Source of the DNA: Isoetes taiwanensis
Taxonomy: Eukaryota > Streptophyta > Lycopodiopsida > Isoetales > Isoetaceae
DNA length: 64,000 bases
NCBI GenBank assembly: GCA_021234155.1
Contig: JAJEKV010000020.1
Location: forward strand, 10,045,172-10,109,171
Direction: 5' to 3'
In this document: positions 1 to 64,000 of the stretch, piece by piece
Position numbering within the stretch: position 1 is the stretch's first letter
Layout: every line of letters begins with the position of its first letter
The notes under the pieces: model-generated
Told to the model about the DNA's origin: nothing
The model's database searches: none
The model's input: the letters and a program-made list of their open reading frames with translations, nothing else
Position numbers and translations under genes: made by a program

Positions 1-412
1 CTGAAAGAATTTGTAGAATATTCTGTAGATCAGCGGTGGGGAATAAAAATTAAACAAGACGCCATAATACTTAATACTTAGAAATAGCAATACTTAATAC
101 TTAGAAATAGCAAATATCTAGAAGGTTCTTGGATATAACCCAATCTGGATCCGATGGTGGGGAACGGTGGGATTCAAAATAACTCGTGGTTAAGGTTGCT
201 AAATACAACCTTAACATTATTGTCTAGATTGCTCAATAAATAGAGTCATGTTATCATAAGAGCACAAAAGGTCCATTGTCATACAGATTAAAAAAAAAAA
301 AAACCTCGCCTCATCTAAAAAATAAAACCTCACATCTATTCTACAGGCACAACCCCGCATGTTTTATGATCAAACAGGGTTCTAGGCGGGAGAGAGATTT
401 CTTGTAGTTATA

Positions 413-470
413 AAGATAAGATAAGATAAGAGTTTTTAACGTCCACGAGAACCCAATTGGGTTATGGGAA
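413..470 (-). repeat. 3' terminus of a microsatellite-tailed LINE, with (TTATC)n tail
   Basis: Read on the minus strand, a short palindromic stretch (ACCCAATTGGGT) is followed by CTCGTGGACGTTAAAAACTC and then a run of TTATC units. The same arrangement recurs near 6.55, 21.95, 63.3 and 63.7 kb, so it is taken as the end of one repeat family. No coding part of the element is recognised upstream of it here. Target-site duplications were not found. Confidence 0.55.
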
Positions 471-1304
471 AAGATGTAGCTAAAAATAAAAAGGGCAATA
501 AAGAAGCTTATATTATTTTAAGGGCTTGTTATTTTTAAACCTAACAAACTTTTAGAACTTTTTTGGTTTACCGTTTTAAGGTCTTATTATTTCGAAACCC
601 ACAAATCTGAAGGTAGCTAGGAGTTTTTGTTGGACAGCTGCTTACATGTCAGAGGATGCCTAGATGAGCTGGGCGATCTGCTTGAGTTGGACAGACTATT
701 GTAGGGGGTGATGTAATTCGTGGACTTAGGGATTTGCTCGATCCTAATAAGCTTGAGCTTCATTGTGCGTGTGCTTGATTCTGGAACATAAATTTTCACT
801 GGCAGATTGTATTGAATTGGTCATAAATTGATTTTATCTGGTTTTCTAGTTATATGCATGGCAGAATTTAGAGTCGCTTTTGGATTCATGCAGCAGAACA
901 AGAAAGAGGAGATGAATGGGAGAGGCTTGGTTACTTTTAGAGCTTAGCCATTCCTGAACAAGCCAGAAGACCTGCAAAAAGCAATATTACAAACTATATG
1001 CGAAATTCATTGTAGTGCAGTAAGCTTTTATGAATATATTGAAACTAAGTCAGGTAGATTGGGCAATTTATTTTTAAGGGCCTCTTTCATTCCTTACTTT
1101 GGAAGATGATGTTATGGTGGTTACGCTTTATTACCGTATGTTGTAACGAAAAAGAATTTGAAATTTTTTGTTTTAGTATGCCATAGTTGCGGTGCCCATC
1201 GTTGATGGGCTAGGTTTGTTAGATGTATAGGGTTAGCTATCTAAGCGTTCAACTTTATAAACAAACGATCAAGTCCAGGGGTGTTGGGCTATAAGGAGTT
1301 GGTG
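471..1304. other. AT-rich spacer, no gene recognised
   Basis: No open frame with domain-like content, no convincing splice signals and no known repeat were seen. The first 412 bases of the window, before the LINE terminus, are likewise unannotatable AT-rich sequence. Confidence 0.5.
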
Positions 1305-1860
1305 TTTTGATATATTGTTATAGGTTTTGCTTGGTATGATGTTCAACCCCATTAGTTACAGTTGTTGGGCATAAGTTCTAAACTTGTACATTGTGTTATA
1401 TCTCTTAATTTTTTCTTTTTCAAGAATGGATTGTTGGCTGTATGGACGTCTCCTTGTCCACTTGTAAGGGGTTGCCTTTTGCATATTGCTAAATTGTTGT
1501 TTATATTGTTATAGGTTGGTTTTTTGATATATTGTTATAGGTTTTGCTTGGTATGATGTTCAACCCCATTAGTTACAGTTGTTGGGCATAAGTTCGTTAT
1601 ATCTCTTAATTTTTTCTTTTTTAAGAATGGATTGTTGGCTGTATGGACGTCTCCTTGTCCACTTGTAAGGGGTTGCCTTTTGCATATTGCTAAATTGTTG
1701 TTTATATTGTTATAGGCTTTGCTTGGTAGAATGTTTAACCCCATTATGAATAGTTAGTGCCCAGTGTTGCTTAAGTTCAAAACTTATAGTTTGTGTTGCT
1801 TTTAATTTTCCTTTTTCAAAATGGAAGTGTTGCTTAAGCTCAAAACTTATAGTTTGTGTT
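1305..1860. repeat. Local tandem duplications (217-bp and 64-bp periods)
   Basis: A block starting TTTTGATATATTGTTATAGG at 1305 is repeated almost identically from 1522, giving a period of 217 bp; the second copy lacks a short internal stretch. A partial third copy starts near 1717. From about 1763 a second, shorter tandem repeat begins (GTGTTGCTTAAG followed by TCAAAACTTATAG), repeated once near 1827. No coding function is apparent. Confidence 0.85.
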
Positions 1861-2267
1861 CTCTTTTTTCAAAATAGGTTTAATAAACTTCATCTTTGAC
1901 TGTAAGGACTCGTCTGCTTGCTTGTTCGCTTGTTTGCACATAGTGCCGAGGTTGCCAATATACATATATGTATTAGCTATTACACGCAATACTATAGAAG
2001 AAGCTATTACACTATACACGCCTATATTGATTTTCCTAAAAGATCATATGTTGCAAACATGCAGCTTTGAGTTTTTATCAGGACCACAAAAAAAAACCAT
2101 AATCAACCTCTAGGACATACAAATTGAAGTTCATCTTGCTTTACAAGAGTGAAATAATCCATGAATAGATCACCACAGCCATCTCCGCTTACCATTTCGC
2201 TTACGGCAACAATAGAAAATTAACAGGCTTTTGGATGTTAACTCAGCCAAGAGTGCAGAACTTGCAG
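1861..2267. other. Spacer downstream of the tandem repeats, no gene recognised
   Basis: An 85-codon plus-strand open frame (1856-2113) crosses this stretch. It starts inside the repeat, has no recognisable motif and is probably fortuitous. Confidence 0.4.
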
Positions 2268-2750
2268 ACCTTATGCATAGCCACCATTAATATTTAATCC
2301 AGAATCATGGCTTCAGACTCGCACAAATTGCAGAAAAACTTAGTCGAAATAAAAAAGGGGAAGAAAGGGAGTTTTTAATGTAATCGATCTGGGCCGAACA
2401 TAATCTGATGTGCAACTCAATTTTGGCATTTACACTTAGCATTATGCACTTGCTTACCTTGTCCAGAACATTCAGGTCAATAAAAAAACTCCAGGATTAA
2501 CCTGAGTGGTTTTTGTACACCTTACGCATAGCCATCATTAATGTTTAATCCAGAACCATGGCTTTAAGATGGAGGACAACACGAAGTTCATCCTTGGGAG
2601 TTGTAGGGACTCGCACAAACTGCAGGAAACCTTAATCTAAATCAAAAAGAAGAAAACAGGGAGTTTTAAAGGTAATTGATCTGGGCCCAACATAATCTGA
2701 TGTGCAACTCACTTTTAGCACTTTCTTCCCTTGATAATCTACTTTCCAAT
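2268..2750. repeat. Tandem duplication covering the last exon of the small minus-strand gene
   Basis: About 2268-2450 and 2517-2750 are copies of each other. Both hold the segment around the stop codon (GCATAGCCA, then ATTAATGTTTAATCCAGAA or its variant), CGCACAAA, the acceptor CTGCAG or variant, and AACATAATCTGATGTGCAAC. The left copy lacks roughly 46 bp from inside the exon, so only the right copy carries the full terminal exon. Confidence 0.75.
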
Positions 2751-3599
2751 GCATTCGGGTCAACAACTAAGAGGGAAATTTCTCGCATCAAAGCTGTCAT
2801 AATGTACATATAGCAAATCTTCTATGTGATGAAAGACTTGCATACTGCACAATTTGGGAAGGAAATAATATATATTTTATTGATACCTGACACAGATGTC
2901 CGACTCCTTCAGACCTTTTGAGAGCCAATGTTTGCCGTTTTGAAGAAGCCCTTTAGGCATCAGAGTTGCTATAAATAAGCATTGCTAAAAATTTCTTGTT
3001 AGATCGTAATTGTACCTTGCTCCAATCTGTTTAAGCTGAACGCTTCTTGGTCGTCCGCACACATGCGGAAGCTTGAAAATGGAGATGACTTTTTAACTTT
3101 GCACTCCTCTATCCTGATTAAAGAATGCATACAGATGAGGTAGCATTAAAATTTTAGAATAGCTGCATGTTGTTAGGAAAGACAAAGAAACAAAATTCTG
3201 AAATATCAAATGTACCTTGATTAACTGATGACAATTCATAGTTCCAGGTTTACTACCAGGTTCCAATAATGGTTTTGCAGCAGCCGAAATATATAGCTTG
3301 CAGCTCAAACTGCTTGAGCTGCTCGTCATTTGTCTCATAGCCTTCATTCTTACAAAAACAGGCTCTCTGCTAGTACCAACGTGCTGACTGGCCATAACAA
3401 TTCAATGGCAAAACTGTTGATTGATCATTCCTTCCTATTTAGAGGAGTATAGGAACAATAAATTTAACAACGCCAAGCCAAGCCACCGGAATAGATAGTT
3501 CAAGGCAATATTAAGATATTTAAAACTCACTTCTTCAAAAATCCGATCCATGCTATCCCCAAAATCGAAGGATAGAACGGCATCAGATATTTCCGCCAT
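2545..3599 (-). CDS. Small multi-exon plant gene, function unknown
   Basis: I do not recognise this protein. Proposed exons on the minus strand: 3531-3599 (ATG, MAEISDAVLSFDFGDSMDRI, then donor GTGAGT), 3226- or 3216-3383, 3016-3113, 2887-2968, an exon starting at 2844, 2713-2766 (donor GTGAGT), and 2545-2619 ending KAMVLD-stop. Reading phase is consistent from 3113 down to 2887 and across the last two exons. Exon 2 joins exon 3 in phase only if the upstream donor at 3225 is used instead of the GTACAT donor at 3215. The exon starting at 2844 is the least certain; its 3' end is unresolved. The product would be about 190 residues, soluble, with no signal peptide or membrane segment seen and a Ser-rich patch near residue 45. 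Its 5' end faces the CABIN1 gene across about 4.5 kb, so the two are divergent. The last exon is partly duplicated downstream. Splice pattern, clean initiator exon and phase agreement argue for a real gene; the identity is open. Confidence 0.55.
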
Positions 3600-4140
3600 T
3601 CTGAAATCCTCAAGCTTCTGCCCGACTCATGCAGCCATGGTAGCGGAAAGATCCTTTAAAGCTCTACTATGGCCTCTTCCTATAGGAATCTGATGGCCGC
3701 ATTTTGTATACAGAGCTCTCCCACTCATCATGAGAGTTTAGCACTTGACTCCTAGGAGAAAATGATATCCCTTCCATGCCTAGAGAAATGAAGCAGTGGC
3801 AAGAAATATGGAGTGCCATGCATAATAATCACACAATCTGACCTTAATCGTCCATGTGCTTCTGCAAAAACAATCTTTCAGCAATGGTGCACCAGCTAAG
3901 GCCGCCTTGAAAACCTCTGATTGAACCACTGAAGGAGCAACGACGCACCAACCAAAGCCGACTTGAAAACTTCTGCTTGAACCACTGAATCAGCAACCAC
4001 TGTGTAGCCAAGAAACAGAGGTTACATCGGAAATTACCAAGTAAGAATCGATTAAGATTACAAAAATGGGCCTTTTGAGGCGAGAATTGGCTGCACAGGT
4101 AGAATTCGAGCCATGGCCCGATATCTCCAAAAACCTCTCT
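3600..4140. other. 5' flank of the small minus-strand gene
   Basis: No coding exon is seen. A near-duplicate motif (CAACTAAGGCCGCCTTGAAAAC-like and CCAACCAAAGCCGACTTGAAAAC-like, near 3892 and 3948) suggests a small local duplication. The 5' leader and promoter of the minus-strand gene must lie here. Confidence 0.4.
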
Positions 4141-4225
4141 ACCCTAAACCCTAAATGTGCTATAATCTCGGCCTTCGGATGCGAGGGAGAAGATGTTAGC
4201 CGTCAAGATTAGGGTTAGGGTTTTA
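4141..4225. promoter_or_regulatory. Inverted pair of telo-box motifs
   Basis: ACCCTAAACCCTAAA lies at 4141-4155 and TTAGGGTTAGGGTTTTA at 4209-4225, so plant telo-boxes (core AAACCCTAA) occur in both orientations 50 bp apart. In plants such boxes sit near transcription starts of housekeeping and ribosomal genes and also recruit Polycomb or telomere-binding factors. Position between divergent genes fits a promoter role, but the exact transcription start is not visible. Confidence 0.5.
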
Positions 4226-4439
4226 TGCACGACATACACTAAAACTTTATAATAAAGGATGGGATTTGTCCTATATTTAATGTTTTATATATTATTCATG
4301 AACTTGCCAATGTTTTTTGAATTTTTATTTTTATTCCAAACCAAAAAAATCAACATCTCCCATAATACACCAAAACAAAGCATAATAGTAATAACAAAGA
4401 AAAGAGTAAAACAAAATAAAACGAAACCGAGGAGCACAA

Positions 4440-4750
4440 GGCTATGGAAAGACTGTCAATGGGTCAGATGGCCATTGATCCTGAAGATAGTCTGGCCTCC
4501 TCTATATATGTCCCATTTCCGTTGTAGACGAGCCTCGCGCACTTGACACAATTCTTCTTTCCGTCTGCAGAGTTGTCAGATCTTCGTAGACGGAGAAGGT
4601 CGTCCCTTTCAGATGATTGCCATGTCGCAGGACGTGCAACCTAGAAAGGGCATCTCGAAAATGGACTAAGAGGTGACGAAGACGGTCGGGTTGTGCTGTT
4701 CCAACCCATTGTGCCGAGAGGATGCCATCTGCATGTATGCGCATCACCTG
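4440..4750 (-). mobile_element. LINE ORF1 C-terminal fragment (L1-ORF1p-like)
   Basis: The minus-strand open frame 4747-4502 reads VHFRDALSRLHVLRHG, then KGTTFSVYEDLTTLQTERR. This resembles the C-terminal domain of L1 ORF1 proteins (RxRPxIVRF ... iyEDLs..l...R). It is a short 5'- and 3'-truncated piece. This ORF1 type differs from the CCHC/DUF4283-type ORF1 of LINE A, suggesting another LINE clade. The assignment rests on motif resemblance alone. Confidence 0.4.
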
Positions 4751-5095
4751 GGTAAAACAAACGTATTGCTTTGTGGCCCAAATTGGCTCTCCCCATCCTA
4801 TTCTATTCTATATTCTTATCAGACGTTTTTTGTTGTCCTCATTAGAAGTGCACCCAAATTCCCCTTTGAGAAAACAAGATTCAGTTTCTAAGCTACTTTC
4901 ATTACCGACGTTGTACCTGAATAAGTCGTTTTCTATGCTACGATTGGAAAGATTCAAACTCTTATTCACACACTTCAACGGCTTGATCCTTGGACAAATT
5001 CAAAATCCATGCCAGTTAGATGATTCGAAGAAGGGCAACGGTGCTCATGCAGCAACAGGGGTGACCGGAAAAATGCTGGTAATACCGAGGCCAGA

Positions 5096-5138
5096 GCAGT
5101 TTTTGGAATATTCTGAGTATATACCGGCCCAGAATATG
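5096..5138. repeat. Short dispersed repeat shared with 62545-62597
   Basis: GCAGTTTTTGGAATATTCTG and the following GTATATACCGG match GCAGTTATTGACATATTCTG and GTATATACTGG at 62545, and both continue to AGAAT(A/G)TGCC. The two copies probably belong to one mobile element, but no ends could be defined. Confidence 0.5.
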
Positions 5139-6520
5139 CCAATATATAAAATGTCAAAAAGACCAAAATCACAAATCAGAATCTTCCTAATATGCCCCTA
5201 AAGATCCTCCAAGTTGCGAAAACTAACCTACCTAACTCACTCTAAAAATACTGCGACTTAAATCCGACGTGGCAGTAGTGTGGGGTTCAAGGACGCAAGA
5301 GAAGCGGAAGGAGAGTGGAGGACCGCACAATAGGTGAGCTTTCTTCGTTACAGCCATTTGTCTGTTGCACAGATCTGAAACTGATGGTCTAAGACATGAT
5401 AAATTGTCGAAATTGAACAAGCCATGGATCTGGACTTAGACATAGACATCACAATTGAAGCTTATGCACAGATGCCGCATAGGGTGCTTGTAAAAAATTT
5501 CTGGAATGCAAGAACTGTATCCCTTGAATCATAATTTGCTTTTACGGAATGGACATCTTAAAGCTCACATTTCCACATTGCAAAGGTATGCTTGGGCAAG
5601 ACGGTAGAAGATATCAAGATTGCACGAAGTATGCACACCGCACAATATATAACAGTACAAAAAAGAACAATCTATTTAACATTTACAGGAGACTGCCCAG
5701 GTCTATAAGATCAATCAATACCAATGTGGGACTATACACAGCTAGTCAGATGCCACCTAGAGGCATGTAATTCAGTTAAAACGTAAAATCAAAATGCTGT
5801 CATTCAGCTATCTGCAGAGAGACATATTCTCTTTGAGGTGGATACGGGTAAGCTATTGCTCTTTGAATCACTGATAAAAAGAGACATTATCACTGAGCCT
5901 GCTTAAAATTTATACAGCCTGTTGCATAAGTAGAACACTTCATATTTAAGCATTTGTTGGAGATAAAGTGCTATTTCTGGTTCATAAGCCTCATAAGGTT
6001 AAATTGGCGTGGTCCCAAATAGAGCCTACCTTGTATTTTAAAATGCTGAGCGTCTGAGAAACAAAGTGTTTTTTTTCATAGCTTGCAAATTCCTTTCGAG
6101 TGATTAGTAATTCATCTGAGAGGGTCAAACGAGAGGTGCTGAATTGCCCCATAGTATTGCACTTCATCCTGGGCAGATGAACGATTGAGGAATGGTGCTC
6201 GTGCAACTACATCTTTGGGAAGTTCAGCCATAACTGCTTTAAGTCATGCCAAATAAGGTGTTTTGTCTTTGATGAGAGAGGACAAATAGATCATTTATGC
6301 AAGTCTTCTTAGAAAGCCCATAGGTCTGAAGTTCTATTTATGGGTCCTGGCTTCAACCTGAATCTGTCCATCCACGGACATAAGATTATATCCTTGGCCT
6401 CCCAAGGATTGTTGTATATCATGTCGAATAATCAGGTTTAATTCCAGCTGAGACATGTCAAGGTTGGCAGAGAAAGATGGTAGAAGGGAGTTTAGTATGC
6501 AACCATCATTGTCCAAGGAT
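5139..6520. other. AT-rich spacer, no gene recognised
   Basis: Several 60-75-codon open frames occur on both strands, but none shows a motif, splice context or domain. The stretch next to 6520 is the insertion flank of the LINE fragment that follows. Confidence 0.4.
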
Positions 6521-7260
6521 AAAGAAAGAAAGAAGGAAAGAAAGAAAGGAAGATTTATTAACGTCTACGGAAGACCCAAAGGGTCTATGAGACCATAACA
6601 CATACAATATTTAAGACCTCCAGGAGGAAGCCCTCCTGTTCTCTACCGACAAAAGTACTAATCTAACAGAACTTATAGTAAAAATCTGATCAGGTAGGGT
6701 TTGATGGAAGTAGCCCATTTGTTCCTGTGACTGCTGCAAAGTAATTCATAATACCCCTTTTTTACTTGCTTTGATGCTTGATGCTCGGCCTCTTCTGGAG
6801 GCTTTTTATGTTTTGCAACTGCCGATTGTTTTATCTTCTGAGACAGTGCCAAAGTCACATCTTTAGGGTCAAGATACTTCTTTTTCTGTGATGCGTCCAC
6901 CATCATCTTATCATCATTTGACTCGGATGAAAAGAAATTGGTCATTTTCTGTTTGCTTCAAGCCCATTGTATTCTTTTGTTTGAGTATGTTCTTCCTTTT
7001 TAGGGATATTCATACACAAAGTGAGAGACACATTTGTGATTGTAATATTTCAACAGCTGCCATGGAGATGTGGGGTCTCTAAGAAGACAATGATATCTGC
7101 CTTTAAAAATGTAGTAGGATGGGCAGGTAAAAATAAAATGTTTTTCTGATTCAGCCATGTTTAGATCACACATTTGGCATTTCCGATCACGACTAATATT
7201 GTTCGCCCTACCAACCTCAATCTCCAGCGGTAAGATGACACCCTAAACTGCTACAAAGAG
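6521..7260 (-). mobile_element. 5'-truncated microsatellite-tailed LINE (C-terminus, 3' UTR and tail)
   Basis: Read on the minus strand, 7230-7075 encodes IEVGRANNISRDRKCQMCDL and then ESEKHFIFTCPSYY, a C-x2-C ... H-x4-C zinc-knuckle block typical of the C-terminal end of some LINE ORF2 proteins. A basic 90-codon stretch follows (6945-6673, KYLDPKDVTLALSQKIKQ). Then come a 3' UTR, the palindrome AGACCCAAAGGGTCT, the terminus CCGTAGACGTTAATAAATC and a (TTTC/TTCC)n tail at 6521-6550. The 5' part, including the RT, is missing, as expected of incomplete target-primed insertion. A related C-terminal block lies at 8716-8950. Confidence 0.6.
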
Positions 7261-8073
7261 TATCTCACTTATTTGGCAGTTCACTATCCAAATATCCCGG
7301 CCTTATGATGAAATTATCTGCTGAATATTTAGGAAGATATCCTTATAGCATTTCTTTTTAACAGGCAGATCTTTGACGGGATTTACCCATATGTTTGAGA
7401 CATAAAGCCACTCCAAATCATTGCGTATAAGCTGATGAAATTCTTGCTGAGTAATTCAGATTATCAGCCCTTATCAGCTGATAGAGAAATAGAGAATATA
7501 TCAATGATGCAACTTTAGTGTTGTTGAATCATAAGAACTACCTGGTATATCAAAATAAGAGAGAGACTACCGTCCCTTTCAATATCTGTGGACTATTATG
7601 ACCATGTAGCTTTGTGTATTGATGAACTCACTAAAGTAAGACATATCAAGGAACAGGATATCATTCCCGAATCCTTGACGTTAGAGAGCTGCTTGTAATA
7701 GGGCTGAAAAAGTTAACAGGGCACATTAATTTCAGACTCATTTGTATTTATGCAGAACGAAAAAAATAATAGAATATCACCTTGCGACAGCATTCCTGCT
7801 GCCTGCATGATATATTTGCTTTTCTTTCACATCTTATTTCTGGCTTTGTATTCAATATGTAGACCATCTCCAGCACACCAGTGTTCTTGACCATCTCCAT
7901 TACATAGATTATGTACATATTTTCATTTGGGCATTTCTTCTATCTTTATTTGTGTTCCTAGAAATTACATGTTAATGTGTAATTTCAGTGGACATTTTCA
8001 TATAGTTCTTCGGTTTTGCATGACAAACAGGGTTGGGAGTTCTTGATATCTGACCTCCTTTAGTCAAATTAAG
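7261..8073. other. 5' flank of CABIN1
   Basis: No coding exon is seen. A 5' leader is expected here because the initiator exon at 8074 holds only the start codon. AT-rich tracts with no clear TATA box at a convincing position. Confidence 0.4.
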
Positions 8074-11000
8074 ATGGTAATTCTATTTCTATCTCTGAGT
8101 GATAGATACGGGTACTGACATTGTGGTCTACCACTGGCAGTTTTCAATTGCAGCAATTAATGATACGGATTCATCAAGGAACCACTTGGAACCTTTGGCA
8201 CCTACAAAAGAAGCTCAGGTTTGGCATTTTATCCAAGGGACTTGTCTTAACAACTGGGTAGGGAAGGAAGAAGGAAGGAAGCCTAAAACATACATTGAAT
8301 TTATTTGGGATATTCCTATGAAGTTTTATATGTTCAATCAAGTAAGCACCTTCAGATTGCTCTTTACAAAGTCACCAAGCATCTTATCTAATCTTGGCAG
8401 ATGAGCCTGATGGACTTTATATTGAAGGTTCCAGTGCCGTGTGAAATTTTCATAAACTAGAGTGTTTAATTAAAACGTTAAGCAGGCATGCAGTTCAACA
8501 AGGTAAAAAATGAAATGGCAGACGATGATTAGGCAAGCCTAAGAAAGAACCAGTGCTTTTAATAAAAGTGACGAGCAGGAGAATTTTATGCAAGTTCAAA
8601 ATGCTAGACTGTGAAGTCTAATTGAGAGTTTTCCTGTCCTAGTATGGTTATACATGGAAGATAAGGCATGAAAAGTGCATTATCCACCAAGCATCATAGT
8701 TCTGTCATCTATTTGGATTGCTAACTGATCAGCCTTTCTTGGCCCCATGCTTTTATTATAGAACTTCCCTCCCTCCCTCTCCCATCTTAGTCGGGAGGAT
8801 AGTAATGTTGGAAGAGCATTTCATCTTTTCCTGCCATGCCTATTACATCATAAGAGGGAGACATCATTGTCTCTACAGACATCTAACAACCTTACAGCAA
8901 CTCATGATGTATTATGACCAGAAATGTATATCCTCAAGTTATTCATGAGCTCTATAAGAACAGGAGCATTTTCAAAAGTAGTAACAGCAGCCCTAGTAGC
9001 CCAAAGCAAACAGATTTATTTCTTGTGGACGATGAAGCACACCAGGGTGAACCCCTGAAAAAAGGAAACTTCATGATATTAAAAAGAGTGACACTACGAG
9101 GAAAACCGAACAAAAAAGAAGCATAAGAATTCCTTTCAGCAGAAGAAGAAAAGACAAGATAGAGTTCAAAAAGAGCCACATGCTGATATCAGATCATTCC
9201 TTGGAGCAGCCAGGAAGGAATCTTTCATTGACTTTTGATTGATGTTTTAGTATTATTCCTTTTTAGTGCCTTGGAGGCTTTCATCCTCCTTGCAGATCCT
9301 TTATTCTGTATGTCCTTGGTTTTGTAGATCCTATGGGTCTCCTGTAGACATTAATATATCTTTCTTTCTTTTGTGCTCATTACAGGAATCTCGTCTTACT
9401 CAAATGTATCATGAAGCCTTGTTAAACTTGCAAACGGGGCAGTTCTTGAAGGCCCAACATCTGTTTCAAGGAATTATAGAAGATCCCTTGTCTATACATG
9501 CTCAGGTACAAACAAAATGAAAATACTGCATGAAGCACATGACACCCTAATATTAGATGGAACAATGGGATTTTTGTTATTTGTCTTACTGAAGCTTGCA
9601 ATTACCAATGTGACATCACAGAAGGAGAGCAAAGCAAAATCAAGTTCGATGGTTCACTTGAGGTAATTTTATTGATGTGTAACATAGCCTGCATACTTTA
9701 ATGCGAAAATATTGAGATAAGGCAATCTCTGCAAAAAGAAAATGCTGAAGAGTTGCACTAAATTTGAGTGCCACCCCTTCCTGATAGTTTCATGATAAAT
9801 GGAAGCCAAATCCATGATAACCTGTCATTTCTTTATGGGCAGGTGCATGGCATTTCTGCATGAAAAAATCTCACTGCCTTCCATGACTCAGTCATTAAAT
9901 TGCTTGTTCCAGTTTGTATACTTATGTTACTAGTCTAATGTATTCTGTACGGCTTATTTAAATAAAATAATCTGACCTGTAGCATTTATATGGCTAAAAC
10001 TAATCATAAAACAATGCTTAAGGCGTAAGCCGCTAGTTTGCTTTAATGACACGTGTGCAATTATATATCAGCAGAACTGTCAATGTAACAGGCTGGATAA
10101 AAATCAAATTGAAATGACACCATCATTATGACTTTCAGATTTTTGACATTCAAAAATTTGGCTGAGACATATTGTAAGCATGGGACTGATTATTACAAGG
10201 ATGCCCTGGAATGCTACATTCAGGCCGTCTCAATTGACCAAAAGGATGTTGTGCTTTGGAACCGATTAGGAACACTTGCATCTTCTCTTGGACTTCTAAA
10301 TATTGCCCGTAAAGCATTTGAACAAGGGCTTCAATGCAGCCCACGGCACTGTAAGTTTCTAAGCTCTATGTCAAGTGGTATTTGTAATTTTTGGTATTTG
10401 TATTTTATGCCAATCTGTTGTGCTTCATGGTAGGGATTTGTATGGAGAAGTTAATAGAGGTGCTAATAACAATTGGTGATGAGGCCACATGCCTTGCTGT
10501 TGTGGAACGCCTATTGAAACTTCATCCAACTCATCCTCGTGCTCAAGATGTGAAGCGTGCAATTGTGGGCCGTATAACACAAATTCAGGAAAAGAAAGAT
10601 GGAAAGGCATGCTTTGTCCCTGTGGGTTTAGATGTTCTCGAGCCCAAGCTCACAACTCTGCCTTCTTTTAGGAAAAGGAAAAACGAGAATCCAGACTCAG
10701 TACTAAGTGTACGTAAGAGGAGGGCAATACAAACTCTTGAAATATCCTTGACAACATTATCATGGTTTTCTCTTGTAAAATCCATTTTGCATGTAATAGA
10801 AGAACAGAATAATAATCAGACTTTGTTAAATGACGGTAGTCAGAGTGAAAAGTCACATCATCTTCAGGAGCTAATACCATGTTTAGCAAACGTTCCATTG
10901 AAGTTCTTATTGCCAAGGTCTCAATCGTCTGGTAACCAGATAAGCTGTTCAATGTCTTCGAATTTTGATTGCAGCAGTACTGAAGTCTCACGTGCACATG

Positions 11001-14000
11001 ACTCTCAAAATGCGGAGAGAAAGATTGATGAAATGTCTAGTTTCCATACTGATTCACAGAATGTTGGTACAAAAGATTCATGTCCGACGCGAGCAGATGC
11101 AGCACAGCCGCGCCCAGATGATAGGTCTGAAATGTCAAATGAAGAGGAGCCACACCTGCATGAGAGACGCAGCAGCCGTCTTGAACGCTTACGCTCCCGT
11201 AGGCATGAGAAGTGCGACGAGGCTTTGCCAGTCGATCATTCCAAATATATTAGAGAGTCACTTGAGTGTTTCATATTTAATGATAGAGATGAGGCTAGTC
11301 CTCCTATCGATGCCATGCCAGAATGCATAAATGTCAGCAATTGCTCGAACATTGATGGATGCTTAGTGTACAAGGGCAAGTGCTTATCTTCAACCATGAA
11401 AACAAGGTATTTTCAAAGCCTCCAGGATGATAATTCTTCTATTCTGTCAAATAAAGAAGAAGAGGATGTGCTTAGTTTTCTTCAACAACATGCATCTAAC
11501 AGTGGTGCATATCATATGGCAGAGCTGATCATACAGAAAATATCTGGTAGTGGAACTGTACAATGTGAGGATGTTGACAGCCTTTTAAAGCTTGAAAAGT
11601 TAACAAGGGGTTGGGCCAAAGAAAGGAGTGTAATGTGCTCTTTATATCTCTCTGAAATTTATGTTGATAAGGCAGGTTCAGCTGTTGAAGAATCTGAACT
11701 TGATAACTACCTTGATGAATGCAATTACCATCTTTGTAAGGTGCTTGAGATTTTTGCTCTGAGCCTTAATGTTTCAGACTCTGGACAAATGAATAGTTGG
11801 ATGGCAAATAATAAGACTGAGAACCTTTTATTTAGGATGTCTCTGGATGCAATTGTTGCAGACCAAGTTATTGCAGACACACATAATGAGTCAGATGTGG
11901 ATAGTAACTGGCTATTTTGTGTACGTTTTTGTTGGTTGAGCGGACGTTATTCAGTGCTGGCACACAGGCAGGAGAAAGGCTTAGATGAATTTCAAAACTG
12001 TTTATCTTTATTAAAGGCCAAACAGCAAGACCAGTGCCGATTTTCCTTCTTCTTGCCACATTGCAAAATAGATATGGAGATTTCAGTGGATACTGTTAAC
12101 TTGAAGCTTCAGGAGGCTCAGATTGTAGGTTTGTTGCAAGGACCTGCGGCCAGTATGCTTGCAAAAGAAAATTATTTGGAGTTAATAGAATTGCTGGTTC
12201 CTATGTTTTTTGATGATGGAAGTACAAAGAGAGGAAGAAGCAATTCATCGAATCTGTCATATGAGAGACATGGTTTAGAAATGCTGATTTCAGCTTGCAG
12301 AAAGACACAGCCTGAAAATGTAGCAATTGCTTTGCAATGCCATTTTCGGAAGCTTGAAATCATCTGGGAGACATGCAAGACAAGAAATAGCAATGCTGTA
12401 TTACCTGGAGGTTTAGGAATGGAGCATGAAGATCAGCGAGAGATTGTAGATTCTTCCTCCATGATGATAGATGAGATGAAAGTGATTATAAGATGTGCCA
12501 CACTTATTAGAGAAAGGATGGATGATGCTGAAACCAAGGTAATATGATGGGAAGTTATATTCTACGTTTTGGGATGAGTTATTAATGATATGCAATTGCA
12601 GGCTCCCACATTTGTGCAGCCAAAACGTCTTGCAAAAATGCAGAGGCTACTGCTACAGCTGTTATGCTATTCTTCCTCAACAATCTCTAGCAAGAAGACT
12701 GCTGGTGTGAGCCTTGACCAAGTAGATATTGACCTTTTTGTAGATACTGCTATTATTTTCTGCAGAATTCAGCACCTTCATCCTGGAGTATTAATAAAGC
12801 AACAGGTTTGGCTTGTTTAGGCAAGGCTTGTTTAGTTTCATGTCAGTTGTTTTCTAGCTCAGACACCATATTTTTGTTGTACAGGTGGCGCTTCTTGCTA
12901 CAATTCATGAAATACTTGCAGAACATGAACTTTGCTGTGCAGGAATAACATGCGACAATACAGAAGCCCCATTTCTTAAGATGGCAATTAAACACTTACT
13001 AGCCTTAGATATTCTTCTGAAAACCTCGATTCTCTCATCTAATCCCGTATCAAGTCCCCAAGAGATTGGAAATGCCTTTGGCATTGATGGTTGCAACAAG
13101 TCAATAGCTACTCTGGCTGGCCATTGTGGGGATCAAGTTTCTGCTAGTGAAGTGAACCAGTCAGAAGAGACAGTGGACACTAGCAAGGAGGTAAGTGCTG
13201 AGGTAGAAAAATGCAGAGACAATGCTGCAGGAGAGGTGGAGCCTATCAAGTTTTTTACTGAAGAGAAGAAAAGGCTTTCCGTATCTGAGGACCATGTAGA
13301 TGAAATTGAGGAAATGAGGGTTGAGCTTGGATTGGATAACGCTTTGGATCAGAGCTTCTTTTGCTTATATGGTCTCAATCTCAAAGGAGGTCTTGATTCA
13401 CCTAATCCTGATGGACTTGCATTACACAAAAATACAAGCTGTGGTGATTTCCAAACTAAAGAACAATGTGCTGGGGTCTTGCAATATGTGCTTCCATATG
13501 CGCGAGCATGCTCGGTAAATATGTTACTTTTATATTGATCTTTTTATCTAGTTGTTCAATAACACACGTTTTAAGTGCAGAAAGCATGCTTGATCAAGCT
13601 TAGGAAGGTTCTAAGAGCTGTACGTAAACAATTTCCACAACCACCACAGCATGTGTTATTAAAAAGTCCAGTACATTCATTCCTTGATAGTCTGGACTTT
13701 GATGAGACAAGCTTTTGTAGCATGGCAATGTTAAGGCCCAAGGATGAAACCATTTTGAACTGTGCCTTCGGAGAGATTCAAGACTTAAACAAGGTACCAC
13801 GCAATGAAAATATTGGAACCCCAAATGCTACTGAGAATCGAGTTTCTGGGGAGGGAATTGTTCAAAGAGAATCCACGCAATATAATGATCAGGATATAAT
13901 TAAAAAACTTGATACAGGTGATGAGCTATATATAGAAGTTTATGGGAACCTTTACTATCTTTTGAGCCAAGTTGAAGAAGTTACAACTCGTGACAAATGG

Positions 14001-17000
14001 GCTGGTTTTGTTTTGACTGAGGATGGTGAGGACTTTGTAGAACAGAATGCCAAATTGTATAAATATGACCTCATATACAATCCACTACGGTTTGAGAGTT
14101 GGTTCAGGCTTGCCAGCATATATGACGAGGTACTTCATTTCTGGTATATACTTGCATATTTATTTATCCATTTCATGGCCTTGTTTCCTCGTACATTTTG
14201 CAGGAAGTAGACTTAATGCTCAATGATGGCAGCAAAAATGTTAATTCTTTGGAATGGCGAAAGAATGAAAGATATACATCCAGACTAGTCAACAGCCGTA
14301 GGAGAACAAGGCGGTGTCTACTTATGAGCTTAGCCCTTGCAAATACTGAGGCCCAGCAGGTATATTTAAAGCAAGCATTTCTTCTCTGCTTAGGCGCGTA
14401 GATCTTCTGCATTGATTGTCATTTCGGGCATGTCAGGACTATTCATATTAAGGCATAGCTGGTGCTCATCTAAATGCAGGCACTTTGCTGGCAGAGTGCC
14501 CCCCTGCTTAGGTGCTTAGATTTTCGGCATTGATTGTCATTGCATCAGCCAGCCTCATTTGCCTTCTATTTAGAGAAGAGTTTTGAGCTGATTCCATTTT
14601 TATCAAGCCATAAACAGGAAAATGCACGAGACCAATATTGCATCCTGAAATTGTAAGAGACTGAATTTAAAGCAGAACATAAACTTGTGTCAAAACTCAG
14701 GTGCAAGCTGGTATTGTGGCCAAAGCTGTTTCCAATCTAGCTATAGGTTTTAAGTGTCTTCTGCTGAAAGATGTCTACAAGAATATTTCTCCAGAGGCAG
14801 TAAAGGGCTTCTCTCTGATCTTGTTGTCATTGAAAGTGATGGTAGTAATTCTTTCTGGCTTTCTGCACATAAAAGTACTCAATCGCTTTATTATCTTTCA
14901 AAATACCATGCCATTTTAATGATTGCCATCTTGAATGTGCAGTGTCAAGTGCACGAGTTACTTGCCCTTGTTTACTATGACTCGATTCAGAATGTGGTCC
15001 CATCATATGACCAGCGGCATCATACACCAAGGCATGATGCCATGTGGATATCCACATGTCAAAGTGCATTTGAACACTTTAAGCAAGCTTTTGCTCACAG
15101 GTAAAACTTGTGTACATGCATTATTAAAAGACAAGAAACGGACTCATCAAGATTGAATGCAGGCCAGATTGGACTCACCTTTTCTATCTCGGAAAACTTT
15201 CTGAGAAGTTGGGAAGATCAGTTCAAGAAGCCCTTTCTTATTATGCAAAAGCACTCGAAATGAATCAGTCAGTTGTCGATCCTATTTATCGGCTTCATCG
15301 TTCGAGAATGAAAGTTCTTTGTGGAAGCCATTCACATGACATAGACCACCTTCGGGTTGCCCACTTGTTGCTCCCTTATTTCATTACTTTTGTTATGCTG
15401 TATAGTTCCATTGTGAACCTTCTAGGCCCTTTGTTCTGCAGGTTGTAGCAGAGTACTGTTATAGTCCATCCTTGAAAGAACGGCTGGGCCCCATGTTCGA
15501 GAGCCATGAACCTGTTGGTGAGCGGGGTTCTTCTCCAAAGAAGGATGAGGATGAGTACCATAACAAAATTCAAGAAATTTGGAAATTGCTCTTTGAAGAC
15601 TCAATGGCAGCATTGCAGGCTTGTGTTGATGGAGAGCTGAAGCACTTTCATAAAGCTCGATTTGGGATTGCAAAGGGACTATTTCGGCGAGCAAATGATC
15701 AGGACATAGAAAAAGCAAAAGATGAGCTTTCCTTTTGTTTCAAGTCAAGTCGGTCATCCTTTACTATCAATATGTGGGAACTCGATGGTGTTGTAAAGAA
15801 AAATAGGTTGTTTTTTCGTTTTGCACGTTGTAACCAAAAAAATCGATGCATATTTTGATGAGTTTGCAACTGCAATGCTGTATTTTGTACAGGCGAAAAC
15901 CTGGTGGAGGGACAAGCGGCAAGCGCATTTTAGAGTTAGGTTTGCCAGAAAGCTCTCGTAAATTTATCACTTGTGTTAGAAAATATCTTTTATTTTATAT
16001 CGACTTATGCCAAAAGTCGGGAGATGTTATTACTTTAGAACGTGCTTATACATCATTACGTGGGGACAAAAAAGTAAGATCATTTTTCTTTAATGCATAT
16101 GAAGTCACCTCATTAAGATAATCTTATAATAATGTGCCTTTTTTCACAGTTCTCTATTTGTTTAGAAGATATCACAGGTGTAGCTTTTGGAAAATATATA
16201 GATGCTCTGGGAACAGCTATTACAGGAGAAGGAAAGTTGTGTACTATGCCCTTGCAATGCCTCCTTGAGAAGATGTTCAATATTTTTATGGATCATGGGG
16301 CATCTTGGCCAGATCCTGATGAATCCAGTAACTGCGGTTCAAGAGAGACTACTTTATACAGGTAAATTATGTATGGCCTTTCCATAGGACGGAATCCATA
16401 ATTCACAAAAACCAAATTTGAACCACATATAGGACCAGTATGTTATAATTGATAAATTTCCAGTCTCTGTAATTCATGTATTTCAATTCCTTTTAACGTA
16501 GTAGTAAATGCATACTATTTTTCCAGCTATATTCATCGCTATCTGGATGTGTTGGAAAGTGAATGTCGTATAGATGCCCTTGAGCAAGTCAATGAGAGAA
16601 TGAGGAAGCGAGGAAAGAGTTCCAGATTATCGAGCCCACACTTCTTGCAAATCTGTAAGCATGCATTGTTATCATGGTGCAGGACGCTTTGTTCATCCTT
16701 ATCTCAATTGACTAGCGAAAGCTCTTCTGCCTCTCTTCCTAAGTCTGACCCATCACCTCATTTAATTATTGACTTGGATTATGAGAAGTTCTTAAAAAGT
16801 TCTTATGATGACGATTTAGCTTCCTGCGTTTTTGAAAAGGGGAAAGTGGATGCATCTGCTAAAAGTTTGATGTCATCTGGGTCTATCATGAATATGAAAG
16901 CAGTACCAGTCATGCAAGCAAGTGCAGAACATGCAGATAGAGCAGCATCATTACTCCGTTCAGCTCATGTTTTCTACCGAGATTGTTCATCAGGACCTTT

Positions 17001-17466
17001 TCCTGATGGAATAAATGTATATATTACAAGTGGCAGTTTGTCTACTGGAAACGCTAGTGAAATGCCTAATGCTGGATTTGAGGTTCTTGATCTCAGCACA
17101 CCAAGGAAACTATTGGTGTGGGCATTTGCATTAGTACAAGGACGACCAGCCAATGTTCTTGAAGTGGTGAAGTTCTGCGAAGAACAGGCCAAGGTCAGAC
17201 TGTTGATGTATTATTGTACTTTGTCTGAAAGGCTGTAGAGATTTCATGCATTGGCTGTCTGTTGTAATTTGACTCAGTTGTTTTGCCTTCAGTGCTAGGT
17301 AGGATATTTGTCTGGTTTTCATGCTCCACTTAATAGTTGAATTCCCTTGATGGCTGAAATCTTTGTGAATTCAATGGGAATTCAATACATGTCTTGTGAG
17401 TCTTAGTAATGTAGTCTTTGATGGTTGATTTTGCAGAAAAAGTACTCTGAAGTCCTTATAAAGTAA
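8074..17466 (+). CDS. CABIN1: CABIN1-like subunit of the HIRA histone chaperone complex
   Basis: Plant CABIN1 (calcineurin-binding protein 1-like) works with HIRA and UBN in nucleosome assembly with histone H3.3 in the nucleus. Proposed coding exons: 8074-8076 (ATG only), 8141-8218, 9386-9505, 9622-9662, 10139-10350, 10434-12538, 12602-12805, 12885-13514, 13581-14129, 14204-14359, 14943-15100, 15163-15355, 15442-15806, 15893-16073, 16150-16361, 16527-17193, and possibly 17437-17466. All junctions are GT/AG and keep phase, summing to 1958 codons before the last exon, close to the usual 1850-2000 of plant CABIN1. The N-terminus [12 protein letters not shown] and [11 protein letters not shown] is the plant family signature. 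Residues about 30-150 form TPR helices ([41 protein letters not shown]). A basic [13 protein letters not shown] block follows, then family blocks [31 protein letters not shown] and [14 protein letters not shown]. The low-complexity C-terminal tail usual in angiosperms is absent. Introns are mostly short (about 60-600 bp). The exon-17 call is tentative. Confidence 0.9.
8716..8950 (+). mobile_element. LINE C-terminal fragment within CABIN1 intron 2
   Basis: The plus-strand frame contains [20 protein letters not shown] followed by [13 protein letters not shown]. It matches the ESEKHFIFTCPSYYIFKGRYHCL block of the minus-strand LINE fragment at 7.1 kb, allowing for substitutions. It therefore belongs to the same microsatellite-tailed LINE family, in the opposite orientation. 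No tail was identified for this copy. Confidence 0.5.
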
Positions 17467-18630
17467 GGCTGATAGCAAGTGCAGAGATAAAAAGACAGTC
17501 TCTGTATCTGCAATTTTGAATATCGACAGATATTGTTCCAAGTCTGGGTTGAAAGGTTATTGTAATCTACTGTTGAGAAGCCGCACATGTAATGTTTCCT
17601 TAGGTGCTGCCAACTTATCATGAGACCTCAGATAACCAGTTTTTGATTGAGTAATCAATGTTGCAGGCATGGATGAATTTTGAGAGGCGAATCTGAATGT
17701 GACCCGAATTTCACTCAGCAGGGCATGTGTGTCTCCAAGTATCAGATCCAGTAATGCTGGGAATCTAGAGAGATCATTTTTTATGATATTTTCTTTGAGA
17801 GTGTAAATACAGTCTCCCTCTCTCTTTCGTGGTCTTTTGGGGAATGGCAAAAAAAAGAGTTCCTTCTCCATCAGTAGAAACCAAAGTATACCAATATGGT
17901 ATTCATTTGTACAAATTAGACACTAAAGACATGATAATTATGCAGATTCATATGGTCTACCTGCTATAGTTTCCTGAGGTCTTGGAAGAACAAAGTGATT
18001 CCAACAACAAAGCTGCTATAGTTTCCTGGCGTCTTGGAACAACAAAGTGATTTAAACAACAAAATGTATCCTGATCTATATTAATAATTGAACAACTTGT
18101 ATAAACTGCAGCACAGAACGGAAGTCTTGGAGAGGCTCTTATGTAAAGGGAACCAAACGAGAGGCTCAAGAAATAATAGGTTCGTTAATTTACCATTTAG
18201 GGGGTACATAAATTTAAGGGAAATTTATAAAAATGCCCTTGTATTTTGTAAATATTATGGAAATGCCCCTGTATTTCTTGTAATTATAAATATGCCCCTA
18301 CACAACAAATACAATGCCTCTTTCGGTGAATTTGGCGCGCGTTCTAGCTTAATCGGCCACTCCAGGTAGAGGGCTTTTCAAATTGAAGCTCCAAAACCGT
18401 TTTTCACAGTCCATTTCATGGTCCAATTTGCCTTTCGGAATTTTATTTCATTTCTCATTGTCTCTCCACGAAATCAAAGCTTTGGAATTTGAAGGAAAGA
18501 ACAGTGTTCAAAAATCGTTAGAATTGGAAGGAAAGAACGGGGCGCTCAAGAAATCTCCGGTCCATTCCATATTGTTCTTTACAAGTAGTTCCGTAGCATT
18601 TGAATTCATTGTCATTGCAGTCCCCTTGTA
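17467..18630. other. 3' flank of CABIN1, no further exon recognised
   Basis: There is a local duplication near 17960-18050 (TGCTATAGTTTCCTG followed by GTCTTGGAA, twice). A second one is near 18490-18540 (GAATT(T/G)GAAGGAAAGAACAG/GG). No CABIN1-like C-terminal coding sequence could be recognised beyond 17466. Confidence 0.4.
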
Positions 18631-20410
18631 GTGTCAGAAACTGAAATCTCAAGATCTCAAGGGGTGATACTTCCGACACATGTTGGAGGTTCTTTAGGAG
18701 TGGTGCCTCATGTGCATGTCGGAGTGGTGTTGGGAACTCATCGGGTAGTTGGCACCTCCAACATATATTGGAGTTTCTTCAGGGTAAGTAGTGTATTATG
18801 CATTGGTTGGATGGAGCTCTGGATCATTAGCATCTCCAAACCATGAACACGTGGGGTTAGTCATAAAGACTAAGTGGGGATTTAAGGATGCTAATAAATG
18901 CCCAGGATAGCATATACAAGCATCATGCATTGAATATTACAACTATGAGAACCATCCTCACATAGAACAACATACTGCAAAAGAGTCCCACTGTGCAAAA
19001 CCCACAAGTTGTCATTACTCCTATATATGCTTAGCAGAGAGACAAAGATTTCATTATGAGAATATAATGCCAAAGCATTACGAATGCATCCAAATATGAG
19101 CTCATTCACTCTTGAGAAGGCGTATTTATTTTTTATGGTAATTTGGTTCAACTTTCTATAATCGATACACAACCTTAAAGCACCAGCCTTCCTTTTAACA
19201 AACAAGACAGGTGCACCAAAGTACTCGCTCTAATGAGTCCTTGATCCAATAGTTCTATTAATTGTTTCTTCAGCTCAAGCATTTGTAATGCATGAAATCC
19301 TTAAGATGGTCTAGATGTAGGGCCTGACACTGGAATCATTTCTATTTCATGATCAACGACTCTCTAAGGAGATAACTCTGTCAAATCCGTGGACAACACG
19401 CCTTGAAATTCATTAAGTACATCCTGAATTTCTATTGAAATTTGTTTCTCATTCACTCCTAGCTACATATACAATACTCCACCCCTAGCACACTTAATTA
19501 TTTGCTTGAGACTTAGGGAGAAAGGTTCCTTCTTTTGTTTCATTCCTTCTATTATATGTTCTTTTCCATCTACATTCCTTCACAATATATCCATGCTTTT
19601 GCAAGTTTGAGCCATGTCATTCTCAATATTATATCATGATGTTGAGGCATACCACATTGGTATATCTATATTTCCCATTGGCCATTTCCACTGCTCTATT
19701 CTTTTATCCTTAGTAGTAACTTTAGTCTAGAAAACATTCTAGCCGAAATAAAGCTATACATAATACCACAGTCACTAAAAAACTTAATAGCTTGATCATT
19801 GATCATATCTGGTGCTTCAATAACTCCTATTTAGTAAACACGGGGTTTTCCAATGGTAGCAGACACTCGCATCGCATGTTCTAAGGTCATCACTTTAGCA
19901 ACCATAGGTTCCTCCTTATGACCATTCCTATCAACATGTCCCTTTCCCCTATTACTATCTGCATTCTTCTACAGTGATTTGCAATCCCGTGCTATATAAC
20001 CATTTTTTCAACATTTAAAACATTTTCCCTCTTAGGCTAACTTAGTACGATGCTCTTGACTCAAGAAACTTCGGCCATTTGGACAATTGCCTCCATTGCT
20101 ATTCTTAAGCTGCATTCCATTATCACCAAGGCCCCTCTTATAGTTCCCATTCTGCAGATACTCAAAAAGATGTCTTTCCTTTTTCATCTGGTTACGTATT
20201 TTCTCCTTATACTTAATTGCTCTAATAGCTTCCTCCAAGCTTTTATAACTCACACCTCCCATCAAAATGGATAATTCAGAGATCAAACCTTTCAACTGAT
20301 CTGCCTCAAAGGGAGGTTCATAAAGCTGCAGCTACTGACACTTGATGACATACTCATCCATGATATATGATTGTTGTTGTAAGTCAAGAAGTTCTACCAT
20401 CGTTCTGAAG
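18631..20410 (-). mobile_element. Ty3/Gypsy fossil (partial)
   Basis: Minus-strand order from high to low coordinates: a gag-like region (about 20330-20035), a CCHC-type zinc knuckle near 20000, a retropepsin-like stretch about 19650-19900, and the N-terminal part of a Gypsy reverse transcriptase ([20 protein letters not shown] at about 19150). The rest of the RT, RNase H and integrase are absent. It is broken in many places and looks old. It abuts the Copia fossil at about 20410. Confidence 0.75.
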
Positions 20411-21947
20411 TGTTTCAAGTCCTTGTTCTCCTAGAAAACTGTCCATACATAGATACCACTCCTTTGGAGATTGTTTTAAGCCGTACACTGCTCTTTGCAA
20501 CCTCCATACCATGCCCTATTTTCCTCAAATCCAGGTGCTTGCTTCATGTATATTTTCTCTTCCAATTTGGCATTTAAAAATGCTGTTTTAACATCTATAT
20601 GATGTAATTCCCAATTCATGCATGTGACATGGAAAATAGAGCCCTTAAGCTTGTAAATTTAACCACATGGGAGAAAATATCTCATTATAATCTTTACCTT
20701 TTTCATGTGTAAATCCCTGTGCAACCAACCTGGCTTTGAACCTTTGATTTCCATCAGCATTAGTCTTGATCTTGAAGATTCATTTGTTTCAAATAACATT
20801 TCTGCCACTTGGGCAGTCCACTAACTCATATGTCTCTATTTGTTTGAATGAGTCCATTTCTTCCTTCATAGCTGACATCCACCTATTTATATCACATGAA
20901 TTCGTAGACTCATCAAATGTGTTTGGAATTGTGACATTTTCTAGGGGTGCTAGAATGTGTTCTGGATCATTAAATGCTTTGTCTAATCTCATGCTTTTAC
21001 CGCTTTCATGTCTTTTATATTATCCCTCAACAATTCCAACACTTTCTTTAAGTCTTTCAATTTGAGTTTCCCTTTTCTTAGTGCCTATTGGCTGCGCTAC
21101 ATTTTCTGTTTTTTGAACTTCTGGTACATTGTGTTCCTGAGCATGTAAATCAGTAAACGGCTTATCTTGTGCACGAAAATCAGCGGGCAGCTCATCCTTT
21201 TCTTCATCACTATCAATATCAATGGCGGCTTCTTTCTTTTCAATAGTTTCTGTGGTTATTTATTTGTTTGTCCCCTCTCATGTGCATTTCTACCTTTATA
21301 CAATGTATCCTCATCAAACATAATGTCTCTTCTGATAATAATCTGTTTTAACTTTGGAACATACATTCTATATCCCTTTGACTCTTCATCATAACCAACA
21401 AGATATCCTATATCCGCCTCGTCACCCAATTTTTTTTTCTAGCTTTTTTAGGCACATGAATATAACCCAAACATCCATATGTTCTCAAAAAATCATAATT
21501 CATACTAACCTTTTGATCATACCACACAACTTTTAGAATGTTTCCATGCAAATTGGCTGAAGGCAACCTATTGTGAATCATGGCTGCAGTTTTAAGCGCT
21601 TCTTCCCATAGGTTATTTGGCAATCCTGAGAATTTTAGCATTGACCTCATAACATCCAACAAGGTTCGATTCTTTCTCTCAGATACTCTATTTTGTTGTG
21701 GTGTAAACCTCTAGGTCAATTGTCTTTTGATTCCTCTTGCTACACAAAACTGTTTGAACTTATCTGAAAGGTATTCTCCTCCTCTATCTAATCGAATGCA
21801 TTTGACTTTCTTTCCAGTTTGTCTTTCAACCTCTGCAACAAATAATTTTAGTGCATCTAAAGCTTGATTCTTCTTGGTTAAACAATAACTTTTACACCTT
21901 ATACTATGATCATCAATAAAGGTGATAAAATATTGTTTCCCTAATCT

Positions 21948-21986
21948 CCCGTGGACGTAAAAATTTATCGTATCTTATCTTATCTT
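21948..21986 (+). mobile_element. Extremely truncated LINE terminus inserted in the Copia fossil
   Basis: Plus-strand CCCGTGGACGTAAAAATTTA and a following TATCT run match the terminus-plus-tail of the microsatellite-tailed LINE family. Both flanks are Copia integrase sequence. Only about 25 bp of element plus tail were inserted. This shows that the terminus is mobile and that it arrived after the Copia element. Confidence 0.6.
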
Positions 21987-23648
21987 TTAATATTTATTGG
22001 TCCACATAGGTCAGTGTGAATAAGCTCCAAGATTTCTTGAGCTCTACGTTTAGAACTTGCAAATGGAAGCCTACTTATTTTTCCCAATATGCACCCTTCA
22101 CAAATATGGTGATTTTTATCTTCTCCTCCTTTACAATTTATAATGCCCTTCTTGGCCGTAAATTTTACATTGTTGTAGTAAGTGTGTGTCAATCTCCCAT
22201 GCCATTTTTTAATATCAGGGATTATTACTGCATTTACACTATCAAACATACATCCATTCATTTGAAACAAGTTCCCAACGCGTTTGGAAAAAAACCACAA
22301 TTCATTATTCAAATAAACTTTACATCCTTAATCATCAAACACAAGTTTATTACAAAGATTCACCAAATGGCAAACTGAATTCGGATTTTTTTTAAGTGTT
22401 AGCACATATAAAACATTTGGAATATCTACTACATTCCCTTTCAAATCTAAAAGCTGCAAGCATTCGCATTCTTCTATTGTTTGCATGCTTCCATCTCCGA
22501 CTTGTACATGTCTTGATTTGGTTGCAACAACATTCTTGAGTAGATCAGTGGATGTACTACTGATCTCTCAGCTCCACTATCAACTACAATCACACCATGC
22601 TTGTAGTTAGTGCTATTATCCATTTTGGGATCGTTCAAAGAATACACAAATTTTACCTCATCATCACACTTTGGGCTTTCATATTTTTCTTCTTCTCTTG
22701 CAATGTTTATGCCAGCGGCCTGACCTCTTTTTGCTCCTCCTTTGCCCCTTTCATTTGAACCACCTCTGCCTCTTTCCCTAGTCACTTTGGGGCTAGGGCA
22801 TTTTGCTGCCATATGGCCTTTGCCTCCACAATTATAGCAAGTAAACTCTATGTTTAACTTACAATTTGATTTAATATGCCCTACTTCATGATAGTAGTAA
22901 CATGTAGCTTTCCCAAATGTTTTTCCCTTCTTTCCAGCATATAGACTTTTAGAAGCATCCTCTTCTAATTTATTTACTTTTCTTTGTTCAACTTTTGTTC
23001 TGATCATATTCTCTGCTCGTATTCTAGTCTTAGCAATATTCCTGATTAATAAAGCTAAGTGTTCATTTGATGAAACAGCCCATGCAATAGCACGAACTTG
23101 ATATGTCTGATTAATATTCAACCTGTTCCATCCAAATCTGCAATTATATTAAACTTAACAAAAAAAATCGAATATATCCTCATCATCATGAAACTTTAAA
23201 CTCCTTAATTCATTTTCTAGCACATCTATTTGAGAGGTTGACTTAGCTTCACAGTGCTTCAACAAATAAGACCACATTTGATGAGGAGACATACCTCTGA
23301 GTTTGAGCATGATCGTTGGACTAACCTTACTGCATATAATCCTTTTAACTTCCTTGACTTTTGCATTGCTTGCAACTTCAGAACTGGCCTCTCCTCCAAT
23401 AACCTCAGATGTTGATGAGGAAGCTCCTTTAACACTTGTTCCTGCAGTTGAACTAGCAACTGTACCACTAATAGCAGAAGTTGCACCATCTTCTGATGCA
23501 TCTGGATCTACTAGCTCTCATAGATCCTCTACTTCCAAGATATGCATGATTTGTTGCTTCCAGATTTGAAAGCATGAACCTCCTTTGTAAACCTCCATAG
23601 CACTTAGTAAACTAGCTCCAAATCTACTTGCCATAGTGGACTGTAAGT

Positions 23649-23661
23649 GGCTCTGATACCA
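23649..23661 (-). other. Primer-binding site of the Copia fossil
   Basis: On the minus strand the bases read TGGTATCAGAGCC, the complement of the 3' end of plant initiator tRNA-Met, directly inside an LTR edge (TTCACA, about 23664). This fixes the 5' boundary of the internal region. Confidence 0.85.
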
Positions 23662-24050
23662 ATTGTGAACAAATTTAACACCACCTCTTCTTTTTCAGTT
23701 GAAATATTTAAAGTTCACAAAGGATAATTTCATCATACATTCTTAGGACTTAGCATACCCAATGTATATGCAATTCAAAATTCAAAATTTTCTAATGGTT
23801 TGAGTCCCGATCATTGTAGCTATGAGATTGGCAATTCTACTATAGCATTGACATCACAAGTAACTCATTGATTCAACTTCAAATCATGCCAGAATGACTC
23901 CTCCTTAGCTTATTAGACCCCTGCTCCCCATAAGCAGTGCGACAGGATCCATTTTTCACCATCATAGTTCGGACGGTTAGCTCCTTCCAACTTTGTCTCG
24001 ATGACCATGTCTCACTTTCATTGGCCCAAATATTCACCAAAAGTATCTAA

Positions 24051-24239
24051 CCTTTTAATGGTTAGTAAAAACGTCTGGACATAATGCAGCATTAGAAATA
24101 TGGAATGAACTACTAAATACTTCACAATCTCTTCCTCCCACCACTCTGACAAGGGTACTCCATCTGACCCTCACGAGCTCTCTCAGGCCTCGACCCTCAT
24201 GTTGATCAATATGATGCTGCTCAGCCGTCCCGATAGGCA
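24051..24239. other. Flank of the Copia LTR, no gene recognised
   Basis: Sequence between the probable LTR and the decayed coding-like stretch. No motif seen. Confidence 0.3.
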
Positions 24240-26400
24240 TTATATCAATATGAGCAACAGGTTGCCGGCTGCATTTTGCAGCTTGAAGAATCTCAGAACA
24301 TCTTGAGGACCATCTCTAACAGAAACATGGTGATCTTTTGGCCATCTACGAGGAACTAAAAAGGGAGTAGGAGGCCAAAGTCCATCTAGAGGCTCCCCAC
24401 GCTTCTTTATAGGCTCAAATAGATACCCTCATGGCCCAAATCACGACAAAGAAACAGACTCTCGAGGATGTTCTGGCACTCTATCGGAGTCTTAAAAATG
24501 AATTTCAAGCTCAACAACATGCCAACACTCAGTGTGAATTTCGCATTACCAAATTTGAAGGCCTGTTGACTGCTGCCCAAATCTCCTCCATGAGTGATTC
24601 TGCTTCTCATGCTACTCATGCTCAAATGGAGATCAAAGAACTCAGGCGCATTGTTGATGAGAAGGCTAATCAAATTCAAGACCTACAAAATCAACTTTGA
24701 TAAGCCAAACAATCTACGAAAGAGGCTCGACAAAATACAGAAAGGTACACCCTTTTGGCCTCTTGAATCTGTCAAGTTTATCCTTCGCTGACGAGCTACC
24801 TGGACTATGTCAAAGCATGGCATCACACTTTCTTCATCCGATGGCTTAGCGCATCAGATGCTGTGGAACGGCCCGCTCATCATCCAAGTTTTTTCCCGTC
24901 TTTGGCCCTGCTTTATTATAGAGGAAAGAGGTGTTTTTTGCACCTTGTTTTTAGTTGTTGCCTTTTGAAGATCTTGAGTTCTTTATACTCCGCACTGTTC
25001 AATCCATGGCCTATATCTTGCATGATTTTTATCTTTCTTACCTCAAAACAAATTTTTAGAAGGGCATTCCTCCGCATTCACTGGAAATCAATCAGCAGTT
25101 TTGTTACTCCAAAAGGATAACAAATATCTTTTTGATCCCATTGGATTGCTACTCTTCAGAAAGAATATATGCCTGAGCTTTGTTCACACCTAGCCCTTTG
25201 AGCTCAGGAGGCTCTCCACAGTGCCCAGACTCATATGCATAAAGATTATGGGATTGGCTATGTACCTTGATATATCTTGATACCTTCAACATTCTTTGCT
25301 CCTATCTGGAAAATCAGGTGATTCCAATTGATTGGAAGCCCTATCCTCTCAACACTTTGATGCTAACTCAAGATTAGGAGGCTCTTTGCAAACAGTTGAA
25401 TCCAGCCCTAGTTACGGACTCCCGAGTCCAAACTCAAAAAGATCGAATGCATCCACCACCTCATGAAAGTCCTTATGCTTTTCTTGGTGCACCTCCATGC
25501 CATGCGTATATGACCACAAACTGACATTCTTCCTTCTGCATGCATCTTGGCTGCTCATGCCGAATGCGCGCCCATGCATATTACCGTGGATCTCCGTTAG
25601 GATCCCAGTTTTGTTCGCCGACATACTTGGAAGGATACCGACACATTGGACACCACCACAAATTGGATTTATCTCCCTAATGACAAGTCATAGAATACTC
25701 CTACTAATGCTCTGGCCGGCTTAACACAATTCTTGACCAAGTCTGCCACTTCTCCGGATCCTTCTGTCCACTGGCAGACTAGCTTTTGTGCTGCTTTGCG
25801 TTGTATTCTCCCGAGTTCCTTGAATCGTCGACGTCCTATTTTCCACTGCAATCGAAATGCTAGCGTCAGTGCTTTTGGCTTGGAAACTCTTCTTCTTGCA
25901 GAATGCCAGTTTGTCCTAGCCGCAACCCATCATGCCTTAGAAGAAATGGTTCAAATTGGGTTCTTTATTGATGCCACGCCAGCTATTGGGCAGGCCATGC
26001 CTGCAACAACACCAGAAGCTGATTGCCGGCTATCATATTCAGGTCAGACCCCATAGCGGCCAGGATGATGCGGATGAGCTTGATAATTTTCCTTCCCTAG
26101 AAAATGTGCCCATTTTTCTTTCCTCTGAGTGTTCTTTGGTGGGGGAGTGCTAATCCCCTGTCCAACGTGACTATTTCTAAGGTACACAAATGAGCCCAAG
26201 GGCAAGGGCCCTACCTCCACATCAGGAGCCAAGACCATGCCACCTGAGAAGAAGAGGCCACGTGGATCTTGGAGCATGAATCTCATGCAGCACGAATCCT
26301 GGCAATAATGACTCCAGATATTATGGCAGATTTACCCGCTCTATCAGCAGAGATTTTGGAATTAGGTAATTGAGATTTGAGACAACAGTCTATTTGCTAT
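24240..26400 (+). pseudogene. Decayed coding-like stretch, unclassified (probably transposon-derived)
   Basis: Consecutive open segments in changing plus-strand frames look protein-like. One has strong coiled-coil character (24431-24700; KKQTLEDVLALYRSLKNEF and EIKELRRIVDEKANQIQDLQ). A later segment (25733-26150) is Pro/Ser/Ala-rich and acidic at its end (DDADELDNFPSLENVPIF). No RT, integrase, transposase or host domain was recognised. A decayed ORF of a transposable element or a relic gene are both possible. Confidence 0.35.
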
Positions 26401-27717
26401 TTTGGGCCCAAGGTCATTGTACTATATGCATCAGAAGCTTAGATTTAGAAGCTTAGACAAGTCTTGTTATTTTTATTGTCTCATCTCCGTGCCCATGAGA
26501 TCTCATGTATTCTCTTTGAACATTCAAAGATTTTCCTCGTAGCATATTGTTTCTCTTTTTCTTTTCTTCAGTTTATTTGCTCATGGTTTCTAGTTTCTTC
26601 ATTCCGTAAAATCCCGCGTGACACTCTATTGCTGAGGATTTGCTTGTTTGACTCCAAGGTCCTCACAAAGGATCATCTTGCAGGCTATCCCAAATCTAGA
26701 CCCTAAAAATTACTTTACTGTGTGGTTCTGAGGTGTTGAGGCCTGCCACTAGTAGTAGTATTGGGAGAGCTTGAAATGGTACAAAAGTCCTTTCTCACGT
26801 ACGGCCTAGAAGTCAAAACTATGTTGCCCTATGCTATTCTTCTACAAGAGACAGGTTTTTGGCCTCTTCAACATTCTACCATGGAATGTCAACAAGGTGC
26901 ATCACATGGATGATGATAGGTACCCTCTTCTCACACTTGCCATGGCTGAATCTCCTCAGCATTTGAAACGATGTTGTATTAAGCATTGTAATACATGGTT
27001 TTCTCGCTGGTTTTGTGCAATCGAAACACTGTATTGTGCTTGCTAGTTCTAATCCCGAGCTTTTAAAACAATATCGCAATAATCATTTTTCTCAAAAGAT
27101 ATGGGATGCAGTTGCCTTGGCCCATGTTAAAACTGATCCTAACTTTGGCACCAGGGCCACAAGCTTATTTGATTGCTTCCTTACCCAGAGGATTCACCTA
27201 TATGCATTTTGGATATGGCATCTGTGTTCTTAGGGTCAGGTGAAACCTCTTATCATACGCATAAAACTGGCTTGATATACCTTTATACTCCTTAAAATAC
27301 AACTAAACAAGTATAAATGGTAAATACCCCTTATTATAAGTATGAAATAAGCAATAAAAACCCCTATAGCATACACTCAGATGGTTTATACGCATAACAC
27401 AAGTGAACCCGCCTTGCTCCCTTATCATAATCATTATAGAAAAGGTATTGAACATTTTGCAATATTTTGGATAAGAGATAATTCTTGCATGATAAAATAT
27501 TTTCCCGGAATCCAACTTCAATGTGGCCAAGTTGATCTCGATGGACATTACAAATCTTTTTTGTGCATGCGTAAATGCAATGCATGCATGCATGCGTACG
27601 TCTAGGAAAAAGCTGTTAGCTATTGCATTAATTCGCACAGAGCCCCACAAGCTATGGATGGGGACAAGTAGATGGGCGCGACTGCAATTGCCGCGAGAAG
27701 TGAGATTATGTGCATGT
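26401..27717. other. Spacer between decayed coding stretch and Gypsy LTR
   Basis: Short open segments (for example 26831-27046, and 27061-27230 with SQKIWDAVALAHVKTDPNFG) look weakly protein-like but carry no recognised motif. They may continue the decayed stretch to the left. Confidence 0.3.
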
Positions 27718-30700
27718 TGTCAGTTATATGTTATATGTTAGGCTAATAAGGTTATTAATTAGTTAAAGTCAACCAATAGGGCAGTGCCACCTAGCCCAAA
27801 TCGATTGGCCAAGGGAGACTTGCCAAGTTTACGGAGAAAATTGGGGTCCTGCCCCCAATTCTGCCCCAAATCGATTTGGACAGAGCGGAAGGAAGGAGGA
27901 ACTACCAGCTGTTGTGACCAGACTTGAAGAATGGAAGTCTTTCGCGACAACGGCTCCAACCAAGAGACCAGTTAGTCCCTATATAGTTTGTGCTTCAGCT
28001 AACACTTCTTTGATTAGATGGAATAGTTAATTTCTCTCTTATGTGTCACTTTGATGATGATGGGGGTGTAGATTCTTTGGTGGTGTACAACTTTACGCGA
28101 CAGCACTTAGCACATAAAGCACTTAGCTAATACAAAATTTGATGTTACGAAATAATTATATTAGTTGGTATCTCATTTTTCCTACTTTAATGTTTTAAAG
28201 ACACGTTCATTATTTGTAGTAGTCAATTTTCAAACACAATATGCATGTCAAATTCACGTTGGATGTGAGAATTTGAGCAGTTAAAGCACTTGTCTGGACA
28301 ATGCTTTTTGACCACCAGTAAAGAATTTACACCCATGGATACTTTGATTGTGATTGTGTTCTCTCTTTCTATTCCTTCTATGTGTCTGGGGTTAAGGGGA
28401 GGGTAGAGGCCTGAAAGCTTCCTAGAAGTAGAGATGTTTCTAGCTATAAGACCCAGTAATTGCGGCCTCCCACCTAGCTTGGATGCCTGATGTGATTCAG
28501 CACCAAATAACGAGTACGGTGGTGAATCTGAGGTGGGATCTTGCCTAGCTTGACTAGAGGACTCCTATAGTGTGCTAGGTTTATAGCCAGTCACTGAGTG
28601 TGGGCCGGGTATGGGTCTGACACTCCCTGGGTCGCAAGAGACATGCCTATATGGACGTCCTGGACTTGAACGGGCGCGGAGAGCCGGCCTTTAGATTTAA
28701 GAGAGTAAGTCGGATACGGATCCGGGGGTCACTGAGTTGGTGGCACGTATTCTCTAGCACACCCAGGAATCCGTCATGCTCCGGGAGGGGACGCCTCCCT
28801 GACCTGCCTCATTGGACCAGGGAGATGTAACTCGGAGTAGTCTCATAGGGTGATTCTATGAGATTGCTTCTCCAGAGGGCTATAATCATGCCATAGCATG
28901 TTTCAGCCTATCTGCAAAGTGTGCACAGGAGAGGCGGATGGAGTGGACTACCCTAGCCATTGTTCTATGCCAGCCAACGCCATGTTATACCTCTATCTGC
29001 TAATACCTTGAGGCCCTGATCGTTAGTCGATCCCATGGAGTCTGAGCCCAGGGTAGAGCCTTACTTATGGTATCTTGTCTATGTTATCTTGCGCTTGTAT
29101 TGCTATTTAGTTGATGATGATGATGGATGGGCCACCCTTCGTGATGGTATCTTATTTGAGCATGATTGATGTGTGTTAACATTTTTTTTTAAATTTAAGG
29201 CAGTGTATGACTATTAATATAAAAGATATGTGCTAACATGTATATATGCTTCCGTTGTATAGGATTCCCATAGAGGACGTGGGGCGAATGACACCTCTGT
29301 GTTCCTCGCCCGGACACTTGGCCATCCCAAGTGGTCCGAGTTAGACGGAGGGCCCTTCCATGGTGATGTAGTCGCCACAAGAGGGGAATTCCCGTATTTA
29401 TATGATAGATTCTGAGAGTGTCACAGTGGTATCGAAGCATGATTTTGGTAGACCAAATGTAGGGTAAGTATGTTAGGTTGTGGCAGAAAGAAGTCTCTTG
29501 TTTTCAAGGGCCATAACTTTTTCTAGATAACTCGGATGGACGTGATTTTTGCACCAACGTGTCGGGCACGGTCTTATTAGACTAGAGGCATCTAAAATGG
29601 CATCAAAAGGGGCCAAGAGCACAGAGTGCGCCGCTTGCATTTTGGCGTCTTAGAATAAAAAAAGAAACGTGTATTTTGCCAGCAGCACATCTGTATAAAA
29701 ACGGTATTTCCATCGTAAAATTTTTTAAAAAAGGAGGGAGGTTAGAAAAATTTTGAATTTCAAAATAAAATGACGGTTACTTTTTGGGTCTTATCTTTTC
29801 CGCCTAGCGTCTTCGCCTCGCCCGTCCGCCATAGTCGCTGGAGAAAAGCTTGCCTCCCCTTGACCTTGTATCTGCCACTACGCCCTACCAGCGCCTCCTT
29901 TTCGACCTTCTTCCACACCCATGAACATGGCTCATACCAGAAGTTACATTAGCTATTGCAACCTTAGCGTTCCTCAAATATTTGCTGAGCTCGGTGAACT
30001 ACTTGCTAGCGACCCCGACAAGGTGGAGCTACTCTTGATCGAGCTCATGCAACAGTTTGTTGCCAAACATAGGGTCCCTTACCCTATTTTCCACTTGTCC
30101 GAGTGTTTTCTGCTGAAACTTAACCTCCTACGGCAACCCTACACCTTGGTCGAACAGCCTGACCAAGTCTTGATGCTAGTCAAGTTTTATCCTCCCTCGT
30201 GTGTGGAAGTTCCCAAGGATGAGACCGTCTGGATAGAGGCCGAGAGGATTAGAGGGCTCGCCCGAGGGGACGACACACGAGAGATGGAGAGGGAAGACCT
30301 GAAGGTCCGGGGAAAAGAGTACGTCTACCTCGGAGATGGCCGAGCCATTCTAAATGGGAACCACTTTGACCTTCCCCCCATCAATATGAATAATCAAGTT
30401 TTTGGGTTATATGTATATAATGATGATATATGTGTAAAAACTTGCAATTCCCTTGTAGAGCAACCGGATGTAAGTTCCTAACTTCATCCTCAATTACTTG
30501 ATCTTTTGGAAAGATACAAGGATGTGTTTTCCAAGGAGTTACCTATAGGGCCACCTCCGTCAAGGGGAGTGGAGCATGAGATTGATCTTGAGCCTAGAAC
30601 TAAACCAATGGCAAGAGCACCTTACCGCTTGAGTCCTCTTGAGTTAAAGTAAAAAAGCAAGTTAAGGAGTTGCTTGAAAAGTGGTTTATCTAGCCTCCTT

Positions 30701-31340
30701 TTGCGACTCTAGTGCTGCTAGTTAAGAAGAAAAATAAAACTATGCGCATGTGCATAGATTATCGTGCTCTTAACAAAGCAACAATTAAGAATAGATATCC
30801 TTTAGCATGGATTGATGATATCTTAGATCGTTTGGTTGGTGCAACTTGGTTCACCAAAATTGATCTAAGGAGTAGATATCATCAAATTAAAATCCGTAAG
30901 GGTGACGAACTAAAGACTGCCTTTCGAACTCATTAAGGCCACTATGAGTTCTTAGTCATGCCATTTGGTCTCACCAAAACTGCCGGCTACGTTCATGCGA
31001 TTGATGAACCGAGTATTTGCTGATCACTTAGACAAACCAGTTGAAGCATCCTTAGATGATATACTTGTATACTCGAACTCATTGGAAGAACACTTTCAAC
31101 ATCTAGAGCAAGTGGTTAAAGTGTTGTAAGCCAATAAGTTGTATGCCAAAATTTCTAAGTGTGATTTCCTCAAGTAAAGGGTTGCCTATTTGGGACACAT
31201 TCTGTCGGGGAAAGGAGTGTTTCTGGACCCTAGCAAAGTGCGAGCAGTACAAGAATGGATTCAACCTGAGAATGTTCATGGGTTGAGAAGTTTTCTTGGG
31301 TTGGCTATCTACTACCGAAAATTTGTGCCTAATTGAAGAA
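27718..31340 (+). mobile_element. Ty3/Gypsy fossil with one long LTR, truncated at the 3' side
   Basis: A putative LTR (about 27718-29425, TGT... to ...CACA) is followed at 29427 by TGGTATCGAAGC, a near-match to the initiator tRNA-Met primer-binding site. An open stretch of unclear function (29921-30481) follows, then a Gypsy reverse transcriptase ([20 protein letters not shown] about 30740; [16 protein letters not shown] about 30880; DDILVYSNSLEEHF about 31055; GHILSGKGV about 31190). RNase H, integrase and the second LTR are lacking. It is broken, with several interruptions. The outer LTR boundary is inferred only. Confidence 0.75.
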
Positions 31341-32106
31341 TGGCCAGTGAGATCTAATTTGTAAAACTGAAAAATCAAAATTTAGACGCCCCAACTTTTG
31401 AAGCAGTATTATATCAATATTATAGTTTTTGATTTGGGATAAGGTACATGTCCTTTTGAGAGGTCCCTTGATACTCCTTAAATTCCATGAAAGAATCTTC
31501 ATGGAATGAAGATATAGGAGAAAAGACTAAGCAAAGATCTTATGAATGGCTTCTAGTTTTCCTTTTTTAATGCGTGTCTTGTATTAACAGCAGGGGTTCC
31601 AAGAATCTTAGGAGTCTTTTGTTTTTTATTTTAGACTTAGGCCTGGATTTATTATTTCTGCTATGTTTAAGAGTGGCTAAGCTTGGAGGAAAATCTAGAT
31701 AGAGGTCATCATCCCAGGTTTTGTCGAACTCAGTGTCAATAGAATTATGAGAATACAACCAAAATTTAGAAAGACAACAATCGTTATCTTTGTTATTAGA
31801 AATATTCTCAAGAGGATAAGAGATGTTTAGATATTTCCTGGAACATTGTGACCAAAGCTATTTGTCAGTCTGACAATTACAACCATTAACTCAGACATCT
31901 TTTGAGTAATTGATTGAGAAATGGACTCATTTTGGTGTCACCAATTGTTTGATGAAAACAAGGTTCACATAAATCAATAATGTCATTCAAGGAAGGGGAA
32001 GGATCATGTAGCAACATAAAAGTAGAATTATAAAGGTGTGATGTTGAGTGAGAAGAGTCTTGAGAAGGAAGCAAGTTAGGCTCTTTAGTATCTACACAAA
32101 ACTCCT
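31341..32106. other. Spacer between Gypsy fossil and LINE A
   Basis: No gene recognised. Short open frames on the minus strand (31567-31758, 31886-32074) show no motif. Confidence 0.4.
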
Positions 32107-32445
32107 CGCCTATTTATTTATTTATTTTTATTTTTTTGAGGGTAAGATATATATTTATATATTCAATGTAGAAAAACGTATGTACAATAGGAACCCTCTA
32201 GAGGGTGGGTAAACCAGTGAGAATGTCCAGGGGAGGCAGTACACATGTACTACGGAGAGCAACTCCTCGTCTTCTCCACTTACAGGGTACTATAAGGGGA
32301 AAAAAACCTTTCTTCTCCTGGGAGCGGGTACGATAGAGAGAGGCAACTCCTTTTCAGTGTCAGATCCCCTTAGCAATTCTTAGTCCTAGCTTCCTGAATA
32401 AGTAGAGAATTAGAGCCCCGACCGGTGACAAATATATCTTCAGAA

Positions 32446-35400
32446 TTATCTTACTCCTGGATAGGTAGAGACTGAATCCCTACCAGTGGCAACTTCCTCT
32501 TCAGAACTATCCTTATCCACCCAATGGCACTTAAAAAAGGAGTAGAACCCCACCAGGGTCCCTAATCTATCAAGCCCCTTGTTGTAATTCATACCTTTGC
32601 TTCTGTGGTCTGATAACGCCATCAGAGCAACTTCCAAATTGGAGTAGTTTTTCTTCAAGATAGAAACCTCCTGTCCACCCAAAGTAACACCACACCGATG
32701 TTTCCAAATCACCCAGAATGCCAGGTTCACCAGGGAGGCTTGTATACAACATCTATCTGATACCAAAACCAATCCTAGCCAAACCAATTGATGCATCATG
32801 AGCCCGATAATAGGGCAAACCCACTGCCAGAATTCTGCTATAAGTGGGCAGAAGAAGAGGTGCTCAGTAGATTCTGTGGCTAGACAACCCAGTGGACATC
32901 TGTCATCTCCTACGATCCCCTTTTTGAACAAACTTTCCTTTGTACTGAGTCCTCCTTGAAGAGCTGTCCATCTGAAGAGCTGAATCTTTCTGGAACAGAG
33001 AGACTTCCAAGAGTAAGCTAACACAGTTTTAGCTACTTGATTACTCACCCCTAGCCTCTCCTCAGCTTTTAAGAGACTGTCCTGGCACAAAGCACTATAA
33101 ATCCTCGCCAATTTAAAGTGTGTTTGCCCATCGTATAGCCATTGCTCACCAGGCCCTACAATACCAGATATATTAGTAACATTCCTTAAAATTTCCTTCA
33201 GAATTTACGGTCCCTTTCTCCAGGAGCCTTAATTTTAAGTTTAAACGAAGTCCAGCAGATCCATTTACCATTGACCCAAAGGTGTTGCAGCATTGTGATT
33301 CCGCAACTCTTCCATTTAATGAAAATACGAGGATGTGAAAGAGCCAGAGGAAGACCGTTTCTCTCCCATACCTTAGTATTCCAAAATAAGCTAAAACCAC
33401 CTGCATACAAAGGAGGATCCATGGGGGTGAAAAGATGTAGCACATGACCCCAAGCCTGGAGAATCTTTCTCATCACAGAGGACGTTCCAGGGGCCACTTT
33501 AAAGCTATAATATAAGGCACCCTTCTCATCTCTAGGGAGAGAAGGCTTATGTAAGAGTTTACCTTGCTTCAACCAATAAGATACAAATTTTAACGCAGGG
33601 GATGAATCAAATGACTCATCTTGTAAAGCTCGCTAAATGAATTTGGCTGCCAAGGCCTGCGCTTGTAAAAAAGGGTCTTTGCAGCCCAAATCACCATCTT
33701 TTTTATCACGACAAAGCTCATCCCAAGCCACCTTTGCCATTCCTCCCCAGATGAATTTCCTAATGATAACCTGTATCTGGTTATAAACCCCTTTTTGAGA
33801 GACTATAACTGGCGAGTAGTAAACATGCGAGGCCATTAAAACTGTATTGGCCACTGTCCATGCCTTGAAGTAGCTAGGGACTTCGCAGACCAGAGACCCA
33901 CTTTTTTTCTGAGTTTGTCTAATATAGGGGCCCACAGAACCTTGGGACTGTCAAAAAGCATTAGCGGGAGGCCAAGAAGTGTAACTGTGTCCCCAGGTGT
34001 CATAACTGGAAAGCCCAGACCTCTGGCTCGAGGATCAATGTCACTTTCTGAAGGCCAGAGTACTGAACATTTATTTGCATTAAGGCCAATCCCTGAGATG
34101 ACTTCAAACAATAAAAGGATATCTCGAAACGAATGAAAGCTATTATCATCATACCTGAGGAACATAAAGGTATCATCTGCATATTGCATAATTGTTAGCT
34201 TTTCTGTGCCTTCGGGAAAAGTAAGTCCTTCTAGGTTCCCTTCTGACTCTCTTAGGTGAACCATTCTGGATAGAAGGTTTGCCATAATGAGGAACAGGTA
34301 AGGAGCCAGGGGGCAACCTTGTCCTATGTCCTTCTTGAGATTAAACAGACCAGATGGTTGCCCATTAACCAGCACTGAAGCAGAAGCTATACTGTTCATC
34401 CCCAAAGCCAGAAGAATAAACTGAGAATCAAATCCCATATGGTTCATAACAGCATGCAATGCATCCCATCTAAGGGAGTCATAAGCCTTTCTAAAATCCA
34501 TCTTGATCAACACACACTTTTGTTTGGAAGCCTGACACCAGTGCAAACCTTCCCTGGCTGCAATATAGTTATCCAAAATATACCTCCCCGGTAAGAAGGC
34601 TGATTGCTCCTTCCCGATGACTCTGTTAAGAATAGGTTTCAGACGGTTAGCAATAACCTTCATAATCACTTTGTAAATGGCATTAATGAGAGCAATGGGC
34701 CTCCACTCTCCTGGGCTTATAGGCCTAGGGACCTTTGGAACAAGGGTGATAAAACCCGCCGCAAGAGTAGGGTGCAAGGAGCAGGAGGCCCATGCACCAC
34801 AAACAGCTCTAGTAAAATCATCTCCAAGCACATCCCAGAACTCAACAAAGAATTCTGGGGGAAAACCATCCGGACCCGGAGATTTCCCAGCTGCCAAGGA
34901 ACACAGAGTTTTGTAGATCTCGTCCTTCTCCAGCCTATCAAGTAATAGCATGTTCTCCTCATGGGAGACCCTCTCCCCCCAATCAAGATTGTTCAGCCAT
35001 GCAGCTAATCGAGGATGATACGGGTCAGGAAGGGGGTCTTCCTCAAATTGTTTTTCAAAACTGGCCCGAATGAATGATCTGATATCCTATTGATCTTCTA
35101 ATATTTTTGAGTTGTCGTCTTTGACAGATAAGATGCCACTGGCTGCCAATCTTGCCCCAGCCATTCTGAAGAAACATTTAGAGTTTTCATGGTCTAATTC
35201 AGCGTACCATTTGGTTTTTGAGCGAACACCTGCTCCTCTGGCCTCTTCCTCTTCAATTGCTCTAGCTTTCCCCTCTAATTCCTCCTCAACATTTTGGCTA
35301 GCAATATTATTCGGGTCTATAAGTAACTCCTGCTTCACCACTCTCAGAAGATTGTATATCTCTTCCTTTTCTCTCTTAAACTCCATAGCTCTGCTCTTAC

Positions 35401-36294
35401 CCCATTTTTTAACCCAAATCTTTATCCTGGTCTTTTCAACCCAGGCCTTCATACTGAGAGAATTAACTCCGTTGACAAGAGAAGAAACGAAAATCCTAAA
35501 GGGCTTACAGAATGCCTCCTTCCCTAGCCAAGATGAATTGAATTTAAACGGAGTGTTACCATTTTTTTTTGCAGAAGGGATGCTTTCCAATACTAGACTT
35601 TGGGGGACATGATCAGAGTGGGAGAAAGCCAGCTTCCCTTCCACATAGCACTTATCCATAAAGCATGTAGACCTGTTGGCCATATAGAACCTATCCAACA
35701 AGCAATAAACTCTGTCCTGTCCCTTTTGCTTATTTGAACAGGAAAAGGTAGTGTTGGAGGAAGGGATCAAATTAAATCCAACACTGTCAAGCAAAGCGTT
35801 CCAGGATTCTCATCTACTGACAGATTTCTATGTAACCCAATTTTCTGATCCCATAAATCGGTCATGTTTAGATCACCTCCTAGAATCCAATTTTCTGTGA
35901 CCCCGGCCTGAAGAGTAATCCAACTTTCAATTTCTTTCCACATAATCGCTCTTTCAGCAGGCTTATTAGAAGCATAAATATTGATGATACCCCAATTACA
36001 GTCCTTGGCTTCAAAGACAACAACCTGCCAACGACCATCCCTTGCAGCGTAAAAGGATTTTTGGGCAAGGCCTCTCCAAAGGATACAAGTACCACCTTTA
36101 GTTCCCCTAGCTGCACATCTCAAGGAGGAATAGTTGTGGCCTACCCATTTTCCAATAGAACTTGCTTCAAAATCAGGAAGCCTATGTTCTTGGATAAGAA
36201 TTACATCTGCCATCATAGAACGAATGGCAGCCAACACTCTGCCACGTTTGAGAGCACCCTTAATACCTCTAAGGTTCCAAGAGACAATTTTCAT
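32446..36294 (-). pseudogene. LINE A ORF2 (endonuclease-reverse transcriptase)
   Basis: The APE-type endonuclease starts MKIVSWNLRGIKG at 36294 and has QEHRL, NIYASNK, GGDLNMTD and later SHSDH (about 35620). The RT segment 34951-33836 has SPGPDGFPPEFF, the long fingers-palm block around MDFRKAYDSLRWDAL, GCPLAPYLF and the catalytic QYADDTF. The C-terminal zf-RVT block (33111-32446) has CPLGC followed by STEHLFFCP. The reading frame changes near 35790, 35080, 33900, 33600 and 33150, and stops occur, so the enzyme cannot be made intact. Catalytic motifs are all still readable, which suggests moderate age. Confidence 0.85.
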
Positions 36295-36450
36295 GTTTGT
36301 AACAATAGGATCCAAACACGTGTCAACAGAAAACTCCAAACAGATTCATCATGCATGTGGGTGACGTGGAGCAAGATAGGTATTCCTGGTAAAAACGTGA
36401 CCCCCCTATGCTGATCACAGATAGCTAGTCTGACAAGGGTCAGAGCTAAA

Positions 36451-37770
36451 CCTTTACCCTTACTTTGACTTATCAAATCGAGAAAAAATCTCCCAAGGCT
36501 ATGTTCAATAAACATCAAAGACATAAATTTTCGTGTCTTTCCCTTGTTAGAACACATATTTCCTAGGGAGATGCCACCTCCATTTTGTAGTATCCCAAAG
36601 GTTATAAATTCTGCCCCCTCATGGCAAAAACTCTTCCCAATGAAATATATGGGCCTTTTGTAAGACCTATTGTCACTTATAAAGTGCAAGAACATCTCTA
36701 ACTTGGTATATGTATACCAACTAATATCCTCATGGAACAATGAAGTAGCCCCCTCCAGCAACTTCCCAAACTGATCCCCTATCCCAACAAATTGAACTTT
36801 TTGACTAGTACCAATACATTACCAATTAATATCCCCATGGAACCATGAAGTAGCCCCCACCAGCAACTTCCCAAACTGACCCCTTATCCCAACAAATTGA
36901 ACTCTTTGAAATATACCATTGTAAACTCTGTTTTTTACTAAGGATGCAACCACCATCTTCCATAACTGACCCCCCATCCCAAACCCTTGAACCTTTTGAA
37001 ACACCTCGTTGAAACCTTTACCCTTACTTTAAGTTATCAAATCGAGAAAAATTCTCCCAAGGCTATGTACAATAAACATCAAAGGCAAAGATTTTCTTGT
37101 CTTTCCTTTGTTAGAACACATATTGCCTAGGGAGATTCCACCTTCATTTTGTAGTATCCCAAAGGTTATAAATTCTGCCACCTCATGGCAAAAACTATTC
37201 CCAATGATATATATGGGCCTTTTGTAAGACCTATTGTTACTTATAAGATGCAAGCTCATCTCTACCTTGGTATAAGTGAAAGCAGCCCCTAAAACAATCG
37301 ATAATAAATTTTTCCTTATGCTAGCACAAAGTTGTGTATAGTACCTGTTATGGATGTTCCAAGGTAAGGACAATCTAAATGTGTAAGGACCATGAGAAAT
37401 ATTCCCGTTTATTGAAGAACCACAAAGGTTGATAGCTATCCCCGTGATAGACCTGCAGTTTTTGTTACTAGTTGTACCAATACAATACCAACTAATATCC
37501 CCACGGAACAATGAAGTAGCCCCCACCAGCAACTTCCCAAACTGACCCCCTATCCCAACAAATTGAACTTTTTGACTAGTACCAATACAGTACCAACTAA
37601 TATCCCCATGGAAAAATGAAGTAGCCCCCACCAGCAACTTCCCAAACTGACCCCATACCCCAACAAATTGAAGTCTTTGAAATATACCGTTTTTAATTAA
37701 GGATGCAACCACCAACTTCCATAACAGAACCCCCATCCCAAAACCTCGAGCTTTTTGAAACACCACATTG
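36451..37770 (-). repeat. Tandem-duplicated module in the LINE A ORF1-ORF2 spacer
   Basis: CCTTTACCCTTACTTT begins at 36451 and again at 37015, a period of 564 bp. The copies share blocks for SNKGKTRK, GGISLGNMCSNK and AEFITFGILQN on the minus strand. Inside each copy a shorter unit of about 105 bp (ending CAACAAATTGAACTTTTTGA-like) is present twice, near 36719, 36821, 37487 and 37592. The copy with higher coordinates carries about 200 bp of extra sequence. Confidence 0.85.
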
Positions 37771-37925
37771 AAACCCCTATTTTTTTGGAAGGATGCAACA
37801 GATGCATGAAAGGGTGCAACAGATGTGTTAATCAAGCCCAAACTATAGAGGTAATTCCAAATAAACATTAGAAGTTGCCAAGCACTACCCGATCCCCCAG
37901 AAGGAATGTAGCTTACAGTCCCCAC
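37029..37925 (-). CDS. 298-codon open frame in the LINE A spacer, unknown product
   Basis: An uninterrupted minus-strand frame of 298 codons starts MGTVSYIPSGGSGSAWQLL. It has two copies of a roughly 35-residue repeat (QFVGIGGQFGKLLVGATS followed by GDISWYCIGT), then a non-repetitive half ending SLGRIFLDLIT. It is rich in Gly, Phe, Ile and Cys, has hydrophobic patches but no clear signal peptide, and resembles no domain I know. A diverged copy of its C-terminal part is encoded at 36761-36430. It lies between ORF1 and ORF2 of LINE A in the same orientation. It may be an extra ORF of the element, or an open frame by chance in a duplicated spacer. Confidence 0.35.
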   Translation of the reverse strand: MGTVSYIPSGGSGSAWQLLMFIWNYLYSLGLINTSVAPFHASVASFQKNRGFNVVFQKARGFGMGVLLWKLVVASLIKNGIFQRLQFVGVWGQFGKLLVGATSFFHGDISWYCIGTSQKVQFVGIGGQFGKLLVGATSLFRGDISWYCIGTTSNKNCRSITGIAINLCGSSINGNISHGPYTFRLSLPWNIHNRYYTQLCASIRKNLLSIVLGAAFTYTKVEMSLHLISNNRSYKRPIYIIGNSFCHEVAEFITFGILQNEGGISLGNMCSNKGKTRKSLPLMFIVHSLGRIFLDLIT

Positions 37926-38401
37926 AGCCCACTTACCAGCCCAAAATCACAGTTCTTAAACAGAGATGATTTGAACCTATTATTTCTCTTAAGTTCTTGG
38001 AATAGGTAGTGACTATGTATATTAGGTTCCCACCTTAAGACAATAACAAGAGCCTTTGTATTGATCATAAAAGGATTATCACATGAAACTGCCTAAATAC
38101 AGGAATAGCTGGAGCAATAACAGAGCTCGTGGTGCAGCTCCAATCAGCCCGAAATGAAAAATGAGCCCGTGCCTTTACTATAAATGTAGATCCCAGTTCC
38201 AATCTATATGCACATATCTTATACAAATACAGACCAAAACAGAAGCCTATCCAGGCCATATTTCTGATACAAAACAGTTGGAAACCAAAATCTGAAGTGC
38301 TGCTACTAATATCAAGTATAGGAGGTACAGACCTGATTTTTGTTGCAGTTATATCAGTACCCTTCTAGACTCGAATGTTTCTGTCTAAACACCCCAGCCC
38401 A

Positions 38402-40521
38402 TCATTTCTTCTTAGAGGTATCATTAATGGAGTGATCCAAGAGGACCTTGACAAGCGCTGATTCGAATTCATGTTTATGGAGGCTTTTCTTCCCATTTAC
38501 TTTTTTCTTCTTCTTGAGGAGAGCATCATCAAAAGATTTGTCACAGTTGTCAGCAACAGCAGCAGCGACATGTTCTACAATTCTGCTAGATACATTCACA
38601 TCAACAACATTGCTAGATACAACAGCAGTAGCAGCCTCAACATTTAGAGGACTACAACAGTCAATGGCTGCCAACTTCTCAGTAGGGACCATGGCTGTAG
38701 CAGCAACGACATTGAGGATGGTTGCTGCAGCCTTGATAGATCCGACACCCCCCAGGTCACTGACATAACTTAAATCAACAGATTGTTGCTCAAGTAGAGC
38801 AGAAGAACAGGGCTGAGCCTCTGGTGCAGCACCCGAAGTGAGCAAAGAAGCCATTCTAGAGGGGGAAGAGGGCCCAGACCAACAAGGGGAGAAAGGAGTT
38901 GAAAGGCCATTTTGTTGGATCTGTTGCTTTACAGGAAGAGCGATGTCAGGGCACAAAGATCTCTGTTGCACCTTACTTACAGCAGTAGATATCTTGGGAT
39001 CTTCAATCGTGGCTGGCCAAAATACTTAGGCTGTTATACCTTAGTTTGTTACAGGATCTGACCGCAACAAAGCCTTCTTCATTGTCCACATCCTTGCCTT
39101 TCTCATCTATTCCTCTCTCAAACTCAGCAGCAGCAGGTAGACAGACTGCACCCGCATGCACTAAGGTGCCACATTTAAAGCAGGGCAGAGGAAGGCCAGA
39201 AATTTGTAGTATAAATTCAACCAGCTCATTGTTGAAGCCTTTGAACAGTAAGGCTTTAGGGAGAGGATTAAAGATATTGACAGCGATGCAGATCTTAGGA
39301 GGCTCATTGGGACAACCGCCCATGCAAACAAACTCTTCAAGGGCAGAGGAAATGATCTTGAAGGCCTTCTAGGTCCAGAACTCAGAGCTGAGATTAGAGA
39401 GGGATAACCAGACTGGAAAGAAGGGGGCATCAGGGTTCTTAGCATTGAACTTGGGCCTCCATCTCTGAAATAAGATCTGCCCATGAAGGCATGTGATGAT
39501 GCCCTTTTTGAAGATGAGATCTGCTTCCCTTTCAGATGGAAAGGTGACAAGGTAATAGAAGTTGCCAAGAGGCTGTATTCTGGGTAAACTTCTGCCTCGA
39601 GATACACGCTCCAGAGCCTTCTTCAGTTCTTGTAAAGATGGATTACCTCTAATGATCTTGGCTATAAGTCCAAGGTTATCAAGGTGGCTCCATATCACCA
39701 GCCAGACAAAGAGACTTATCCATAGAGCTCTAGCCAATACAGGCTAGCTTGCCAAGTACAAGTGACTAGAACAGATTGGACGGGTTCAACAGCCTGGTCT
39801 CCAAAAACAAGCTGCCTAACTTGTCTTCTGATCTGGAATGGGTCACCAAAAATAGCAAGGCCGCCTGTGCAGTTAAACTGATCCGGGAAAAGAAACCTAT
39901 TGTCAATAATAGTAGACCAAAGCTGGTCCACAGGGCCTTGAACAAAACTCCACCAAATAAACTCTATATTGACAAGGAAGGCCGACCGAACGATGGTTAG
40001 AGAGCCTTGTGGAGAAGACGAACCTTGGGGAGACACAGAAGATGGAGAAAAAGGACAGGAAGACTCAGAAATAGAAGCTTCAGAGATTTGAGGACTAGAA
40101 TCAGTAGAGAGCAGCAGATACTCCATGGAAACTCTCAACATTAGACTCTATAAAGCTCCAAAGTAACGAAGTCAGTAAGTTGATCAGAATAAATTAAAAA
40201 CTTCGCTTTTGGAGGACGGTCTGAACCCAGGTAGGCGATTTTGAGCTCAATGGAGGATGCAAGGGTGTTGCTAGTAGGACCAGACTGCTCACCAATGATG
40301 AAGATATCTGGGAAGACTGATTCGTCCACAAGGAAGGCCTAGAGATCCACTGTAGATCCTTCCAGCCAGCCACAACAAATTTGATCCAGATTATAGAAGA
40401 TCACAAAATATTTAGAGAGCTCTGTCACAGGAGAGATTGGGGGAGGGATGGGCGTATCCGACGATGGAATAGAAGAGTTGGATTGAGAGCAAGCTATAGA
40501 TAATGGCAGAGGCAGCCCCAT
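38402..40521 (-). pseudogene. LINE A ORF1 (nucleic-acid-binding protein)
   Basis: Minus-strand segments 40521-40141, 40141-39716, 39737-39369, 39323-39003 and 38971-38402 together cover a plant LINE ORF1-type protein. The third has the DUF4283-like block GRSLPRIQPLGNFYYLVTFP and FKKGIITCLHGQILFQRWRP. The fourth carries a CCHC knuckle, CFKCGTLVHAGAVC. The last has a lysine-rich tail (LLKKKKKVNGKKSLHKH). Frame changes between segments show decay. Such ORF1 proteins bind the element RNA in the ribonucleoprotein particle. Confidence 0.7.
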
Positions 40522-40773
40522 GAAGCGCAGACATTTGAGATTTTATGAAAAAGGAGCACAAGAACTTCTAAAAAAGGAGCACAAGAACTTCTAACAGGGA
40601 GATCAGTTAAGAGCTGAAGAGAAACGAAAAGGGTGCCGTAAAGAGATGATTGTTGGGACTAGATATTATAGAACTATTGATTGGAGTCGTATATAAAGGC
40701 AACTGCTGCCAATATTCCAGAAACCAATATCCTTCCATATCTATCAGGCTATGATGGAAAGTCACGATCAAAG

Positions 40774-40873
40774 AAGGTCTTCTTCTGCCACAGTCCAAGC
40801 TTCCCATGCCTAACCGAATCCAAAAGGTCTTCTTCTGCCACATTCCAAGCTTCCCATGCCTAACAGAATCCAG
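40774..40873. repeat. 50-bp tandem duplication at the 5' end of LINE A
   Basis: AAGGTCTTCTTCTGCCACA and the following CCAAGCTTCCCATGCC occur at 40774-40823 and again at 40824-40873 with a few differences. It lies where the LINE A 5' UTR should be. Tandem monomers in a 5' UTR can carry promoter activity in some LINEs; here only two copies exist. Confidence 0.8.
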
Positions 40874-40900
40874 TGTCCCCTTCTACAAGGGGACCAATAG

Positions 40901-43165
40901 TACCTGCAGTTCTAATCCAATAAAGGAAGGCTTGAACAGAACAAAGAGATAGATTCTCTCTCTACAAGGGGGGATGGGCGCACAAAGGAGCGCCTAAAAT
41001 TAGTGACATTTTCACCCTCGCTTAAATTAGCAAGCAAATTATATATTTTTTGCACTTCACCTTGACTGGAGAACTTGCATAATGCTAATCTCTTTGAACA
41101 TCAGAAACAACTTTGGAGTGATATACAGCTGATCGAATTGCTAAAGGAATATCTATGGCTATGGTTACAAGAGAACTAAATTGTAAAATTTTCACATTTG
41201 CAATTTTCTTTGTTTTGGTAGAATTACTATTTCAAAGATATTTGTTTTCTAAGACAAACGAATCCCCGTTCTCTTTTGACATAGATTTTGCAAGTCTATG
41301 GATTTGAATTAATCCTAATACCAACTGCCTTATTGTTGAAGCTTCTTGATATCTGCAAATTGAGGCTACTGCTAGAATCTCTTAAGATTGAATTCAGAGT
41401 GGTATGAAGGTCATTTTTCATAGGGTACATAGGAGCCTTCCCCATGAGCATTCTTTTATTATGATCAATGTTCTCTTTAAGAATAGCACTTGGACATGAG
41501 TGAGATTCTACTGCAATTTTAACTGACTGAGTAGTTTGAGCATGTTGTTTATTAATGGCAGAGGGAATATAACCTCTATTTAAAATCTTTATCTGCATTT
41601 GAGAGTTAGAAGCAGTAAAAGAGTAGGATTTACCACTAATTGCTCTGTCATTCTGTGTTCTTTGTTGTAGCAGTGTTTTCTTTCTTCCAATTCTCTTATA
41701 ATTTCTATTGACCCTTTGCTAAGAAATTTGTTGGTGCTATTGATATTGAAGGAGGTTTGCTGCTTGTTGCCTTTGGAAAGAATCATTGCAATGTAATGAA
41801 CATTGTTAAAACTATCTCTTGTTGTTTGTTTAGCTCCAACAGTAGTTGCGACCTCATTCTGAAACTTACAAGAATTAGTGAGTGTCTCGTGTTACATTTT
41901 TGGCAACAGCATGGCAGTCCCATCCACATGAACTATAGACTAATTTGTTTGCCATAAAAGTCAATGAGAGGCACAGATGTAGGCATGGTTTTAGAGATGT
42001 CCTTCCAATGTGTAGGGCTTAATTCACTCATAGATACTAAGGCAATGCAGAATTGTGACAATCACATAAGAGCAATGTAGAGCTCGATTTAGGAGAAGCA
42101 ATTTAGTAACTGTCACAGATATCTCTTTCAAGTTTGAGAAAAAAATTGGCAGTTCTAGTACTACCACACTCACCAGTGTTTAAGGGTAATTGAGCTAAAA
42201 GGTGGCATTGATAATAATCTCTTTATTAAGCTTTAGAAGCTAGTCCCAGAATCCCCCTATTTGTAAATCCACGTTATCTACTTTGATCAAGACAGTAGAA
42301 CTAGAGAGAAAGTCAACCTTCGAAGAAATAAGAAGGAGGACAATTTAATACCTTAGAAGGGAGTCAATTCAGGAGAGCTTATATATTGGTGGTACTGCAA
42401 CTCATCTGCTAATTCTCCACTGGAGACAATTGGAATAGTAGGTCTTGAGTTTTTTTTTTTTTTTAAATGATTAATTTAACACTATCTTGTCCAGAACCTC
42501 TCATGCTAGGCATGAAGACAATTTGACAAAATTGATACCATGGTCAGACTGAATACATGATGTTCGACAAATGACTAGTATTTCTATTAGGAAATATTTA
42601 TGCTCCTTGATTAAGGCACAAACATACTTGAGTGAATATACCACCGTTCTATAACATGTGTAGTGGCCTACTGCCTATCCATACACCTATCCATACACTG
42701 AGGTTGAATCCAATGCTGGAAATATCCTTGAGCTTAGTATTAATATCAAAGCATAACCAATACATCTTGGGATAATTGACCCCATGAACACACTGATCTA
42801 AATCTAATGGTGCAGACTAATAGTAGTTAATTAATATTACAACTCTAATGTACACCCAAATGGGTGGAGGGTTTTATTTTCTCAAATGAGCTTTAGCAGA
42901 TATTCACATCTGACTCTAAAAATCCTGTTGCTAGTTAGCGGAACTGCCACGTAGACTATGAACTAAGACACATCGCACAGTATACCTAACCAGATTTGGA
43001 CTTCTCTCACGATTCCGGCAGACCCTGGCTGAGATATGGAGGACCGATTCTATCTTATGTTATCTGACACTCCTAGTGAAGCGGCAAAGGCAATAAACTG
43101 ATAGTTCTCCTGTAGCTGGTAAGATCTGTCTTCAGCATCTAACCTAGGTCTTAAACACGTTTCAG
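40901..43165. other. AT-rich spacer, no gene recognised
   Basis: Several short open frames (for example 41296-41598 and 41589-41786 minus) have no recognised motif. The minus-strand text near 41300-41600 (SHSCPSAILKENIDHNKRML) looks like decayed Copia-type gag or linker sequence, but this is not secure. A 22-codon frame MEDRFYLMLSDTPSEAAKAIN starts near 43036 just upstream of the gene end at 43.2 kb. Confidence 0.35.
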
Positions 43166-43938
43166 TTCGATGATTGTACTTCATGGATCTTCAATACAGA
43201 CGGCAATAGCCTCGATACTTCATAGTGCTAAATTAGAACTCAGGGATAATATAGGTGTCCCAAAAATGGAATACTTAGATTCAGACCAAAACCCTTATAC
43301 TTCAAGTTCAGATGAAGATGCACTGAGGGAAGAACGCCTACAGGCTGAATTTGTTGCTTGCATGACCGACTCTGAATGTGCTGAGTATAATAAAACCATG
43401 GCTGATTACAAAGGCAACTATGGGCAGAAAATAAATGCTTGCGGTAATAAGGCATTTACTGGTAACAAGAAGCAAAGTGGCAGTTCTAGCAGCCAGCACA
43501 GTAAATTACATGACAAAGACTCTACTATTGAGCTATCCATACCCGAGACTCAGCAGAACGAAGACTATTCTTCTGATCAAGAAGACCTTCAGGTAACATA
43601 TTCATAGTTGAAATGGAAATCTAGTGCAGGAATTTGTCTGGAATATACACTGGTCTGAAGGATCAGTGAACTCTGCCCTGTGTTCCTATACTTTAAATCA
43701 GGTTTACTCTATTAAATAAACACTTTAACTCTGTCTCACATACATACTCTTATGCATTTCTGCTTTCCTAGTTCATTTCTGTAAAAGAATGCATGTTATA
43801 TTTTGCCAAGCTCCTGTATTCACCTTGTTCTTCAAACATGCAGGGCAAAAGGTTACAAAGGCTGAACGGTGATAAACCGGGAAGTCCCATTGTACCTTTT
43901 GGCCCTTCATGCTTTACCACTCCAGTGCTAATGTCATG
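43166..43938 (+). CDS. 3' exons of an unidentified acidic, serine-rich protein
   Basis: An exon ending at 43592 (acceptor near 43165 or 43199, donor CAG/GTAACA) encodes PYTSSSDEDALREERLQAEF, VACMTDSECAEYNKTMADYK, and a Ser/Asp/Glu-rich tail. It joins in phase to a second exon from 43844, GKRLQRLNGDKPGSPIVPFG, ending TTPVLMS-stop at about 43938. I do not recognise the family. The upstream exons are not identified; the 22-codon frame at 43036 could be an upstream ORF or part of an exon. Codon content and clean splice sites favour a real gene end. Confidence 0.45.
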
Positions 43939-45125
43939 ATTGATTGGCTGCAGGTACCGAGCTTCCCCTACCTTTGTCATTTTTTGTTTCTGCTCTGCTT
44001 GAAGACCGTGGTTGGAAACCGGATGGGATTATACACTTTTCTGAATGAAAGAGACAATGATGACTGAAGCAAATTTTTATGGTTTACTTTCTTGAAACCC
44101 CGATCTATCAGGTGGTAACTAGTACTTCCTCCTTTATTGTCTTGCTGCTCAAAACTTTCCTGGTAACAAAACAGTGATTTTCTGAAAGTACTGTATACGC
44201 TTTCCCATTCATTTAGAATACCATGAAGTTTCTATTATGATAGGCTGGCCAAATACATTTGATTGGCAGTAGTTTTTGCAGACATATGATAACTAATGTA
44301 TTTGCCCAAGTATCAAACTGGCATTTTGCTGAAAACATATGGGATATTTTGATTTAGCATCTTGAATGGTCCATCTTTATTTTGTAACTTAAGGAAGTCC
44401 CTTTTCTCTCTTTTTCCTATGATTAATTGGATAACATGCTGCAGTAACAACAACATTATCATTCCCAAAATGGGCATATGCTGTAAATGCTTAACCAAAT
44501 TATCTTCTCACTTGTATTTATGCTTTTTTACAAATTCGTATAATACACCATTCAATGTGATGCAAGTGGACAGGCATAGGCTTATTGACCCTTAGTGGCT
44601 TTGTACCTATACTCGCATAACTTATCGTAAAAGAAAAAAAGATTATGACATTATGATTCTTTTCTCCATGAGACATTATGATGTATCACTTAAAAATTGA
44701 TTTATCAGACTATATTGTCCAAATTAGTTGACTGCTCTTAAAAAACTGAATTTAAATAACCAAGTGAAGGTTAAATGCATGCTTTAAACTGAAACGACCA
44801 TAAAACTTTCATATTGTTACTATTTTATCAATGAGATTATTTCTACACTTTAAGATATCTGGTCATATAGTGGCTAGGGGAAATGGCTCACAAAGTTTAT
44901 GTAACATATGGTTATCCAGATCTAGTATTTCTGTTCTTGGGTTACATGACACAAAGGTTTAAGGTTTCTTTTCAAAACAATGGCTTATGTCCTATGGAAA
45001 TAAGTAACGAGACTAAAAGATTGTAGGTACCAGATTTGAATGCATATTCAAATAATTGGATTGATAAGACAGTGGACGGATTGACTGAAACTGATGCATG
45101 GCCTAGGATTCTAGGCCAGGCCGGG
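43939..45125. other. 3' flank of the 43-kb gene, no further exon
   Basis: AT-rich, with no recognised coding exon or repeat family. Confidence 0.4.
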
Positions 45126-45260
45126 TTTTTTTTTTTTTTTTTTTTTTTTTTGAGAGAGAGAATGAGGTTTTTCCATTAATTAATGAAAAAAGATACAATA
45201 GGGTTCATTGCCAATGTCGAGACGGTCTTGAGATTCCAACATGGATAGGGATACCATTTT
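45126..45260 (-). mobile_element. LINE 3' end with poly(A) tail (5'-truncated)
   Basis: A run of 26 T at 45126-45151 is followed by GAGAGAGAGAATGAGG and AATTAATGAAAAAAGATAC. Read on the minus strand this is a 3' UTR ending in poly(A), typical of plant L1-type insertions. How far it extends upstream (toward 45.9 kb) could not be determined. Confidence 0.5.
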
Positions 45261-46740
45261 TGATCCAGTGCAGGTAGAACATGATCGGCACCAAGATCCT
45301 TGAACAAAGCATCCTAGGTGGGAGAGTATTTAGAGAAATGGCGCATACCTTTGAAACGAATTTTGGAATCAACAAAATCACCAAATTTATTAACTTCAAA
45401 AGGATCACTATGGAAAGTGCTTAACTGTATTCAGGATATTGCCTCTTTAAGGAGAAGACGGCAACATAAGAAGCGAAGAAGATTGAATGGGCTAGGTATT
45501 TTGATATTTTAAAATTTGAGACATTGCGAAAAATATCAGTAAGAATCAAGAAAGGGTCAAATACTCATATCAGGGTAAGGAAAGCGAATTGAAGAAGGAT
45601 TTTGAACTAGCCTACAGATTAGAAAATGAGAGAACTTTGAGAATGCGAATTCATGAACACAAGTTTGTCGAAACATGCACTGCTTACCGGATCGTGGAGA
45701 ATTATCTTCATTGTACCCCAAATCTTGTTCATAGTAAACCTTTATAGTTATTTTCGAGTCTTTCAGTTAACATGAAATGTGCCAAAAGCAATAATATTCT
45801 TGGTGCCAATGAAATCTTCAAATCAATATTCTATTATCTCTATCTCAATTCCGCTGTGCTAGGTACAAAGGGGTACCAAAAATGAACAAGTTATTTGGGA
45901 AGCTCTATTTTGTTATCAAGCAATTCCACAAATCTCGAGGAGATTCCTGCAAAAAACCACAAATGAGCCTTGAAGTTTGCTTCATAATTGTATTTTGGTA
46001 TCTATTTGAAGCTAAAAGTCTGGAGAGTCACGTGCTCTACAGGGCTAGCAAGCAATTCAAGAAAAATTGGGAATGAATTAGGCAAAATTCAAGTTTTCTC
46101 CCTTGTTTCGAGCAAGAAAGGGTTCCGAACATAGAAGTGCAAAAGGACAAAAAATTCAAGAAAAATGGCACGAGTATTAAATTACTTTATATGATTAAGA
46201 GAGGATTATCACATAACTAGGATGCATTCAGTGCAACCCATGAAGTCTCAATTTGCCAAAATGAACAAAAATGTTATCCTTCAAATAGACAAACAGATCT
46301 AAATATAAAATGGTCAAACTACTTTTTAGGCATTTCCAACAAGCTCTGAGTAAGCAAAATGTTGGAACTCATATTGGATAAAGCAGGATATTGGACTTGA
46401 CGCACTATTAACATTCTTTAGGGAATACGTATAAGGAGATTCCATATGGGGACATATGAAGTTCATAAAAGATCTTGAAGGATTGTATTAGCTCAAGTAG
46501 GCTTCTTGCGGGGCTTCTTGATCCCTTTTTGGAAGGTTGGTTGTGTGTGGCATAATAAATGGCATTATTTCATTAGTATTTTCTATAATGTAATCACGGA
46601 AGTGGTGTGAATAGCTACAAACTACTCATTAAACAACTTGCATTCTTACCCACAGGTAGGTCCGACACTAGTAATCATGGAGGCAGGGGTCATTTAGGGC
46701 TTGCAATGTCTTGCCAATGGCAAGGCGCAGACTTAGACAA
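45261..46740. other. Spacer, no gene recognised
   Basis: Short open frames only. Part may be the decayed body of the poly(A)-tailed LINE ending at 45126. Confidence 0.35.
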
Positions 46741-47290
46741 CATGCAAAAGGAGCTGCTCAAGTAGGCAGGGCTACAGATGGTTCCCCTCCCAACACTATT
46801 CAATAGGTCACTTCCAGAAGGCTTTTTTCCACAATGGACCACTAGTAGAGTTGTTCCCATCTACAAGGCCAGTGACCCTCCTTGCCCAGCTAACTAAAAC
46901 ACAATCATGGTCAGCTCGCTGTTTGTAAAATTGTTGTTCCCATCTACAAGGCCGGTGGCCCTCCTTCCCCAGCCAACTACAATACAATCATGGTCAGCTT
47001 GCTGTTTGTAAAACTCCTGGCCGGGATTGTCGGGCATCATGTGACAATGGGGGCATAGAGAACAAAGATCTGGGGCCTTATACATGTAGGACTCATGCCC
47101 AAACATTTCACCATTGATCATATCTTCACATTGGGGCTTGATATGGGATAGCAAAACCACTAGGACCTGTATTACTGCTTTGTTGATTTTGCAAAGGCTT
47201 TTGTTATGGTGCCGTGGGAGAGGCTATGGGAGAAATTGATGCAGTTGGGAGTTCCTCCATAGTTGAAAAATTCAATATACCGGTAAAAGC
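46741..47290 (+). mobile_element. Non-L1 LINE reverse transcriptase remnant
   Basis: Plus-strand frames give FPQWTTSRVVPIYKASDPP, NTIMVSSLFVKLL, then CITALLI/TAFVDFAKAFVMVPWERLWE and KLMQLGVPP. The block VDFAKAF-x-MVP-x-ERLWE-x-L-x2-LGVP is an RT motif 3-4 region of the kind seen in LINE clades other than plant L1, whose equivalent reads KLDITKAFDTVSW. Frame changes and a tandem duplication interrupt it. It may be the coding portion of the microsatellite-tailed family, which has lost its RT elsewhere in the window. Confidence 0.5.
46851..47013. repeat. 83-bp tandem duplication inside the RT remnant
   Basis: TTGTTCCCATCTACAAGGCC starts at 46851 and at 46934. Both copies continue through ACAATCATGGTCAGC and end GTTTGTAAAA. 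About ten differences separate them, so the duplication is not recent. Confidence 0.85.
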
Positions 47291-47305
47291 GACACTGCCA
47301 AAGGT

Positions 47306-48445
47306 TTGAACGTCCTTTCTTATAAAAATGCTCTTCTTAATCAAGTTAATTATGAGTTCTCTTCGTCTTATGATGCTAATGAGCGTAGAAATGAGATTAA
47401 AGAGGGTATTATAGATCTTTCTGGTATCAGGGACTCCTCGGCTTCAGATTTGTACTCTAAAAAAGGGATCCTTATCCATTTTCCCGATAAATCCCCATTC
47501 CTTGGGGAGATTAAGTTCTGGATCACAAAGCTTCAAAGAGTCCCGATCCTTTCTATTCTCAAATTAGACAACAAAACTTTCCAAATTTTATGCTCTGACG
47601 AGAATAGTGTAGGATCTATTCTTAGGAAAAGGTTGGATAATATTGGAAACAGGGAATTCTTCATTATGAGGTGGAGCCAGATCTATATCCCGGGTAAATA
47701 TGATCTAATATCCATGTCCACCTGGGTAATTTACCCCAATTTACCGCCCAGTCTCTGGACCAAATCTCACCTGCAAGCCATATCTGAGAAGTTGGGAGAG
47801 GTTATCAGCATAAACATTCCCCAAACAAACTTTCCCTCAGTATGCATTTCAAAGAGAATAAGATCCGACTGGAGAAGGGAGGTTACAATGAAAGCTTCTG
47901 ACTACACGGTCTTCAATTTGAAAATTGACTACTCTAAAATGCCCAAGGAGGACATTGATAAGGGCAAAGGAATAAATCTGGAGGAAAAGGTGAATAGATG
48001 TACCCCCCTTATTATTAGACAAGAATGGAGACCCAAAAATACTGGTTTACAAAATATGGTTCAAAAAGGGGAGAGTAGTAATTGCCATAGCAATCAGGAA
48101 ATAAACAATAGTGAGGACCAGGTAAGAAGGTATGAAGGTAACTTCAAGATTGATAAGAACTGGATTCTCACTTTTAAGAATATTGACCTCTCATTCAAAA
48201 TCAATCCGGGATTCATGACTGTCTCTATCCCCCAAACAGCTCCTGACATTTTTCAAGAGGATATCTATAGTAATAAAGAGGAGCATTCTAGTGATAATGA
48301 TGGTGATGATATAAGTTGGCAGCAGATCAGTCATAAAAAAAGAGGGAGAGGCCAAAAAAAGATCTATTCTGGACCTATTAGGGTTAGTCCAAGAAAGGCA
48401 GCTATTCAATCCAGAATAGCTAAGAATAATTATAAAATTGTTTAA
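47306..48445 (+). CDS. LINE B ORF1 protein
   Basis: An uninterrupted 379-codon frame. Residues about 50-160 form a DUF4283-like fold region (KKGILIHFPDKSPFLGEIKF, LRKRLDNIGNREFFIMRWSQ, then YIPGKYDLISMSTWVIYPNLPPSLW). The C-terminal third is acidic then basic (SHKKRGRGQKKIYSGPIRVS). No CCHC knuckle is visible, unlike LINE A ORF1. The stop TAA at 48443-48445 directly precedes the ORF2 ATG, so ORF2 would be reached by termination-reinitiation or a similar route. The product should coat the element RNA. It is the best preserved transposon ORF in the window. Confidence 0.7.
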   Translation: MNVLSYKNALLNQVNYEFSSSYDANERRNEIKEGIIDLSGIRDSSASDLYSKKGILIHFPDKSPFLGEIKFWITKLQRVPILSILKLDNKTFQILCSDENSVGSILRKRLDNIGNREFFIMRWSQIYIPGKYDLISMSTWVIYPNLPPSLWTKSHLQAISEKLGEVISINIPQTNFPSVCISKRIRSDWRREVTMKASDYTVFNLKIDYSKMPKEDIDKGKGINLEEKVNRCTPLIIRQEWRPKNTGLQNMVQKGESSNCHSNQEINNSEDQVRRYEGNFKIDKNWILTFKNIDLSFKINPGFMTVSIPQTAPDIFQEDIYSNKEEHSSDNDGDDISWQQISHKKRGRGQKKIYSGPIRVSPRKAAIQSRIAKNNYKIV

Positions 48446-49011
48446 ATGATAAAGTCTATCAAAATGATTACTTGGAACCTCCAAGGGATAAATAATAGTA
48501 TCAAAAGGGATAGACTTAAAGTTTGTCTTTCTAACCTTTGCCCTGACATTCTTTTTATCTAGGAACACAAGATCCATGATCCCAATCATGAAAGGATTAT
48601 TTCTAATATTCTTCCTCCTAATTATAATATTTGGTCCATTGTTGCTAACAATTCGTCTGCAGGTATAGCCATAGCATGGAGTCAGAAGATTAACATGGAA
48701 GATATTTATATGGTCAATGACACCAATGGAAGATGGCAGACTCTTGTCGGTAGTATAAATTCATGCAAAATTGCCTTTACTAATGTCTATTCTTACCATG
48801 AACCTTCAGAGAGATCTATGATGTGGAGTAGAATCAACAGCAGTTTGAGCAATCTGGAAGTGGAGGAATGTGTTATATGTGGAGATTTCAACATGGTCAC
48901 AGATAGATTTATGAAAAATAAGAAATTCAGGAATCTTCTTCCTCAGGAAAGATGTGCATGGGACAACCTTCTCTCTTCTCATAATTTAACCTTGGCCAGA
49001 ACCAAACCCCA
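48446..49011 (+). pseudogene. LINE B ORF2, endonuclease part
   Basis: Starts MIKSIKMITWNLQGINN. It contains the EHK catalytic glutamate motif (an in-frame TAG sits just before it at about 48560), NVYSYHEPSERSMMW and the catalytic CGDFNMVTDRF. The frame stops where LINE C is inserted at 49011; the remaining endonuclease motif TISDHYP lies at about 54755 beyond LINE C. The APE-type endonuclease nicks target DNA for target-primed reverse transcription. Confidence 0.8.
48999..49011 (+). repeat. Left target-site duplication of LINE C
   Basis: GAACCAAACCCCA, identical to 54621-54633. It marks the insertion point of LINE C in LINE B. Confidence 0.9.
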
Positions 49012-52000
49012 TTCATCATCCTCCAGGTACTTGCAATTAAGCTTAAAGTAGGTCCTGGTAGGTCGATGACAATTAGCCACATCATTAGTTAGAAGTTGTG
49101 GATTATGATCGCATTATGCAGCTATCCGTAAGATTTGAGTTTATTTAAAATCCGCTAGCCGAAAGTAGCCGGGTGACAAGTATTAAAGTATCCTCTATCA
49201 TGCCTTGCATAAGCTCCCGCCATTTCTCCCGCCCAACCATTACACTACGAAAGGACCGATCACCATCAATCTCCATAAGCTGACCATCATGTAAAGCGTA
49301 GCCATTGCTCTCGCCAATCCTTGCACCACTTCGTAGCCGCCAACCAATTTCTATCTCTTTCCAACTCGACCATATTGAAGTCGCCAACGAAAGCAACCAT
49401 GCAACATTTTGTCCAAGTTGGAGAACTTTACTCCTCGTGAGTTGCCCACAAAGCACCACACCGACGAGGTCTATTATGAGCATACACATTTATCAAACCC
49501 CATTCTTGGCCCTTATCTTTCCATTTGATTATTATCCACCGCCCAACCTATCCGCTTGAGTAAAAGTGACATCCACAGATGACTTCCATGCAGATAGCAC
49601 ACCACTTTAGATGCATCAGCCAGCCAGACACCAAGACATTATAGTCCCGCCCCAAATACATTAGCTACTTTATGTACATCACCCACGGGCGGATTTATGC
49701 TCTTGGAGGCAACAAAAGGTCAGAGAAAACTTAGATGTAAAGAGACAACCTCGCTCTCTTACTTGGGGAAGAAGCCACCCCCTCACATTCCAAAACAATG
49801 TGTTCATGTGGCTAAAATATTATGCTCCACCTCCATACCAATAGAGCCAGCCTCAACCATGTCCATCTCGCATGGTTCTCAAGGAGGTCAGCCCACCGGC
49901 CCGGAAATTGGCAAGGGGGAGCCTCCTGCTCCACCCTTCCATTGTTTTGTTCAAGACTTGGTGAGGGAGAGCCTCCTCCCCGCTTCTACCCCCATTATTT
50001 TGTTGGGTAATCGGCAAGGGAGAGCCTCCTCTCGCCTCCACCCCTTCCATGCAAATTATCGGAACCGCTCATGACATGTGACACATGTTGACTAGCCTTA
50101 TTGCATGCAGCTCTTTTCCAATTAACATTTGTCCATCCCTCTTGGGCATTTTCATGATGTTGTTGAACACTTTCATGCCGCTCTTGCAATTCCCGGATCT
50201 TTCAGAACTTAGCCCTAGCATCCTCTTCAAAGCGGGAGTATGCACAATCTTACGTGGGATAGTGGTTTTAGCAGCCAGATGAGTAGCAACAATGAGGTCG
50301 CCAGAGTATTGGCGTAAGGGACAACAGAGGGTAATGGAGACTGGTGGCAGGTAGGAGGCACAGAGGAAGAAGGGACCATTGCATGATCTCTTTAGCACCT
50401 AAAATTTGCAAAAAAAGCAAGTTGAGGAAATAAATCAGCAAGCCGAGGGCCATTGAGCACCAAAGCAAAGCATACCGAGAAAAGATAGGGCCACTTTTCA
50501 CAACCACACAATGAAGACCGCCGAATTTAAGGAAGAGAAACACAAATTTTAGCACCATCAACAATAGAATGGGCCGGATGAGTACCCGCACCATTAGCAA
50601 TACTAATAAGAAACTCCGCACCAAGAGATCAGGAGGAAGATTAGGAATAGAAACCAACATGGCATCCTAAGAGCGGTGAGTCATACCAGAGAAAATCCAG
50701 CGCAGTAAGGCTGGTACAAAATATAATCACTCCACATTGGGTCCACACCACGCGCCACCAGGTTGCTCAACAGCCACACAAGATCATCAAAAACGATCAA
50801 AAAGAACTTCTTATCCAAAGATCTTTAAAAGCACGATAAGGTGGCAACCCTAATCTCAAGATGACCAGATCAACCAATAGCCAAGCTTCCTACTATCAAG
50901 AAATGCTCCAAAGATATTGACCAACCACACTAAACGACAACAAGTTACTAATACACTTCTTGTGTAAGTCATGATCAATCTCAACCACATTGTACCCGTG
51001 ACGCTTTGAAGAGTATTCTTACACATTTCAGGCTGATAGAAAACTTCAACAAGGTAATCAAGTTCCAATCAGGTCTCCTTTGCTCGCGAACTCACCCAAA
51101 AGATTACTAAGATCTCTTTTATTATCCCCGAATCATCACATCAATAGTCGTGAAAGCAACACGCCGGCCAGACGAGTTGAAGACAAGTCCTTCTTGATCC
51201 AATCACTAAAAGCGCCCCGCTAGCATTTACCTCGAAGTTGAGGACCTCCAAGGAAGTGGACGGGACTGATCTTTGTTAGAATTGACACTGGCAATTGGAG
51301 CACAGGCACCATCCACGTAAGCATTACCGGCTATTCAAAGCACTTGTACTCTTGATTGCACCAGCTGGGGGTGCCAAAACAGAAAATCAGCATCTTGAAA
51401 GACATTCTCACTATAAGCCAAAGGGTTAACATGCAATGCCAAATTTGCCCCCGCACCGCATGGATACAGGAGGTTTTGCGTGCAGCTTGGAAGTTGGACG
51501 CCATAGAGCCGAAACTGTCAGGGCCGAAAAGGCAATCAGCCGGAACCAAAACCTGCGATGCCACACACCTTGAAAGAGCTCTGAATCAGCTTTCCAACGA
51601 GCCAAAGAACACCGTAATCCGAGGTCCAGAGCTCAAGATATGAGCACAACGAAAGCACCTCCCAAGAGAAACCCTAGGGCGCATCCATCTCTCTCGCGCC
51701 GTGGCCATACTAATGGAGTCGAGAAAAGGAGTTATTATCTCAGATCAAGGCTATAGAAACCGTAAAAGTTACGGGCCAAAGTGAAGGCAGTGGTTGCAGT
51801 GGTTCAAGGACGGTGATAGATGTACCCCGGTTCTTTTGCGGGCTGCAAGAAGAAGGAAACTCCGCCACTTCTATACATTCTTTGGTGCTGCCGATGGTGC
51901 TCTTATCTCCGATCGGTGAATCTTAAGCAAAGATCTTCATCATCACTTTTCTTCATTCTTTGCACGACACCCATTGCCCTTCGAAGGACATGCAATTGGC

Positions 52001-54620
52001 TCAGGTTGACTAAGGGCAAAAAGGATTGTTTTCAAGAGCGAGGTTGCTTTTGAGTCTAATATTGTGAAGGAGGACTTAAAAGCAAATTGTGGCTCTCTTT
52101 GAAAAGGGATAAATGCCCGGTCTTGATGGCTTTCCTATTGAATTCTTTCAGAAGTCTTTGGACTGGTTGGAGGATGACATATATGATGCCTTTTGTGAGT
52201 TTCAGAGATTTAGGAGCCTTGATAAGATTTTGAATACAAAGTTGTATCTCTCTCATTCCAAAGAACAAGGAACCCAAGACTATTTTCGACCGGGTGACCT
52301 ATTACATTGCTTTCCTCCACAGGTACAAGATCTTTGCTAAGGCATTGGCGAAAAGAGTCCGGAGACATCTTGGCCGACGCTATCTCACAACACAATCCGC
52401 TTCCCTCGCCGTTGTATTCTCAACAACGTATCGGCCAGATATGAAGGAATATATTGGGTCCTAAGCATGGTCATAGAGCGTGTATCTTGCTTTGATTTTG
52501 CTAAAGCCTACGATTATAGTGTTGATTGGGGCTTTGGAGAAGTGTCTTCTTGCACTTGGGTTTGGGGAGTCATTCACAAGGAATGTCATGAAGCTCCATA
52601 CATCAGCCGATTCCATTGGGCCCTTTCCTGCATGCAGCCATCGGATATTTTTTGTAGTGGGTAGAGGAATTCGGAAGTGGTTGTCCCTTAGCACCCCTTG
52701 CTTTTCACAATTGTGGCGAAGTCTTGTCCCAGCCTCTTCTCCGGTGGCTACCCAAGATGGCGTTATTCAAGGCCTCCCAATGGACGATGGTTCTCAAGAG
52801 GTATGTAAACCAATATGCCGATGACACTTTTTTTGTTCCTAATTGCCGAAAGGGGTCGAGAATCTACGTAATGCTAAGCTATTATTAGACACATTCTCCT
52901 TAGCATCGGGGAGTTCTTGTAGGTGGCAAAAATGTACGCCTTTGTGGACGTTGGACAGTCCCATCCCTCCCCAGATTTTGACTATCCTTGGAAGATTCTT
53001 TCTCGCATGGCAATACCACAAAGTTGCTTGGTATCCCGCTTGGAATTCATGTCTACGTCGGATGCTTGGGATGAAATCATTAGTGGGTTGCAAAAGCACT
53101 TGTTTTTGGTGGAATACGCCTAAACTTTGTCCATGCCCTAGAGAATCACCGTGGCTAAATGTGTTCTTAGTAATACTCATGTCTACATGGCGTCTCGCTT
53201 TACTAGCTCGCAGTTGTAAGATGGAGGAGATTGTGCGTGTATCGTCGAAATTTTATTTGGGGTGGAAATGAGTTAGGAGCAATTGGTCAAGGTAGCTTGG
53301 GCTTAAAATGCATTAGACCTAAGGCAAATTTGGTGGTCTTGGTATGTTGGATTTTCACCTCCAAAGCAAGGTAATGATATCAAAGTTCATTTGGAGGATT
53401 TTCATTGGTAAGGATGATTCTCCTGGCCTGAGGTTGTTGGTGCAGTCGATTCAGCATTGTCTCCCCATTTCATAAGGCCTCCATTAAGCCCCTCCTTCCT
53501 TGGGCTTTGCTTTATCATATCGTCCAGTATCCTAATGCTTCTCCCTTTCTAAAGGGGTTGCTTGCGGCTTGGGACAACCGGGGTCTTTTTCCATATTAAC
53601 TCTGAGGCATGTCTTCGTTGTCCACTCCATCTTTGGTGGATTCCTTTGCGGTGACACTCCAGAATGTGCCTCTAAGTGTGGTTGTTCATCCAAAGACACA
53701 ACGACGATGGGTAGCAGCTGGTATCAATACTATTGCGGCTTGGTATAAGTCCGATCATCTCATGTCATGGGAAGCATTTAGAACAAAGTTCTTGTTGTAC
53801 GATGGGACAGAGTAACTGAATCATATTGTCGCATTGTTGCCACAGATTCCGGGGTCCACGATTGAGGTAGTCATATGGGGTTGCCATGGGATATCCAGCC
53901 AGGCGGTTTGTGTCTCCTCGTGTATAAATTACTTGTGCATTCTGAAATCCGCCTCCATCTAATAGATGGCATCTTAGTCCCTCGACCACAATGGAAAAGT
54001 GTTTGGATATGGGTATGGGATAGCCGCTTCACCCCAAAGTAGTAGTTTTGTGGTGGCAAGTGATCCATAGATGCCTCGAGTCAGCGTGTTAGTCCATAAA
54101 ATGGATAATCGGATTGAGCTACGCCCTTTATGCCAAAGAAAGGGTTGAGAGTATTGAGCATTGTTTTTCTTTGTGAGAGGCTTCGCGAGCATGGTCTTGG
54201 TTGTTGACCCTTTTTGGCATCGCCTCGATCTAGCCAAAAATTTTGCTTTGCTATCTATCCCGATGTTTGGCCCAAACAACTAAACGAAGCTTTTCATCTC
54301 GCATGTGGTCGGCTTTTATGGTCAATCCTGGAAGAGAAGGAGGTTGTTTATCTTTAAGGGCATAGATACCGCAGATGAGGTTGTTCTTCGCTGGGCTAAG
54401 ATAAAAATTGTTATGGCTTACAATTGTTCTTCTCTTGATCAAGAGAAGAAAGTAATCGATCGGCATACTTACCTTGATTCATTCTTTTGCATATAAAAGG
54501 TGGTTGTGCTTTCCGGTTGGATCGGTTTGTCCACTGGGGTTATAATCCTGTCTTTGCATTTATGTTGCTCGTTTCTAGTTGGTGAATAAAGCTTGACGTC
54601 CTTCAAAAAAAAAAAAAAAA
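49012..54620. mobile_element. LINE C: twin-primed, 5'-inverted L1-type LINE nested in LINE B
   Basis: Flanked by identical 13-bp duplications and ending in AATAAA (54585-54590) and poly(A) (54605-54620). The right part, about 51715-54620, is in plus orientation: linker and RT (KCPGLDGFPIEFFQKSL-like about 52115; QYADDTFFVPNCR about 52810) and a zf-RVT remnant (about 54130-54220). The left part, 49012 to about 51715, is inverted: on the minus strand it runs from a 5' UTR-like start (CCCTAGGGTTTCTC, about 51680) through an ORF1-like stretch (50660-50268, SIPNLPPDLLVRSF) to the endonuclease (GLINVYAHNRPRRC about 49480; GDFNMVE about 49395; SDHNP-like about 49110). This order is what twin priming produces. 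Both halves are frameshifted. Confidence 0.85.
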
Positions 54621-54633
54621 GAACCAAACCCCA
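54621..54633 (+). repeat. Right target-site duplication of LINE C
   Basis: GAACCAAACCCCA directly after the poly(A) run; identical to 48999-49011. LINE B coding sequence resumes from here (AFSWSDHRIDPICCLHDRYY). Confidence 0.9.
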
Positions 54634-57590
54634 AGCCTTTAGTTGGTCTGACCATAGAATAGATCCTATCTGTTGCCTCCATGATAGGTATTACCTAAGT
54701 GAAAATCTGTGGAACAGCAGCAACAGGGTTGAAAATCTTGAAGGTTACACAATCTCTGATCATTATCCCCAGTAAATTATCATATCCGGGGATGACAATG
54801 GCAATAAAAGAAAAGCCTACTTCAAAATGAATACAAGTTTGATGGATAATGATGATTTCATGGTCAAGCTTGAGGAAATCATCAAAGGAAATCCCAAGCC
54901 CATTGGGAACACAGGCTGGATGTACTGGTGGATTGACATGGCCAAACAAATAAAATGTTGGCTCAAAGAATGGGGCAAGAATATTTACAATCAAAATAAA
55001 GCTCATCTTCAGAATTTAAGACAAAGCATTATTACAGCAAGTGATGAGCAAAAAGTGGAGATAAAAAGGCAGATTGAGATGGAGGAAATCAAAATTGCAA
55101 AAGGATGGAAATAAAAGAGTTAAAGGAAGACGAGAGATGCAACTCCAAATACTTCTTCAATAAGGCCAGATTCAGAATCAAGAGGAATCATATTTATGAG
55201 GTCATGGTGGAAGAAAATTTAATTTCTGAAGATAAAGACCTCAAACAAGCTGCAGTTGATCATTTCAAAAAGCTTATGGGCTCCAATATGGATTCTACTC
55301 CCATGGTTATGGAGGAGTTCATTTGTCTAAACAAAAAGGTCAATGATGATCAGAACTCATATCTTACTAAACCTTTTGTGAATGATGAGCTTTTGCAGGT
55401 TGTCAAAAATATGGAAAATGGCAAGACCCCTGGCCCTGATGGCCTTCCAGCAGAATTCTTTAAAAAGACTTGGCCCTTACTTGGAGATAGTATCACCAAA
55501 ATGGTCAACGAGTTCAGGGAGACAAAGATTTTGGATGCAAGAATTAATACCAGTTTTATTGCATTAATTCCTAAGATTGATTCTCCTAACACCTTCTCGG
55601 ATTACAGACCTATTTCTCTTTCTAATGTTATATACAAGATTATTTCAGGAGCTATTGCCTTGAGACTTAAGACCATTTTAGACATCATTATTAGTAGTTC
55701 TCAATCAGCCTATCTCAAAGATAGGTTTATTTTGGACAATGTGGTAACAGCTATTTTGGGACTCCAATGGGCAAAAGATTCTAACCAAGATGTGGCTCTT
55801 CTAAAACTCGACATCACCAAGGCTTTTGATACAGTAAGTTGGAATTTTCTATTTAGATGTTGCAGGGCTCTTGGTTTCAGCAATGAGAGCATTCAAATAT
55901 TTGAAGCCATTCTGCACAACTCAAGATCAGCAGTTCTCATCAATGGTGAGTGCAGTCCATTCTTCACAATCCAAAGAGGCGTAAAACAAGGTTGCCCTCT
56001 CGCCCCATTCCTTTTTTTGATTATTATGGAAGCTCTCCATTGTAGGCTGGAGGTAGCAAAGAATACTAACCTTATTAAAGGTCTAAGGCTCCCTGAAAAT
56101 CCTCAGGCAGATCAAATTCTAAACGGGCATTTTGCAGATGACACCTTTATTTTAATCTCAATGGATGAAAATTCCATTACAAATGCTCAAGTATAACTCT
56201 CCCAGCACTAGTTCAAAAATCCTTGGTATCCCCTTTGCAATCAGAAGCAATGTTTCCGATCTTTGGGGAAATCATTATTGAAAAGTTCTACAAAAAGGTT
56301 GATACTCTGAACTCAAAATATCTTTCTAAAAATGGTAGGGCAATTATTGCTAATTTTATGATTTCTTCTTCTCATGTGTATCAATCATCAGTTATTCTTG
56401 CTCCAAAAAAGATTTCTAACAAGTTGCAGGGTATTATTGGTAGATTCATTGCTTGTGGGCAAAACAGAAGATGCTTGCACCTGGTCTCAATGAAAGAGTG
56501 TTGCAAATCAAAAAGTAATGGAGGATTGGGAATTATTAATATTGAGAAGCAAGGGATGGCCTTGGCTGCTAAATACTTCTACAGGGCCTGCTATAACTCC
56601 ATCAAGCATCCTATCTCCATTCTGATAAGGCACTATATTGGTAAATGCCATCCTTATGGGTGGAGATATCTGAAAATGGAGCTTCCCCACTCGATCTTCT
56701 TCCCCTTTACTGTCCCAAACTCCACTCCAGGTATTATCAAGAAATGGATCAAGGCTTGGGATCAAATCAAGGGGATGTACACTTGGAAAGAAGGATTGTC
56801 CATGGATCAAACTATTTTTTGGAATCCAGCTGTCCTTCTCAATAACCCCAATCTCTGCCTGGCTTGCCACTTTCCTGATCAGGCCAGGCTATGGAAGAGT
56901 AAAGGAATCATCTTCATCAGGGATCTTTTTGATATTAATGGCATTATTCCCTTTGACAATTCTATTTTGGCAGAGGAAGGAAGCAGACCAGAACCCTTTA
57001 TGAGAACATCCTTACTGCCATCAATCATAACCATTGGACAAATGAAGAGAATTCCTGGCTAAATGATGGACAAGATGGTTATACAGTCAGGAGAGCCTAT
57101 AATTATCTCATGAAGGGAGAAAAATTCACTATCCATACAAAATGGGAGGTTCAATCGGATAGATGCATCAAGAATCTGAGGTTTATGTGGAAGAGCCCCA
57201 TCAATCCGAAGATCAAATCATTTATGTGGCAATTATGGCATACTAACTCGAAAAGATACAGGTTATCCATGGCCAATTCAGATATCTGTAAAAGATGCCT
57301 TGGAGCAAAGGAAGATGAAAATCATCTTTTTAGAGGATGCCTTTGGTCCGAGTGTAGAGCTTGCCTCAGGAATCCTGGACTATGATTTAATTCAACTCAG
57401 TGAGAAAGACTTTTTAATGCCAGAGAACCCCAATGATTGGAGAATCTTTGTCCTCCTTTGGAGGATCTGGAAGGGCAGGAATTCCTTCATTTTTAATTGT
57501 GAAATTATTCCACTAGAAGGAATAATTAAACAGTTTCAATTTGATGTTAAGTGGATTCAAGAGATTAATGGTTGATTCTATGATTGCAGG
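54634..57590 (+). pseudogene. LINE B ORF2, remainder (RT and zf-RVT)
   Basis: Continues with TISDHYP and a linker, then the RT segment 55105-56196: GKTPGPDGLPAEFFKK, FIALIPKIDSPNTFSDYRPI, LKLDITKAFDTVSW, GVKQGCPLAPFLFL, and the catalytic box as HFADDTF rather than the usual YADD. Segments 56223-57062 (NGRAIIANFMISSSHVYQSS, GGLGIINIEKQGMALAAKYF) and 57110-57385 follow; the latter is the zf-RVT block with CKRCLGAKEDENHLFRGC. Frame changes occur near 55105, 56200, 57080 and 57330. The phenylalanine in the catalytic box is tolerated in many non-LTR enzymes. Confidence 0.85.
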
Positions 57591-57894
57591 TACTTTATTT
57601 CTGCTGGTGCGCAAACTTAAATGGAGGAAGATGGATCTAAACACGAACAACGAATGGATAAAAATATTCGGGGCAGCCAAAGTGTTGGAGCATATGGAAC
57701 AGTGTCGATGTGGATGCTGTTGTGACCAGAACTACAACATCAGAAGGGAGTTAATCTGCCAGGCAAAAGATAGCAGGGGCCGGTTCAACATGGCTAAGGC
57801 AAAATCATGTATGTGCATCTATTGCACTTTTCATGAGACGACAAAAGGAAAGGCAAGGAAAACCAAGAATTTCAATCTGAAATCTTACCACTGA
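57541..57894 (+). CDS. Cysteine-rich open frame at the 3' end of LINE B
   Basis: A 117-codon frame overlaps the end of ORF2 in another frame. Its second half has the cysteine cluster EQCRCGCCCDQNY and later CMCIYCTFHETTKGKARKTK. It could be the true C-terminus of a frameshifted ORF2 or a chance frame. The CxCxCCC and CxCxxC spacing is not one I recognise as a known zinc finger. Confidence 0.25.
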   Translation: MMLSGFKRLMVDSMIAGTLFLLVRKLKWRKMDLNTNNEWIKIFGAAKVLEHMEQCRCGCCCDQNYNIRRELICQAKDSRGRFNMAKAKSCMCIYCTFHETTKGKARKTKNFNLKSYH

Positions 57895-58492
57895 GTGCTC
57901 TCTCTATTCCGAAGATACAGACTCTTTTTAAAACTAGCAGGTTTCTTATAAGTATTTATCAGTTTCTCTGTATGAACAAGTAAAGGTCGATCCCTGATAT
58001 AAGATCAGGTTCTTTTTGGATCACCTTTCTATTTTAGGGTTCCTTCTCCCTTGAAAAAGGAGTTTTTGTAAAATCTCTTACTTATATATATAGAGGCCTT
58101 CAATTAAAACAAGGTGCTGCGCACGGAGGGTTGCCCTCTGATAGCCCGAGAGTGTGTTTTCATGTTTCTTGTTGTCGCTTTCATGGTTTTTGTTGGGTCA
58201 TTTGATTTGTTGGGGTTATTAATGGTTTAAACAGGGGGTTTTGTTTTGTGCTTATGACTTGAGATCCCTGACATGAGATGTTTATTATTTTTTTGGCCAT
58301 GCTTTACATACCTTGAAGACAATTCCATGAAGAAAAGAGGTTTTAATAATAAATTGAGCTGCAAAATAACTTTTGCTATTGAACTTAATAATCTGCACAA
58401 AGTTTAGGACTCAGGGGAAGCATTCTAGAATCTGTTCGCTTCAAATGCTTCTAATGTATTTGGTTCACAGTTGTCATCTGTTCTGTTGACAG

Positions 58493-58741
58493 GATCATCC
58501 TTACCTTCACAAGCCATCGTTCTTGATACATCCATGCGGTACTTCTGAGCTAATGAAACTAATTTTATCGACATGGCTTGGTTCAAGTGCTTCTAATGAG
58601 GAAGGAGGAAGATTTTGCATGATGGGAATGAATATCGATTGTGTCCATGATGTCAAGGAAGTAATTATGCATCGGTATTTATTTGACAACCTTATAGCAC
58701 TAACAATTCACCAACTCCAGTATCTGCGCAATTCAAGTTAA
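58493..58741 (+). CDS. ATG10: ATG10-like C-terminal exon (autophagy E2 enzyme), apparently orphan
   Basis: After a good acceptor (TTGACAG at 58486-58492), an 82-codon exon runs to TAA. It begins DHPYLHKPSFLIHPCGTSELM. Plant ATG10 proteins have a closely similar block (HPxLxxPxxxLHPCGTxxWM) in which the Cys of HPC is the catalytic residue that carries ATG12 before its transfer to ATG5. The usual Trp after the motif is Leu here, and the downstream part (SWLSVVGQVVGL-like in the family) is not recognisable; instead the exon ends in unrelated sequence. No upstream ATG10 exons were found; a 10.9-kb LINE cluster lies just upstream. It may be a diverged terminal exon, a pseudogene fragment, or one exon of a gene with very long introns. 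Confidence 0.5.
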   Translation, partial: DHPYLHKPSFLIHPCGTSELMKLILSTWLGSSASNEEGGRFCMMGMNIDCVHDVKEVIMHRYLFDNLIALTIHQLQYLRNSS

Positions 58742-58816
58742 CACTCAACTACTTATGCGTGGCAACGCCGTGCGCAATTCGAGTTAACACTCGACTACTT
58801 ATGCGCGGCATCGCCG
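58725..58816. repeat. 46-bp tandem duplication at the end of the ATG10-like exon
   Basis: TGCGCAATTC followed by AGTTAACACTC and ACTACTTATGCG begins at 58725 and again at 58771 with few differences. The stop codon of the exon lies in the first copy. Confidence 0.85.
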
Positions 58817-59368
58817 AGCTTTGCATTGATTTGCCTTAGTCGCTTCAGATACAATAACCAAAGATTTATATTTTCGTTTTTCTTGCATTTAGTTTAACGC
58901 ATTTGCCTGCATTATGTGTAATAACCATAGATTGTTTTCTGGTGCTTGAGGATCACACTAAAATTAAAGTTTGTGAGAGTCGTGCAACCATGAAGTTGAA
59001 TGTAGATACATATACGAGTGCAATGCATTGCTTTTTCAATTACTGCATTATGATCTACAAGCTGCCTTACATCTACGTTCATATTCATATGCATATGTTA
59101 CCGTTACAAGCATATGCATATATGTTACCATTAAGCTAAAAAAATTAGAATGCATCTCATGGATTTTTGAAATGTCATAAAGGAGCATGGACATCTAATT
59201 TTAACCTCTAATAGTACAATTTTGAAACAACAGCAAAATGAAAGAGGAAAAAGTTGGCTAATGCATCAAAGAAATCTGAAAATGCAGGCATCCAAATGGG
59301 TTGATTGATTGGGGTTTAGTTCCTCAAATAATTGCAAAAAAGATTGTAAAAGAAGGAAGAAAAAGAAG
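58817..59368. other. Spacer, no gene recognised
   Basis: Short frames with no motif. A CATATGCATAT-rich stretch lies near 59085-59125. Confidence 0.4.
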
Positions 59369-59555
59369 ATTTTATTGATAACATTTTTTACAAAACATAA
59401 CAGACTGAAAGCTATACAACAAGTTCAGCATACTAAAAGACATGTCGCATAGGCTGCTTCCAACTTGAAGATCTTTGAGTGGACAGACAGGTTTTATTGC
59501 TAATATTTTTTTTGAAAAAATTAGCAGACTCATGCTATACAACAGTTCAGCATAT
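59369..59555. repeat. Diverged direct repeat, about 120-bp period
   Basis: TTTTATTGATAACATTTTTT...CAGACTGAAAGCTATACAAC...GTTCAGCATA (from 59369) is repeated as TTTTATTGCTAATATTTTTT...CAGACTCATGCTATACAAC...GTTCAGCATA (from 59490). It may be a tandemly duplicated 3' end of a short repeat. Confidence 0.7.
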
Positions 59556-60287
59556 CCTCTCTAACCTTCGCTTCAAAAGCTCCATATTTACTGCTTAGCA
59601 TCCTTTTATATTCAACTCTGACTGCAGTTACTATATCAGGGATATCATCTTACATGGTCGTCTTATGAATATATAATCATCTTACATGGTCAAATTTGAA
59701 TGAGCAAGCACCCTGCTTGCCTCCGCCTTTTGCGGGTTTCCCTAGCTTAACTGTGTAAATTCCAACAGTGCATGCCCCTCTGGCAGGTTTTAGATGGTAT
59801 CACTTGATCTTTAAACTCAGAAATCTTAGCTTAACTGTGTAAATATTAAATGGTGCAGGCCCCTTTCGTATGTTTTGCATCAATATAGATGGCATCCACT
59901 TGATCTATAAACTCAGGTGATATAATTACGTCATCTACAGGCTATTACCAACGCCACGAGGGACGCAAGTGGACTTCGCTAAATCTGATCACTTGTGTAG
60001 TTCATTATAAATCACCATATTATGTATCAAGCAAGTTCCAGGAAATAAGGTCTATATTCTGTCACATGGGCATTTTCTTTTATATCTTCTGGAGTTCTTG
60101 ATGTACCTGTTTCACAAGAATAAAGATGGAGGATTCAAGATTGGATCAGAGCTGGCATCATCAAGATGTACTTCATTTTTTATTCAGGCATTAGAGTTCC
60201 CCATTGATGGAACATCTCTTAACGTAGAGAATTTTACAATGTCCATGTAGAGCTCCAAATTAAGAAGCTCCTGCTGTTATCTCTTTC
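59556..60287. other. Spacer, no gene recognised
   Basis: Contains another short repeated phrase, TAGCTTAACTGTGTAAAT, at about 59742 and 59828. No coding exon seen. Confidence 0.4.
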
Positions 60288-60725
60288 TTGGTATACTTGG
60301 ACTACTACACTACCCCCATATCCTTTGAAGATGCTCTGATTTGGGAGATCTTCCTAAACACTGATTCCCATGAAGAGCCTGTAAACTTCCAAGTTTCAGT
60401 AATCACCACTACAATTTCTGTCATCTACATTGATAAAACTCAAACATTGCACGGAAGCAGCTGTTTTTGCTGCAAATTTGAGACAATGGATTCAAACAAT
60501 CAAATTCTTATTGATATGCAACCCAAATCTACTGATCTGGGGCCACTGGTTTGTATGAGAAATGCTGGAGCGGGCATCTATGCAATACCAATACAGATAT
60601 GGAATAATGATGCAACTACAAGGCAACCATTGCAGAGATGGCAAGGGTTCCAAAGATCAAGAATAGGGGTTTCAACAGAATTCTTACTCTGTTCTGAACT
60701 AGAAGGCGGAGGCGGAGGTATGTAA
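60288..60725 (+). CDS. Uncertain 145-codon open frame
   Basis: The plus-strand frame reads EDALIWEIFLNTDSHEEPVN, TLHGSSCFCCKFETMDSNNQ and DLGPLVCMRNAGAGIYAIPI. It is longer than expected by chance in this AT-rich DNA but lacks a recognised domain and a convincing initiator context. It could be an exon or a transposon relic. Confidence 0.2.
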   Translation: MVYLDYYTTPISFEDALIWEIFLNTDSHEEPVNFQVSVITTTISVIYIDKTQTLHGSSCFCCKFETMDSNNQILIDMQPKSTDLGPLVCMRNAGAGIYAIPIQIWNNDATTRQPLQRWQGFQRSRIGVSTEFLLCSELEGGGGGM

Positions 60726-60746
60726 TTACAAAATCTATCTATCTAT

Positions 60747-62353
60747 CTATCTAATTTTTGCAACCGGGCCAAAATTACCAAAAGCAGGATCAAAACTAGA
60801 AACACACTGCGCCGCTGTTGCAAAGGATGAATCCGAGCTTTTCCAGACTGTAGAATTATCCGATGCTTTCAAATTAATGCCCCCATCGTTAAATTGCTGA
60901 TAAGTCGCTCCCTGCATGTTAGTATTCCATTTTATGACGGAAGCAACCAAGATCTGCAAATCCCCTGTACAATTAAGCAACAGAGTAATTTTTGCCCTCA
61001 GATTTGCCGATATATTTTGTGCAAAAAAAAAACCTTAAATTGCCTTCACTCCTTGAGATCAGTGGAAATTAATATGAATCGACAACATAACTAGCAGAAA
61101 ATATAACTATGTTATTCATGCATGCAACAAAACCCTACAACCGTTACCTTTGTGGACGCTTTGCTCTATCATTGTAGATACAATGTTTAGCAGCTTGCTC
61201 TTGTTCATGCTCACTAAGAAGGTCGGGTGAATGTATCATAATTAACCAAGATCCCCGCCATAACAATGGAATTATTAAGCCCGGAAATTACAGTGCTACT
61301 TATCTACAAAGATAGTCAAAGGACTCCAAACCTACTTTCATCTCCACAAAGGGAAGAGGAGAGCGGAAATTCTGAAGAACATCTTGATGTTTGTAAGGGA
61401 AGTTCTCACTGGAAATTAGAAGTGTGACATCCACAAGAGACATTGTTCAGATTATTTGGAACCAAAAATTGAAAAGGAAAACCAAGGTAAGTGAACTAAC
61501 AGTGGCACATTCTTAGCATTTGCATTGTCAAAAGGCATCCCATCAGCTTCTGGGTGCTTCATAACTTGCTTTGTTTTTTCCTTTCCTCATGATGACATGC
61601 GCTCCATACGCTTCATACTCTTTATTATCAAAATGATGTGAAGTTGCTTCTGACTCTGGTTCCAGGGCTACCAGTTGCCTGATCAAGACACTTCCCAGGC
61701 CAATCTCTACTGCCATTAGTGGAGGCTTACAATCCATAAGTAGACCATCACTAGATGGACATGTCACAGATGAGACCTCTGGCTCTTCAAATGCTATCAG
61801 ATTTTGTGTTATTTTTTCTGATGAAGCACGAGCCCTAAACATAGATGTGCATTTGCGAGAAGGAACAAGTGTCTCCATGAAGGGCGCAGTCATCCATTTG
61901 TTGCAAAGCCTGCAACGCATTTGAATGAAAACATTTTTTGATCAAACAATTCAAACCAAATCTGAGCTAAATACGAGTGAGGTTTTCAAGGGTTACACAC
62001 CATCTTGGCAAGAACAAACGGCTGTAGTGTCGGAACTAAAGCTTGAAAAATGTATGAGCATACTTGAAGTTGGCAAAGGCAAGGAGGCAAGAATCATGCA
62101 AATGGGAATACAGTTAGTATTCCATTTTATGACAGAAGCAACCAAGATCTGCAAATCCTCTGTAGAATTAAGCCGATATGTTTACCCAAGGTGAAGACCA
62201 TGTAACCCTCGCAGTCTCATCGCTATCATCCTCGATCTGAATCCAAGCATTTCCTACAGTTGCTACCAAGCTCCTTTTTGGCCATCTCTGTTTCGATCCA
62301 GTTTGCATTGCTCTGTTTTGAATCCAAACTTGCACCAATTTTGCCGCTTTCAA
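60747..62353 (-). CDS. Candidate minus-strand exons of an unidentified gene
   Basis: Three minus-strand segments look like exons. 62353 to about 62186 encodes SLVATVGNAWIQIEDDSDET and ARVTWSSPW before a GTAAAC donor. 61909 to about 61543, after the acceptor GTTGCAG, encodes LCNKWMTAPFMETLVPSRKC and later MAVEIGLGSVLIRQLVALEP. 60967-60747, after the acceptor TTGTACAG, encodes DLQILVASVIKWNTN and ends FGPVAKIR-stop. The frame around 61915 reads CRLCNKWMTAP, which resembles the C-x2-C-x-KW core of CW zinc fingers, but the acceptor would cut through it and the remaining CW residues are not evident. Phases between the first two segments match only with a weak donor. I cannot name the protein. Confidence 0.35.
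60918..60978. repeat. Duplicated exon start, copy 1
   Basis: About 61 bp (GTTAGTATTCCATTTTATGA ... AATTAAGC) repeated at 62113-62173 with about four differences. On the minus strand both encode DLQILVASVIKWNTN behind an acceptor-like TACAG. Confidence 0.85.
62113..62173. repeat. Duplicated exon start, copy 2
   Basis: Second copy of the 61-bp segment at 60918-60978. Homology stops soon after the coding part, so only the acceptor and the first 15 or so codons are shared. Confidence 0.85.
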
Positions 62354-62395
62354 GTATTATAGCATTGAACTTTCAAGTATTATAGCATTGAACTA
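62347..62395. repeat. 23-bp tandem duplication
   Basis: TTTCAAGTATTATAGCATTG plus AAC occurs twice in direct succession. Confidence 0.85.
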
Positions 62396-63300
62396 TAAAA
62401 CCAGAAAGCCCACTGCTATCAAAGCTTTGATTAAGCCTGCGACCGCCATAGCTGCGGGAGCAAGAAGTACCGGTTAGCCGGTTTCGCTAGGGGCTGACAA
62501 ACAACGTAATTGACCGAGAATTTACAGCCCATAATGAATTTGAAGCAGTTATTGACATATTCTGGGTATATACTGGTATATACCTAGAATGTGCCACAAA
62601 CCCACATAAACAAGGGTTTGCCCCCTAGGGGCAACCCAAAAAGAGATATTCACACTATTAGATCAATGTGTCAACAATAGTAATGGGGTCCGATAGGCTG
62701 TCCACTGTCTCCAATGATATTTGGCCTATATATTGATTTGTTTGAGGATTGACTTGCTGGACATGGGGGGTGGTGCAGTTCAACTCATACACCATATCAT
62801 TCGGCAGCTCATATTTGCTGAGGATGTGGATCCCTTAGCTTACATCTCGGCTACATGTAGCAACATCTGGATGCCTGGATACTTACTACCAGCCCACTGT
62901 CATGCCAGGTCTAGAAAGAGGATGAAATTGATATGCCAATATTAAAATTGATGTGCCAAAAAGCATTCCTCTAAAACAACATTGAAAAATCTTCCCTGTC
63001 TCTTTCCTACTCATCCCCCCTTTATTTCATCTATCCTTCATTCTCTCTCTTGCCTTCTCCCCCATACTGCCCACCCAACGATTTGCTTTGAGCTTGTTAA
63101 ACTGCTAGTTTAAAATGATATTTGAAATTGACGAGCACCCCAAAATTGAAGATGCCCACCACAGGACCAGAGGTTTGTTGATTTGACAGTAAGTCAACGT
63201 CTTGTCCTTCACGCCATGCAGTCATGGAGAATTATCAAGAAAGTGAAGCGGCAGAATTCGAATTGAAATTACAAAGAAAATAGAGGAGGTGTCAAAACAG
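62396..63300. other. Repeat-bearing spacer, no gene recognised
   Basis: Holds the partner (62545-62597) of the short dispersed repeat at 5096. The phrase TTGATATGCCAATATTAAAA near 62928 is similar to text just after the 5.1-kb copy, suggesting a longer shared element. No coding exon seen. Confidence 0.4.
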
Positions 63301-63350
63301 GTAGAATAGAATAGAATAGAATTGAATTTTATCGTCCAAGTGGACCAGAA
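63301..63350 (-). repeat. Microsatellite-tailed LINE terminus, (TTCTA)n tail
   Basis: On the minus strand GGTCCACTTGGACGATAAAA is followed by TTCAATTC and a TTCTA-type run (63301-63322). It fits the shared terminus (GTGGACGTTAAAAA) and has the short palindrome GTCCACTTGGAC. A second TTCTA run lies at 63379-63405. Confidence 0.45.
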
Positions 63351-63690
63351 GCAAGAAGAGCTAGAAGCCAGAACTAAAGAATAGAATAGAATGGAATAGA
63401 ATAGAAAGAGAAAGGAACAAACCAATGGCCAAGGAGTATATTCTGGAGCAGAAGACAGTAAACTGAATTATGTCAATGCAAGAATTATCTACCTCGTTGA
63501 TGAGGTCGAGGTTTCAAGAGAGGTATTGGCCCTTGATTAAAACATGAATTCTAGAATTAAATCATATATATGTGCCTAGGCCATATATAGGCAGTGGAAA
63601 CACCCACATATAGCCCACAGGTTCCCATTATGCACACCAAACTGACTTCACACAAATTATCAAACGATAAGTGAATCCATAAAGAGTAAT
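63351..63690. other. Spacer between two repeat termini
   Basis: Contains a second GAATA/TTCTA run and no recognised gene. Confidence 0.3.
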
Positions 63691-63760
63691 AGATGGATAG
63701 ATAGGTAGATAGTACTTTTTATGTCATACGACATGGCATCCCCCATAGGGACATACAGAG
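63691..63760 (-). repeat. Microsatellite-tailed LINE terminus, (CTAT)n tail
   Basis: On the minus strand ATGTCGTATGACATAAAAAG is followed by TACTATCTACCTATCTATCC. The layout (palindrome, GACATAAAAA-type terminus, tetranucleotide run) matches the other four copies, though the sequence is the most diverged of them. Confidence 0.35.
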
Positions 63761-64000
63761 GTCCCCTAAATGTCCCAAGAGAGCTTGAACACATGGCCTC
63801 CTAATTGCGAATCATGCCACCTTGATAACTTTCTTGTAAAACATGAAGGATATATAGACACATATTTGTTATCAATTTTAGCAACCATTATACACATAAA
63901 TTGAATTACTTGAATTGGAGTTTTTCATCCACAGAGACAAAAAAAAGTCTATGGGACCTAAACAAAAAACACAATAGACCTATTACAATGTAGGATTAAA
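63761..64000. other. End of window, no gene recognised
   Basis: No feature could be supported beyond possible body sequence of the repeat ending at 63691. Confidence 0.3.

What the first reader, a model, noticed from the sequence alone, without database searches (positions are those of the whole stretch)
413..63760. LINE family with a conserved terminus but a different microsatellite tail in each copy
Five places (413-470, 6521-6590, 21948-21986, 63301-63350, 63691-63760) share a terminus close to CCGTGGACGTTAAAAA, in four of them preceded by a short palindrome whose letters differ (ACCCAATTGGGT, AGACCCAAAGGGTCT, GTCCACTTGGAC, TGTCATACGACA). Each copy then has its own 4-5-bp repeat: TTATC, TTTC/TTCC, TATCT, TTCTA, CTAT. 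A changing palindrome with conserved pairing looks like a selected RNA hairpin for RT recognition, and the changing tail suggests that the enzyme templates or slips new repeats at each insertion. The 6.5-kb copy ties the terminus to a LINE C-terminus. Plant LINEs described to date are mainly poly(A)-tailed L1 and RTE types, so this could be a poorly described clade.
Basis: partly seen in the sequence, partly recalled or inferred. Interest (0 to 1): 0.75.

Follow-up and report, generated by a model that had tools for sequence, protein, structure and literature searches.

The report
Plant LINE with repeat-slippage 3' tail
Several truncated copies of one jumping-gene family share the same 3' end, a small hairpin plus a nearly fixed 14-base ending, and carry short repeat tails that look like slippage on one shared seed; it is a modest but real addition to what is known of plant LINEs.

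Summary
The missed copy is a second LINE C-terminus whose 3' end matches the 6.5-kb copy. The locus at 63301-63350 is weak; 63691-63760 is not supported. The palindromes do not differ freely: the three copies that show one carry the same ACCC...GGGT hairpin, with one two-sided pair change, one wobble and one broken outer pair. The tails are not different in each copy: 413 and 21971 share (ATCTT)n, 6521 and 9359 share (CTTT)n, and three of the four have TCTT directly after the terminus. The copy at 21948 is a 38-bp insert in a copia gene; taking it out restores the reading frame. Best reading: a LINE with stringent-type 3'-end recognition whose reverse transcriptase slips on a short repeat. This kind is known (UnaL2, monocot L1, algal LINEs), but such a pyrimidine tail is unusual for land-plant LINEs in the review passages read. 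The clade could not be placed: no RT of this family and no whole genome were available.

The parts
413..463 (-). c1: 5'-truncated copy. Hairpin AACCC-AATT-GGGTT 450-463, terminus GTGGACGTTAAAAA 433-446, linker and tail (ATCTT)n 413-432
6521..7242 (-). c2: LINE C-terminus (zinc-knuckle ORF piece 7003-7242), 3' UTR, hairpin AGACCC-TTT-GGGTCT 6572-6586, terminus GTAGACGTTAATAA 6555-6568, tail (CTTT)n with CCTT variants 6521-6553; 5' end not determined
   Evidence: (zf-RVT E 0.003, 18.6 bits, below the 27.5-bit cut-off)
   Evidence: 70 of 92 nt identical at the 3' end; 56% over 41 aa to c2, E 1.75e-14
21948..21985 (+). c3: 38-nt insertion in a copia-type gene: terminus 21951-21964 and tail (ATCTT)n; target-site duplication ATCT, extendable to CTWATCT with one mismatch
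   Evidence: removing 38 nt restores the copia frame
63302..63350 (-). c4: possible diverged or truncated copy, terminus TTGGACGATAAAAT 63326-63339, array (ATTCT)n 63302-63325; the same array lies on the other side at 63378-63406
   Evidence: weak
   Evidence: searches do not list it; membership not supported

Best explanation
The loci are 5'-truncated copies of one LINE (non-LTR retrotransposon) family, or of its close subfamilies, that share a 3' end: a 5-6-bp hairpin, a linker, GTRGACRTWAAWAW, then a repeat built on (A)TCTT. Shown: two copies carry a homologous LINE-type C-terminal coding piece; four share the terminus; three share the hairpin; one is a 38-bp insertion with a short target-site duplication and a reconstructible empty site. 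Inferred: the family's reverse transcriptase recognises the hairpin and terminus on its RNA (stringent-type recognition), starts target-primed reverse transcription in the short 3' repeat, and slips there. Slippage in steps of four (TCTT) or five (ATCTT) bases then gives two tail types from one seed, and early arrest gives very short copies such as the one at 21948.
For: c2 and c6 are homologous in coding piece and 3' end (local alignment 183 against a maximum of 128.8 in 100 shuffles). Terminus scores of c1, c2 and c3 exceed every simulated score. Six of 48 arrays have the terminus upstream against 0.12 expected, 3 of 45 without the arrays that match by construction. Both ATCTT arrays (2 of 2) and all CTTT arrays (3 of 3, at two loci) among the 24 period-4/5 arrays listed are tails of this family. 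c1, c2 and c6 agree in TCTT right after the terminus. Removing 38 nt at 21948-21985 restores the copia frame through GPINIKRLGKQYFITFIDDHS.
Against: No RT domain, full-length element or genome-wide set was available. Pfam zf-RVT on c2 is below its cut-off, and the c6 piece has no Pfam hit. c6's terminus alone is at chance level (9.5, 13 expected), and one chance stretch at 57401 ties with c2 for the c1 query. Folding z-scores are -1.76, -3.58 and 0.05 for c1, c2 and c6. Random 30-mers have a Watson-Crick stem of 5 or more bp in 8.5% of cases and 6 or more in 2.9%; by that strict count c6's best stem is only 3 bp. A search for target-site duplications found none for c1, c6 and c5 at its threshold, only array-like matches for c2 and c4; c3's overlaps the tail. 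c1 and c3 could be SINE-type copies; their link to the LINE is by the terminus (and for c1 the hairpin) only.
Confidence: 0.7

Rival explanations
1. The tails are made anew from the target at each insertion: reverse transcriptase or repair copies target bases repeatedly, so every copy has its own repeat (a stronger form of the reader's idea).
For: c3: the target CCCTAATCTTTTAATA resembles the tail (ATCTT)n. c4: the same ATTCT array lies on both sides.
Against: c1 and c3 share one unit, c2 and c6 share another, and TCTT after the terminus is shared by c1, c2 and c6. The resemblance at c3 is also expected if the RNA tail chose the target by pairing. c4 is a weak member and may sit in a pre-existing microsatellite.
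Confidence: 0.12
2. The family inserts into pre-existing microsatellites, so the arrays are target, not tail.
For: c4 is flanked by (ATTCT)n on both sides. A CCTT-rich stretch lies about 1.7 kb upstream of c2's 3' end.
Against: c3's target is readable copia coding sequence without a repeat. The search found no array-like match upstream of c1 and c6; the one upstream of c2 (about 8270) lies beyond the host exon at 8141-8218 and so is hardly c2's own flank. The 5' ends of c2 and c6 are not known.
Confidence: 0.05
3. Tails began as one simple repeat and diverged after insertion by replication slippage, so tail type says nothing about retrotransposition.
For: Microsatellites mutate fast (recalled); c2 mixes CTTT and CCTT units. 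Post-insertion change of SINE tails is described in PMC12941198 (passages).
Against: The same unit recurs in independent copies, which random drift would not favour. It can act together with the best explanation.
Confidence: 0.15
4. Some of the short copies (c1, c3, perhaps c5) are SINEs that borrow the LINE's 3' end.
For: They lack recognised coding sequence. Shared LINE and SINE 3' ends are described for maize, tobacco and Chlamydomonas (PMC3747384, passages).
Against: ARAGORN and Rfam (gathering threshold) find nothing in the window. c3 is too short to tell. c5 does not have the terminus.
Confidence: 0.15

Closest known systems
L1 lineage 'monocot 1a' and LINE1-1_ZM with ZmSINE2/3 (Ohshima; review PMC3747384, passages read)
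   Same: Plant LINE with a conserved 3' end and a hairpin whose stem letters vary with compensatory changes; proposed stringent recognition
   Different: The reported conserved letters (CGAG after the stem, UCU in the loop) are absent here; the tail is (A)TCTT repeats, whereas the partner SINEs listed end in (T)n and nearly all flowering-plant L1 families in (A)n; the c2 C-terminus does not match that of the minus-strand L1-like LINE of this window
UnaL2 (L2 clade), as described in PMC3747384 (passages)
   Same: A stringent-type LINE that ends in short repeats (TGTAA) thought to take part in template slippage
   Different: Animal L2 clade, another repeat; clade relation untested
Green-algal RandI, RTEX and L1 LINEs and SINEX elements (Tables 2 and 3 of PMC3747384, passages)
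   Same: Non-A tandem-repeat tails, including (CTTT)n for SINEX-2_CR
   Different: Algal; no sequence compared here
Aedes SINE with changing tails (Tu et al. 2004; title seen in reference lists; paper not held)
   Same: Tail units that vary between copies, attributed by its title to slippage retrotransposition
   Different: Mosquito SINE; no sequence compared here

Membership tests
LINE (non-LTR retrotransposon), any clade | Coding capacity of LINE type next to the 3' end | tested here: inconclusive
   Two homologous C-terminal pieces; c2 matches zf-RVT at E 0.003 over 28 residues, below the curated cut-off, and c6 has no hit; no RT seen
LINE (non-LTR retrotransposon), any clade | 5' truncation, 3' repeat tail, target-site duplication | tested here: met
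   c3: 38-nt insert, terminus, tail, ATCT duplication, frame restored on removal; no clear duplication for the others
Plant L1 clade | RT domain groups with L1 | not testable with these tools
   No RT of this family in the window; no plant collection on hand
Plant L1 clade | Poly(A) tail (224 of 233 flowering-plant L1 families in Table 3 of PMC3747384) | tested here: not met
   Tails are ATCTT or CTTT repeats
Plant L1 clade | C-terminal zinc region like plant L1 | tested here: inconclusive
   c2 against the C-terminus of the minus-strand L1-like LINE: E 53; the two L1-like LINEs of the window against each other: 1e-8; c2 was not compared with the plus-strand one
Plant RTE | (TTG)n or (TTGATG)n tail (PMC3747384) | tested here: not met
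   Tails are ATCTT or CTTT repeats
Stringent-type LINE 3' end | Hairpin close to the 3' end, kept across copies | tested here: met
   c1, c2 and c6 keep 5, 6 and 6 pairs, one of c6's being G-U; fold z-scores are strong only for c2
Stringent-type LINE 3' end | Covariation of the stem | tested here: inconclusive
   One two-sided change and one wobble in three sequences; one broken outer pair in c1
Stringent-type LINE 3' end | 3' end required for retrotransposition | not testable with these tools
   Needs an assay
Monocot 1a L1 hairpin | CGAG after the stem and UCU in the loop (PMC3747384) | tested here: not met
   Loops AATT, TTT, TAT; linkers CTC, TCC, CCT (read)

The most novel reading that the evidence does not exclude
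A land-plant LINE lineage outside the described plant L1 and RTE groups, with stringent hairpin-guided 3'-end recognition and a pyrimidine (A)TCTT tail grown by register slippage in steps of four or five bases; the type of tail so far tabulated for green algae would then have persisted into land plants.
Probability: 0.25. Interest if true: 0.55.

Novelty: new member of a known kind. Interest (0 to 1): 0.36.

Why it matters
If confirmed genome-wide, it would give a land-plant LINE with sequence-guided 3'-end recognition and a tail in which reverse-transcriptase slippage can be read step by step, and would bear on whether stringent recognition is ancestral in green-plant LINEs. It would also explain part of the tetra- and pentanucleotide microsatellites of this genome as LINE tails.

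Tried and rejected
Rejected: palindromes that differ freely (the supported copies that show one have the same one, the one at 63301 includes the terminus itself, 21948 has none, and 63691 is not a member). Rejected: a different tail in each copy. Considered and left open: c5 as a SINE. It has a B-box-like stretch seen by eye, but ARAGORN and Rfam gave nothing, and the self-comparison gave no match below E 0.05 for it. Also left open: a weak terminus-like stretch at 27541-27554 (+), same score as c4, 26 nt before an (ATGC)n array at 27580, outside the range of the joint test. Led nowhere: viral contigs with the c2 peptide (13 stretches matched a pattern, none confirmed), with the c2+c6 alignment (none confirmed) and with the RT of the minus-strand L1-like LINE (none confirmed); exact DNA patterns in viral contigs and genome contigs (0 matches each); PDB sequences with c2 (two matches, best E 0.3, unrelated proteins). 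These collections are of viral, bacterial and archaeal contigs or solved proteins, so absence there means little. The blastn part printed nothing and was repeated with other gap costs. A text search for the terminus letters gave 15 papers, judged from titles and abstract starts to be unrelated. Paper searches for a plant LINE with such tails or hairpin: (20 of 1,411 listed); nothing closer than PMC3747384 was seen in the rows listed. The passages of PMC10473749 and PMC3160391 added nothing on such ends.
Full report
Observation. The five places were read directly. Matches to GTGGACGTTAAWAA with up to 3 mismatches are only mildly in excess (15 against 8.87; 3 of 100 shuffles reach 15), so the motif alone proves little. 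Scanning both strands with a 22-nt terminus by gapped local alignment gives 17.5 at 6521-6600, 15.5 at 401-480 and 15.5 at 21921-22000, against a maximum of 11 in 384 kb of first-order Markov sequence. 63321-63400 and 27521-27600 reach 11 (2.3 expected per window), and the 9.3-kb copy 9.5 (13 expected). The place at 63691-63760 is in none of the lists. With hairpin and terminus of the 6.5-kb copy as query the 9.3-kb copy scores 23 and the 413 copy 15 (simulated maximum 13); with those of the 413 copy, the 6.5-kb copy scores 15, but so does a coding stretch at 57401-57480 (simulated maximum 14).

A missed copy. The minus-strand reading of 6500-9900 shows a related stretch at about 9284-9371 on the plus strand. 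blastn joins it to the 6.5-kb copy over 92 nt (70 identical, E 1e-11) and again over 131 nt in the coding part (92 identical, E 2e-9). At protein level 41 residues are 56% identical (E 1.75e-14). A local alignment of the two regions scores 183 against a mean of 109.4 and maximum of 128.8 in 100 shuffles; it does not fix the 5' ends. So two copies of a LINE C-terminus with the same 3' end exist, one on each strand. c2 has a weak zf-RVT match (E 0.003, 18.6 bits, cut-off 27.5) and c6 none.

Terminus and arrays together. Of 48 strand-wise period-4/5 arrays (24 arrays, both sides), 6 have a terminus with at most 3 mismatches in about 34 nt upstream, against 0.12 expected from 40,000 random positions of the same window. 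They are c1, c2 (two arrays), c6, c3 and c4. The two motifs used are those of c1 and c2, so these three arrays match by construction; the independent ones are c6, c3 and c4, 3 of 45. The null includes the true places, which makes it slightly conservative, but motifs and range were chosen after seeing the copies.

Hairpin. c1, c2 and c6 align over 40 nt with 21 invariant columns; the tool's alignment is ungapped and puts c1's stem one base out of register, so pairs were counted in structural register by hand in a script. The stems are AACCC/GGGTT, AGACCC/GGGTCT and AGATCC/GGGTCT. Outward from the loop, pairs 1, 2 and 4 are constant; pair 3 is C-G in two copies and U-G in c6; pair 5 is A-U in c1 and G-C in the other two (a two-sided change); pair 6 is broken in c1. 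A Watson-Crick stem of at least 5 bp occurs in 8.5% of random 30-mers and of at least 6 bp in 2.9%; c1 and c2 reach 6, c6 only 3 by that strict count. Fold z-scores are -1.76, -3.58, 0.05, -0.39 and -1.42 for c1, c2, c6, c4 and c5. So a shared hairpin is plausible and conserved by descent, but three sequences cannot show selection for pairing.

Tails. Reduced to rotation-free units on the element's strand, c1 and c3 are both ATCTT, c2 and c6 both CTTT, c4 is ATTCT and c5 ATCT. Of the 24 arrays listed, 2 of 2 ATCTT arrays and 3 of 3 CTTT arrays (two of them at c2) are tails of this family. Directly after the terminus c1, c2 and c6 agree in TCTT; c3 has TTTATCG and then TATCTT. I infer that a short templated seed is expanded by slippage in steps of four or five. 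With two copies of each type this rests on few events. c4's unit also lies on its other side at 63378-63406 and once elsewhere in the window (4798, opposite strand), so its array may be target or an ordinary microsatellite.

The shortest copy. c3 lies in a copia-type gene (gag_pre-integrs 28.2 bits against a cut-off of 28.4, zf-CCHC above its cut-off). Removing 37 nt does not restore the frame; removing 38 nt (21948-21985) gives one frame through GPINIKRLGKQYFITFIDDHS and on to a stop further downstream. The duplicated target is ATCT, or CTWATCT with one mismatch, and it overlaps the last tail unit, so its exact length cannot be fixed. The resemblance between target and tail can mean priming by pairing with the RNA tail or, less likely given the shared tails, tail growth from the target. 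For the other copies a search for duplicated flanks found none at its threshold for c1, c6 and c5, the array itself for c4, and for c2 only a CCTT-rich stretch 1.7 kb away.

Relation to known elements. In the passages read of PMC3747384, one monocot L1 lineage has a conserved 3' end with a hairpin whose stem varies with compensatory changes, CGAG after it and UCU in the loop; neither is present here. Its Table 3 gives, of 233 flowering-plant L1 families, 224 with (A)n, 0 with other repeats and 9 with none; (TTG)n or (TTGATG)n for RTE; and various other repeats for green-algal L1, RandI and RTEX. Table 2 has (CTTT)n for the algal SINEX-2_CR. PMC9033089 (passages) describes plant LINEs as L1 and RTE with (A)n and (GTT)n. 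Variation of tails by slippage is named in the title of Tu et al. 2004 (reference lists only; not held) and cited in PMC12941198 (passages). So hairpin-guided recognition and slippage tails are known kinds; the combination in a land-plant LINE with an (A)TCTT tail was not in the listings seen (searches named in Tried and rejected). That the host is a land plant rests on LINEs with DUF4283, copia genes and the host gene named under Noticed in passing; the plant restriction of DUF4283 and the gene name are recalled, and no call names the organism.

Clade. c2 does not align with the C-terminus of the minus-strand L1-like LINE (E 53), while the two L1-like LINEs align with each other (E 1e-8). This suggests, but does not show, another clade. 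No RT of the family was available and no related locus could be fetched.

Verdict. A real LINE family with a shared 3' end and what looks like a slippage tail; a new member of a known kind, of moderate interest, with the clade question open.

Noticed in passing
window 8141-8218 and 9386-9520, LINE tail 9358-9371: The c6 LINE copy lies in an intron of a host gene that resembles plant CABIN1-like genes (name recalled); its CTTT tail ends 14 nt before the end of the acceptor AG (9385) and may serve as the polypyrimidine tract. Joining the two exons reads through for 70 codons.
   Followed up: partly
window about 32150-39743 (-) and about 47267-58130 (+): Two large L1-like LINEs, each with DUF4283, RT and zf-RVT pieces and several frame breaks; an endonuclease piece was scanned and found only in the minus one. 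By eye the minus one ends in an A/AAAT-rich tail, unlike the family studied.
   Followed up: partly
window 36715-36909 and 37474-37680: Two related tandem duplications of a 105-bp unit, between the ORF1-like and endonuclease pieces of the minus-strand LINE.
   Followed up: no
window 17961-18063, 46850-47013, 40774-40872, 58725-58816, 3889-3997: Several two-copy tandem duplications of 46-83-bp units with 84-95% matches, spread through the window.
   Followed up: no
window 63690-63830 (-): A stretch with stacked hairpins (GGGACAT..ATGTCCC, TCCC..GGGA, ATGTC..GACAT) before a (CTAT)n array; perhaps an unrelated SINE-like element.
   Followed up: partly
window 60733-60753: A pure (ATCT)5 array with no terminus within 5 mismatches on either side; an ordinary microsatellite for comparison.
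   Followed up: yes
window 27541-27595: A weak terminus-like stretch (3 mismatches) 26 nt before an (ATGC)n array; could be an old copy or chance.
   Followed up: no
window 516-548 and 574-605: A 33-nt imperfect direct repeat (82% identity) upstream of the c1 copy.
   Followed up: no
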